A DNA stretch of 64,000 nt from Acarospora socialis (taxonomy: Eukaryota > Ascomycota > Lecanoromycetes > Acarosporales > Acarosporaceae): positions 1,054,001-1,118,000 of the forward strand of contig JAMYGW020000011.1 of the NCBI GenBank assembly GCA_025617375.2. Reading direction: 5' to 3'. Each line of letters starts with the position of its first letter. Within the stretch, counting starts at the first letter, position 1. The position numbers and the translations under genes are program-made. Positions 1 through 64,000 of this stretch are shown in pieces. The notes beneath the pieces were generated by a model. It was not told the DNA's origin. It did no database searches and worked only from the letters and a program-made list of their open reading frames with translations.

Positions 1-3000
1 ATGTGTTTTCAAAAGATTTTGAATCAAACAAATTGTTGTGTTACACAAAAGACTGACTGTCTTGCTGCTGAACTTGATAGTGATAATGATGAAACTGAGA
101 ATGAAAATTCTCAAATAATGTTATAACTTGTTAACTTGATGTTGTCATTCTTCTGAGCTAATATTAACTTTTTTTTTCAAAATATTGAAGTGTTTTCACA
201 CAGTTCTTAAGATTCTCTCTAAGTTTTCAGATACTTTTTGAGATATCATAATTTTTTTATTTTATGAGATAATGAGTTTTCTCACTAATCATTCTCTTTT
301 TTAAAATATTCTTGACTTCATATTCTTTTTTGAGTTTGACAGACATTTTAATAATTTGAAGTAATATGAACTGATTGCAGTGCTGTAACATGAATGCATA
401 AAATATTGAGTGTATTTTCATTTTCTTGAGTAAGTCTAGCTCATAACTTAACTTCTTGATGTTTCATATAATCTTGAATGATTCAATGTTCTTGTTTTCT
501 AGCTTCTTGCTTCTTTTCTTGATTCATATGTTGTTTGTTTTTAAATACACTTTCTTTTCTTTCTTGAATAATTTTATCTCTATTGTTTATTTTATCTGCT
601 ATTCAATCTGTCTTGTCAGATCTTGATGCAGTTTCTTTATCTGTGCAATATTCAAAATTGTTTTCTGACTTTGTGATTCATGTTCTCTGAAATCTCATCA
701 TATCTTTGAATTATAGTTATAATTCACATAAAAAGATGTTTCTTCTGTAATTTCATTTCTTATGTTGTTGTACATAAACTGTGCTGTTGATAACAGTTGT
801 ACTCAGTTATTTTGACTTTTGTTAACATAGTGTCTCAAGTACATTTTTACTGTCTGATTCATTCATTTGCTTTGTTTATTCATCTGTGAGTGATATGTCA
901 TCAACATCTTGTGTTTTATTTTAAGTTCTGCTGTGAGCATTCTTCAGAACTTGCTTGTAAACAGTTTGTCTCTGTTAATGATAAACTTCTTTAATAGTTC
1001 ATGATTGTTAATTAATTTTTGCAGTATGATGTATGTCAATACTGATGCTGTCACAGTTTCTTTGAATGAAATGAATATTGTGTACTTGATCAATTTATTC
1101 ACTATTGTCAATATACTGTTGAATTTCACTTCTCATGTTGAGTTCTTTGATGATGATAGCTTTGTAATGAAATTTATAATAACTGACTTTCATGATGCAT
1201 CTGATGCATCTAGTTGTGTTATTTTGTTGTATTATTGATCTTAATTAATCTTGTTTCTTTGACATGAATCACACACAGTAATCATTTTGATGATTTAATT
1301 TTTAAAATCACTAATGTTGCATTTTCTTCACACTAGATTCTCAGTGTGCTTGATTTCTAGATGTTCACTGACTTTGTTATAGTGACACATCTTGATGAGT
1401 TTTTTGTTCATCAAGAAAGCTTGCTTTATCTTGTATATCACTGTTAAGCTCTTCATAAAAACTTCTTTGTCATCTTCACTTAAAATTCTAACATATATTG
1501 TCTGTATATCTTCATGATCAGATCATTTGTTCAAGATATTCACTTTATTATTCTCATTACTTTTCTTGTAATGAATCTGAAATTCATAATCTGCTAACTG
1601 CTCTGCTTAATGAATCTGTTGTTGATTGAGTTGCTTTGTTGTTGCAAAGTTTCTCAAATTCTTGTGATCTGTATAGATCTGAATTGACTTATTTGTTTTT
1701 GTAAGATAAAATTTTCAATTTTGTAGTGTCTTCACTATCACAAGAAGTTTCTTATCATGAATCTCATATCTTTTTTTGAGTTCTGATAACTTTCTAGATC
1801 AATACACTATGAATCTCTGTTGCTCATTCTCAATCTAATATAAACATGCTTTTACTGCAAAATCTGAAGCATCAGTTTTCAGTGTCTTCTTACATGCTGA
1901 ATTGAGTATTCTTAGATGTGCTGTTTCACTAAAACTTTTCTTTAACATGTGAAATGCATTCTTCTGCTCTTGATTTTAATGCTATTTTTTACTTTTGTGC
2001 ATCAAATGCATCAATGATTTCACAATTCTTACATAATTTGATACAAACTTCTGATAGTAGTTTGTTAACTTTAGAAAGACTTGTACTTTCTTGATTCATT
2101 TCAGTGTTGATCAATTTCTGACTGCTTTTATCTTCTTTAAATTCTTCTCAATCTGTTCAGATTGAATTACATAATTTAAAAACTTAATTTTCTTGATTTT
2201 GAATCTGCTTTTTGACTTTTTCACATACAAAACTTTCTTGTTGAGCTTTGTCAATATCTTGTGCATATGCTCTCAATGCTTTTCAAGATCTTTCAAATAT
2301 ATTAGAATATTGTTAAGATATGTGATCACAAAATTATTGAGATATTTTCTCAACATGTCATTGATCAATCTCTGAAAGATGACTGATGCATTTTTTAACT
2401 CAAATGACATGATGATATATTTGTAGTGTTCATATCTTGTTTAAAATGCTGTCTTTCATTCTTCATCTTCTTTCATTCTGACTTGATAATAAGTGTTTTT
2501 AAGATCTAAGTTTGTGAATTACTTAGTTTTGTTTAATTAATCTTGCAACTCTTCTATCAGCAGTAAAGAATAACTATCTTGATGAGTTATCTTATTGAGT
2601 TGTCTATAATCAATACATAGTCATTTTTTGTCATTCTTGTTTGACACAAACAGAATTGAATATTCTGTCAGTGACTTTGATGATTTTATGAATTCTTTCT
2701 TTAAATTCTTGTCAAAATAAGTTCTAACTTTCTTGAGTTGATTCTCACTCATTGAGTATAAAGACATTCACTTGAGTTGTCTTTCATTCAATAGTGATAT
2801 TTCATGATTTCATGACTTATACTCTAATAAACTCATTTCTGACTGTTCAGAAATCTTGTATGTGTCTTCAATTGTACATATTTCTTTCATAACTCAATCA
2901 ATCTTCAGATTTCTTCTGCACAATCAGGGCATTTTTAGCACTGCATTGTATTCAATTAATTTCATAACATCAAACATTATCTCTTGTGAATTTTCAAGAA

Positions 3001-5477
3001 TTGAGACTTTCACACAGATTTTCTCATCAATTCTTTTGATGACTCTGTTCATCATTTGTATGTTGAATGAACAGTGCACTCACTGTGTCTCTAATTTTAA
3101 CATGCTGACTGTTTTCTAACTCATGATGTTTTTATCTGCTCTGAAATTCATCAATGTGTTGATTCAATGTTTATCAATTATAATCTTAATTCATATCTGA
3201 TGATCATTATCTTGTTTTTGAGACATCATTATCTTCTTGTTCTCTAGTCTTGTCAAGAAAACTTTTTATTTTTTGATTTACTCAGTTGCTCAGCTTATCT
3301 TCAAAGTTTTTGAAATTATCTTGATTTTCTTTTGATCATGAAATTTACATACTTTAAACTGTACTGCTCAATATATCTTTCTGAGTGTAATCAGAGTTCA
3401 TACTGATTGTACTTTATCTGTAACTGATTCTCAAAGACTTTTACTCTTTGCAGAAATTTAAGTGATATATATTCTTCACTGAAGATTCATTTGTCTTCAT
3501 TCTGCATGATATATTCTTCAGATAAGTATATTTCAATCTTGTAACTTTTAATTTTTCACACAAGAGATTCTGATATCAGTTCTCTCATAACTGTTTGTAT
3601 ATTTCTCATCAGATCATCAAATTCTTTGTATATCTTTGCTTTTTGATTTTAAGTTTTTTGCTTTTTCTTTCATACTGTATTGCAGTCTGATGCTGTTTCT
3701 TTCTGAGCATTTAGATCTTTTTTGATCTTTACTCAATATTTTTTTAAAAGTTCTGTCTCAACATTGTCTGAACTTTCTTCTGTGAGTGTATTGTTATTGA
3801 AAAATATTCAAGATTCATCAATTTGAGATTTATGATCATCAGTCTCTTCAATATCATCTTTAAGAGCATTATCTTCTTTCTCAGCATCAAGAATTCTTCT
3901 CTTGATAAGAATAACTAATTTTTTTTTGTAAATTGATTAACTCATTGTGTTATATCTATTCTTCACATCTTTGTATAATCTCTGAGAATATTATCTGACT
4001 TCATCTTTTGTGCTCATGTGTACTCTGCACATGTCATTGTAACAGACTGTTTAACTGAGAGTGTCATGTACTATGCATGTATTCTTCTTGATTAACACTG
4101 CAATATTTTTTCTTTTTATTCAAGATCTATTACATTCTCAAACAAGATGTCTGAGTTTTCTGCAGTTGTAATACATTTATATTTTGTTTTGTGATGTTAT
4201 CTAAGACTTAGTGAATCACTCTGACTGACATTCATGCTTTATTTATCTAGTCTTTTATGACTTTTGATGACACTTCTTGATTGCATTGAGATTCATAAAA
4301 TTTGTTCTTCTATATCTTATTGATAAAATATATTGCTTTATTCACAGTCAGAAGCTTTCTTCTTGATCTTTTATTATAGATGACATTTGATATTTTTTTT
4401 GTTTCATTTATTGTTCTCACTGACAACTATCAATATTAATATTCAAATTAATCATTCTCTGAAGATTGTCTGATTGTTCTGCTTGAGTTATTTTGTCTTT
4501 GATGAACTTTCTCAACTCACAATAGTACTGATAAATAAGTACTTCATTATTTCATCTGATAAGTGCTGCTAACTGTTGAAACTCTGTGACATATACTGCT
4601 GTTGATTCACTCTGTTGCAAGATATAAACTTGTTTTTTAACTGTTCTTTCTTCATCAATCACTCTGAAGACTTTTCTTAATTCTTTCTTGAATCATACAT
4701 AGTTATTGAACATAGACTTTGTGTCTGCATTGCATTCTTTGTATTTCTTTTCTAAAAACTCATGCAGTTTGAGATCAATTCAATCAAAAGCTGCATTCAC
4801 AAGATAGATCATTGCAAACAGTGTCTTTTCTTAATTGATTTGAAACTTCAGCTGATTAAATTCAATATACAGATTAAGTTTAGTTACAAAGACTTGTAAC
4901 TTCTCTCTCTCTTCATCAAAGATATCTGATATCTGTATTTTTAATGTGCTTGAGAATAGTTGTATAGCTTGAGTCAACATCATTACTGATTGTGTTATCA
5001 TTCTATTCAGAGTAAATAGTAGAGATGAGTTTGTTTGAACTTGTTTCAAGAACAAAGTTAAGACATTCTTTTGTGTGTCAGACATCATACTCATTATATT
5101 ATAAGAGTATTCAAAATGTAACATTCTAATCTAAGATTTCTCAGGTATGTAGAGCTAAGAGTTTGTGCTTATTGATATAATAACTGATCTGAAATGATTC
5201 TGGTCTTTAACTTTTAGATAGTTATTTAAGTTGAATATGATTGTTTTCATAAGAAAAATGATTCTACTATATAGAATGTGCTTGACACTTCTGCATTGAG
5301 CATTCTTGGTGTTTTGATGTCTTGATGTTGAGAAATCAAGCTTTCAGCTTGTCTGCTCACTGTTGAGTTATTATGTTGTTATATGATTACTGCTCAGCAG
5401 TTTTTCTTGTACACACTTTGAGTGAATTTCTGATTCTGAACTCACAAGTTTCTTTCTTTTCAGATATGATTGTAACA
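1..5477 (-). mobile_element. Ty3/Gypsy chromovirus fossil, copy A (cut by window edge)
   Basis: Minus-strand LTR retroelement whose right end is an LTR at 5117-5477; its left end lies outside the window. Read right to left the recognisable parts follow Gypsy order: gag from about 5100, a CCHC zinc knuckle near 4110-4160, a protease-like stretch near 3000-3300, reverse transcriptase about 2100-2800, RNase H about 1560-1960, integrase about 700-1450 and a chromodomain near 180-345. It is the same family as the copies at 35462-41676 and 44556-50714, and position 1 matches about 45270 of the latter. The copy is broken throughout and very AT-rich, with CpG, CpC and GpG almost absent. It seems to have inserted into the LINE piece that begins at 5478. 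Age cannot be clocked because of the mutation process. Confidence 0.85.
5117..5477 (-). repeat. 5' LTR of Gypsy copy A
   Basis: 361 bp, with tgtaaca at one end and tgtaaca at the other, which is TGTTACA read on the element strand. The half nearest the gag matches the LTRs at 50363-50714 and 35462-35811, including the segment where the U3 TATA-like motif lies. The outer part is more diverged and resembles the LTR at 10918-11270. LINE sequence follows directly at 5478. Confidence 0.75.
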
Positions 5478-8003
5478 TGTTGCTGCAGAATTTGAATTTT
5501 TTTTTCTTATTTTAATCAAAATTCAAAGTTTATTTCTGTCTGCTGTCTCACTGATTACATTGTAAAAGTGTATGATTTTTGTTTTTGCAATTGAATTTTT
5601 CTTAATTTTGTCTTTCATCTTGACTAACTCTCATACTTCTTTCATACAAATTATTTTTATATATTATCTTGTTCTTCTTTCTTATCTAACTATCTCATCA
5701 ATTACATCTGTTCATCAAACTTCTTTTTAATTTAAGAATTTGTGTATAGAAACTGAGTTACTGACTAATATCTCAATAAAGTTGACAAGATACTCTGAGT
5801 ATTGTACAATCTCAATTCTTGTTGATAAATCTTAATTTGTCTGAAGATGTTGAGTTTCAGTCAGTATGATTTCTTGATTCATCTTCTTTCAGCATTTCAT
5901 TTTGCTTTGAGTGATTCATACAATCTCAAAATTAAAAATTACTGAGATTGAAAGATGATCTGAGTCATGATTTATGTTCTTTTTAATAAAGCATTCTTTC
6001 AACTGATCTACAAAAATCTAACTAACAAAGATCAGATTTATTGTGCTGAAGATTTTTTAAGTATATTAAGTAGAGATTTCTGATGTAATCAATAGAGAAA
6101 GATTGTATGATGTGATCATTTCAGTAAGAACTTCTTTCATGTTGTGAATGTTTGAGTTGAAAAGTTCACTTTACAGTGAATAATGTAAATTGAAGTTCTT
6201 TAAAACTATGTGTTTGTTCTTTCTTTGTATAAATGTTGATAGAAGAAAAATAGAGAAAAAATAGTCAGTATTTGTGTAACTTTCTGAAAACTACAAATAA
6301 ATGTTGTATATTTAGAGAGTTCTGTTGTTCATATGAAGACAGAGTATGCATAAGTTAAAAATGAGAAAGTTCACTGATCAAATACTAAAATCAAGTCTTT
6401 TGTTAATCAGAAAGCAACTTCATTGTAAAATTAAATCATGCTGTAAAATGAAAAAAGTGATCTTGAAACTATAAAATATTGATGTAAAAAAATTTTATCA
6501 AAGTTTCTGAATTATCAGAATATTGTATAATCAGATTGTTTTGTTAGTTAAAAGAAGAATAATCATTTTGTTTTTGTTTTTCTGCACATTATATTGCAGA
6601 ATAAACAGCTTATTCATCAGTTTGTGATTGAGAAAGTATTTTTGTAATTATGAAATTTATATGATTAGTTGTCAGTGTCTTAAATAATCTTTCTCTTTTT
6701 CTTTTCAAAACTGAAAGAAAGTCATCATCACTGACTGTTGTGACTGAACTTAAGAACTGAAAAGTAAAACTGATATCTTTATGAGAGAATGTTTTGAATA
6801 AAATGTTCAGTGAAATTCTGAGAAAAAGATCTTTAATTGAAATTTAAAAATGTGTAAGTTATACAAAATAAACTTATCTTACTTTCTTCACTCTTTCTAA
6901 ACAATGTCTGACTCATACAGAATGATTTTTGTTCTTCTTTTCACATAATGTGTATTAGATCTTCAGAGAATTCTTTTTTTTAATGTAATTCTCAATTATG
7001 TGATTCAATGCTGCACAGAAGTCATATTGTATGATTTTCTTGCAGTACTTAACTGTGTGATTCTTGTACTGCTGACATTTAAAGCATTAAGTGACAATGC
7101 AGTTTTCAGAAAAAATTTCACAATCATAAAGTTCAGAGTTAAGAAGAAGATCATTTTGCAGAAGATAGTTTGTCTGTTCAGTCTTTGTTATCTTGATGTA
7201 AAGTGATTCAAAAAGATGTTTTTGTATAATTGTCTTCTTGAATCATTCTACTCATAGAATCTTTACTTGATTTTTAAATTGTGAATTTTGCATGTAAAGA
7301 ATCTTAATTGTCTTGACTTGATTCTTGTCATTTATGAAGATGATTTAAATTTTATAAGTCATAATAATGTACTCTTGCTGCTTGATTCTGACATTGAGTT
7401 TAAAGATTTGTACAATTTTCTCTCTTTTTTTTCACATCATCTTGTTCTTTTTCTTTTCAAAGATGAAAATCACATCATTACTGAACAGACATCTTGCAGT
7501 CATCATTATTTTTGAAGTTTCTATTTCTTTTTGTATCTCTTGTATAATGTTTTGTTCTGTTCTTGTTCTTTATATTTTTGTTTCTGTTTCTGATTTAATC
7601 ATTATCTTTTAATATTTTTTCTGAAGTATTGATAGAACTTTTGTTTTAAGATTTTTGAAATTGACTGCTGCTGCTGAGTATGTTTGTGAGAATGTGAAAA
7701 CTTTGATGAGATCTCATACAATACTTGTAAAATTCTTAATTTGCTTCTTGATCTTCTGAAGATCAGTATTCAAAGTATTACTTTTTTCTTTTTGTATCAT
7801 GATTCTGATCATTTTTCAGATTTCTTTTATTTTAATTGAACAGTTACTAATTCATACAAAACAGTTTAGAGAGCTGATTGTCTCTGAGAGACTTTGAGAG
7901 TGATGAGAAAAACAGACTTTTTACTTAAATAAAATTTCATTGCAACACATTTCTTCTGATTCATCATCATCTTTTATTATTGTATGATTTTTCTTATGAA
8001 TTT
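5478..8003 (-). mobile_element. Tad/I-like LINE, copy 1 (ORF1 and endonuclease portion)
   Basis: Non-LTR retrotransposon fragment on the minus strand. From right to left it shows an ORF1-like region, a CCHC zinc-knuckle zone around 7100-6930 (CFKCQQ followed by further Cys/His spacing), then the apurinic-type endonuclease. The endonuclease starts near 6606 with a residue run like ILQYNVQK and ends near 5960 with an SDHLSI-type motif. It then runs into the linker before RT and is cut at 5477 by the LTR of Gypsy copy A, so no RT is present here. It aligns over its length to 14517-17043. Many in-frame stops make it non-functional. The right end at about 8003 coincides with the end of homology in copy 2, so it is probably the true 5' end. 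Confidence 0.75.
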
Positions 8004-10917
8004 GTATGATGCTTGAGTATTTGATGATTTTTGTGATTGAAATGTTGTATGTATTTATTCACATACTAATAGTATTGCTGTTCAATCAGAGACTTATATA
8101 TTATATCTTGAATCACATAGTTTAGATTTACACTTTAACATGTAACTCATCTATTAATGATAGTGAATAACTGTTTCAATGTATTATTTCATTAAGTTAA
8201 CAGTAGTCAACACAGAGTTGTTTTTTTCTGTTCTTCTTTGATACAAATAGAATTGAATATTCTGCTGATGACTTCAAAGATTTAATGAATTTTCTCTTCA
8301 GATTCTCATCAAAATAGTGTTATATTTTCTTGAGTTGATTCTCACTTATTGAGTATAGTGACATTTACTTAGACTGCTTTCTGTTCAATAACAATATCTT
8401 ATGATTTTATGACTTGTGTTTTGACAAATACATCTTTAATTGTTCAAAGATCTTATATGTGTACTCAATTACATATAATTTCTTGTTGACTCAGTCAATC
8501 TTAAAATTTCATTCACATAATCAAAACATCTCTAGTATAGCATCATCTTTGAGATTTATAATTTCAAATGTTATCTTTTGTGAATCTTCAAGTATCATGA
8601 CTTTTATGTGTGCTCTTCAGTTCATTATGATATAACTTCTGTTAATCATTTTTATTTTTGATCATCTTAATACTGATCTTGTTATTAGCTCAAGTCTCTT
8701 CATTGCTTCATGAAAAATAAAGTTGTCTGTTACTCTTAAATTCATTATGACTTGAAGCTGTCTCTTTGACATAACTTGAACATTAATTCATATTCAATGA
8801 TCATCATCATCACATTGAGACACTAGTAGCTTCTTGTTCTTTAGTTTTGTCAAGAAAGCTTGCAGTTTTTTGACTTTTCTGCTTCTATTGATGCTCTTTT
8901 TTATAGATTCTTGAATCACTATAATTCTTGTTCAGCAAGCATTAATCTGTTATGTTCTCTGTTTTAATCTTCAATATATCATTTTTTGTGCAGTTCTAAG
9001 TCATATCTGTTGTATTTTTTCTGCAACTGATCTTTAAGTACTTTCACTTTGCATAGAAACTCTGACAGAATATAATCTTCTTGAAAAATTCACAGTTCTC
9101 TGTTTCTGATTTTTAGTTCTTGAGATAAACTTATATTAAGTTTAAATTTTTTTCTGACTTTTAATCAAGATTTCAGCAGTAGTGATCTGTAATGATTATT
9201 TGTCATTGTACATGTGTTTTTTATGAGATCATCTGATAACTATTTGATTCTCTTGACTCTATCTCACTTTAACTTCAAAATATTGATTTTATCTTGTAGA
9301 TTCTTCTGTTCTTGCTGAAGTGTTTTTTTTCTTAACACTTTACATTAATTATTGAGATGTTTGTATTGATTCTTGAGTTTCATGTTAACTTCTCAATTGT
9401 CAACATCTTTCTGATTCACATTTGAATCTAAATGCATTCAGATATCATTTTCACTCTGAGTTCTGCAAGTATCAGTTTTTTCAATTTTATCTTGATTAAT
9501 ATTTTCTTCAGTTTTAAGAGTATTTCTTTTCTTAATAAAAGTAGTTAGTTCTCTCATCTGAATTGATCAATCTGTCATGTTGTATCTGTCTTTTTTGTCT
9601 GTTTTAGACTTCTTTAAATAATAATCAACTTTATCTTTACTACTTATATGTATTCAGCATATGTCATCATAACAAGCTGTTTAGTTAAGATAATTGTGCA
9701 CTATCTTTTTAGTTGCAATTGCAGCTTCTTTTCTCTCTTATTAAGATTTATTGCAATTGTAGCATCTTTATGTCTCATGATTACTTGAGAACTTTCTTTT
9801 TGAGAATTTTCTTTTTTTTCACAGTATTTCTTTCAGTTTCTGTATCAAAGATCAATCTTGTGTTATTACATTAAGATTCATGAAATTCAAGTATTGTTAT
9901 CTTATATTCTTCATGTCAGCTCATCTTGATCATTTTTAAAATCAGTAGTTTTTCTTTTTCATCTGTCTTTTTTATTGACAGTTATTTATCATGATTATCT
10001 TATTAATCAATTTTTGCAGATCATCTGATCTGTTACTTTATGCAATTTCATTCTTGATAAATTTTTTCAAGTCTCAATAGTAAGTTGATGTTAACTGATT
10101 TGAATTTCATTGCATAAGCACTGCAATTCATTGAAACTCTACTGCATACTTTGCTGCAAATTTTTCTTGCTGTAATATGTGAATTTTTCATTTCATCACA
10201 CATTTCTCATCTACTATCTCAAAAATTCTCTTTAATTCTTTTTTGAACTGCATTCAGTTCTCAATGTAAGAAATATTGCATTCTCAATTCTTTTTGCTCT
10301 TAATCATGAACTTATTGAGTTATAATTCAATTTAATCAAATGCTGTATTCTTCAAATAAAATGTTGTAAACAGAATTCTGTCAATATTGTTCTGAAACTT
10401 TTTCTGATTGAAGTTAACATATAAATTTAGTTGAATGTTTGAAATATAACTTATAATAGCTATGACTAAAGTGTGATGCTCACTTTTGACAGATTATAAA
10501 CTCAGATTAGTACAGTGAAAAAATCTTGCAGAAATGTGATTAATTTCATATGTCTGTTGATTACTCAAAATGTGAAGAGTAAGTTTAAAGATTGTAAATT
10601 TAACACATGTTGCACACACAAATTCTGTTTGCACAGAGCTGAATCTCAGCAATATAAGTGCATTGTTAATGATTGTGAGTTAGAGAAAGTGTTAGAAATA
10701 TAACTCATGATAGCTGTGACTAAAGTGTGATGTTCACTTTTGACATTGAACAAAAAACTGTCTCAAATTTCATTAATCTTTGATGAAGTTCTCTGAGATC
10801 TTGATCTTAAGTACTTTATAATTAATATTGACAATCTTAATCAGTTCAGTGATTTGTGACTTACTGTCTAAAATTGAATCTTTGATGAACATCTTTATAT
10901 TGTAAGAGTGTTCAAAG
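8004..10917 (-). mobile_element. Diverged Gypsy remnant, copy B (internal region)
   Basis: Minus-strand remains of a second, more diverged Gypsy subfamily. A reverse-transcriptase N-terminal stretch is visible near 8180-8350 and resembles the equivalent part of copy A. Protease- and gag-like sequence follows to about 10900, next to the LTR at 10918-11270. The piece is incomplete at its left end, where LINE copy 1 begins. The first about 120 bases (8004-8120) are not assigned to either element. It is strongly AT-rich and broken. A short duplicated segment inside it is listed separately (10438-10744). Confidence 0.6.
10438..10744. repeat. 55 bp direct repeat flanking a 200 bp segment inside copy B
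   Basis: Two near-identical stretches, about 10438-10491 and 10690-10744, share the core gtgtgatg-tcacttttgaca and flank about 200 bp. The enclosed plus-strand frame (10515-10703) is open and rich in Cys and His, but I recognise no domain. The arrangement could be a small insertion with a long duplication, or a local tandem duplication within the old gag region. Confidence 0.45.
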
Positions 10918-11270
10918 TGTTACATTCTAGTACAATATGACTCATGTTAGAACTAGAGTTTGTGCTTATTGATATAAAGATTGCAAAGATTTAGTGATTT
11001 GATAAACAGTAGCTTATTGCATAATGAATGAGTTGAATACAATCATTTTCATAAAAAAAAACAATTTTACTATATAGAAACTTGCTTGTTGATCTTGCTG
11101 TTGAGCACTGTCAAGCTGACTTGCTTTGCAGCTTGTTAAGCTGCTTTGTTATGTTTATTTATTGAGCATAAAAGATGTCATATGACACATATTATAACAG
11201 TCACTCTGTCAAATTTTTTTACAGAAATACATTCTATTCTGTGTATACTCAAAAAGATATGATTGTAATA
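10918..11270 (-). repeat. LTR of Gypsy copy B
   Basis: 353 bp bounded by TGTTACA at 10918 and tgtaata at 11270. The internal landmarks follow the LTR family of copies A, C and D (gagtttgtgcttattgatat; tcattttcataaaa; ctatatag), with more divergence. LINE sequence starts immediately to the right, so the element probably landed in a LINE. Confidence 0.7.
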
Positions 11271-12229
11271 AAGTTCTTTTATATCTCTCAGAAAGAAAGT
11301 TTAGCTTTTAGTTTACATTGATAAGATTGATTATTATTTGAGTAAATTTGAATTTCATTGTTTTAAGAAAACAATATGAAATGCTATTTAATTCTGATAC
11401 ATTATAAAATACTTTTGTATAAAGTACTGCAGAAATCTTTTCAGCATTTGTTGAGTTGAAGATGAATATAGATTGAATAAAGATTTTCAAATTAATAAAT
11501 TTGTCATTTTATAAGAATCAGAGCACTTCAGCATTCAAAATATTCTGAATATTAACTATTATCTTGAAATAAAATTTCTTTCTGAAAATTTCAACTTTTT
11601 TTTTTAGAGTGTGTACTTCACTGTGTGTTGTACAAATTGAGAAGACTGTTGTTATAAAGTTTCTACTTTTTTTTCTCATTTTAATTAAGATTCAAAGTCT
11701 ATTTCTCTCTGTTATTTCACTGATTATATTTTAGAAATATATAATTTTTGTTTTTGCAATTAAATCTTTTTTAATTGTCTTTCATTTTAATTAACTTTCA
11801 TGCTTCTTTTGTACAAATTATTCTTATTTATTGTTTTGTTCTTCTTTCTTGTCTGACTGTCTCATCAATTATGTTTGTTTATTAAACTTCTTTTTGATTC
11901 AAAAACTTGTACATAGAAACTGAGTTGCTGATTAATGTCTCAATGAAGTTAATAAAATACTTTATGTATCATACAATCTCAATTCTTGTTGACAAATCTT
12001 AATCTGTCTGAAGATATTGAGTTTCAGTCAGTATAATCTTTTAATTCATCTTTTTTCAGCATTTCATCTTGCTTTGAGTGATTTGTATAATCTTAAGATT
12101 GAAAATCACTGAGATTGAAAAATGATTCAAATTATAATTTATGTTCTCTCTAATAAAGCATTCTTTCAGTTGATCTGCAAAAGTCTGATTGACAAAGATT
12201 AAATTTATTGTGCTGAAGATTTTTTAAAT
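11271..12229 (-). mobile_element. LINE fragment, copy 3
   Basis: Minus-strand LINE piece that aligns to about 14130-15090 of copy 2. It covers the end of the endonuclease, the linker and the start of RT; an open stretch at 11308-11490 matches the one at 14180-14362 and reads like the Tad-type segment ahead of RT motif 1 (SISYCFLK). It is bounded on the left by the LTR of copy B and on the right by the (TTA)n tail of LINE copy 2, so both neighbours appear to have landed in or beside it. It is non-functional. Confidence 0.65.
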
Positions 12230-12255
12230 ATATTATTATTATTATTATTATTATT
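12230..12255. repeat. (TTA)n microsatellite, 3' tail of LINE copy 2
   Basis: A run of about eight TTA units directly abuts the LINE homology. Its place at the 3' end of the minus-strand LINE makes it the element's tail and not a free-standing microsatellite. Confidence 0.75.
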
Positions 12256-15200
12256 CTTACACTGAACTAGCTATGCTAAGCAGAACTTCTCTTCAGTTCA
12301 TATTTTAGAAAATTTTACAAGAATGAAAATCTAAGTTCATAATGTTCTTTGTATGAAAGTAAATTAGATGTAAAAGTTGAGTGAATAAGATATAAGATGA
12401 ATGATTTCACTTTTAGTCATAAAGAACACTGATCATAAATCAAAACTGACTTAGATAACTGTTACACACAATTCATTTGACAGTTTCATAAATCAGCTCT
12501 TTGATAAACAGAAGTTAAAAATTCTTTTTTTCTTTCTTTCTGAATAATAAGCAGCTATGAATTCTTTTTAATTTTACATATCAACAATATATATTGTGAA
12601 GTTTCTGCTTTCTTATTACACAAATAGTTGATAGAGAAAATTTTGAGAATCTTGATCTTGTAAAGAAAGTAATTGTAATTAACACATCTTATATAAAACT
12701 GAATTAATTCTGAACTTTCAGTCTTTCTCAGTCTCTAATGAAGCTGAAGAACTTTTTTGAAGAATAATTTAATAATTTAATTTCATTTTTTGATTTTTTC
12801 TTTCTGATTAGTGTCATATTATCTTTGAATTTATGTATTTTGTACAGTTTTCTTTAAGTTAATTTTCTTCATTAATTTCACTGAGAAGTAAGTAACTGTC
12901 ACACTTATCATAAATTAATAAACTTTCTGCTTAATTCTTTTTCTGATGAGATTGTAAATTTTGTTTTTTATTTCTGCAAAAATTATGCTCTTTATATGAG
13001 TGATATAGATTTGCACTCTATCATCTAAATATAGATCAAAAAAAATATGTAGATTTTGATTTTCAGAGTGCTGATTGAAGTAACTCAATAAATGTTGACA
13101 ATTATATGAAAACATTTGAACTGAGTAATTTTAATTGCACTGACAATCTTCTTTATGTGATGATTCTTGATAAATATATGTCAGATATATGCTTCATAAG
13201 TCATTGTTAATTAAATGACTATTGTGTAGATCTGTCAAAATTGTATAAAAGAAGTTTCTCAAATGAATACTGCTATTCTGATTAGCACTTCTGTCTGTTT
13301 GATCATCTTGTTTTGAAGAATCTTGATATGAGTAATTCATTTGAGTTTAGAGTCAAATTAAATTTCTAAGATTCTTACACTTAAAAAAGAAATCAATTCA
13401 TTGTTTTGAATTCATACAACTGTCTATATGTTGAATTTGATTCTGATTTTGAAGAAGTGAATTATTTTATATTTGTAAGAAACAAATCTAACTTCATGTT
13501 GTATAACTTAACTTTTATATTCTCTATGAATTCTTTTCAATTTAATGCAGTTAATCTCAGTGAACAGTCTGTACAAAAGAATGTTGATATTATTAACAAA
13601 GTTAATTATCAAAATTTTTTCTTTTAATCAATTACATCACTTCAGCAGATCTGCATTGTAGAATAAAAAGAAAATAAATGATAAAAAAAAGTTTTATGAA
13701 ACTTCAGTCTTCACAGAGAAGCAAGTTGTTTTCTATTCTTATATAATCAATAAGATGATTTAATTGTGAAGAAAGTTCTGAACTCATCATACAACTCAAT
13801 AAAACATTTATTTCTTTTGCAAGTTGTTCAGAAGTCAAGTTAAATTCATTATATCAAAAATTTTTACTATGTTCATTGACAGAAGAATAACAACATACTT
13901 TTTACTGTCTCAAATTATACAAATCTGACTTATCAACAAATTCAGTGCAGTTTCTGTAAATTATTCTGTTCTATATCTTATCTGATCTTTAGAAAGAAAA
14001 TTGTTGTCTTTTATAATTTATTTAATTTATATAATCAACAAAGTCTTCATAATCTTTCTCATTATGTTCAGCAGAACAATTAATCTTTATAATTTAACTT
14101 CTTTGTAGAATTGCTTTTCTGACTTGTGTAACACTATTATACAAGCTTTTTTGTATTTTTCAGAAAGAAAGTTTAGTTTTTATTTTGTATTGATGAGATT
14201 GACTATTGTTGAAACAAGTTTGAGTTTCATTGCTTTGAGAAAGCAGTATGAAATGCTGTCTAATTTTAAAATATTGTGAAATACTTTTATACAAAGAATT
14301 GCAGAAATCTTCTCAACATTACTTAAGTTAAAGATAAATATAAATTGAATAAAGATTTTCAAATCAATAAATCTGTTCTTCTGTGAAGATCAAAATACTT
14401 TGATATTTAAAATATTTTGAAAATTAATTATCATCTTGAAATAAAATTTTCTTCTGAAAATCTCAGCTTTTTTATTTAGAGTGTGAATTTCTTTATATGT
14501 TGTACAAATTAAAAAAATCATTACTGCAGAATTTAAATCTTCTTTTTTCATTTTAATCAAAATTCAAAGTTTATTTTTCTCTGTTATCTCATTGATCACA
14601 TTGTAAAAGTGTATAATTTTTGTTTTTACAATCAGATTTCTTTTAATTTTATCTTTCATTTTAATTAACTTTCATACTTCTTTCATACAAATTATTCTTG
14701 CTTATTATTTTGTTCTTCTTTTTTATCTGACTATCTCATCAATTGTATTTGTTCATTAAATTTCTTTTTAATTCAAGATCTTGTGCATAGAAACTGAGTT
14801 GCTGATTAATGTCTTAATGAAATTGACAAAATACTCTGTGTATTATATAATTTCAGTTTTTGTTGATAGATCTTAATTTGTTTAAAGATGTTGAGTTTTA
14901 ATTAGTATAATCTCTTGATTCATCTTCTTTCAGTATTTTATCTTGTTTTAAATGATTTATATAATCTTAAGATTGAAAATCACTGAGATTGAAAGATAAT
15001 CTGAATCATAATTCATGTTCTTTTTAATAAAGTATTCTTTCAGCTGATCTGCAAACATTCAACTGACAAAAATTAAATCTATTATGCTGAAAATTTTCTG
15101 AATATATTAAGTAAAGATTTCTGATGTATTCAATAAAGAAAGATTGTATGATGTGACTGTCTTAACAAGAACTTCTTTTATGTTGTGAATACTTAAGTTG

Positions 15201-17043
15201 AAAAATTCACTTCACAATGAATAATGTAGATTGAAGTTTTTTAAAATTATGTGTTTACTTTCTTTTTGTATAAGTGTTGACAGAAGAAAAATAGAAAAGA
15301 AATAGTCAGTATTTATGTGACTTTCTGAAAACTGCAAATAAATATTGTATATTCAGAGAGTTCTGCTGTTTGTATGAAGACAAAATATATATAAGTTGAA
15401 AATAAAAAAGTTCACTGATCAAATGCTGAAATCAAGTCTTTTGTTAATTAGAAAATAACTTCATTGTGAAATCAGATTATGTTGTAAGATGAAAGAAGTA
15501 ATTTTGAAGTTGTAAAATGTCAATGTAAAAGAATTTTGTCAGAGTTTCTAAATTATCAAAATATCATATAATTAAATTGTTTTGTTAGTCAAAAGAAAGA
15601 TTATCATCTTGTTTTTGTTTTTCTGCACATTATATTGCAGAATGAACAGTTTATTCATTAACTTATGACTGAGAAAGTATTTCTGTAATTGTAAAATTTG
15701 TATAATCAGCTGTCAGTGTCTTAAATGATCTTTTTCTTTTTCTTTTCAAAATTAAAAAAAAGTTATTATCACTGACTGTCATAACTGAACTTAAAAACTG
15801 AAAAATAAAACTGACATTTTCATAAGAGAATGTTCTGAATGAAATGTTCAGTGAGATTTTGAGAAAAAGATCTTTGATTGAAATTTAAAAATATGTGAAT
15901 TATACAAAATAAATTTGTCTTACTTTCTTCACTTTCTTCACTCTTTCTAAACAATGTCTGATTTATATAGAGTGATTTTTGCTTTTCTTTTCACATAATG
16001 CACATTAGATCTTCAAAGAATTCTTTTTTTTAATGTAATTCTCAATTATGTGATCTAATGCTGCACAGAAGTTATATTGTATGATTTTTTTGCAGTACTT
16101 GATTATGTAATTTTTGTACTACTGACATTTGAAGCATTAAATGACAATACAGTTTTTAGAAAAGATTTTGTAATCATGAAGCTCAAAGTTAAGAAGAAGA
16201 TCATTTTGCAGAAGATAGTTTGTTTATTTAGCTTTTGCAATCTTAATGTGAAGTGATTTAAAGCAATATTTTCATATAATTATCTTCTTAAATCATTCTA
16301 CTCATAGAATCTTCATTTATTTTTTAAGTTGTAAATTTTGCATGTAAAGAATCTCTATTGTTTTAGCTTAATTTTTGTTGTTTATGAAGATAATTTAAAT
16401 TTTATAAATCATGATAATGTACTTCTGCTGCTTAATTCTGATGTTGAATTTAAAAATCTGTATAACTTTCTTTCTTTTTTTTCAGACTGTTTTGTTCTTT
16501 TTCTTTTTAAAGATGAAAATCACATCATCACTGAGTAAATATCTAACAATTATCATTATTTCTAAAGTTTCTATCTCTTTCTGTACATCTTATATGATAT
16601 TTTGCTTTATTTTTACTCTTTGTGTTTCTGTCTTTATTTTTGATTTGATTATTATTTCTTAATAATTTTTTTAAGATACTGATAAAACTCTTAACTCAAG
16701 ACTTTTAGAGCTGACTGTTGCTGCTATATATATTTGTGAAGAAGTGAGAACTTTAATGAGTTTTCATACAATGTTTGTAAGATTTTTAATATACTTCTTG
16801 ATCTCTCAAAAATTAATGTTCAGTATATTTTTCTTTTCTTTCTTCACAGTTATTCTGATCAATTTTTAGATCTTTTTTATTTTAATTAAATCATTATTAA
16901 TTTGTACAAAGAAGTTTAGAGTGCTGATTATCTTTAAAAGACTTTGAGAGAGATAAAAAAGATTGACTTTTTGTTTACACAAGATTTCACTGCAATACAT
17001 TTCTTCTGATTCTTCATCATCTTTTGTTATTGTATGATTTTTT
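12230..17043 (-). mobile_element. Tad/I-like LINE, copy 2 (near full length)
   Basis: The most complete LINE in the window, about 4.8 kb on the minus strand. Its 3' end carries a (TTA)n tail on the plus strand (about 12230-12255), as in many I/Tad-type LINEs. Read from 17043 leftwards: an ORF1-like region; CCHC zinc-knuckle sequence near 16150-16010; an endonuclease from about 15640 (ILQYNVQK-like start) to about 15000 (SDH-type end); a linker; and RT from about 14362 to 13100. The RT has recognisable Tad-like blocks around ETALNLL, LLSMNIVKIFD and, further on, an LWNPHI-like thumb region. It has many stop codons and cannot be active. No clear target-site duplication was found. Confidence 0.75.
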
Positions 17044-17116
17044 TCACTGTCTATTTAAACTTAAAGAGTTTTGTTTAATGAGCTTGAGTTGTTATCAAAG
17101 TGAATGTGACTTTAGA

Positions 17117-19980
17117 TCATTAAAATATTTGTTAAATTCAATGAAGAATATAAAGTCAAGAACATTTTAAAAAGAAAAATAATTAAAGAAAAAGTTCACT
17201 ATCTCATTAAATAACATTAAATAAAAAGAATATAATATCTTGAAGAATATCTGAGAACTTAAACAAATTTTATAAACTGTGTAAGAACACTTCAGCATTT
17301 TGAAAAAAGATAATGATAAATTTTTAAAAGAATAATAATATTCATCAACAAGCTATTGCATGTATTACTTAATTAAAGAATTTTTTTCATTCTCTGTTTT
17401 ATTATTATTGCTATTAAGCTCAGCAGCAAGACAGTTGATTTTCTTTGATGTTTGATAATTAACAAGATTAAAAATCTTTTAAAGATGAATCATCTTTGCA
17501 GAGAGCACTGTCAGTTTATTATTTGTTTTATTTATTTATTTTTGAAAAAAAAGACAAGTCTTGTCAAGAGACTTTTACATCATCACAATACAAAAATGAT
17601 TACAATGAATATACTTGTCACACTTTGATCACTCTTCAGTTATAGTAAAACAATTAAAATCATGAGTAATACAGAACTTGTAAGAAAAGAGAATAAGAAT
17701 GTTATTTAGTTGAATTTCTTTTGCAAATCATACATAATTTTCACTTTCAAAAATCTGTTATAATCATATCAAAAGAAGTATGATGTGAACTGACTTGTAT
17801 ATTGAAAGAGTATTTGACAGATGATCTATTAGAAACAAGTCATGTAACAGCTTGATGACTTAATCAGTTGAGTGATTGACTTGACTGATTGACTGATTGA
17901 GTGATTAACTTGATGTGTGAAGACATTGAGTTCATAGTATATAAAAAGAATTGTTTTTCTTATGAAAATGATCATGTTTAATTCTCTAAGTTATTCAATC
18001 ATAGCTATTAATTTATCAACAATGAGTCTGAGTAATCTTTATATCAACAAGTCAAATCTCTAGCTCTACATTACTGAGAAATCTCAGTACTAAAATGTAA
18101 CACTTTAAATATTCTTACAGTATAAAGATAACTACTCAATAGAAGAATGTCTTCACTACTTTATTAGTAGTAAGTCAAATTGAAGTCACTCAGCATACAT
18201 ATATAACTATTAATACATTTAAGATCAAGATATCTGACAACTTCATTGAAGAGCATAAGAAGCTTTGATTCTTTCTAGCTCAACTGAAATTGTATATTGA
18301 ATTTAATGTATACAAGTTTTTCAACAAAGCAGACAAGATTCTGTTCACAACATTCTATCTTAGAAATATGATCTTTAATTGAGTTAACTCAAGTCTTAAA
18401 AAATTTCTCAACATGACTTCTAAAGAAAAGCAAAAAGATACTGAGTTTATGTTTAACAGCTTTGCAAGATTCAAAGAAGAGATAAGAAAAGTTTTTAAAA
18501 TAATAAATGAAAAACACACAGTTAAACAACATATTCATATTTTACAACAGAATGAATTAACAGCACAATATACAGCAAAATTTCAGAGAATTGCAGTTCT
18601 GACAAAATGAAATGACAATGTTCTGAACTTTCAGTTCTATTGAGAACTGAAGAATTTTATTAAGAATAAAATAGTCAGATTTAACTGATCTGATGAGTTG
18701 CAGAAAATTATTAACATAATGATTAGTGTAAACAGTTATACATGAAAGAGACAACAACAAAAGAAGAAATTTCAATTCAAAGAACTTGTATTTGAATATG
18801 CTCAGAGAAATACATATAAGAAATTGTTACAGATGCAATATTTGAATTCTATGAATCTTAACATAATTAAGAAGTATCATCAAAATTCAGAACATAACAG
18901 ACAAACAAAGTTTAAACATTAGACAGAGCAATTTAATAAGTCTCAACAGCAATGCAAAACACACAAGTACTATAACTATAAAAAGTTCAGACATCTAACA
19001 AGATCATGTTAGAATTCTCAATGAGAGAGAAAGAACTGAAAACAACAAATACACAAATAATGCACAACTTTCTGAGCTAAACAACATGCTATAATAATAT
19101 GTGTTGAACATATATAAGCAGTAAAAATAAAGTCAAATAATACTTACAGAAGCTTAAAAAGAGATGAGCTGATTATAACATAATAAGTTAATTAAAGCTG
19201 AAAGAATTAACTATTTTAGAACAAACTGACATCAAAAAAGTCAATGATCATGAAACTCAGAAGATTCATTATCTTAAGTTAGATACTGAGTTGAAGATAC
19301 TTGAAGATGACTTTATTCTCATAAAGTTCTACTTCAGCAACAATAGTGAGACAGAGAATGACAAAGATGCAAGAAAAGAATATCATTACAAATGAAAAAG
19401 CTTAAACAAATAACATAATTCAGAAAGACACTCAGCAGAAAGATACTCTGATTTGAAAGAAACAGATTTCAACATTAAATGATTGATTGTGAATCAGACT
19501 GCAGCTAGATATGCTGCACATCTCATTAAAGAATAAAAGTAAGTCAAAATCAAGACAGAAAATCTTGACATCTTGTTAGAAACTGTGATTCTGCAAGAAG
19601 ATGTATCAAAAAAATTGATATAATGAACAAAGTTACATAAGATCAGAATTGATCTATCTTTAAAATACATCATGAGAAATAATGATCTGTGAACTTACTC
19701 AGATAAATATATACTCAAAGAATTTCTGAACTGAATTAAGAGATTACAAGATCAATTGCAAATGAAGTACAATCAGTATGAAACACAACTACATTCAGAA
19801 AGATATATACAGAAATACAGAAAAGAATATATTGATCTACTTGTTTTAAAAAAAGAATCAGTGTAATTTAAAAAAACTCTGAAGAAGAAGCAGTAACACA
19901 GTAAAATCAAAAAACTGCAAGCTTTCTCAACAAGATTAAAGAGCAAGAAGCTACATGAGTCTCAAGAATGTAAACTGTTT
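17117..19980 (+). mobile_element. Gypsy fossil E: 3' internal end - LTR - gag, plus strand
   Basis: Plus-strand sequence of the chromovirus family. 17117-17755 matches the chromodomain and 3' untranslated part of copy C (about 40631-41326). A 347 bp LTR follows at 17756-18102, and gag-like sequence runs from 18103 to about 19980, including a zinc-knuckle zone near 18960-19020. The gag part stops matching copy C at about 19970. The order (end of one element, LTR, start of an element in the same orientation) is a tandem-type junction with one shared LTR. The copy is broken and incomplete on both sides. Confidence 0.7.
17756..18102 (+). repeat. LTR shared by the two halves of fossil E
   Basis: 347 bp from TGTTATA at 17756 to TGTAACA at 18102. 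It contains a short imperfect tandem tract (gattgact/gattgagt units, about 17870-17905) in the place where the LTRs of copies C and D carry caagct-type repeats. The TATA-like region and the tttcttatgaaaa block are in the expected order. Confidence 0.75.
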
Positions 19981-20679
19981 ACTGTTGTGTCATTATGTTT
20001 TTGACTCATCATCACATTGTTGTATTAATGTACTATATTCTGCTGTACATTCTTCAGATATATTAGTTCTTCTGTTATGTTTATTTTAATATAATTATTA
20101 CAGTTGTGTGACTTTTCAGAATGTATGAAGTGCTTCTTAGATTTATAAAAAACATTTATAAGTATTTATACTTCACAGCATATAACATAATATGAAGATC
20201 TTCATGTAACACAGAAAGCTTTTTCAATTTATGTCTCAGTACTTTTAAGTCTCATTTTGTATTGAAGTACTTCATTAAAAAATGATTGACATTTATTTAT
20301 AATCTAGAACTATACTTTATTCAATGATGCACAGTTAAACTGTGTGTTAAGTTGTAAGAAAAAATAATAGAAACTTGTACATTCTCTGAATCTGATATTC
20401 TCAATGATAAATATACACACTCTATAGACAACTTCTCATCTGTCAGCTCTGTCTCAATGATATTTTGTGAAAAGTATAGATTTACTCTTGTCAGCAAATA
20501 TTGCATCTCAAATCTTGATGACATACTTCAAACAGAATATAGATGTTATGAATTATCTGATGTGCTTTTCAGTGAATGTATCTTCTTTATCTTGCTGTTA
20601 CTGATGTCACATTGTGGCTCATCTTGCTATGAAGCTTATTTCTTACCTATATCTAGCTGATTTCATAGCTTAGAAAATA
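19981..20679. other. Unassigned AT-rich stretch
   Basis: About 700 bp after the end of the gag homology and before the small inverted-repeat element. Open frames of 67 codons exist on both strands (20321-20524 minus; 20457-20660 plus), but neither resembles a family I know. Composition is like the transposon block. It may be a worn DNA transposon or another element's internal region. Confidence 0.4.
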
Positions 20680-20899
20680 AAATAAAAGACTAAGTTAGTT
20701 CATGCAACTGCATAAAAGACTTTGCTGATCAATATATTACAGTAATTTAAGTTAGTGCTAGGTTGATTAGATTAGAGTAGTTAGGTATCAGGGTTAATCT
20801 TGTAATATATTGAAAAATACTGATTTTTGATGAGCAGATTTTGGTGCAAAATCAGTGAAGTCTTTATGCAGTCACATGAACCAACTTAGTCTTTTTTTC
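20680..20899. mobile_element. MITE-like element with about 44 bp terminal inverted repeats
   Basis: The arms at 20685-20730 and 20851-20894 are inverted copies that share GACTAAGTT-GTTCATG and ACTGCATAAA. A second inner pair (caatatattac at 20730-20740; gtaatatattg at 20802-20812) extends the symmetry, with a 38 bp insert in the right arm. Both sides are flanked by tagaaaata (20671-20679 and 20900-20908), a possible 9 bp target duplication. The element has no coding capacity. It keeps a few GG dinucleotides, so it is less mutated than its surroundings. The superfamily is uncertain; a 9 bp duplication would fit Mutator-like elements. Confidence 0.6.
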
Positions 20900-21216
20900 T
20901 AGAAAATATTATTCTTTGTTCACTTTACACAATGCTCATAGCAGTAGAGCTATCAAAAACAAGTGTGCTTATGTCTTTATTCTGAAGAATGACTAAATCA
21001 TTTAAGATATATGAATGCTGCTTTCAGTTTTGATGCACTGCTTTGAAGTTTGAAAATTTTAATGAGATAACTGCTATACTGGTCAGAACAGGCAGTAAAA
21101 ACAACCTCAAGGCACCACAACCACTGACCCGGCGGCCACCCTAATAAGGTAGACTTATACTACAAGCCTTCTTAATGAATATGTTCTTAATAATAAAGGA
21201 AATTTTCAGCTATAGT

Positions 21217-21302
21217 GCATTGGTAGTTCAGGGGTAGAATTCAAGCTTCCCATACCATGGAGGGCTATGCTTGAGGTCCGAGTTCGAGTCTCGGCCAATG
21301 CA
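21217..21302 (+). tRNA. trnG-CCC: tRNA-Gly (anticodon CCC) with a 15 nt intron
   Basis: A full cloverleaf can be drawn. The acceptor GCATTGG pairs with CCAATGC and has discriminator A. The D arm is GTTC/GAAT around AGGGGTA. The anticodon stem CAAGC/GCTTG encloses loop TTCCCA-T with CCC at 21249-21251. The T arm CCGAG/CTCGG holds TTCGAGT. The 15 nt intron lies at 21253-21267, one base after the anticodon, and contains GGG that can pair with the anticodon, as is usual in fungal pre-tRNAs. A TTTT run at 21307-21310 is a likely Pol III terminator. The A and B boxes are inside the gene. It decodes GGG glycine codons. It sits at the left edge of the gene island, near two small transposons. Confidence 0.92.
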
Positions 21303-21433
21303 AATAATTTTGCATCTTTGTAATTCGAATCGTCACTTTTACTTTTTGGTCTTTGTGAGGGGTCTTACAGATATTGGCACTGCGGATTGCTTTTAGGTTG
21401 TGCCTCATTGAATTGTATATGTGCTATTATATT

Positions 21434-22018
21434 ACATCAATGCGTGCAGAAACCTTGCAGGTGAACGAACCCTCATGACTTTTTTCCAGATGTGACCTCC
21501 CACCATAGAACAACAGCCCACACACATTTGATTTGAGGCTGCAAATTCAGGATCTAGTAGATCTGACTGTGAGGCTGGTCTTGGCAATTGCGTGACAGTG
21601 AACTTATGTAGTATGTGATCACATGAGTTGTTGATGTTTGATGCTGCGTAATGTGTAGTATATGTTTTCAAAATCTTCATATGCCAAGATCCTTGCAGCT
21701 GAGGCTAGGTGACATAGGAGGTGGCAAAGCAATAAGCGGGTATGGGCGAATCTTTGAGGTGTCGGCCTCACTGCCATATTCTGTCACCTAGCCTTAGGCT
21801 ATGACTCTCAGACATGGTTATCTATGAATCTCTCACACAACACACAGTTTCTCATAGCTATCTGTGTGGAAATTGACTGAACTCAGTCAGATCTACTAGA
21901 TCCTGAATTTGCAGCCTCAAATCACATGTGTGTGGGCTGTTGTTCTATGGTGGGAGGTCACATCTGAAAAAAAGTCATGAGGGTTCGTTCATCTGCAAGG
22001 TTTCCGCACACATCAATG
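21434..22018. mobile_element. Non-autonomous DNA transposon with about 127 bp inverted repeats
   Basis: Long near-perfect terminal inverted repeats at 21443-21569 and 21884-22009 enclose about 310 bp. The termini read cgtgcagaaacc on the left and tgtgcggaaacc inverted on the right. The flanks carry acatcaatg on both sides (21434-21442 and 22010-22018), a 9 bp target duplication that suggests a Mutator-like origin; if read as 8 bp (catcaatg) it would suggest hAT. There is no transposase. The middle holds a second, smaller palindromic unit (arms near 21702-21715 and 21781-21796, core aggctaggtgaca). It lies between the tRNA gene and the 3' end of the serine-rich protein gene. Confidence 0.75.
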
Positions 22019-22431
22019 TATAGCACTGTACGTAGGGCTGGGGACTGCACACATGCATTTCACGACTGTGGAGAAAGTTATTGCTGATCTAAACAGAGCA
22101 ATCCAGAAGTCAAGAAAGATCTTCAATGTCAACGCTATCTGTATACGCTAGAAGAACACAAGATGATGCACCCAAGAAGCAAATCGTTAGAGGAACAAGG
22201 TCCTGAATGCAAACTCTTCAGGCTTCGAACTCGGACCTTCTTTCGATCCATAGCAACGTACAGGCATAAAATAAACGAGGCTTGCGAAGTCGTTGAGACA
22301 TGTTATCGTACATTGGTCAAGGTCTTTAGAGGTTACACAAACGAGACATTATCGTGGCGGTCTGCCGTTATAGACATATTGGTCTGGGGTATTTGCGTAG
22401 CTGGATGAAATGAACAAGTTGAGTAAAAGTA
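22019..22431. other. Spacer between the DNA transposon and the serine-rich gene
   Basis: About 410 bp downstream of the minus-strand serine-rich gene. A plus-strand frame open from about 22090 to 22408 (ATG at 22163, 81 codons) overlaps this region antisense to the gene's likely 3' UTR. It matches no family I recognise. The rest holds nothing I can name. Confidence 0.4.
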
Positions 22432-24640
22432 TCAGAGATCCTGCGTGCGAGCGGCGACGACAGCCAAGGCAATCTGTATTTCGTTGCTGTCAGCGTTTGC
22501 GTAGGATTCACGGAGTATTGGATCAGTAACTTACAATAGTGGCGAGGAGTAGAAACCCTACGATGGACATTATCCTGTTCACATTCCGCCACCATCTAGC
22601 ATTTTGGTATCGAGATTCGTCCATAGGACCAAGGTTGTCATCCGCGGCCCGCTCAACATCTGGGGTACCGGTATGCTTCTCTTGACCCACAGCAGGCCTC
22701 GGTGGCAGCGGAAGAAAAGAAGCGATCATCCATGCTGATGCTCTTCAGTGATCTGCTTCATTGACATTCAAGAGGGTCGATGAAACTTACCAAAAGGTAA
22801 CATAAATCCAACAACAAACATAAGAATCTGCAGGTTCCTCCTGCTGAACGGATTGTTTTCAAGTTTCTCGTCGAAACTTGGCGCTTTCCAAACGCTTCTC
22901 CTCACGGGACGTTTATCATGCGGTAATCGCGGTGACCAGATGTCCGACAATCTTCGCCATGGTGGACCCCTGACTTCGACAGTGTCTTCAACCTGCGGCG
23001 CCGGGGCAATCTCCATCGAGCCGCGGCGGGGCATGTCAGGGTCATGGGGACGATTGCGCGGGCGGTGTATGGTCGAAGGAATATTCTCTGCAATAGGAGA
23101 GACGTTCCGAGGTTGAACACCGGTCCCTTCTGATGAGCTAGGGGGACTCGGAAAAGAAATTTGAGAGCCGCGAGCATAGTGGATCCTTTTCGTATATAGT
23201 ATCAGCCGCCTTATTGAACAAATTCGTCACTGTCTCTGTCACCGAGATTACGTACCTTGCCCACGCCGGAATACTATCCCTCAAGAAGCTGCCTCTAGAA
23301 CCTGGCTCTGTTCGTACCTCCCCAGCCTTTAGACTCTTACGCTTAACGGAACTCGAAGAAAGAATGCTCAAAACACCAGATGCCCGTGACCTTAAGGTCT
23401 GGGGTTGTGCGTCCTTAGGATTGTCGTCGTCCTCATTCACCACACGAATCGTGGAGCCAGTACCGTCTCGATTACGCGGGAAAAGTGAGCGCGGTGGTTC
23501 TAGCGCATCCGAGGATCCCAATCGCTCCTCCACAGCATTCGATGGGTTGATACTCCCACGCTCTCCGTATTGCCCCGGATATGAGATTCGCTCATTGCCA
23601 GTCTCGTCCGTTGATTCCGAGTGTACGGTGGAAAGGTGAGGGTTCCAGCGGCGTGGAGCATTTTGCTCATAAGTTCGCGCTGTCCTCTTAGGGATATTGA
23701 TACTAGTGTCCGCCCAGGAGCCTGATACAGCGGGTGCTCGAATGATGGGGTATTGGACATTCGCACCACTGTCGATAGCTGCTTGGATGTCTGCCTGCAA
23801 CGGAACCGATGAAATGCGACGGCCTTCAGGAGGGAAGTATCCCTGAGATGTTGACGGCAAGTGATCGTCGGAGTAATTGACGGCTGGGTTGGATGGTGCA
23901 AAAGGGGCTGAGGCGCTTCGCGCAGACCTCGATGTGGATGGCCTATCTAGAGGTGGAAACGCAGTGTACGATGCGCGACTCGGTCGGTCTGTGGGGCGTG
24001 TGCGTTGTACAGTCCCCGTAGTCGCCGAGGAAGAGATGGATTCCTCAGATGGCTTCGAACTCATTCGGTCTGTAGCGGTGATGTCTGTTAAAGCTGGAGC
24101 GAGTGTCGGCGACTCTGGCAAAGTGGCGCTACATGTCGATGTGAAAGGCTCTTGGATACTCGGTAGCTGTATGATCTCGTCGGAAACTCGTTCTTCCAAG
24201 TCTATACCCAAGTCGGCAGAGGATCTCAGTCTCGTAGGGGACCCCGACGCAGGTGTGATGGTTGAACTATGGTCAGGAGCTGAGGAAGAACCATCGAAAG
24301 TCGAAGGCGATCCAGTGTCGGTCGTATTAGTCCCAGTCTTCGCTATGAGCCTTCGCTTTCCCTTTCCGGTCCGGTTCCCGATACTCGGTGTTGCATGGGT
24401 TTTCGTGGAGATGATCTTGTTTGAAACAGAAGCTTCATTTTCCTCATATCCTAGTCCCGGTCGATAGCTTGGCAACAGAATATGAGACGGCCGAGTCGGG
24501 AATGGGTTACTAGAGTAAATGTGCTCTGAGTCGTCTTTAACAAGCCGTACGGACGGTGGGCTTCGCTCGTTGTTGTCCGAATCGGTTCTTTCATGTAGGG
24601 CTCGTCTCTTTGGAGGATAATGCTTTGGTGAAGAGGTCAT
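22432..24640 (-). CDS. Serine-rich membrane protein of Pezizomycotina
   Basis: Proposed join, minus strand: 24640-23256, 23185-22791, 22734-22535, 22473-22432; 673 residues. The three introns (70, 56 and 61 bp) have GTACGT or GTAAGT donors and AG acceptors, and the phases match. The first about 460 residues are Ser/Thr/Pro/Arg-rich and look disordered. The spliced C-terminal part carries the conserved features of a fungal 'serine-rich protein' family: SIPAWAR, a DIWSPRL motif, a hydrophobic segment ending PFAWMIASFLPLPPRP, then RWWRNVNRIMS and a final membrane segment ending IIALAVVAA. Function is unknown; two C-terminal membrane segments suggest a membrane anchor with a long cytosolic tail. 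The ATG at 24640 opens the longest frame and is followed by KHYPPKRR, a common start in this family. Upstream DNA is purine-rich on the plus strand. Confidence 0.8.
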
Positions 24641-25514
24641 GTCTTTTCGCTTGGCTGCAGATCCATATAGCGCGAGCCTTGATAATTTTAACGGGATTTC
24701 GAAGACATTAGGTATAATTAAATGCGCCTTTCCGAATGGAAGTCGTCAATGCAGAAACGCTTCAAAGGGTCGTAAACATTGGAAAATGAGTGACAAGAAT
24801 GGTCGTACAAATGAAAGCCGTTGTGGAAGAGGAAGAAGGGAAGGGCAAAGGGAGAGAAGAGATGGATGATATGCTGGCGTTGTAGAAAAGCGGTGGACCT
24901 TTTTTATGTAAGTTAAAGGAGGCGGGTTGACGATCAAATTTCACGCTCCACCGAGCGATTGGTAGCCACCTATGTTGAGAAGTGTGCTGTTTTGTTGACA
25001 GGTCTACCATCGGTATTCAGTATTCACTGAGGACCAGCCTGAACCGATAACCTTGATAATTTGAAAAGGGTCTGAGGTGAAAGTATTGACAAGTTACCTT
25101 ATGATTCACTGTTGCTCGAGTAAGGGTATGGAATGCTAAGGTCTCGGGGAATTCCTTATCGATAACCACCGCGTGACAGCGATGCACGACGCGCTCTATA
25201 ATTACAGCGTAATATTGTCTTGAACGAGTATAGTTGAAACTGTCAACCTGGTAGCGAGAGTTTGCGTACCGAATTGCGTCTGCGAAAGGGATCAAGCCCG
25301 CCTTTAAGAAGTCATGAGAGAAGAGTCTACAGATGAGAAGAAACTGTTCATTCATCTGAAGGCGCCTAGGGATTGTTCTTAAATCGACTGCAGCAGTACA
25401 AGTACTAATTACGCGAACAGAATCTGGTAGGCTCAGTTCATTTACAGCTGACTTAAAGAGTTGAAACACGAGAGAGCCGCCCAACGTCTGATGAAACAGA
25501 CGTGAAGTTTAACA
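24641..25514. other. Intergenic region with the promoter of the serine-rich gene
   Basis: 870 bp. Close to the gene (about 24800-24870) lies a purine-rich tract on the plus strand (ggaagaggaagaaggg), i.e. a pyrimidine-rich tract on the coding strand, as is common just upstream of fungal start codons. A minus-strand frame at 25017-25484 is open but starts without ATG and matches nothing I know. I see no other gene. Confidence 0.5.
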
Positions 25515-26543
25515 ATGAGTGGTCAGAAATCCTCCGAGTCATTGACGAGCTTCATCCTTTTTCATACTTATCGGATTGCCAAACTACATATGCAGGAGGA
25601 ACTCTTTGCATATGGTCGTACTGAATTTAGCTACCTATCGAATGACTTGTGCCTTGATGCACTGAAGTGCTCCACGAGAGAGGAATTCGGCATTGGTTCG
25701 CTGAGAATTGACATATTTTTGATCAAGTCTTTCTATAAATCTTACAGAAAAGTGTTATCGGATTTCCGTGATGGAAGCAGCGATGTGCAGGTCCTATTTT
25801 GCACCTATCGCGTACCTTAGGTGGTCTTGGCCAGAACCGCCATATGGTTCCAAGTCGTGAATGACGATGCCGTTGTAGCTCTTCACCGAGGCTATTATGA
25901 AGCACTCCGCAAGCGTATGCAAAGATTTTCTTTCTAAATAAATATCCATAAGATTATTTCTGGAGAACCTCCATATAACACAGCCAGCTTTTCTTAAGAG
26001 TCACATTGGTTGTTGTCTTGATGTATTGGAGTGTTCCATCGGTATTCACTTACGACTTAGAACCATACCAATTGCAGCAACGTCGTTCTCTTCGAAGCCG
26101 GTACGAGCACCAGCGTCGAAATCCAGGCGTATGGGCGTCTGCGCCCCGAAGGACAAGGACAACGCCAGGTTGTCTGGAGGCTGTTCCAGATGGATTCCAT
26201 AAATGGATATCAGGAGTTTAAGCAACTGGAGAAGATGCGTGGGGAAATTGCAGGATGGACCGATAATTCTATGGAGGATGTTTTGAGAGACCTACTTGCG
26301 GCTGATGAGGAAGGCAACAAAGATGAAGATCCATACTATGATCTTCGTCGTCTCTCAACCCTGGAACGTGCCATTGACCTCTACCATGCCAAATTGATGG
26401 GGCAACGTCAGACAAGAGGCCAGTTCCGTGACTTTTGGGGTCCCATAAAGGTTCAGGACAAGCTTGCTAAAGATATCCTTGCAGCAAAAACAACTCAGCA
26501 ATTGTCCCGTCGTTTAGCATGGAGATCATGTCCGGTCCGCTAG
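25515..26543 (+). pseudogene. Decayed SNF2-helicase-like C-terminal fragment
   Basis: The clearest part is a plus-strand frame from about 26060 to the stop at 26543. It contains NVVLFEAGTSTSVEIQAYGR followed by VVWRLFQMDSINGYQEFKQ, which resembles the last helicase motifs of fungal SNF2-family proteins (the EVQA-GR-HRIGQ region and the following LFQ block), then an acidic tail. An ATG at 26190 gives a 117-codon frame, but the homology starts upstream of it. The upstream piece at 25515-25820 ends in VLSDFRDGSSDVQVLFCTYR, which also looks like a helicase C-terminal motif but is in another frame. No ATPase domain is present. I read this as a broken, truncated host-type gene; a short expressed gene with unrecognised introns is the alternative. 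Confidence 0.42.
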
Positions 26544-26964
26544 GGCGGCATGTTGTCGGCGGTGGATGGTAGCTTAGAAGCAGTACTCCGTAGATATCAT
26601 TCGTCTCCTTAAGCTGACACTGTCAATTCAAATTAAGTGACTGCTCCACATTGAAGAAGTGCAGTTACACATGTATTGTGATCGTTGATGCTCTTGTTGT
26701 TACCATTACATGGTAGAGCTCCACAGAGCCATCCTTCTTTGTCGGTAATTTGCAGTTGACAGAAATTGATGTTTCTACGAGGTGGCTGTCTGGATTATAG
26801 TAAATGCAGTAGAGTGTTCTTGCCGACATCCTTCAGATGTCCCTGCTCTACTTGCCAGATATGTCCCTGCCTTTGCCCAAAAAACAGTTAATTCCTCGCC
26901 ATCAACAGATATGACTACCTCTCAACTACCGCCATTCCATGCTCGGAAGAAGCGTAATCTCATC
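26544..26964. other. Spacer between the helicase remnant and RCE1
   Basis: 420 bp between a plus-strand remnant and the 3' end of a minus-strand gene. I see no gene, RNA or repeat in it. Confidence 0.5.
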
Positions 26965-28094
26965 TCACTTCCCAAACACCGCCAGCGCCCTCTTCGATCG
27001 CGTCAGGACCCAAAACCCCTCATAGAATGCCACTGCGCCGCCGACAAGAATAATATAATAAGCAACCGTCCACCCAACGCCCAACCTCCCACCCGCAACC
27101 TGCACGCCTTGCGCGTCCCGACCCTCTTTCGGCCTAATTCTAACAGCCGGAGGTCCAATCGGCACCCCGGCCTCGACCCTCCCCCAGAGTCTCGGCAGGC
27201 CGCACCAGTTGCAGAAACTATGTGCCAGCACGACGGCGGGCAAGGAGCCGCTACGCAGGAAGAGGAAAGTCGCGTACCAGCCGAAAATAGTGGTATAGGC
27301 GAACTGGACGACGGAACGGAGGAGGGCAGGGGCTAGGGGCGTGTGCGGATGGGTCAGGGTGTATTCGTAGAAGTGGTGGATGTGCGCGATGCCGAAGTAG
27401 AGGGGTGTTAGGAAGATGATCTGGGATGGGGAGACGTGCGCGAGGAGGTGGAGGGGCGTGGGCAGGGAGCGGAAGACGAGTTCTTCGGTTATGGGACCCT
27501 GTTGATTTTTTATAAGCGGTAGCTTTAGATTGGGTGTTGCTTTTAGAATTGGGTAGGAGAAGATAGGGAGGGGCAAGGGAAAGGGTGTACACACAGCCAC
27601 GTAGTTCCGCCAGCCGATCCAGCTGCTGAGCGTCTCATGAATGCGGCGACCTCGGATCCAGTCATGCCATTCGCCCTCCGCGAAGCCCTTTTCGAAGAGC
27701 GGGCCGGCGAATAGCAGGGCAGTGAGGAGAAGGCATTTGATGATTTCCAAAACCGCGATGGGCCACCATCCCAGGAGTCGGAGAATTTCGAGAGAGTCTG
27801 GCTTGGCGGTATAGCTGATGATAAAGATTGTCGCTACCGCGCTGATGATGCAAGAAAGTGTGACTGCGCGGATCCTGGCGCGGACGACGGAAGGGGCATC
27901 TCGGGATAACAGCGGAGATGGTCGAGTTGTTGAGCTGAGATAGAATGGGATAACGTAAAGAAGGGTGTAAGCAACCTTGCAGCGGTTTGGTTAGTAGGGC
28001 AAAGGGGTGGTCGAGAGTCGGATCGACCTGCACTCACCGAAAGAACGGCCGCTGATGTTCCAGATATGGCACAAACGTCTCTTTCTATGAGCAT
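26965..28094 (-). CDS. RCE1: CAAX prenyl protease 2 (type II CAAX endopeptidase)
   Basis: Proposed join, minus strand: 28094-28038, 27975-27595, 27498-26965; 323 residues, close to the usual length. Introns of 62 and 96 bp have GTGAGT and GTGTGT donors; both are phase 0 and the second falls just before the active-site motif. Rce1 is an ER membrane glutamate protease that removes the last three residues of farnesylated or geranylgeranylated CAAX proteins such as Ras. The expected catalytic residues are present: E151 and E152 with R156 in GPITEELVFR, H185 in FGIAHIHHF, and H239 with N243 in HSFCNWCG. Several hydrophobic segments fit a multi-pass protein. The ATG at 28094 gives MLIERDVCAISG; a stop lies upstream in that frame. 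It stands in the same orientation as the DUF3602 gene, but about 740 bp apart. Confidence 0.93.
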
Positions 28095-28832
28095 TGTGAA
28101 GGGTTGGCCATGTCGACGTACTCAAGATACCTGAACAGTAGGTCTTCCCATAGTTATGAATACAATAGTAGCAGATATCTGTACGAGTACGAGGTACTGT
28201 ATGAGTACGGAGCGGATAGATTTCGCGGCAACGCAAGATCAGAATTTCCCCACAACATACAATAACTCCCTCAAGCTATCACAGCTCAAACTCTGGAAGT
28301 ATGAGTAGAATTCATTTCAGAGAAACGTATAACCTCAAGAAGAATCGAAGATTTTCTGATTATCAGGTCGTCGTGGAAATTACTCCGTATCTCTTGTGGT
28401 GCCACGAAGTCGTCACTCTGTCGGGGCGTGCCTGAGACCTGCTCGCTGCCTGCATGGAAGATCATAGCATATTTGTCATTGCATGGTCCAGTTATTCAAT
28501 GCTGCTGTTACTCGAGTACTCTTCTGTCATTACGGATCTGAATCATGACTTCGCATCTTCAAACACGCTATTAGACTCATTCGATTTCCTCAACACTGCG
28601 ATTTCACGTATGGACCCAAACCGAGCGCCAGAAAAAGACTCCACTCCCAACCCCTTGATAAGTCATGTTCTTGAGATCTAACCGGCCCCACCTCGTCTTA
28701 CAACGAGTAAGGAATGCCGAAGCCGACCTCAACAACTCACAGATCTTATGGAGACCCCTACGATCGTGCGTATAACGGGACTGATCGAGCTTGGAAGTAC
28801 CAACCAAACAGACTAATCGGCCGTTGTGTTCA
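28095..28832. other. Upstream region of RCE1
   Basis: 740 bp. The part near the RCE1 start contains overlapping GAGTAC/GTACTC motifs (about 28175-28206, including tacgagtacgaggtactg). A 75-codon plus-strand frame (28454-28681) starts with ATG but resembles no known family. I see no other gene. Confidence 0.45.
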
Positions 28833-29294
28833 TCAGAGGGCAGCCGTGAAAGCAAGCGCCTTCGAAATCTTCCTCCAGAGCATGTCCGCCCCACCGATCG
28901 GGAGTGGATCTTCACTATGTGCAGACACTTGCGAAGACGATGTGCTGGAAGCCCGAGATCGTTTGCTTCCACGGCGATTACCAGCGCCACCTATGCCAAT
29001 GAAGTAGCCGGTTGGCGTGCTGTTGTCTCTGGTTCTGCTGCGTGCCAGCTCTTCCTGGAAGGAGATGACCGCTCGCTCCGACGCGTCGTGGATGTTGCCG
29101 GCTCCGCCGATGCCACTTGAGAAGGGACCGCTGGCACGGGTCATCGTCGGGGTAGACGATGGAAGGGCGGCCGAAGAAACTTGGGCTTTTCGATAGTTGC
29201 CTGCGCCACCAATGCCGTAATGAATGAACTCGACTGACACAGTCTGGTGAACAAGGGAGGAAATCGAGGAGACAGATGAGGGGGCCGGCTGCAT
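28833..29294 (-). CDS. GIGGAGN-repeat protein (DUF3602 family)
   Basis: Single-exon minus-strand frame of 153 residues from the ATG at 29294; the frame is open further upstream to 29318 but without an ATG. Three exact GIGGAGN repeats occur at about residues 27-33, 61-67 and 100-106, with a degenerate copy (PIGGADM) near 132-138. This repeat defines the fungal DUF3602 family, whose function is unknown. The segments between repeats are Ser/Arg-rich and likely disordered. There is no signal peptide or membrane segment. Three plus one repeats in a short protein is typical of the family. Annotation as DUF3602 is secure; any role is not. Confidence 0.85.
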   Translation of the reverse strand: MQPAPSSVSSISSLVHQTVSVEFIHYGIGGAGNYRKAQVSSAALPSSTPTMTRASGPFSSGIGGAGNIHDASERAVISFQEELARSRTRDNSTPTGYFIGIGGAGNRRGSKRSRASSTSSSQVSAHSEDPLPIGGADMLWRKISKALAFTAAL

Positions 29295-30713
29295 GTTGAG
29301 ATATGTGGAACGACGCAAGATACAGGGAGGTCAAAGTGGATTCGTTTGGATATTAGAGAGATTCGATGAGATAGGTTCCAGTTTCAATTGACGGTTTCAG
29401 CACTGGTCGCTATCACTAAAGATGCTATAGCAGTCTCAAGAGAGTGACCAGATCTTACAATTATATAAAGAATGGGGAGAGGTCTGGAAGGATATATTCG
29501 GCGTAGTACATATCCAAAGCTGTAGGTAAAGAGCTAGATTTGACCGCGGACCAGGACGGACGGTCATATGCATGGGCTGTAACTCCCCGCTTGACTGGCA
29601 CCGAGCAAAGTTCAAGTCCCTGACCTACAGTCTGGATTGATAGGACAACAGGTCGGTTCTGGTGGCATGAGATTAACAATTAGTTCTGGCGTTGCCCATG
29701 CCTGCTTCTGGAGCAAGAAAAGGAAGCTTCAGGTTGAGAACAGCCGCTTTAGACTTGACGAAAGCTCCATTGCCCGGGACGATTTTCGATTCAGTGCCCT
29801 GTGCATCGTATGCATCTACCATTGCAAGACTGCATATTCCCTTATATCAATGTTTCGTACCACGTTGTACCACGCGATCAGTACTCGTACAAGCCCAGGC
29901 CCTGCAGGAGATTGGCGAGGCTTGGACCTCCCAGCTCCGAACTTGTGACGTGCGTATTCCTCTAGCCTTTCGACTGTCCGACACCGCTTTGCGACAGCAG
30001 ACCTGGGGATTCCAAGGCTGCTTGACGGCAAGGTCATTGGTACTCGTAGGAGAGGAAGCAATTGATTAGATTCGGAATGCAGCTGTATTAATCGATTTTG
30101 TCCCAGGGAAAGTACGAAGTACCAAGCGCCTGGCTCGATATGCAGCGCCAGCTGGCCAACGATCAACGAGTCATATCCATTTTGCTCTTCTCTTTGTATC
30201 AACTTCAGTTATCCCTCCGCCATCCTAAAGGTCCAGTACAGAGCGAGGGAGCGGTGTACAACATATCTGTACGCTGTTGAGCTCTGCTGCGGGACGCCAT
30301 GCCTTTCATAGGAAGCTTGCAGGAGAACCTGATTCAGGAGCCCCACATAGGACTCATTCTGTTGTTATCTCAAGCGGCCGCCCTTCAAATCCAAAGTACT
30401 GCATTCCAACGAATCGCACTGAGCGCCGTTACTTTGAGTATGTGTACTCTGTATAGGGCCATGTTGCACAGACCCGAGCGCTTACGTAAGGTAAGCCCTA
30501 GTGCTTACTCGTACTGAAGAGGTGTCAGAAATTGAGCCTAGCCGCTCGCTTCCATAGATAACACGTTTTTCGTGTATTAGATTTTAGTAACAACAACATC
30601 AATTTTCGACAAGAGGATATCTTTGTCCCAAAGCATTGTCAACCTACTCAAGTCCTTCTGAACTGCATTGAGAGGCTACTGGACGATTTTGAGATTATAT
30701 CGAGCTCTTCACA
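29295..30713. other. Intergenic region upstream of ADI1
   Basis: 1.4 kb between the DUF3602 gene and ADI1, which are divergent. Several short open frames exist on both strands (for example around 29692-30069) but none matches a family I know. It contains repeated ACTCGTAC/GTACTCGT motifs (near 29880, 30045 and 30508) that recur in other intergenic parts of the islands. Confidence 0.45.
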
Positions 30714-31360
30714 ATGAAAGCCTACTGGTATGACAACAAGACAGTATGGAAATTCTCGGGTCGACTTTGCGAAAGCATATCGACTAATACACTCTCAAGG
30801 GCGACCAGCGTGAAGACCATGATTCTGGGCGCTCAGTTGATGCCACCTATCTGAACCAACTCGGAGTTCTTTACCATCACTGTCCTTCCGTGACGTCCGT
30901 CGATCAAATTGCCAAGGATCGCAGCTACAAGAACAGAGATGAGATCACAGTTTCGCCTGAAAAGATGGGCGCTGTGTATGAGGATAAGGTCAAGATGTTC
31001 TTCAATGAGCATTTGCACGAGGACGAAGAGATCAGGTATATACTAGATGGAGAGGGCTTCTTCGATGTGAGAAGTGAAGGAGACGACGACTGGGTTAGGA
31101 TCAGGCTGGAGAAGGACGATCTTATCATTCTGCCGGCGGGCATCTATCATAGATTTACAACGGACAGCAAAAATGTGGGTTCCCAACTACTGACACCTCG
31201 ATTACGGCGCAGGCTAAACAGATCATAGTACATCAAGGCGATGAGGCTCTTCAAGGAGGAGCCCAAGTGGACGCCCTTGAACAGAGGCCCTGAGGTTGAT
31301 GAGAACCCCTACCGGAAGGAATACGTCCGGGCGAGACGACAGTCTGTCGCAGCGCACTGA
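30714..31360 (+). CDS. ADI1: Acireductone dioxygenase (methionine salvage)
   Basis: Proposed join: 30714-30743, 30800-31174, 31229-31360; 178 residues, the normal length. Introns of 56 and 54 bp start GTATGG and GTGGGT and keep phase 0. ARD is a cupin metalloenzyme that oxidises the acireductone intermediate of the methionine salvage pathway to the keto-acid precursor of methionine. The cupin metal ligands are in place: H81 and H83 with E87 ([11 protein letters not shown]) and H127 (GIYHRFT). The N-terminal MKAYWYDN and C-terminal [14 protein letters not shown] blocks are typical. The short 10-residue first exon is supported by the conserved start. The outer LTR element begins only 168 bp after the stop codon. 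Confidence 0.93.
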
Positions 31361-31528
31361 TTGCGGTAGGCTAGTTAAAATACAGATAGCTAGCAGCATA
31401 GGATATTTCGTTCTTTTCCATCAACAGAAGCGTTCTTCAACTTCAAAGCAGTGCTCTACTTCTTCCGTGATCATGTTCCCCACAATATCTCAACCCCACC
31501 ATCATTATGTAAGCGACTCTGCTACCGC
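31361..31528. other. ADI1 downstream flank, left side of the insertion site
   Basis: 168 bp of ordinary composition between the ADI1 stop and the 5' LTR, ending with ccgc at 31525-31528. It should hold the ADI1 3' UTR. Together with 51855-51985 it would make an intergenic spacer of about 300 bp before the insertion. Confidence 0.6.
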
Positions 31529-31667
31529 TGTGACGCCATTACCTAATCATCACTTAATAGCTAGTATATAGCTCCATCTCTGCAGACATTTCTTCTGCAT
31601 CCAATCTACACTTCTTTCATTCATCATAGATCCACATTCTGCATATGTTTTTAGTATCTTGTTTACA
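31529..31667 (+). repeat. 5' LTR of the outer element
   Basis: 139 bp, starts TGTGACG and ends TTTACA. All visible differences from the 3' LTR are transitions. It still contains CG and CC dinucleotides, unlike the interior. Confidence 0.85.
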
Positions 31668-32699
31668 TTCTGATGATCAGACTGAGATTATGTTGTGTTG
31701 TCTTAAGACATAGAAGCCTGAAATTGTCTATTGTTCTATTTACAATGAGTGTTGCACTTGATCAAGAGAAGACAAGAAATTTGCAGTCCTCTATTCTACA
31801 GAAACATCTTGTTGTTAACTTAACTTTCAATTCAGAACACAATTTTATTCAGAACTGATCAACATACAGAGTTTTCATCTTTTACTGCATTCAGCAAATT
31901 ATTCTTTTTTATTTCTTTTTAATTAAAAAAGAACACTAACTCTATCTTTCTGATACTGACATTTAGTTCTTATCATAATGAAAGAAATTTTCATTCAAGT
32001 TCTTCAGATCTGAATTACTCAGAGAAAAGAACATTGCTTAATGTTCAAACTTGATTGACATTCTCTTTTTCATCTCATCAATATACTATTGAGAACATCA
32101 TCACAAAAATACAACAACATTCTCAACATTATCATTCTATAGAACAACATTCTAACAGAGATCTTGATCAAGATTCTGTCAATTTATCTTGATATTATTG
32201 TACACTGTCAATATATTCTCATATCATATCAATTCTATCTTTCTCTATCATAACAAAGTTGTCATCAAAGATATCTGAAACTCACTGAGATCTAGAGATT
32301 TCTGACACAGTCATGAAGTCAATATATATTCATGTTTTATTGAGAGTAAGAAGTCAATTAGCATCACTGATATTGTTTAAAAAAAAGTTATCATCAAATA
32401 AATCTAACTCATCAGAGCTTCAAGAAGTCTTTAAACAAAAATAAACACAAATCATATGACAGTTCTGAATATCTTTCTTAGTGTTATAATCATTTTAATT
32501 TGAACAGACACATTCATTGTCACTGATAAGTACTCTTACTGAATCATTATATACATTTACTGTTACAGAAACAAATCTATTACAATTTATTACTGCTGAA
32601 GAAATTCATACTTCAACTATCAATATATCTTTGACTCAATCTATAATCAATACATCTACTATATATGAAACAACAAGTGTGATATATTCTGATAAAAAG

Positions 32700-34715
32700 A
32701 TGACAGATGATTAAATTGAGACTTTTGCAAAAACAGTGAATGATGATGTCAAGTTATTTATTAAACAAGTAAAGTATGTCTTTGCAGAAAAGAAACAACT
32801 CTTTGACAAAAATTCAATCAACTTTGATGATGTTCACACTACAGCATTAATCTCAAGCACTACTGATGAAGTGAGACAGTGAATTTGAAGTTTGAATGAG
32901 AATATTCTGAAAAATTAAAATAAACTTATATCTGCACTGAAGAAGCATTTTTTACAACAGAAAAAGAAAAATGTCAAGAAACTAATCATTTGAGAACTTT
33001 TGACACTATAACAAGAGAATTGAAGTCTGAGTGAGTATTGTGAGATTGAATGAGATCTATTACAAAGACTTGAAAATAAGATCAAATGAAATCAAAAAGT
33101 GATAAATATGCTCATTGATGAGCTCAAGAATACAGTTTTAAAGAAAGTGATTAAAGAAACTCTAGAAAGATCAAACTACAATTTTAAAAAAATAGTCAAG
33201 ATAATTCAAAATGTCTCAAGAAATGAAGATAAGTTGTTCAAAAGAAATGATGATTCAATCAAAGATATATATCACAGAATCAAGTTCAAGAATAAAGAAT
33301 TTGTTTAATTTATAAATCAAATGACAGAAAAACAGCACAAAAAAGATGAAGTAATATTGAATCTGATTAGATCTTATGCTAATTTGTTGATGAAAGAATT
33401 CTGAATGAACACTGATCATAACATGAATACTTATGAAACTTCAAATAACTATGAGAATTGATCACAAAATCTGCAAAACTATCTCACAAATCAGAACAAT
33501 GATGAACAACTCTTTAGATCATCATATTAAAATTATGAAAATGAAAATTTAGCTATGACAAGTAATTCTGAAGAGTCAAGACCAGTTAATAACTTAAATA
33601 TGATATATTTTGCATGCAGACAACAGAGTCACATCAAGTTACAATGCATCAACATTTCTTTCTCAATGAAGAAACAAGAGCATATCTATAGAAAAATTGA
33701 CAACAAACTTCAGATTCAAACAGAAGTCAGACAAAATGCAGAATTTAATTCTGAAATAGATGCATCATTCAGAGATTTACAAGTAGTAATTGCAACTCAA
33801 GTTGAAGCAGAGATTAACTACAAAACTATTGACAAATGAATTTCTGAAGATAGAAATTCATGAGTTTTGCAGAGTAATGTCATTGAAACTCAACATAATA
33901 CAGTTAATGTGAGCAATCAGAACAGTTATACAACAACTGACAACAAGTGATTGATTGTTGACACAAAGTTTGAGAACAAAGACAGTTCTGTAACTAGAGA
34001 TAATATATTTGTCACAATAAAGATGACAAAGTTCACAAAAATCAAAAAGATCAAGCAACAGCACTTGACTGACTTATCAAAAGACATAGAATCAGATGTT
34101 ATTCACTTTCTAAACAACAAGCTTATTATCATTAGTCTGTTGCAATATGCAAATATTAATCTGAAGACAAAGACTCTTATAAGCAAGATCTTGAAGTTAA
34201 AGTTTAAAGAAAACACTAAACTGACAGAGTACACAAAAGAAAATGATGCTACAGCAAGTAAATGATCAAGACTAGTAAATCAGATAAAGAAGAAGAATAT
34301 AAATGAAGAACAATGACTTTGAGCTTGACTAGAGCAAAACTCACAAGTTATTAAAGTCAATGTTATCTCACTTGATTCAGCAAATCAGAACTATACATTT
34401 ATCACAAATTTCTACACTAAATCAATCATTATACTGCAATCAACATCTAGAATTCTTTACAGTTTACTTAAAACTCTCATTGATGAAGACTCAGCTTTGA
34501 ATCTGATTTTTCTTAGAATGATGAAACAAATGAAACTCACTCAGATCTCAGATGATTCAGTTATTATATAAGTTGTCAATGAGATTGAAACTAAGCTGAA
34601 CACTTACTGTCAGTTTTGAGTCATGGTAAAGAGAGTTTCACAAATCATTGAGACATATTTGATTCTCTATGAAACAAGCTACTCACTCTTACTTGAGAGA
34701 GTATGTGTTATGATT
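32700..34715 (+). other. Gag- and protease-like region of the outer element
   Basis: Plus-strand protein-coding-like sequence of the outer element. It is Lys/Asn/Glu-rich and has a Cys-x2-Gln-rich zinc-knuckle-like motif near 33611 and an aspartic-protease-like segment near 34340-34700. It is broken. Open stretches such as 33555-33839 and 33951-34265 belong to it and are not separate host genes. Confidence 0.5.
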
Positions 34716-35192
34716 GTGTTTACACAACCTAACATTTACTCATATATTCACTTAGAACCTGACCTCACAGTCAGGTGGGTCTTTTGTCTTAGTGATTAAG
34801 ATTCTCAACAAATGATAGCATCAACTGATCACTACCAGTGTCAAATTTCTAAGTGTGACACACCAAAATTGCACAGCCTGACCAGGTCACAAATGCTGAA
34901 AGTTGCACTGAAGACTGCACTGAAGATGCTAATTACACTTGAGTTCACTGTTTGTGTCTACAACTTGTTCTCATTTTTGACTCAAATCTGCCTTGAATGT
35001 GTGCACATTCAAGTCTGAATTGAGGTCTATTAGTATGGTGTTCTTGCTTGAGGATGAGCACTTTTCTTGCCAAGGTGGGGCAGCTGTTACAGTTGCATTT
35101 GCACAATCTAACATTCACTCATATATTCACTTAGAACCTGACCTCACAGTCAGGCAGGTCTTTTGCCTTAGTGATCAAGATTCTCAACAGTA
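34716..35192 (+). repeat. About 100 bp direct repeat around a solo-LTR-like segment
   Basis: The outer element's sequence around cttagaacctgacctcacag occurs twice (about 34716-34812 and 35089-35192). Between the copies lies 34854-35091, which starts TGTGACACACC and ends CAGCTGTTACA, the usual form of a Gypsy LTR (238 bp). This patch keeps many CC and GG dinucleotides. It looks like a younger insertion accompanied by a long duplication, or a duplication already present at the site. No matching 5 bp target duplication was found. Confidence 0.5.
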
Positions 35193-35461
35193 TGAATGAG
35201 AGTAGTATCAGCAATTGAGAATTATCAAAATGATGACTACTGAATCAGAAATGAGTTTGAAGAAGAAAAAAAACTCACAGCAATCTGTCTGCAGAGAATG
35301 ATTGAATCATTTAAAGTGAAACTAAATTGTCAGAAACTTTCAAACAACATATTATTTGATGAGAAGACACTGATAAACTTAAAAGCTGGTTAACATGCAA
35401 TTGCAGATGTTATTTTGAAAGAAGTTATTTGAGAAACTGAGAAAGAATTAAAGAATAATAG

Positions 35462-35811
35462 TGTTACAGCCAAGTCAGAATGAACTTAGAACAAACTGAT
35501 GCATACACAGAAGAAACATACATTTGAAGAATGTTAGACAGCAGTCATGTGACATCTCAACATGCTTGATGACAAGCTTGATGAGCAAGCTCAACAGATT
35601 GCATGGGCAAGCTGTCTCAACAGACTCAATGGTGAGGTCAGCAAGCAAGCTCACTATATAGTAGAATTGTTTTTCTTATGAAAACAATCATGTTCAACTT
35701 AAGTAATCATCTAAGAGTTAAAGTTCAGAACTGTTCCAGATCAGCTGTTATATTAACAAGCACAAACTCTTAGTTCTACATACTTGAGAAATCTCAGATT
35801 AGAATGTTACA
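35462..35811 (+). repeat. 5' LTR of copy C
   Basis: 350 bp, TGTTACA to TGTTACA. A TATA-like tcactatatag lies at 35651-35661. A tract of imperfect caagct repeats occupies about 35570-35650. Differences from the 3' LTR appear to be transitions only. Confidence 0.9.
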
Positions 35812-38800
35812 CTTTGAACACTCTTACAATATAATGAGTATGATGTCTGACACACAGAAGAATGTCTCAACTTTGTTCTTGAAACAAGTTCAGACAAACT
35901 CACCTCTATCATTTACTTCAGATAGAACAGCAACACAATTAGTGATGTCAGTTCAGATGATACAACTATCTCTGAGTGCATCTAAGATACAGATACTCAA
36001 TATCTTTGGTGAAGAGAGAGAAAAGCTGTGAGTCTTTGTGACTAAGCTCAACCTATATATTGGGTTTAATCAATCAAAGTTTCAAATCAATCAAGAAAAG
36101 ACACTGTTTGCAACAACCTACCTCATGAATGCAGTCTTCAATTGAGTCAATCTCAAGCTGCATGAGTTCTTAGAAAAGAAGTATGAAGAATGCAACACAG
36201 ACACAAAATCTATGTTCAATGACTATGAACAGTTTAAGAAAGAACTTAGAAAAGTCTTTGAAGTGATTGATGAAGAGAGAGCAGCTGAGAAATAAGTTCA
36301 TATCTTGTGACAGAGTGAATCAGCAACAGTATACATCACAGAGTTTCAGCAGTTAGCAGCACTTACCAGATGAAATAACAAAGCACTCATCTACCAATAC
36401 TATTGTGGGTTGAGAGAGTTCATCAAAGATGAAATAGCTCAAGTAAAATGATCAGACAATCTTCAGAAAATGATTGATCTGAGTATCAACATCAATAGTT
36501 GTCAGTAAGAACAACAGATGAAACAGAAAGAATATTGAATGTCATTTATGATAGAAGATCAAGGAGAAAGCTTCTGATTGTGAATGAAGTGATACATTTT
36601 ATTGATAAGACATAGAGAAATGAACTCTATGAACCTCAATGCAATTGAGAAGCACTGTTAAAAGTCATAAAAGACTAGATAAACAGAGTCTGAATGTCAG
36701 ACAGAGTGATTCACTAAGTCTCAGATAACACTGCAAAATGAAATGTAAATATGTTACAACTGTGAAAAATCTGAACACCTTGTTCAAGAGTGCAACAGAC
36801 CTCAGATGAAAAGGAAGAATGTTGCAGCAGTAATAACTGAAACAAAGACAAAGAAATCAAGCATAGTGCATGACACTCTGAGTTGAACAGTCTGTTATGA
36901 CAATATGTGCTGAGCACATATGAGCACAAAAAACAGAGTCAGATGATACTTTCAGAAGTCATGCAAAGATGTGAAGAACAGATATAATGCAATGAGTTAA
37001 TCAATTTATGAGAAAGAATTAACTATTCTTATCAGGAAAAATGTCTCTGATGTCAAGATTGAAGAGATTGATACTTGAGAAATTCAGATAGAAAAAGACT
37101 ATAGTGATAACATCTGACAAGCACTGAATTCAGATGTGAACCAGAAAGAAATTGATGAATAAAAAGTCAATATGAAACTGAAGACAGCATATCAGCACCT
37201 CAAGAACCAACATCAGGTGTTGAAAGAAGAAAAGCTTTGATTTGAGAAGCAAGAGCTTGAGCAAGAGATGCAAGCTTGAAAACAGAAAGTGCAACACAAA
37301 AGTGTGAAAGAACAAGAGACATACAATCAGCTAGAAGAGCTGATGATAGCTGTTAAAGACAAAAGTCTCAGCAGTGACAACACAGTATTGTCAAAATTTC
37401 TTGTTTGAAAGACAAAAAGTCACAAGATAGAGATACACTTATCTGAAGAATATATCACACAGAATGAAGATAAATGAATCTTCAGCAGAGAATATATATC
37501 ATTTGAATTTCTGCAAAGAGTAAGAGTCTGTAAGAGTCAGTTGCAGATGAAGTATGATCAGTATGAACTCTGACTACACTCAGAAAGACACATTGAGCAG
37601 CATAGTCTAGAGTATGTGAATCTTATGGTTGAAAGAAAACCTAGATGGTTTCAAGAACTTTGAAGATGAGTTAAATGATCAAGTGAGTCAAAAAATGAAA
37701 AGCTTTCTCAACAAGACTAAAGAATAAGAAGCTAGTGATGTCTCAAAGACAGAATAATGATCATAGAATATGAATTAAAATCATGATCAATGAACATCAG
37801 ATCAATGCATTGGTGAATTTCAGAGTGAATGAAAATATTATGAGTCAACAAATAGTCAATATGTTAGAATTAGTGACACAGTGAGTGCACTATTCATTCA
37901 ACATACAAATGACAAACAGAGTCATCAAAAGAATTGACAAAGAGATCTGTGTGAAAGTCTCAATTCTTGAAAATCTACAAGAAATCACATTTAATGTCAT
38001 GAAATCAATCAGATATGATGTAATGCTAGAGATGTCTTGACTGTGCAAAAAGAATTCATAAATTAATTGAGTCACAAAGAAAATATGCACAGTCAAAGAC
38101 ACATACAAGATTTTCAAACAATCAGAAATGAGCTTATCAAAACATAAGTCATGAAATCACAAGATATCACTATTGAATGAAAAGCAACCTAGATGAATGT
38201 CATTATACTCAATGAGTGAGAATCAGCTCAAGAAAGTTAGAACTTATCTTGATGAAAATCTTAAGAGAGAATTCATCAAATCATCAAAGTCATCAGCAGA
38301 ATATTCAATTCTGTTTGTATCAAAGAAAGATGACAGAAAATGACTATGTGTCAATTACAGACAACTCAACAAGATAACTCATCAAGACAGTTATTCTCTA
38401 TCATTGATAGAAGAGTTGCAAGATCAATTAGACAAAGCTAAGTAATTCACAAGTCTCAACCTTAAGAACATCTATTATCAAGTTAGAATGAAAAAAGATA
38501 AAGAATGAAAGATGACATTCTGAACAAGATACAAACATTATGAATATATTATCATGTCATTTGAGTTAAAAAACATCTCAGTCATCTTTCAGAGACTGAT
38601 CAATGACATGTTGAGAGAATATCTCAATGATTTTGTGATCACATACCTCAACAACATTCTGATATATTCAGAAGATCTTGAAGAGCACTGTGAACATGTG
38701 CAAAAGATATTGACAAGACTCAATGAGAAAGTCTTGTATGTGAAAAAGTCAAAAAGCAGATTCAAAATCAAGAAAGTTGAGTTTCTAAACTATATAATTC

Positions 38801-41326
38801 AATCTGAACAGATTAAAAAGAATTCAAAGAAGACAGAAGCAGTCAGAGACTGATTAACATCAAAAAGAATCAGAAAAGTACAGGTCTTTCTAGAATTGAT
38901 GAACTATTATTGAAAGTTTGTATCAAACTATGCAAGAATTGCAGAATCACTGACACATTTGACACACAAAAGCAAAAAATAGCATTGAGATCAAGAACAG
39001 AAGAATGCATTTCACATATTAAAGAAAAGTCTTAGTGAAATGACACATCTGAGAATACTCAATTCAACATGTGAGAAGACACTGAAAACTGATGCTTCAG
39101 ATTTCATAGTAAACACATGTTTATATCAGATCAAAGAGAAACAACAGAGACTCATAGCATATCAATTTAGAAAACTATCAGAATTCAAGAAAAGATATGA
39201 GATTCATGACAAGAAACTTCTTGTGATAGTGAAAGCACTGCAAAACTGAAGACTTTATTTCACAAAGACAAGCAAGTCAATTCAGATCTACACAGATCAC
39301 AAGAATCTGAGAAACTTTGCAACAACAAAGTAACTCAATCAATGACAGATTTGTTGAGCAGAGCAGTTGACAGATTATGAATTTCAAATTCATTACAAGA
39401 AAAGTAATGAGAATAACAAAGCAGATGTCTTAAGCAGATAATCTGATCATGAAGATGTACAGACAGTACATGTCAGAATTTTAAGAAAAGACAACAGCAG
39501 AATTCTCATGAAGAACTTAGCAGCAATGTACAAGATAGAGCAAGCTTTCTTGACAGACAAAGAACTCATTAAAATGTGTCACTACAGCAGAACTGAAGAA
39601 CATCTAGAAGTTAAATGCACAAAAGATCTAGTGTGAAGAAGACACAATGTTAGTGATTTTAGAAATTGAATCATCAAGATAATTGCTGTGTATGACTCAT
39701 GCTGAAGAAATAAGATTAGTCAAGATAGACAATACAACAAAGTAACACAACTAGACACATCAGATGCATCATGAAAGTCAGTTATCATGAACTTCATTAC
39801 AAAACTATCATCATCAAAGAACTCAGCATGAAGAGTGAAATTCAACAGTATATTGATTATAGTGAACAGATTAATCAAGTACACAATGTTCATTTCATTC
39901 AAAGAGAATGTGACAGCACCTACATTGACATATATGATACTAAGAGAATTGATTAGCAATCACAGACTATCAAAAGAATTTATCACTGACAGAGACAAGC
40001 TGTTCACAAGCAAGTTTTGAAAAACACTTACAGCAGAACTTGAGATAAAACACAAGATGTCAACAGCATATCACTCACAAACAGATGAACAAAGCAAACA
40101 AATGAATCAGACAGTAGAAACATACTTGAGACACTATGTCAATAAAAGTCAAGACAACTGAATATGACTGTTGCTGATGGCACAGTTTGTGTACAACAAT
40201 GCAAGAAATGAAATCATGAAAGAAATGTCTTTCTATGTGAACTATGACTATAATTCAAAGATATGACAAGATCTCAAAGAACACAGATCACAGAGTCAAA
40301 AAGCAATTCTGAATATCACATAGATGAAGAAACTGCATCAAGATCTGACAGAATGAATCAGACAGCAGATGAGATAAACAACAGAGACAAAATCATTCAA
40401 AGAAGAAGAAAGAGTATATTTAAGAATGAACAACATACAAACAAAGAAAAGAAGCAAGAAGCTAGAGAACAAGAGCATAGAATCATTCAAGATCATATGA
40501 AATATCAAAGGGTTAAGCTATGAACTAGACTTACTCAAGAAAATGAGAATACACTTGATATTTCATGCATTCATGCTACAGCACTGCAACCAGTTCATAT
40601 CACTTCAAATCAATGAAATGTCTGTCAAACTCAATGAAGAATATGAAGTCAAGAACATTTTAGAAAAGAGAATGATTAGTGAGAAAGCTCACTATCTCAT
40701 AAAATGAAAAGATTACAATATCTCAGAAAGTATCTGAGAACTCAGAAAGAATCTCAAGAACTGTGTGAAAACACTTCAATGTTTTGAGAAAGAAAGTTGA
40801 TATTAGTTCAGAAGAATGACAACATTGAGTCAACAAGTTGTGATATTGTTTGAGAATCTTCATTCTCAGTTTCATCATTATCACTATCAAGTTCAGCAGC
40901 AAGACAGTTGACCTTCTGCAAAGCACAGTGGTTCATCTGGTTCAGTGTTTTCTGAAGACATACAACTTTTGAAGAAAGTGCAGCAAGCTCAGTGTGCTTG
41001 ACTGTCAATTTGCTGTTTGCTTTACTTATTTTCTTTTGAAGTGAAAGACAAGTTCTATTGAGAGACTTTCACAATACACTGACACATGGGTGACTGCAGC
41101 AAGTACACTTATTGCATTTTGATCAAGATTTCATTACAAAACAGTTGATGTCACAATGAGCACAATAGTCACAAGAGAATGAAACAGGCACACCACTGAT
41201 CTGAATTTTCTTTGTAATTCTTAGGTGATTGAAATTTTTAGAAAGCATTGTTGCTGACAATGAATGATGTGAATATTCTCACTTATATAGATTCTAGAGA
41301 ACTAGTGCTGAAGAAGAAAAGAATAG

Positions 41327-41676
41327 TGTTATGATCAAGTCAGAATGAACTTAAAGTGAACTGATGTGTACATGAGAGAAACATACATTTGAAGAATGTT
41401 AGACAGCAGTCATGTGACATCTTAACATGCTTGATGGTAAGCTTAACAAGCAAGCTTGATGAATTGCATGAGTGAGCTGTCTCAATGAACTCAACAGCAA
41501 GATCAGCAAGCAAGCTCACTATATAGTAGAATCATTTTTCTTATAAAAACAATCATGTTTAACTTAAGTAATCATCTAAGAGTTAAAGTTCAGAATCATT
41601 TCAGACCAGCTGTTATATCAACAAGCACAAACTCTTAGTTCTACATACTCAAGAAATCTCAGGTTAGAACATTACA
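41327..41676 (+). repeat. 3' LTR of copy C
   Basis: 350 bp, the same length as the 5' LTR, TGTTATG to ATTACA, followed by the target duplication aatag. Confidence 0.9.
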
Positions 41677-42011
41677 AATAGTAAGAATAAGAAGAACAAA
41701 AATGACAATACTGATATGAAAGACAAGTTTTTAAGAAACAAGATACATTCTTAGAAAGTTTGATCTCTGAAAACATAAAAAATTACTTAGAAGAAGAGAG
41801 TGTGAAGAAGTTAAACTTAAGTAATGTTGATGAAGAGAAAGAAAGAAGTAATTACTCAACAAAAAGAAAAGTGTACACTGCAATTAAAGATGCAGTATGA
41901 TCACTGAATGAAGTTAGTTAATAAAGAATTTGCTGAAATGTTCATCTGAGTGAAAATATTGAAGTGTTATTAAGCAGAGTATAATATTCAAAGAGAACAA
42001 AGAATCAATAT

Positions 42012-42357
42012 TGTAATATTCTCACAGAAGATTTCTCTCATATAAGAACTAAGAGTTGTGCTTGTAAATATAAAAGCTGATCTGAAATAGTTCTGATCTT
42101 TAATTCTTAGATTGTTACTTAAGTTGAACATAATTCTTTTCATAAGAAAAATGACTGTAACTATATACTGAGTCTGCTCATCAATCTTACTGTTGAGCTC
42201 ATTGAGCTGACTTATTTATGCAATCTGTTGAGCTTGCTCATCAAATTCATCATTAAGCATATTAAGATGTCACATGACTTCTGTCTTGACAGACAATCTG
42301 TTAAATGCTTTTTTTATGTATAAGTCAGTTTGTGTCTTACTTCTTCAAGTGTAATCA
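42012..42357 (-). repeat. Solo LTR of the chromovirus family
   Basis: About 346 bp on the minus strand, matching the LTRs of copies A and D in order (aagagttgtgcttgtaaat; tctgatctttaattctta; tataagaaaaatgact region; gtcacatgact) with no internal element sequence on either side. It lies inside outer-element sequence, just left of that element's integrase end. The right boundary is approximate and no clean target duplication was seen. Confidence 0.65.
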
Positions 42358-44550
42358 TAATAGATGAGAAGTTTGAAGAGAAGCTTCAAGAAATAAGTAT
42401 TGCAAATAATGTTGAGCATTGACTCACAAAAGAACTTTCTATAAAGAAAGCAATCTATACTGTGCAATTAGCAGCTATCAATGAGATTTAAGAGAGATCA
42501 GTTGATCAACACTTTCAGTATCAACAAGAATTGATTAAGAAAAGCAAGAAAGATGATTAAGCTTTCAAAAAAAAAGATTTAATTCTTCTTTAATGTCTGT
42601 CACAGAACAATCAATAGAGTTATAAGTTAGAACTGAGATGAGAAAAATCATATTGTCTCAATAAACTTGTCAAAAATGAACAATCTGAATGACTGAAGAA
42701 TCTTTATATTAAGAAAATAAAGAGAAGATATCATCTCAATAATATAAAGATGTTCATAGCAAGAACAGAACACAAAATCAAGAGAAATGATTGAAAGAAA
42801 ACAGCAATAAATAATAAAAGACTTTGCAAGATATTGACTTTGAAAAAGAAGATCAAGTTATCAAAAAAGACTGATGAGCAAAAGAAAGTCAAAAACTCTC
42901 TGATGCTTTTAAACACAACAATTTAATCTAGTGATCTAGAGTATCAGATAGTGATTAAACTGAATTACAATGAAGAGTGAACATACTGAAGAGATTGAGT
43001 TGTGAATTTTTAGAAACTATTTCAAGAAAAAAAGTAATAAACTTCAGTGAGAAGAGAGAAGAAAATGTTGATGAGAATAATTCTCAATAAATTGAAAGTA
43101 AAATGTCAAAGAAGCATCAGGTGCATCTGTCATAATTAGAATATGACTGTGAATTAAGTGAATAAAGATTGTAAACAATTTAAAAAATGAAATATAAAAG
43201 CAGAAAGCAACTATCAGTCTTTATTATGAATTTGAAACTCAGAATTCTATGAAACTAATATGAAGTTATGACAATGATGATACTTCATGTGACAGTGACA
43301 TGATCATCAATGTGAAAGATTCAAGCACAGACACACTCAATTTATAAAATCAATCTTAGAAGAAACATCTGTCATAGACACAACTCTGTCAAACTCAGAC
43401 TTTGAAAGAATGACATAATATCATCTTTATGTCACAGTAGACACAAGCACTTGTTTTAAGAAATTATAATAGTGATTCTAAGAGTAATGCTTATGACAAG
43501 TGTATCATTTTAAGTTAACAACAAGAAAACAATAGAACATCAGAAGCAAGTACATGAAATATTATGTGTTATAATTATTTGAAAACTTTCATCATCATGT
43601 TTTTTCATTCAAAAAAAACATCATCACAACAATCTCTCAGCAGCACATCATAAGTTCAGTTTGAGCTCAATCTCTTCAGTTATTTCTATTTTACATCTTA
43701 CTTGTTTCTGTCACATTGATGTGACATTAACTTAGATATAACTTATCATTATCATGCATATTGTTTGCAAATCTCATTTTCACATCATCAGCAAAGTCAA
43801 AATACAGATGCAGCATCAGAACAGAAACTCACTTTATTTATGTCAGTACAAGATATCTGTCTCAATATTTGCTCAATATATTAATTTACAATGAAAATGT
43901 GTGATCAGAAGACATCACTATGAATATTATTGAAAATATTGATATGAATGTGAACAGAGATAATGATATGACACAAAGTACAATAAACAATGATGATGTT
44001 TTAAAAAGTAAAGCAGAGAATAATGCAGCAAAAGAAAGCACAGTGAAAAAGAATCACAACAGTATAAAAGCTACAAAGAAGAACAGCAGCAAGATGAAAG
44101 ACAGCAGTAAACACAATATAACAGAAAAGTCTGCAAAAAATAATGAAGAGAAGAACAAGAATCTGATATTGAGAAAGAATGATATGAAAAATAATAAAAA
44201 CATAATGAAGATTCAGAAAAAAAAATATTATCAGAGAATAGAGATACTGATGATTGAGAAAGCAGTACTGACTACTAAGATGATGTTTAAAATTGATCTG
44301 AATGTTGAGAATTTGATCTGAAAGAGAAAAATGCAGAATTAGTCAGTGTCATTAAGCATTGATCAAGATGCTGACAATGAGAAGTTCACAACAAATAGCA
44401 TTTCAGCAAAGAAGAAAAGAACTACAACTAAGAAGTTATAGACAAAGAAGCTGCAAATGAATTGAGATATATTGAAAAATCTATGCTTGTTGAATCAAGA
44501 ATTACTTGCAATTGCTAAAAATTCAAAGCTCTATGAAAGACACACTGCAG
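42358..44550 (+). other. Outer element: integrase end and extra 3' region, first part
   Basis: 42360-42800 reads like the C-terminal end of a Gypsy integrase (F-KKDLILL followed by a YKLELRWEKSY and RYHLNN-like GPY/F pattern). Downstream the element continues for more than 1.7 kb with coding-like sequence, including a 133-codon open stretch (43920-44321) that is rich in Lys, Asn and Ser. I do not recognise a domain there. The stretch is interrupted at 44551 by copy D and resumes at 50720. Confidence 0.5.
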
Positions 44551-44555
44551 TATTA

Positions 44556-44907
44556 TGTAACATTCTAACCTGAGATTTCTCAAGTATGTAAAGCTAAGAG
44601 TTTGTGCTTATTGATATAACAGTTGATCTGAAACAGTTCTGATCTTTAATTTTTAAATTGTTATTTAAGTTAAACATGATTCTTTTCATAAGAAAAATAA
44701 CTGTAACTATATACTGAGTCTGCTTGTCAATCTCACTGCTGAGCTTATTGAGACAGTTCATTTATCTAACTCATCAAACTTACTCATCAAGCTCATCATC
44801 AAGCATGTTGAGATGTCACATGACTGCTGTCTAAATATTCTCTGAATATACACTCTTCACATGTACACATCAGTCTGTTTCAAGCTCATTCTGACTTAAT
44901 TATAACA
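44556..44907 (-). repeat. 3' LTR of copy D
   Basis: 352 bp, tgtaaca to tataaca on the plus strand, the same length as the partner LTR at 50363-50714. Confidence 0.88.
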
Positions 44908-47900
44908 TCATTCTTTTCTTCTCAGACATTAGTTCTTTAGAGTCTATATAAGTGAAAATATTCACATCATTCATCATCAACAACAATGCTTTCTAAAAAT
45001 TCAAATCATCTAAGAATTACAAAGAAAATTCAGATCAGTAATGTGTCTGTTTTATTTTTTTGTGATTATTGTGTCTGTCACAGCATCAACTGTTTTGTAA
45101 TGAAATTCTGATCAAAATGCAATAAATGTACTCATTACAGTCATTTATATGTCAATATATCATGAAAATCTCTCAATAGAACTCATCTTTTGCTTCAAAA
45201 GAAAATAAGTAAAGCAAACAACAAATTGACAGTCAAACACACTGAACTTACTGCACTTTTCTTAAAAATTATATGTTTTCAGAAAATTCTGAATCAAACA
45301 GACTGCTGTGTCTCACAGAAGATTGACTGTCTTGCTGTTAAACTTAATAATGATAATGATGAAACTGAGAATGAAGATTCTCAAACAATATTATAACTTA
45401 TTAATTCAATATTGTCATTCTTCTGAACTAATATCAACTTCTTTTTTTAAAATGTTGAAGTGTTCTTGTGCAGTTCTTGAGATTTTCTTTGAGTTTTCAG
45501 ATATTTTCTGAGATGTCATAATCTTTTTATTTTATGAGATAGTGAACTTTCTCATTAATCATTCTTCTCTTTAAAATGTTCTTGACTTTGTATTCTTCTT
45601 TGAGTTTGACAGATATTTTAATGATTTAAAGTAATATGAACTGATTGCAATGCTGTAGCATAAATGCATGAAATATTGAGTGTATTCTCATTTTCTTGAA
45701 TAAATCTAGCTCATAGCTTAATTTCTTGATGTTTTATATGATCTTAAATGATTCAATGCTTTTGTTCTTTAACTTCTTGCTTCTCTCTTTAATTCTTATA
45801 TTGTTCATTCTTAAGTATATTTTTTCTTCTTTCTTAAATGATTTTGTTTTTGTTGTTTGTTTCATCTGCTGTTTGATTTATCTTGTTAGATCTTGATGCA
45901 GTTTCTTCATCTAAACAATATTCAAAATTACTTTTTAACTTCATGATCTGTGTTCTCTGAGATCTCATCATATCTCTGAGTTATAATTATAATTCACATA
46001 GAAAGATGTTTCTTCTGTGATCTTGTTTCTTGTGTTGTTGTACACAAACTGTGTTATTAACAATAGTCATACTCAGTTGTTCTGACTCTTATTGACATAA
46101 TGTTTCAAATATGTTTTTACTGTCTGATTCATTCATTTGTTCTGCTCATTTATCTGTGAATAATATGTTGTTGACATCTTGTGTTTTATTTCAAATTCTG
46201 CTGTGAGTGTTTCTCAAAACTTGCTTATAAATAGCTTGTCTCTGTCAGTAATAAACTCTTTTAATAGCTCATGATTGTTAATTGATTTTTGCAGTATGAT
46301 ATATGTCAATACTGATGCTGTTGTGATTTCTTTGAATGAAATGAACATTGTGTACTTGATCAATCTATTCACTATAATCAATATACTGTCAAATTTCATT
46401 CTTCATGCTGAATTCTTGAATAGTGATAACTTCATAATGAAGTTCATGATAACTGACTTTCATGATGCATTTGATGCATCAAATCACATTATTTTGTCAT
46501 ATTGTCTATTTTAATTGATCTTATTTCTTTAGCATGAGTTATACACAGTGATCATCTTAATGATTCAATTCTGAAAATTGCTAATGTTGCATTTTCTTTG
46601 CACTAAATTCTCAGTGTACTTAATTTCTAAATGTTCACTGACTCTACTGTAGTGACATATCTTAATGAGTTTTTTATCTGTCAAGAAAGCTTACTTCATT
46701 TTATACATCACTGCTAAGTTCTTCATGAGAACTTCTTTGTTGTTTTTGCTTAAAATTTTGATGTGTATCATCTGTACATCTTCATGATTGAGCTGTCTAC
46801 TTAAGATATTCACTTCATTATTTTCATTATTCTTCTTGTAATAAATCTGAAATTCATAGTCTGTCAACTGCTCTGCTCAATGAATCTGTCATTGATTGAG
46901 TTGTTATGTCATTGTGAAGTTTCTCAGATTCTTATGATTTATATAGATCTGAATTGACTTGTTTATTTTTACAAGATAAAATCTTCAATTTTGCAGTGCT
47001 TTCACTATTACAAGAAGTTTCTTATCATGAATCTCATATCTTTTCTTGAGTTCTGATAATTTTCTAAATTGATATGTTATGAATTTCTGTTATTCATTCT
47101 TGATCTAATACAAACATGCTTTCATTGTGAAATCTGAAGCATCAGTTTTCAGTGTTTTCTCATATACTGAGTTGAGTATTCTCAGATGTGCTATTTCACT
47201 AAGACTTTTCTTTAATGTGTAAAACACATTCTCTTGTTCTTTATCTCAACATTATTCTTTGCTTTTGTGTGTCAAATGCATCAGTGATTTCACAATTCTT
47301 GCATAGTTTGATACAAACTTTCAATAATAGTTCATTAGTTCTAGAAAGACTTGCACTTTCTTGATTCATTTTAATGTTGATCAGTTTCTGACTGCTTTTA
47401 TTTTCTTTAAATTTTTCTTGATTTGTTCAGATCAAATCACATAGTTTAGAAACTTAACTTTTTTGATTTCAAATCTGTTTTTTGACTTTTTCACATACAA
47501 GACTTTCTCATTAAGCTTTGTCAACATCTTGTGCACATGTTCTTGATGCTTCTCAAGATCTTCTGAATATATTAGAATATCATTGAGATATGTGATTACA
47601 AAATCATTGAGATATTCTCTCAACATATTGTTGATCAATCTCTGAAAAATGACTGATGTGTTTTTCAATTCAAATAACATAATAATATACTTATAGTGTC
47701 TGTATCTTGTTCAGAATGTCATTTTTCATTTTTTATCTTCTTTCATTCTGACTTGATAGTAGATGTTCTTAAGATTTAAGCTCATGAATCACTTAATTTT
47801 GTCTAATTGATCTTGCAACTTTTCTATTAGTGATAAAAGATAATTATCTTGATGAGTTATCTCATTGAGTTGTCTGTAATCAACACATAGTTATTTCTTG

Positions 47901-50362
47901 TCATTCTTCTTTGACACAAACAGAATTAAATATTCTGCTGATGATTTTGATGATTTTATGAATTCTTTTTTAAGATTTTTGTCAAGATAAGTTCTAACTT
48001 TCTTGAGTTGATTTTTACTCATTGAGTATAATGACATTCACTTAAATTGCTTTTCATTCAATAACAGTATCTTGTAATTTCATGACTTATATTCTGATAA
48101 GCTCATTTCTGATTGTTTGAGAATCTTGTATGTGTTTTTGATTGCACATATTTCTTTTGTAACTCAATCAATTTTCAGATTTCTTTAGCACAATCAGAAC
48201 ATCTTTAGCACTGTGTTGTATTCAATTGATTTCATAACATCAAACATTATCTCTTGTGAGTTTTCAAGAATTAAGACTTTCACACAGATTTTCTCATCAA
48301 TTCTTTCAATGACTTCATTTGTCATTCATATGTTGAACAAACAGTGCACTTACTGTGTCTCTAATCTCAACATATTGACTATTTTTCAGTTTATAATATT
48401 ACTGTCTGCTTCAAAATCTATTAGTGTGTTGATTTGATGTCTGTTGATTGTAATCTTGATTTATATTCAATGATTATTGTCTTGTCTTTGAGACATCACT
48501 AACTTTTTGTTCTCTAGTCTTGTCAAGAAAACTTTTTGTTTTTTGACTCACTTAATTGTTCAGTTTGTCTTTAAAGTTCTTGAAATCATCTTGATTTTCT
48601 TTCAACTATAAGATTTGCATACTTTAAACTGTATTGCTCAATATATCTTTCTGAATGTAATCAGAATTTATATTAATCATACTTTATCTGTAACTGATTC
48701 TTAATGACTCTTACTCTTTGCAGAAATTCAGATAATATATATTCTTCACTGAAAATTCATCTGTCTTCATTCTGCATGATATATTCTTCAGATAAGTATA
48801 TTTTAATTTTGTGACTTTTAGTTTTTCACACAAGAAATTCTGATATCAGTTCTCTCATAACTGTTTGTATGTTTCTCATTAAATTATTGAATTCTTTGTA
48901 TATCTCTACTTTCTAATTTCACATTGTATTGTGTTCTGATGTCATTTCTCTCTGATTATTTAGATTTTTTTTGATCTTTGCTCAGTACTTTCTCAAGAAC
49001 TCTGTCTCAGCATCATTTAAACTTTCTTCTGCAAGTGTATTGTTATTGAAAAATATTTAAAATTCATCAATCTGAGATTCATGATCATCAATTTCTTCAA
49101 TGTTATCTTTAAGAACATTGTCTTCTTTCTCAACATCAAGAACTCTTTTCTTGATAAGAATAGTTAATTTTTTTTTGTAGATTAATTGACTCATCACATC
49201 ATATCTGTTTCTCACATCTTTGTGTAATCTTTAAGAATATTATTTGACTTCATTTTTTGTGTTCATGTGTACTCTGCACATGTCATCATAGTAGACTGTT
49301 TAATTGAGAGTGTCATACACTATGCATGTATTCTTCTTAACTGTCACTGCAACATTTTTTCTTTTTATCTGAGATCTGTTGCATTCTCAGACAAGATGTT
49401 TAGATTTCTTATAGTTGTAATACATTTACATCTTATTTTGCAGTGTTATCTAAGACTTAGTGAATCACTTTGACTAACATTCATGCTTCATTTATCTAGT
49501 CTTTTATGACTTCTGACAACACTTCTTAATCATATTGAGATTCATAAAGTCTGTTTCTCTATATTCTATTAATAAAATATATCACTTCATTCACAGTCAG
49601 AAGCTTTCTTCTTGATCTTTTATCATAAATGACATTCAATATTTTTTTTGTTTCATCTATTGTTCTCACTGACAACTATTGATATTAATACTTAGATTGA
49701 TTATTTTCTGAAGATTGTCTGATTATTTTGCTTGAGCTATTTTGTCTTTGATGAACTTTCTTAATTCACAATAATACTGATAAATAAGTGCTTTGTTATT
49801 TCATTTAATAAGTGTCATTAACTGCTGAAACTCTGTGACATATACTGTTGCTGATTCACTCTGTTGCAAGATATAAACTTATCTTTCTGCTGTTCTTTCT
49901 TTGTCAATTATTTTGAAGACTTTCTTTAATTCTTTCTTAAACTGTGCATAGTCATTGAACATAAACTCAGTGTCTGCATTACACTCTTTGTATTTCTTTT
50001 CTAGAAACTCATGCAGCTTAAAATTAACTCAATTGAAAGCTGCATTCACAAGATAGATTGTTGCAAACAGTATCTTCTCTTAATTGATTTAAAACTTTGA
50101 TTGATTGAATCTGATATATAGATCAAACTTTATCACAAAGACTCACAATTTTTCTCTTTCTTCATCAAAGATATTTGATATCTGTATCTTTGATGCACTC
50201 ACAGATAGTTGTATTATTAAGATTAACATCACTAATTGTGTTGTCATTCTATCTGAAGTAAATAATAGAGATAAGTTTGTCTGAACTTATCTTAAGAACA
50301 AAGTTGAGATGTTTTTCTGTGTGCTAAACATCATACTTGTTATATCATAAGAATGTTCAAAG

Positions 50363-50714
50363 TGTAACATTCTAATTTGAGATTTCTCAGATATGTAAAA
50401 CTAAGAATTTGTGCTTATTAATATAACAGCTGATCTGAAATAGTTCTGATCTTTAACTCTTAGATTGTTATTTAAGTTGAATATGATTCTTTTCATAAGA
50501 AAAATGACTGTAACTATATACTGAGTCTACTTGCTGATCTTGCTGCTGAGCTTGTTGAGACAGCTTGTTAATGCAATCTGTTGAGCTTGCTTGTCAAGTT
50601 TGTCATCAAGCATATCAAGATATCATGTGACTGCTGTCTAGATATTCTCTGAATATACATTCTTTACATGTATGCATCAGTCTGTCTCAAGTCTGTTCTG
50701 GCTTGGTTGTAACA
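50363..50714 (-). repeat. 5' LTR of copy D
   Basis: 352 bp, tgtaaca to tgtaaca on the plus strand, next to the gag end of the element. It contains the ctatatact TATA-like segment and the agcttg-rich variable tract. Confidence 0.88.
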
Positions 50715-50719
50715 TGTTA

Positions 50720-51711
50720 TACACATTTAATTATTGAAATCTATTATATAAGAAATACTGTCACATTATGAACTTGCAAGACAAGAATGAAAAATCAATG
50801 ATAACTGCTCAGAATAAATGCTGTTTTTTAGACTCAATATTAGCTCAAGAATTATACTGCAATAATTTAAATTTTTTCAATTTGCATAAACAGCTCTGTC
50901 AATGCACTTCAAAGACAAATAAGAATGTACATGATGAATCTACTGAAATATATGTGTTGCTGATGATGAAACTGAAAGAATGTGTTATTGAGAACATGAA
51001 CTGTCACAAATTGATCAAATCTGTCTTGACAGATCATTTTGCACAAAATACAAACAAGATCAAAAAGAAACAGACATCAAAGCAGCACTCAGAATTGAAG
51101 CAAGCAGCATTAAGAATCTTTGAACAAGAAACACAAGTTGACAAGATGAAGATGATGATCATAAAGTTTAAGATCAACAATATTATCAAAGAAAAGAAAG
51201 AATTGCAGAACAAAAACAAAGAATTATGTCAACAACTCAACAATCTCAAGATCAACTACATCAGTCTTTTTACACAATATAACATTCTTCAAGATCAATA
51301 TGACAATCTTTGACAAGAACACTCATTTTTCTGTCACACACAAGATTATCAGTTTGACAAGACAATGAATTTGAACTTTCTTGCAAGTGTCAAAGACAAC
51401 AAGAGAAATCATGAAGTCAGCATCTTGTTCTTTCTCAGTCACTATACTGTCACTGAATTCTAAGGTGTTTGATTATGGAAAGGGACTTGTTGTTGTTGTT
51501 GATGAAGTTATGCATTATGACTTTGATTTTTCATTATAAGTGCTTGATTTTGATTGCTTTACAAGAATATTGATATTCTTGTGGATTTGCTCTATGGTGA
51601 GGAAGCACATTATGACTTATGACATTATTGCTTTGAAAAGTGTCAATTTTGTGACTGTTATTTGTTTTCTGAAGAGTATTTATGGAACAAATTCATCAGA
51701 AGGGGGTGAGT
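50720..51711 (+). other. Outer element: extra 3' region, second part, and polypurine tract
   Basis: Contains the longest open stretch of the AT-rich blocks, 181 codons at 50768-51313. It is Lys/Gln/Asn-rich with a clear coiled-coil-like heptad pattern in its second half (KEKKELQNKNKELCQQLNNL) and scattered Cys. It matches no family I know. It lies between the nested copy D and the 3' LTR, so it belongs to the outer element. From about 51460 the sequence regains GG dinucleotides and ends in a polypurine tract directly before the LTR. Confidence 0.5.
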
Positions 51712-51850
51712 TGTGATGTCATTATCTAATCATCACTTAATAGCTAGTATATAGCTCTGTCTCTGCAGACATTTCTTCTGCATTCAATCTACACTTCTTT
51801 CACCCACCATAGATTCACATCCTGCATACGTTTTTAGTACCTTGTCCACA
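51712..51850 (+). repeat. 3' LTR of the outer element
   Basis: 139 bp, TGTGATG to GTCCACA, preceded by the polypurine tract and followed by ccgc. It retains CC and CG (cacccacc; catacg), so the mutation process has hardly touched it. Confidence 0.85.
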
Positions 51851-51985
51851 CCGCTTGCCTAACCCATCCCTAAACCAAACATCCAGCTTTTCCAAGAGAG
51901 CTATACTCTTAGTTTAGTTTATTTCTATTTGACAGCGTACGACAGGTATACTCAGTGGGATACGGCCATGTAGGTAGCAGTAGCT

Positions 51986-53098
51986 ATGGAGGACGGTGTA
52001 ATTGACACCGCGTCTCCGACTTCAGGAGTCCCTAATCCAAAGCTTCAGCTACCTCTGAGCTGCGACCCGCCAGGGCTAGACAATCCGCCGAAGCAGCTTG
52101 TATGGATTGTGAGTTAAACGTTGCATCACGATAACGATTGAGCTCATGGGCCCTTCCAAGCGATTGGACAGCATCTGACATCTATTCAGGTCTTTGGCGC
52201 AACAGGGCACATGGGCCGCTCAGTCGTCAAGGCAGCGCTCGCTCATGGTGACCTCGTCACAGCTGTCGGCCGTACGTTTGAAAACACCGTGTCTAATATG
52301 CAGAACTGGCATCCCGACCGCTGTCTCGGCCTCCTCTGCGATGTCCGCGTGCGGGAGACTGTTGCCGAAGTGATCCAGAAGTCTATCACCCACTGGGGCC
52401 GGTTGGACATTGTCGCCAACTGCTCCGGCTACGGCGTCATTGGCGCATGCGAAGATCAGGACGAGTACGACATACGAAATCAATTCGAGACGAACTTCAT
52501 GGGAACATTAAACATTATACAACTGAGCTTGCCATATTTCCGCGAGCAGGGCGCGGGACGATACCTGATTTTCAGTTCTACCAGCGGTGCTCTGGGAATA
52601 CCGGGCTTAGGACCATATTGCGCAACCAAGTACGCGGTAGAGGGGTTGATAGAAAGTATGTTGTACGAGATTGACGTGTTTAACATCAAAGCAACCCTGG
52701 TCGAGCCGGGGCATGTGCGGCGCGATGAGCCTGATTCCGTCACCAATCCTCTCCCAACATTTGGCCACTTTTTGATCAAGCCGGCCTCAGGGCCCTATGC
52801 AACACCCACCGCACCAGCCGCACATGCAAAGCGGATGGTGCAGTGGTTGGGGGATCGCCAGCCGACGAGCGCGGTCAAGGCGGCGGAGCTGGTGTGGCAA
52901 CTGGGGCATTGCTCTTTTCCCCCTCTTCGGCTGCTCTTGGGAAGCTATGCGGTGGAGAGTATCAGAGATCGTCTGCGCAGCATCATAGAGGAAATAGAGG
53001 ATTGGAAACATCTAAGTTTTCCCAGCGGTGCCGATGGAACGCTTTCGGCGGCGGAAGCGCTAAACGAAGAGCCTGAGAAGGACGAAGGAGATTCTTAA
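51986..53098 (+). CDS. Short-chain dehydrogenase/reductase
   Basis: Proposed join: 51986-52108 and 52190-53098; 343 residues. The 81 bp intron has a GTGAGT donor and CAG acceptor in phase 0, and it joins KQLVWI to VFGATGHMGR, restoring the first Rossmann strand and the glycine-rich loop. Classical SDR landmarks: GATGHMG at about 44-50, D92 (CDVR), N118 in the NNAG position (ANCSG), S171 and the YxxxK catalytic pair Y184/K188 (YCATK), spaced 13 residues from the serine as expected. The loop after the active site and the long C-terminal tail suggest an extended SDR-like oxidoreductase; substrate unknown. The start codon is only 135 bp from the end of the outer LTR element, so its promoter may have been changed by the insertion. 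It converges with the amine oxidase gene. Confidence 0.88.
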
Positions 53099-53627
53099 TA
53101 GTGAGATTGACATGCTAGCCTAGGGAAACGAGAGTCAATGATTACGGCTTTACTGATGGACTCGAAACCGAGGCAACGTTTCCGCTGGATAGGAGGATCC
53201 CAGTCACGGTGAAGGGGCTGCAGACATGCCTCATCGATCTTAATGCCATTTGCGTGACATCCCGCAGTCACGACTCTCGTGTTCACCAAGAATGGCACTC
53301 CTCTACATCCCGGCATCCTCAGTCTCCTTTCGCTTCGGTAGCTGTCTTCGTTGTTAGGGGACTGTTCTGCGTCAAAACTTCGGACCTCACAGATAAGCTA
53401 CAAGTACAGTTCGGTTGAGTGGCGAGATGTGTTGATATATATATATATGCATACATCCAGAATCCGACTGAGAACTATTATGAGGGAGTGCACGAATAGA
53501 GGCAGCCATTCAGCCCCAAGACCAACACCAAAAGAAATCCTTCTTCGCATGCCTATGCTTGTCTCAATGCGAAGCAGAGCCTGAACTGTCCTCAAGATAA
53601 CGCCGAGGATGAACGCTAAAGCGCTAC
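53099..53627. other. Spacer between two convergent genes
   Basis: 530 bp that should hold the 3' UTRs of the SDR and amine-oxidase genes. It includes a short (TA)n run near 53436-53448. No gene was recognised. Confidence 0.5.
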
Positions 53628-55481
53628 TCAGTGCTGCTTTTTCTTGCCCCCTCGATAAATCACACCATGCGAGATTAGCATATACTTCTTGAACAAGTCC
53701 TCCGCGAAATCGTCAAATTTCACGTAGTCCGCACCAAGACGATATGCTGCGGCTATGCCGCTCACGCATGCCATTTCGTGCATATTCTACCACGTTGATT
53801 GGTCAGTATATCAACTCGGAGGATAATCAATAATCAGCTATTCAAACCGGCCATGACATACCACCATCGTCCAGGACCCGGCGAAAACAGTACGATTCTT
53901 GCCGTTGATGAACATCATGCCGGGAACGACTCGAGCATAATGCTGCCATCTGTGGCCAAGTTGATGCCACCACTTCTTCTCAATGATCTTATCTTCGTCA
54001 ATCTGATCTATTGTCCACAAATGGCGGTTGGTCTTATCGAGAAAGATGGATTGAAAGACGTGATGATCATATGGGATGGGAGCCTTGTCTTTGCCATGAT
54101 CCATCCGGAATTGATGTTGATAGTTGGTGCAGTCGAAAGACATCTCAATCCTCTGAGTATCTTCAGGATAGGTGTGGGTGTAGCTGCAAGTTTTAGTTTG
54201 AAAGCGGAGTTAATACTCGAACAGTTTTACTTACTACATCGGTCTATAGCCGCCCGGCTCGCCGTCTACACCGGTGTCTTCATTCTTCGCAAATCTAATA
54301 CGATCCTCGTCCTCCTTGTTCTTCGGCTTCGCGCAAAGCTCGGGATTGAACTGCGTCTCATAGTTCTTCTGGAAATACTTACTATCGGAGTGGGTAATGG
54401 TGATATCATCATAAAATCTGGCGCCTCCCAAGACGAATTTCTCTCTCCAAGTTGCGGTCTTGCCAAGGAGTTTCTTCGCATCGTCGGCAAGAATGGCAAG
54501 GACCATATCATCGAATGTCTCCGTGGCCGACGTTGGTCCGGTGTGTTCGCCTGCTTGATTCTTCGCCTGTGCGTTGAATGGCGCGGTTTGAAGCACGATG
54601 CCCTTACTACTTCGGCTGAGGATAGCGGTAACGTCGGTGTCGAACCGGATAGTAACACCTTTCGAGCGAAGATCTGCTGCCCAGTCTTGATAGAACTCGT
54701 GGCAGTTGGGGAACGAGACCATGGTGGGCAGGTTTGGTAGCAGTGTGTTTGGATCATAGTTCCACAAGCTCATGTTCGGGTCGTCAAACAGTCTCTCAAG
54801 TACTGCACATGAAACATTCGCGGTTTGGTTTCCTGTGATCACCGTCAGTCAAGTCCGCCATTGACTGACAACGGAGCGGCTGAAAGCGTACCGGTTCCAA
54901 GAAACAGGGCGATGAGCGGTAGGACCATCTTGTCGCCAAAGTCCTTGTGAAAGAAGAACATCTTGAGCATGGTCTTCAACGGTACGAGCCCAAGTACAGG
55001 CATCGTCCACTTTATAATCTTTAGTACCCTGCCGAATTTCTTGATGTCTCCGGAGAACTGCTCAACAAGAGTGCTCGGGAAGACATTGGTCCAGAACCCA
55101 TCTTTGCCCATACCGAAAGAGACTTGAAGTTTCACTTCCTTTGCCTCATACCCGTACTTGCTGAAGAAATTGAGCGTATGCTTGAAGTTGGGATGACCAC
55201 CCTGGACGCCATCGTTGAGCCAGGAGGTTCCGTACTTCTCCTTGTCAAGGGCGATGGTTGTGGCTTGACCGCCGGCGACGGACATGCGCTCAAGTATTGT
55301 GACTTTGTATTTATCGGGATGCTGAGCCAGCGTCGCAGCGCAAGACTGTTGCCAGCACATTTTAGCAGTTGCATCACACTACAAATCCTCACGTAGTCCA
55401 TACCATGCCAGCAGCACCCGCACCGATAATGACTACATTCTTCTTGCTCTCACGTAGCAAGGGCTGCGAGGAGGTCGACAT
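53628..55481 (-). CDS. FAD-dependent amine-oxidase-type oxidoreductase
   Basis: Proposed join, minus strand: 55481-55404, 55345-54892, 54832-54235, 54183-53862, 53786-53628; 536 residues. The four introns (58, 59, 51 and 75 bp) have GTATGG, GTACGC, GTAAGT and GTATGT donors and AG acceptors. The dinucleotide-binding loop VVIIGAGAAGM lies at residues 16-26, followed by E45 of the ribose-binding strand end (VTILER). GGQATT and a C-terminal FAGSWTMVNMHEMACVSGIA block fit the flavin-containing amine oxidase/phytoene-desaturase-like fold. There is no signal peptide; a basic GGKKKQH tail ends the protein. Substrate unknown. The start is an ATG 78 bp upstream of the first intron, which falls right after the FAD loop. 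It is divergent from TDP1, 613 bp apart. Confidence 0.88.
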
Positions 55482-56094
55482 CTCGTCCGCGAGACTGCGA
55501 AAAATATTCACAGTACGCGATAGAGGGCTGTGGATACTTCGACCAAGCAGCAAGAAGCTGATACGAGAAAACGGGGAATTACAACGTGTCCGGCACTGGG
55601 GGCGAGAGAGAGGTTACAGAGAATATCTCACTGTCCGTGAGAGGGGACGTGTGTTAGCTTCAAGGATGGGAGCACAAGCAGCAGATGCGGAAGAGAAGCG
55701 CACAGTCTCCTGCAGGGATCACCGCTCCCTTCGCAACCTCACTGGCTGCAACTTCAAGTCGTGACGTCTCTGTTCGAAGCCGGTGGCTGCGCTAATGCGG
55801 GCGACTGAGATCTGAGATCTGGATCAGATCGGGCTATCCCATTTCGAGATGGTTGCCTTCACGATGTCAGCTGATCACCGCGAGATAGCAAAACGCGCTA
55901 GTTTAACGCTTAACCTGACACGAGAAGAAGGATGGACTTGTATGCTTTGCATGTTTGCGAACGACCTCAACTTCTTGTGAGTCGAACTACAACACTCTAC
56001 ATCTACTGATAGATCGAGTTCAGAAGGCTTTGCTTGGTCACTGAGACACTAGTAATAAACTGTGTCGTTTGCTCCATAACTATTAAGATACGAC
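55482..56094. promoter_or_regulatory. Divergent promoter region between the amine oxidase and TDP1
   Basis: 613 bp shared by two divergent genes. It has mixed composition with no repeats. A frame at 55369-55764 reads antisense across the first amine-oxidase exon and is not supported. I could not assign specific factor sites. Confidence 0.4.
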
Positions 56095-58277
56095 ATGTCA
56101 GATTCAGACGACGACGAGCAGCTGAGACAAGCAATAGCTCTGTCCTTGCAGGAGTCGTCATCTGCCCTCATCGACGGTACAGCTGAGGGGAGTTTGGATC
56201 GATGCGGGGGTGTAATCGATCTGACTGACGGTCCGCAAGACAAAGCAAGCATGTCGGCGCCATGTGTTGGCCGTGCTTCTTCCACTTCAATAACACCTAT
56301 ACCCCTCACAAGCAATACTCCCGTTCTGGGTATTCTTGGTCTAAATCGTAAGGAAATGGAAGAACAACGGCTGGCGCGTAAGAGGAAAGCCTCGATCTCA
56401 CCGCCGCCCGCCCGACGGAAAAGGTTGACCCCTGAGATTGTGAAGGCCGATACCGCGAAACGTGTAGCGAAGACCCAAACACCAGTTCAAGGAGGTGGTG
56501 TGCAATATCCCGGAGGAGTCGTAAAGAAGACCTGGGCCTTGGGCTTCTCAAGGGATCAAGACATCAAGATTGAAGAGGTTCTGCAGAAGGCGGATCTGCA
56601 ATTGGCAGTGCTCAGTGCGTTTCAATGGGACGTGGAATGGCTTCTTCGCAAAATCAACCTGAACGAGACGAAGATAGTCTTTGTGATGCAGGCCAAAGAA
56701 GACGCAGTTGTGAGCAGAGGAAAATATGCTACTGTATTACGAGAGCACGGTCTGACGTACGGCATATCAGAAACACCAGTACGAGCGAGACACGGCTGGA
56801 AAATCCAATTTGCGCCTCTGCTTTCCCTCTATGGATAGGGGAGTGAATTGCATGCATTCTAAGCTTATGCTCCTTTCCCATCCAAGCCATCTTCGGATCG
56901 TGGTTCCTTCTGCAAACCTAGTACCTTACGATTGGGGCGAGACCGGTGTAATGGAGAATGTGAGAAAGGTCCTTGCTAAACAATCTAATCATGCTGAACA
57001 CAGGTTGCGGAAGTAGACGGTGTTTCTTATCGACCTGCCAAGATCAGACAAGGATGAACAGATAACGAACAACATGACCTTTTTCGGAGAGGAGTTGATT
57101 CACTTTCTTAAGGCGATGGGTCTCCAACAAGAAATAGTTGACAGCGTGTACAAGTTCGACTTTTCGAAGACCAAAGGGCTTGCATTTGTCCACTCGATGT
57201 TCGTCCTGCCCTTTCTCCTTCCCTCATCAGAGCATTTCCGTCATCAAACTATTGATACAGAGACAGCGGCGGCCCTCACGTTGGCGAGGAATGGAGACGA
57301 ACAGGCTACTGTGGTCTTGGGAAAGCGGTCCGAGTGCTCGGCTTGCAGCATGATGGCCCTGTAGAGGTGGACTTTGTCGTCAGTGGATCAGTGACTTGCG
57401 CATTGGTCGACTAGACTGATGTGCCATACTGCGGATTTAGACATCCTCGATTGGTTCGCTGAACGATGACTTTCTCAAGATGATATATCTTGCAGCTAAA
57501 GGTACAGTATTGTTGATTTTGAGTTATAGGCCATGCTAATAAGTCCAGGCGACGATGGTCTGACTGAATACGGACAGAGATACAGTCCAACCAATAAGAC
57601 GAAATCGAAGAGAACAAATGACGAAGCAATGCCGGAGGAGGAAGTTGCTTTGCTGGAATCAATCAAGGATAACTTTCGCATCTACTTCCCTACCAAGGAA
57701 ACAGTGCTGACCAGTAAGGGCGGTCCTTCTGTAAGTCCCAATGATATAACGCTGAACGGGCTCCGTTAATGATCTCAGAATGGAGGGACAATCTGCCTTC
57801 AGTCGAAATGGTACAACTCTGCAACTTTTCCTCGAAATTTGATGCGAGATTGCAAGAGCCAGCGTGCAGGCTTGCTTATGCACAACAAGGCAAGTCGGAG
57901 AAGGAGAATGATAACAGCACCACGTGCCACTGATACCGTCAACTGTTCAGATACTCTTTGCACGCCAGCGAGAAGCATCAACATCGACAGAAGCTCCAAG
58001 CTGTCCTGCCTGGGCTTACGTTGGCTCTGCAAACCTCTCCGAAAGCGCGTGGGGAAAACTGGTCAAGGACAAGACAACAAAGAGCCCCAAACTGACCTGC
58101 CGCAACTGGGAATGTGGAGTTCTCATACCCGTACACGACACAGATTTGCAAATCGAAGTCGCAGGCACGGCTTCAGTGTGCAGCATGGACGTGTTCCGGG
58201 CTCAAGTGCCGGTCCCCATGCGATATCCGGGTGAAGTGTACGGGACACGCAAGCCATGGTACTTTACAGAGCAATGA
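56095..58277 (+). CDS. TDP1: Tyrosyl-DNA phosphodiesterase 1 with an N-terminal UIM
   Basis: Proposed eight-exon join: 56095-56709, 56771-56959, 57017-57198, 57267-57390, 57441-57501, 57549-57730, 57779-57889, 57951-58277; 596 residues, normal for the family. TDP1 hydrolyses 3'-phosphotyrosyl bonds to remove stalled topoisomerase I from DNA in the nucleus. Both HKD motifs are present: H234/K236/N254 (CMHSKLM...PSANL) and H486/K488/N516 (LMHNK...GSANLS). The N-terminus reads DDEQLRQAIALSLQES, a ubiquitin-interacting motif, followed by a disordered, basic stretch. Six introns are GT-AG; the seventh (57890-57950) is GC-AG, AAG|GCAAGT to CAG, directly after K488, and no GT donor there keeps the frame. 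The third intron has an uncommon GTTCGT donor. Confidence 0.92.
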
Positions 58278-61200
58278 TCGTTCCGGAAGCACCGTCATCA
58301 GAGAGCGAATGCAGTTCGATCAGACACCGAATTGATACAGCATTGACACGCAGAGCCTAAATGAGTATCAATTGCTTGGCCGCTGCATTGAAGTTATTGA
58401 CGGGGCTGTTCGGGACAAGGCATATGTCTCAAGTAGGGCGTGGTCCTTGTGATCTCCACGTTGCTCCGATCACTTGCTGGGTGCATCATCCGGAAGGCCT
58501 CTCATGGAGCGGTGTAAAGGAGCTGAAATATAGGCCAAGAAGTTCAACTCTGGTGTCGGTCGATCTATAACATGGGCTGTTGGGAGATTGCATTACATAA
58601 TTATGTTCAGCTGCACTCTCGTCATGACTTCAAGCCCGCCGGTAGGACCTCCGTAACTTGATGCTCTAAATTACCTAAGGTAGTCAAACACTGCGCGAAG
58701 CCTCACTTAACTCCCTTGGCTTATTAACCACGCCGAAGTCGGCGACGACACTACTGCTAGATATCGTTATGTACCTGAAATGTGTATAATGCTCCCTTAC
58801 AAGTATCTATAATAAGCATACCAGAATTGATGAAGTTTCTAAGAACGCTATACAGTCTCTAATTAGAGTCAAGGATTCAACATTCTCATCAGATGATATG
58901 AGTTAACAAAGGCGTACACGGCTCAAGACCATATATGCATTGGTTTGATCTGGCCACGTTCAATGGTCGGTCTGAGATCGGGTTGGGCGTGCGTAGGTAG
59001 GTACCCTGTCGAGACATCCGTATCTCAAAGGCACTCGTACTTACCTAGGTACTCGCACTTACGGGAGCAGTCGGCACTTTATCAGCATCCCTGACGCATC
59101 GTCCGATTGCAGGGAATTACACGTCAAGTCGACAGGTGAACCTAGCCCAGTCGGGTGTCGATTCTATGGCTCAACACTTAGAGGATCAAGAGGCTTGTCC
59201 ACGACGGCAAAAAAGACTGGTCTGCAAGATTCGTTGGACCCCCACTCCTTACGAATAGCCGTACGGACTACGGAGCACTTACTACTGTATAGCCGTGCCG
59301 TTTATTGCATTAACCCGGCGTCATTCGGCAGTACCACCCGCGTCGCCAACATGGCACAGATGCTGGAGGTAGCCATCTTCGTATGGAGTCCAGTAGCCCT
59401 CGTCATGTGGGAGGGAATACATCTTACGGTACTGTAACGCACTTGACTGGGCATCGACGAGAACATCTACATTACCCATTGTGGCGATCGATAATGGCCG
59501 GGGTGGCTCGGAACGATTTCTTGCCTCACGCGTGGCTGCCTCGACCAGTCAGCAAGCAAGATACTCTTCACTGTCGCAGCATATTGACGTATCTACAACG
59601 ATCATAGCAGACAGCTCGCCAGCGTTTCCTTTGCGTCCCATTGCCTGTTCCGGTCAAGCACGGCTGCACCTCAGCCAAATGGCTGAACAGACGCTAGAGG
59701 ACCAACATTAGATGATTGGCAAGGGATTCTTGAAGTCAGAATGCGGTGCCGGCTCTAGGCCATCATCAACAACACCAACAACGCCAACCGGCGCTGAGCA
59801 TTGGCCCTGCCTATCAATCTTCAGGTATTCATGCATCCAGATACACAGCTGGCAGACCCAAAGGGATCTGCTTGCTCGACAGCTGCTGCATGCAAAGACT
59901 GGAATTGATCCTCCGAAGAACGCCGACTGATCGACGTTACACCGAAAAATCCTCGAGTAGTCTGAGCTACCTTCCGTGAGCTCCCTCCCCGGTGCAATTC
60001 GAAGCTACTGCTCAGGGTCCTCCAGGTACAAGGCACGTGGGATTAATTGACAGAGTCTTCTACCGACATGAATCTACAGTACCTTATAGTCGGCAAAGCA
60101 TCGGCTATACGAAACATATGTCAAACACACTCCTCCAACTCATAGACTTGTATCATCCTCATCGTCATCACCCAGCTCGCCATACATCAACAGTACGGTA
60201 AGACACGTCCAGGTAAGGGATATTGAGATGTGGTATGGTACGGCATTCGGCCCATCCAGCCAGCGGATCTTCCGCTCTCCCAATTGTATCGAAACGTTTC
60301 TGTGCCTGCAGGAATGCTCAGACCCAATCGCCAATTGACACCGACATTTGTTGGCAGACACTGCCCCGAAAGAGTTCTGTGGTTGCACCATCTTGACAGA
60401 TTGTGCCGACTCATCCCACGATATCTGCTATTAATACCGCCTATAAACCTCCTGTTAAGGTCGTTGATCGAATGGGTGCTGCGTCCCTACCTGCAACGGA
60501 TCACTTTGCCTCCATCACAGCGTGTCAAAAGCCGGCCTCGCGCTCATTGGGTCTCCCTGCACGAGGCTTTCGGCACAAGACATGACTTGTACATTGGGTT
60601 ACATGACATCGCATATATGTCCTGCGCTTCACGGCCAACGTGGGTGAAGTGACACTACAGCCTTCAGAGAAAGAAGGTAAGGCATACGGTAGGTCAGCGC
60701 ATGGTAGATGCAATGCACGCGTCTCTTCATCCGGCTCCTCAGCCATCGCCACAATGTGTGGCGGCGGTCAGCTCCGAGTGTCTTTCAGCTTCGATCAGAC
60801 ACGAGTATGATCGCTTGAACCAACAAAGACATCGGGTCTGTCATTCAGCTGGTGTTGAGAAATCAGATCATCATGGCAAAGGACAAGATCCAGGATCCTA
60901 TAGCCCAAGGCTTCTGCCGTTTTCGCATAAGGTGAGGACGACTTATGCAGCTGTTGAAACCTGACAAGTACCACGATCGTTTGGGCCTAATATACTTCAG
61001 GGATCAACCTTGAGATGCAATGCCAAGCTAGCACGCCAGCTTCTAACGCTCATTTTCGATATCAATCAGTCAGAAAGGGGAAAGATTTCCATACTGTGTG
61101 AGGTTGTCGAATAGCGACCAAGCATACTTGTAACTTACAACGTTGTACGCGTATCTTTACTTTCATGTCGACAAGCAAGAGTCAGACGCACTCTGGAGGG

Positions 61201-63188
61201 TTTGGATCCCATCCGGCACTTACTCGGTGGAATTGATATAACGAGTAATAGGTACGTATGGTAAGGACAATGATTCTGATATCGAAAACATGTATCCAAA
61301 CCGATGGTAATACACGGTAGATGATGGACCTTCCGTATCGGCGCAAATTTGTTGTAGTTGCATGGGGTCTGTGTGCAGGCTGCCAAGTCGGGACTGTAGG
61401 TAGCTGTAGAGCATTTCTTGGAGGAAGGCATTCTTATGATACCATATTGTTGTTGTTCATATCCCCCTTCACTTAATATCGAGATGATCATCAGTATCTT
61501 AGTCGATTAATTCTGATGAGCATTCTCTGACCCGAGTTGCCCGTTACTACGAGTAACAACTAGGTAGTTACCTCCACATCCAGAACGATTCCCTTCTAAC
61601 CAGCCGGTTAAGCTTAATTAAGTTAGCGCCAATTAACGTTTCGCTTGACGCTTAAACTTTCGGCATCAACTGAGCCTGATGTCGTCGAAGTTCAGTACCT
61701 AGTACGAGTACTTGGTACGAGTAGTGCTGAGAGCTCTCACCCTACTGAATTCTCCTGCCGGTGCCGTATGAGTGGAAGGAAATAATAATCACTAATCCCT
61801 ACTCCTTCCTCTTTCGCGACCCAATAACAATCTCATACGAATCAGAGAAGGCAGCGTCAGAGGCAGAGTCAGAGGCAGAGGCAGATACCTTACCCCGTAG
61901 AGGCAGAGAAGAAGGGGATTCGATGACAAGCACTGGACGGTAAAAACTCTTATATGCGTATCGGATGAGCTGTGGGGTTGATGGATGACCTTCGCGCAGC
62001 TTCCGATTTGATTGATTTGTTTGATATTGCTTCGATATTGAATCAATCGGTCTAACCTTACCTCATCCGACCAGACTTTTGGACCGAGACTGCGTCTATC
62101 AGAACGCACTTACACATCTTCCCAAGCGGTCAATTAGACTTCAATCACCCCCGTTGGAACCCAATCCATTCGAACCTTCTAACTTCATCACTACTCTCTT
62201 TTCCCAATCAATTCACCTCGACAACCACATCCTTACTTATCTTTTACCTACCTCACTGCCTTATGCTGTACGCATACGGGTATCGAGCATTCTCAACTTA
62301 TCATTGTCTTAACTTTCTTACCATCCCCCCCAGGCACCATTACCTGATCTCGTTACGCTTCTTCCATTTACCTTTCACCTTACACACACACACACTCGTC
62401 CTTGGGGCATCGACCACAACTGTACCTACCTTACCGACCTCCAACGTTGATTTACACTCGTACTCGTACTGGTACCTTTCTTACCTCAATTGATGGATTC
62501 ACACACCACAAATAACACACATTAACACCATTTTTGTTATTATTGTCCCTTTCCTCCCCCACCTTCTTCAGTCACACCCACTCGCCGCACGCAGACACAC
62601 ACACTCATAAATACACCTTCTTCGGGAGGCGCTGCAGAAGTCGCTGCAAGAAATTCAATCGCACCCGAAAATCGCATCATTGATCGTCCATCTCTCCTAT
62701 TTGACTTTGAGCCTCCCCAGGCCTTAACGTTATTCCACTTTCACTTTCAACTTGCGTACCAGTCGCTCTAGTTCGAGAGCGTGGGGAACACAACTTCCCA
62801 CACTAAGCTCGATCCATCCCACACATCCTATACGTTACCCGTAGAGGCTGTCTCGCAAAACAACCCGCCGTACATTGGACGTTGCATACGCCGGGACATC
62901 ATCTCAGCAGCAACAGCGGAGGCGGCAACGGCAATCGCACCAGAGCGCGTGATCACACAGAGCGGCGAAACATCCACGCGCTGGAACCTACCAACGCCTT
63001 CCGCCACGTTCCGTCTTCCGGACTGCTGCACGGCCTTCGACCCGAAGCTTGTCGCGACCCTGTTCTTTGGATTCACACCCGGCCGATCTTTCATTCCACT
63101 TAAGTTCGAAGCGTTCCTGGAGCTTGCGAACTTTCTCCTCAACTCTATCGTCAGCGACAACTAAGCAACAGACAAACTGTCGCCCAAC
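58278..63188. promoter_or_regulatory. Long upstream region of the WOPR regulator
   Basis: 4.9 kb with no gene I can recognise. Short open frames on both strands lack family similarity, and several begin without ATG (for example 60230-60652). Repeated palindromic motifs of the TACCTAGGTA and GTACGAGTAC type recur near 58671, 58992-59055, 61559-61573, 61691-61727 and 62453-62475. From about 62140 to 62620 the strand is pyrimidine-rich with a CA run near 62380, as expected for a fungal transcription start and a long 5' leader. A 76-codon ATG frame at 62263-62493 could be an upstream ORF. Wor1/Ryp1-type genes in other fungi are known for very large upstream regions and long leaders. Confidence 0.5.
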
Positions 63189-64000
63189 ATGAGTGCGAGC
63201 TCTGGTGGGTCGTTGCAACCAACCTTCAACGGCCACGTCGCGTCCACCCATGACGCTCTCCTCTTGTTCGAAGCCTGCCTCACCGGCGCGTTGCACCACG
63301 TGCCCCGAAGACCTCACGACCGAGAGAGGAGCCAGCTGATTCGGAGTGGCTGCGTGTTCATCTACGAGGAAAATGCCTCGGGCATCAAGAGGTGGACGGA
63401 CGGTGTGCCCTGGAGTCCGAGCCGGATACTCGGGAACTTCCTCGTCTACCGGGAGCTGCTCAAGCCATTCCCTCCCGGAGAGAAGAAGAGGGCGACGAAG
63501 CGAAACAAACGGCCGACCAAACCGGGGGAACCGTACCCGCGCAATGACAGCGTCGCCAGCAACGGCTCGGTCGCGTTGTCGCCCACCACGCCCTCGACCC
63601 CGGCGTTCAAGCAGGAAGGGGGATTCGATCGTGACACCGAGCGCTCGTTGATCGGGTCATTGGTCGATTCTTATGGCTTCAAGGAAGACGGCTTGGTGAA
63701 GAAGACGATGAGCGTGAACGTGCAGGGCGTGCATCACCATCTGGTCTCATACTACAAAGTGAACGACGTCCTGAGCGGTGTCCTCGGAACACCGACGACA
63801 GACCCCCAGCTTCGTCAACTCCGGCCCAGACCGGAGCTGACCTCGAGACAGAACTTTCGCGCACCGCTGGATGACGTCGACGATGCGCTGGATGGGCAAA
63901 TGGACGGACAGCGCAACACTTACCCGTACGGCGACCGCAATGCCTACGACAGGAGACCTCCCATCCTCAATAGTCAAATCTACCATCCCCAGCTACCAGG
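63189..64000 (+). CDS. WOR1: WOPR-domain transcriptional regulator (Wor1/Sge1/Ryp1 type), 3' end outside window
   Basis: 270 codons from the ATG at 63189 to the window edge, uninterrupted. Family: Gti1/Pac2 (WOPR) DNA-binding regulators, nuclear proteins that control white-opaque switching in Candida, yeast-phase growth in Histoplasma (Ryp1) and effector expression in Fusarium (Sge1). WOPRa spans about residues 12-107 with FNGHVASTHDALLLFEACL, the SGIKRWTDG segment (T70 is the conserved candidate PKA site) and WSPSRILGNFLVYREL. A Lys/Arg run (KKRATKRNKRP) follows and may serve nuclear import. WOPRb spans about 151-202 with LVDSYGFKEDGLVKKTMSV and HHLVSYYKVNDVLSG. The strong KRWTDG and WOPRb similarity favours the Wor1/Sge1/Ryp1 branch over Gti1/Pac2 paralogues. 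The Gln/Asn/Tyr-rich C-terminal tail usual for the family would lie beyond 64000. Confidence 0.93.
   Translation, partial: MSASSGGSLQPTFNGHVASTHDALLLFEACLTGALHHVPRRPHDRERSQLIRSGCVFIYEENASGIKRWTDGVPWSPSRILGNFLVYRELLKPFPPGEKKRATKRNKRPTKPGEPYPRNDSVASNGSVALSPTTPSTPAFKQEGGFDRDTERSLIGSLVDSYGFKEDGLVKKTMSVNVQGVHHHLVSYYKVNDVLSGVLGTPTTDPQLRQLRPRPELTSRQNFRAPLDDVDDALDGQMDGQRNTYPYGDRNAYDRRPPILNSQIYHPQLP

Follow-up and report, generated by a model that had tools for sequence, protein, structure and literature searches.

In Neurospora, RIP targets CpA, acts between fertilisation and meiosis and is confined to copies that exceed a certain length and identity, and MIP in Ascobolus is a reversible methylation without mutation. 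The repeats of Uncinocarpus and Coccidioides, in the work of Sharpton (2009) and Zemach (2010), reportedly show CpG depletion with a gain of CA/TG. According to Amselem 2015 (PMC4352252), the contexts surveyed for RIP-type mutation are CpA, CpT and CpG: Botrytis, Sclerotinia and Magnaporthe have CpT-biased RIP and RIDs that carry a special motif, and the CpG-type RIP-like mutation of Microbotryum, rusts and Tuber is linked to Masc2-type enzymes. A kingdom-wide screen of 1,239 fungal species from 2025 describes RIP-like defences as sharing a CpA preference (PMC12543289). CpC is reported among the depleted contexts of S. nodorum repeats, where CpA is dominant (PMC2621366), and for the hypermutation between nuclei of Rhizoctonia solani AG8, Table 2 of the source gives one change per 214 bp for CpC, 370 for CpG, 422 for CpA and 491 for CpT, values that are not normalised to available sites (PMC4014442). 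Uncinocarpus reesii is described as possessing DIM-2, RID and DNMT5 (PMC7862722).

The stretch of DNA analysed here (the window, 64,000 nucleotides) spans bases 1,054,001-1,118,000 of the 1.57-Mb contig C11 of Acarospora socialis, whose genome comprises 31.1 Mb on 38 contigs. As in Neurospora, the repeats carry directed C→T changes on both strands and form sharp AT-rich blocks, and the genome encodes RID and DIM-2 homologues, but it is C before C or G that is changed (rate 0.225 at CpC versus 0.013 at CpA). CpG becomes TG or CA as in CpG-type RIP-like mutation, yet CpC is hit as hard as CpG and an RID-type gene is present. The fungi with CpT-biased RIP are a parallel in that RID lineages can differ in target, whereas here CpT is hit least of all (11/1830). 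Shared with Uncinocarpus and Coccidioides are the rise in CA/TG and, for U. reesii, the same methyltransferase trio. In R. solani AG8 the change is likewise C→T and CpC is the densest raw class, but there the changes are heterozygous SNPs in genes and repeats alike, without complete loss, and its authors stress CpG. Unlike in MIP, the C→T changes are permanent.

Dinucleotide signature of the window and of the sampled genome

The features of the window are as follows.

1..21080, no strand: first AT-rich block, made up of hypermutated repeats, with 13 CC/GG and no CG (dinucleotide counts)
1..5273, plus strand: Gypsy-type copy A, extent as aligned to copy B (reverse-transcriptase match 2905-1807 reads minus strand)
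5308..20616, no strand: longest run free of CG, CC and GG, 15,308 bp (dinucleotide scan)
5480..7992, plus strand: repeat copy D, 83% identical to copy E (14521-17042)
12001..13000, plus strand: dispersed-repeat piece, found at about 40 other genome places, mostly 77-93% identical
14521..17042, plus strand: repeat copy E, aligned with copy D
21101..22200, no strand: border zone with short MITE-like repeats, CG lowered but present
22432..31360, no strand: gene island with normal dinucleotides (control)
31668..51711, no strand: second AT-rich block, no CG, 97 CC/GG (dinucleotide counts)
35443..41680, minus strand: Gypsy-type copy C, least mutated of A, B and C, 46 CC/GG, no CG (reverse-transcriptase match 37978-39163, plus strand)
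45271..50520, plus strand: Gypsy-type copy B, orientation as copy A (reverse-transcriptase match 48175-47295, minus strand)
51986..58277, no strand: gene part with normal dinucleotides (control)

The initial annotation had proposed that CC/GG and CG are nearly eliminated and CA/TG kept throughout 1-51711. Our dinucleotide counts bear this out for both AT-rich blocks, and show the gene island between them (about 22.2-31.5 kb) to be without the signature. For positions 1-540, cited there as an example of a long run lacking CC, GG and CG, the observed/expected ratios over both strands were 0 for CC and CG, 1.51 for CA and 1.22 for CT. Across 1-21080 they were 0 for CG, 0.02 for CC/GG (n=13), 1.46 for CA/TG, 1.25 for CT/AG and 1.01 for GC, and across 31668-51711 they were 0 for CG, 0.11 for CC/GG (n=97), 1.56 for CA/TG and 1.26 for CT/AG. 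CG is absent from 1-21130 and 31534-51829, base composition alone predicting hundreds in the AT-rich blocks. The two gene parts gave ratios of 0.96 (CG), 0.95 (CC) and 1.04 (CA) at 22432-31360, and of 0.95, 0.87 and 1.14, respectively, at 51986-58277. CA/TG is thus not as low as CC, GG and CG, nor is the CC/GG deficit found in unique genes. Two parts of the proposal need qualification: CpC is nearly eliminated from most of both blocks but incompletely at 34-42 kb, where CC/GG still number 1 to 21 per kb and CG is 0; and CA/TG lies above expectation, but CA and CT do mutate, at a rate about 20 times lower, and are gradually lost from old copies.

We repeated the count on fifteen 10-kb stretches taken at round coordinates from contigs C1-C8, giving 300 windows of 500 bp. 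Their GC distribution is bimodal, with 98 windows below 36%, one at 36-42% and 201 at or above 42%. CG is missing from 96 of the 98 AT-rich windows, 92 of which also have at most 2 CC/GG, and none of the 201 sampled windows of at least 42% GC is CG-free. About one third of the sampled windows are therefore hypermutated, and the signature is not local.

At the block edge, the MITE-like repeats show no hypermutation (177 transitions and 155 transversions, 11 of 14 loci aligned). They are short and also only 71-86% identical, and this result fits a length limit but also their low identity. The copy in the window lacks 10 of 28 CpG present in other copies, perhaps through leakage from the adjoining block. 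A 5.8S rRNA search of the genome gave two matches.

It had also been anticipated that routine RIP indices would miss the process. We applied the RIPper cut-offs given in PMC6714961 to overlapping 1-kb windows drawn from the studied window and from 17 ten-kb stretches; of the 192 AT-rich ones, none is flagged. Since the published RIPCAL formulas contain a CpC index (PMC2621366), not every tool is blind. The ratio (CC+GG+CG)/(CA+TG+CT+AG) takes values of 0-0.23 in the 192 AT-rich windows and of 0.33-1.61 in 253 windows of at least 42% GC. Internal stop codons carry a related mark: across the 150 reverse-transcriptase matches listed, 23 of which have no stops, we counted 418 TGA, 60 TAA and 21 TAG, so that TGA makes up 84% in frame versus 46% and 55% of stop triplets in any frame in the two AT-rich blocks. 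This excess would be the product of CGA→TGA and TGG→TGA, whereas CpA-type RIP gives TAA and TAG from CAA and CAG.

Direction and target of change in repeat copies

The name Gypsy comes from the first, sequence-only reading of the window, and chromodomain matches about 2 kb from the reverse transcriptase (contig C14) agree with it. Between window copies A, B and C most differences are CA/TA, CT/TT or CA/TG, since hardly any CC and CG is left. By count, the earlier statement that a C before C or G is most often the changed base does not hold within the window; by rate, CpC is highest there (25/31, copy C against copy A; small numbers). CA→TA amounts to 136/818 between copies A and B and 102/352 between D and E. 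It takes less-mutated copies from other parts of the genome to prove the CpC/CpG rule. For this we hand-picked 15 Gypsy-type stretches (L058 and L059 being in no copy count) and four more.

One pair of Gypsy-type reverse-transcriptase pieces is L045 (contig C14, GC 0.46, 42 CG) and L076 (C12, GC 0.30, no CG). Their gap-free alignment of 1192 bp contains 205 transitions and 0 transversions, and 195 of the 205 run C→T or G→A towards L076. None of the 40 aligned CpG is left: a single hit turned 36 into TG or CA, and two hits turned four into TA. C→T has occurred at 106/135 CpC, 21/175 CpA and 24/155 CpT. Both strands are affected, with 87/115 CpS sites (CpC or CpG) hit on one and 63/100 on the other; strand-coherent mutation runs were looked for in this pair and in the genome sample, and none was found. 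Among the 10 reverse differences are eight CpG hit on opposite strands, one CCG hit in the other order and one unexplained site, and because nine of the 10 are CpG or CCG sites hit differently, the CG-rich L045 must also have been touched by the same rule. L045 and the likewise CG-rich L046 carry 3 and 10 stops in their best frames, and are therefore little-mutated rather than pristine. We fitted a forward model to seven summary counts of this pair, with CpA and CpT tied and the slow rate falling at the grid edge: rates about 17 to 32 times faster before C or G than before A or T come near all seven counts, the best-fitting models place the CpG rate at 1 to 1.5 times that of CpC, and a CpA-type model misfits.

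Older Gypsy-type copies (14, including the window's three) were scored at sites common to L045 and L046. Of 448 CpG cells, 394 now read TG or CA and 18 read TA, and CG is absent from the nine commonest outcomes (446 cells). CCA (n=360) gave TCA 223 times and CTA 9 times, CCT (n=319) gave TCT 200 and CTT 16 times, and CCG (n=124) gave CTG 40, TCA 35 and TTG 18 times. ACC survives at 86/291 versus 28/265 for GCC and 37/305 for TCC. CA→TA (166/1392) and CT→TT (275/1234) include divergence between subfamilies.

A second retroelement family, defined here by its reverse-transcriptase family match alone, is presumably non-LTR, going by a sequence motif. It has no match within the window, and so does not bear on the suggestion that LTR elements and LINEs are hit alike there. 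From the 150 reverse-transcriptase matches listed we hand-picked 20 pieces, used L027 as reference, summed 13 divergent copies and left out six near-identical ones. Against L027, C→T occurred at 184/819 CpC (0.225), 17/78 CpG (0.218), 34/2626 CpA (0.013) and 11/1830 CpT (0.006), or 17 to 37 times the rate before C or G as before A or T, and the distinct sites hit were 54/63, 5/6, 15/202 and 10/141, respectively. The rates by strand are 0.21 and 0.23. By 5' base they are 0.038 to 0.054 overall, ACC being mildly spared (36/234 versus about 0.25 for the other three). Changes in the opposite direction occur at 18 sites (80 cells), mostly C before T in the copies and at four sites in all 13, so L027 is not ancestral everywhere and carries changes of its own. 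These copy comparisons substantiate the idea of a cytosine-mutation specificity different from the CpA of Neurospora. They led us to reject CpA-type RIP, given CpC 184/819 and 106/135 against CpA 34/2626 and 21/175 and the RIPper result, and a CpG-only process, CpC being hit equally.

Some copies of the second family, on contigs C1, C8, C10 and C14, are 99-100% identical over 1.15 kb, have open frames and are barely mutated; they may stem from a recent burst or from asexual spread, or the element may evade the process. The open frame has 3 CpG versus 31 expected from synonymous shuffles, and 31 CC/GG at codon positions 2-3 and 3-1 versus 52 expected, nine of the 31 in Trp codons. To call it target-free would be too strong, as these 31 CC/GG are left outside codon positions 1-2.

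Methyltransferase genes and competing explanations

The initial annotation had advised a search for RID, DIM-2 and Masc1-type methyltransferases. Our cytosine-5 methylase family search of the genome returned four matches in three genes, of DIM-2, RID/Masc1 and DNMT5 type, with no third DNMT1-class gene beyond the DIM-2 and RID types among them. The DIM-2 homologue shares 62% identity with its Pleopsidium flavum counterpart and as much as 85% with other proteins. For the third gene, two pieces match a solved chain, 7r76 (deposited under the name DNA repair protein Rad8), which we take to be Cryptococcus DNMT5. As DNMT5 is described in most ascomycetes (PMC8091789), it is no special suspect.

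The RID/Masc1-type gene was read from two open exons with an inferred intron, and part of its RID sequence shares 81-92% identity with 11 close homologues, Pleopsidium among them, the next being at most 67% identical. This gene is the natural candidate, because Amselem 2015 (PMC4352252) ties the CpA and CpT signatures to RID and because a distinctive residue follows its catalytic PCQ. We scanned 179 positions against the best 120 of 633 homologues (the 11 nearest and 109 others), and within this set three residues, V731 (just after PCQ), R759 and L776, are invariant among the 11 nearest and seldom seen in the others. The residue after PCQ is V in 11/11 near relatives and F, P, T or Y in 105/109 others, V731 recurring in three of the 109 and L776 in two. 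A control scan of DIM-2 with a looser 10-member group found 4 of 432 positions of the same kind. These residue differences may be tied to target choice, and we offer them as a lead only.

Taken together, we think it probable that the repeats underwent RIP-like, methyltransferase-driven hypermutation of long repeats at C before a G:C pair, the RID/Masc1 type being the most likely enzyme. The copies themselves show the target rule, its direction and its action on both strands. In this scheme C would change to T in long repeats wherever it precedes a G:C pair, on both strands. CpG would give TG or CA, neither of them a good target afterwards; CCA and CCT would have their 5' C changed to T, and the products of CCG and CCC would be set by the order of hits. 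Repeated rounds would leave DNA almost without CG, CC and GG, at about 22-30% GC, and old copies would go on to lose C to T in other contexts, at a lower rate. The enzyme would most likely be an RID/Masc1-type methyltransferase with an altered reading of the 3' neighbour, and we infer homology dependence and premeiotic timing. The 195 directed changes with 0 transversions suggest bursts rather than slow decay, and an enzyme that reads a G:C pair whichever way round it lies may be sensing something in the minor groove.

Two separate processes, one for CpG and one for CpC, might instead overlap in the same repeats, as the copy at 34-42 kb, where CpG is gone and CpC remains, and the three methyltransferase genes would allow. 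We regard this as unlikely, since in the second retroelement family CpC and CpG mutate at equal per-site rates (6 CpG sites only), both losses are complete in most old copies, and the best-fitting models put CpG at no more than 1 to 1.5 times CpC.

Another alternative is that 5-methylcytosine, which DIM-2 and DNMT5 would maintain at CpG and CpC in heterochromatin, deaminates slowly with no homology-triggered mutator at work; in our view this is rather improbable. It would draw on the presence of both gene types, the graded series of copies and the missing strand-coherent runs, but the directed transitions without transversions in 1192 bp need a C→T rate far over background, and CpC is not a usual target of methylation maintenance. 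In its favour, CpG loss alone is so explained in other fungi (PMC4352252); against it, Neurospora DIM-2, as described in PMC7862722, methylates all contexts.

An APOBEC-type cytidine deaminase acting on single-stranded DNA could account for C→T on both strands, and a search of the genome with the cytidine-deaminase family PF00383 gave 7 matches. APOBEC enzymes depend on the 5' base, however, and here the 3' base decides, with ACC alone somewhat spared among 5' contexts; we rejected an APOBEC-type 5' context and consider this explanation very improbable, a CpN-reading methyltransferase being the better fit to such 3' dependence with a mild 5' effect. Base-composition bias, assembly error or contamination, for which we found no support, can be dismissed, given that AT-rich and gene parts alternate along the one contig C11, that CG is absent where composition predicts hundreds, and that neither gaps nor transversions separate a mutated copy from a little-mutated one in the alignment of L045 and L076.

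A CpC/CpG target among RIP-like processes

The hypermutation of these repeats works like RIP and is not CpA-directed, and we class it as RIP-like mutation with a new target. In our literature search, which did not extend to Clutterbuck 2011 or the Coccidioides and Uncinocarpus papers, CpC and CpG together were nowhere described as the principal RIP target. Novelty is most at risk from the Onygenales, where CpG is lost and CA/TG gained and the rule may be identical. Among lichen fungi, Endocarpon is described as passing the usual CpA indices (PMC3897900) and Cladonia rangiformis as having a GC peak near 16% (PMC12542154); the CpC/CpG rule is therefore not general in lichens.

More tentatively, and with somewhat less than even confidence, we propose that in an Acarospora-like lichen lineage the 3' reading of an RID-type enzyme moved from A to any G:C pair, perhaps via the guanine minor-groove amino group. 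This would create a fourth RIP class (CpS) beside CpA, CpT and CpG, to which resident retroelements would have answered by shedding CpG from their open frames.

RIP has been treated as CpA-directed, and the case described here is CpC/CpG-directed and hidden from the widely used RIPper screen, whose indices encode the CpA preference: hypermutation affects roughly one in three of the sampled windows, yet no AT-rich window passes. The recoded index (CC+GG+CG)/(CA+TG+CT+AG) could expose further hidden cases, and with related enzymes whose 3' preferences are opposite, the question of which RID residues choose the target could be addressed.

A DNMT5-type methyltransferase

Our searches of the A. socialis genome revealed a methyltransferase of DNMT5 type, which carries the motif AGFSCVDFS where PCQ is usual and in this resembles the AGTSCVDYS of the solved chain 7r76.

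C8:610001-619000, DNMT5-type methyltransferase

Other features of the window

21433-21569 and 21884-22020, short MITE-like repeat in two inverted copies (137 bp, 95% identity)
28833-29318, minus strand, open frame of the gene island containing three GIGGAGN repeats
50768-51313, plus strand, open frame of 181 aa within a hypermutated block
63189-63998, plus strand, Gti1/Pac2-family regulator gene, continuing past the window's end

Copies of the MITE-like repeat are scattered through the genome, and hypermutation is absent from it except for partial CpG loss in the window copy. No Pfam match was found for the 181-aa frame.

Retroelement copies elsewhere in the genome

C8:1-1100, reverse-transcriptase copy at the end of the contig
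C1:2654838-2799451, C14:11456-85392 and C10:186970-264822, clusters of near-identical retroelement copies (L025-L031)

The contig-end copy possesses four TAA stops and no TGA, and CA/TG are rarer in it than in other reverse-transcriptase copies; its mutation history is possibly different from theirs. In the clustered copies CpG is strongly depleted, coding is retained and the reverse-transcriptase frames are open. These clusters appear to stem from a recent burst in which an element already adapted to the proposed CpC/CpG mutator multiplied.
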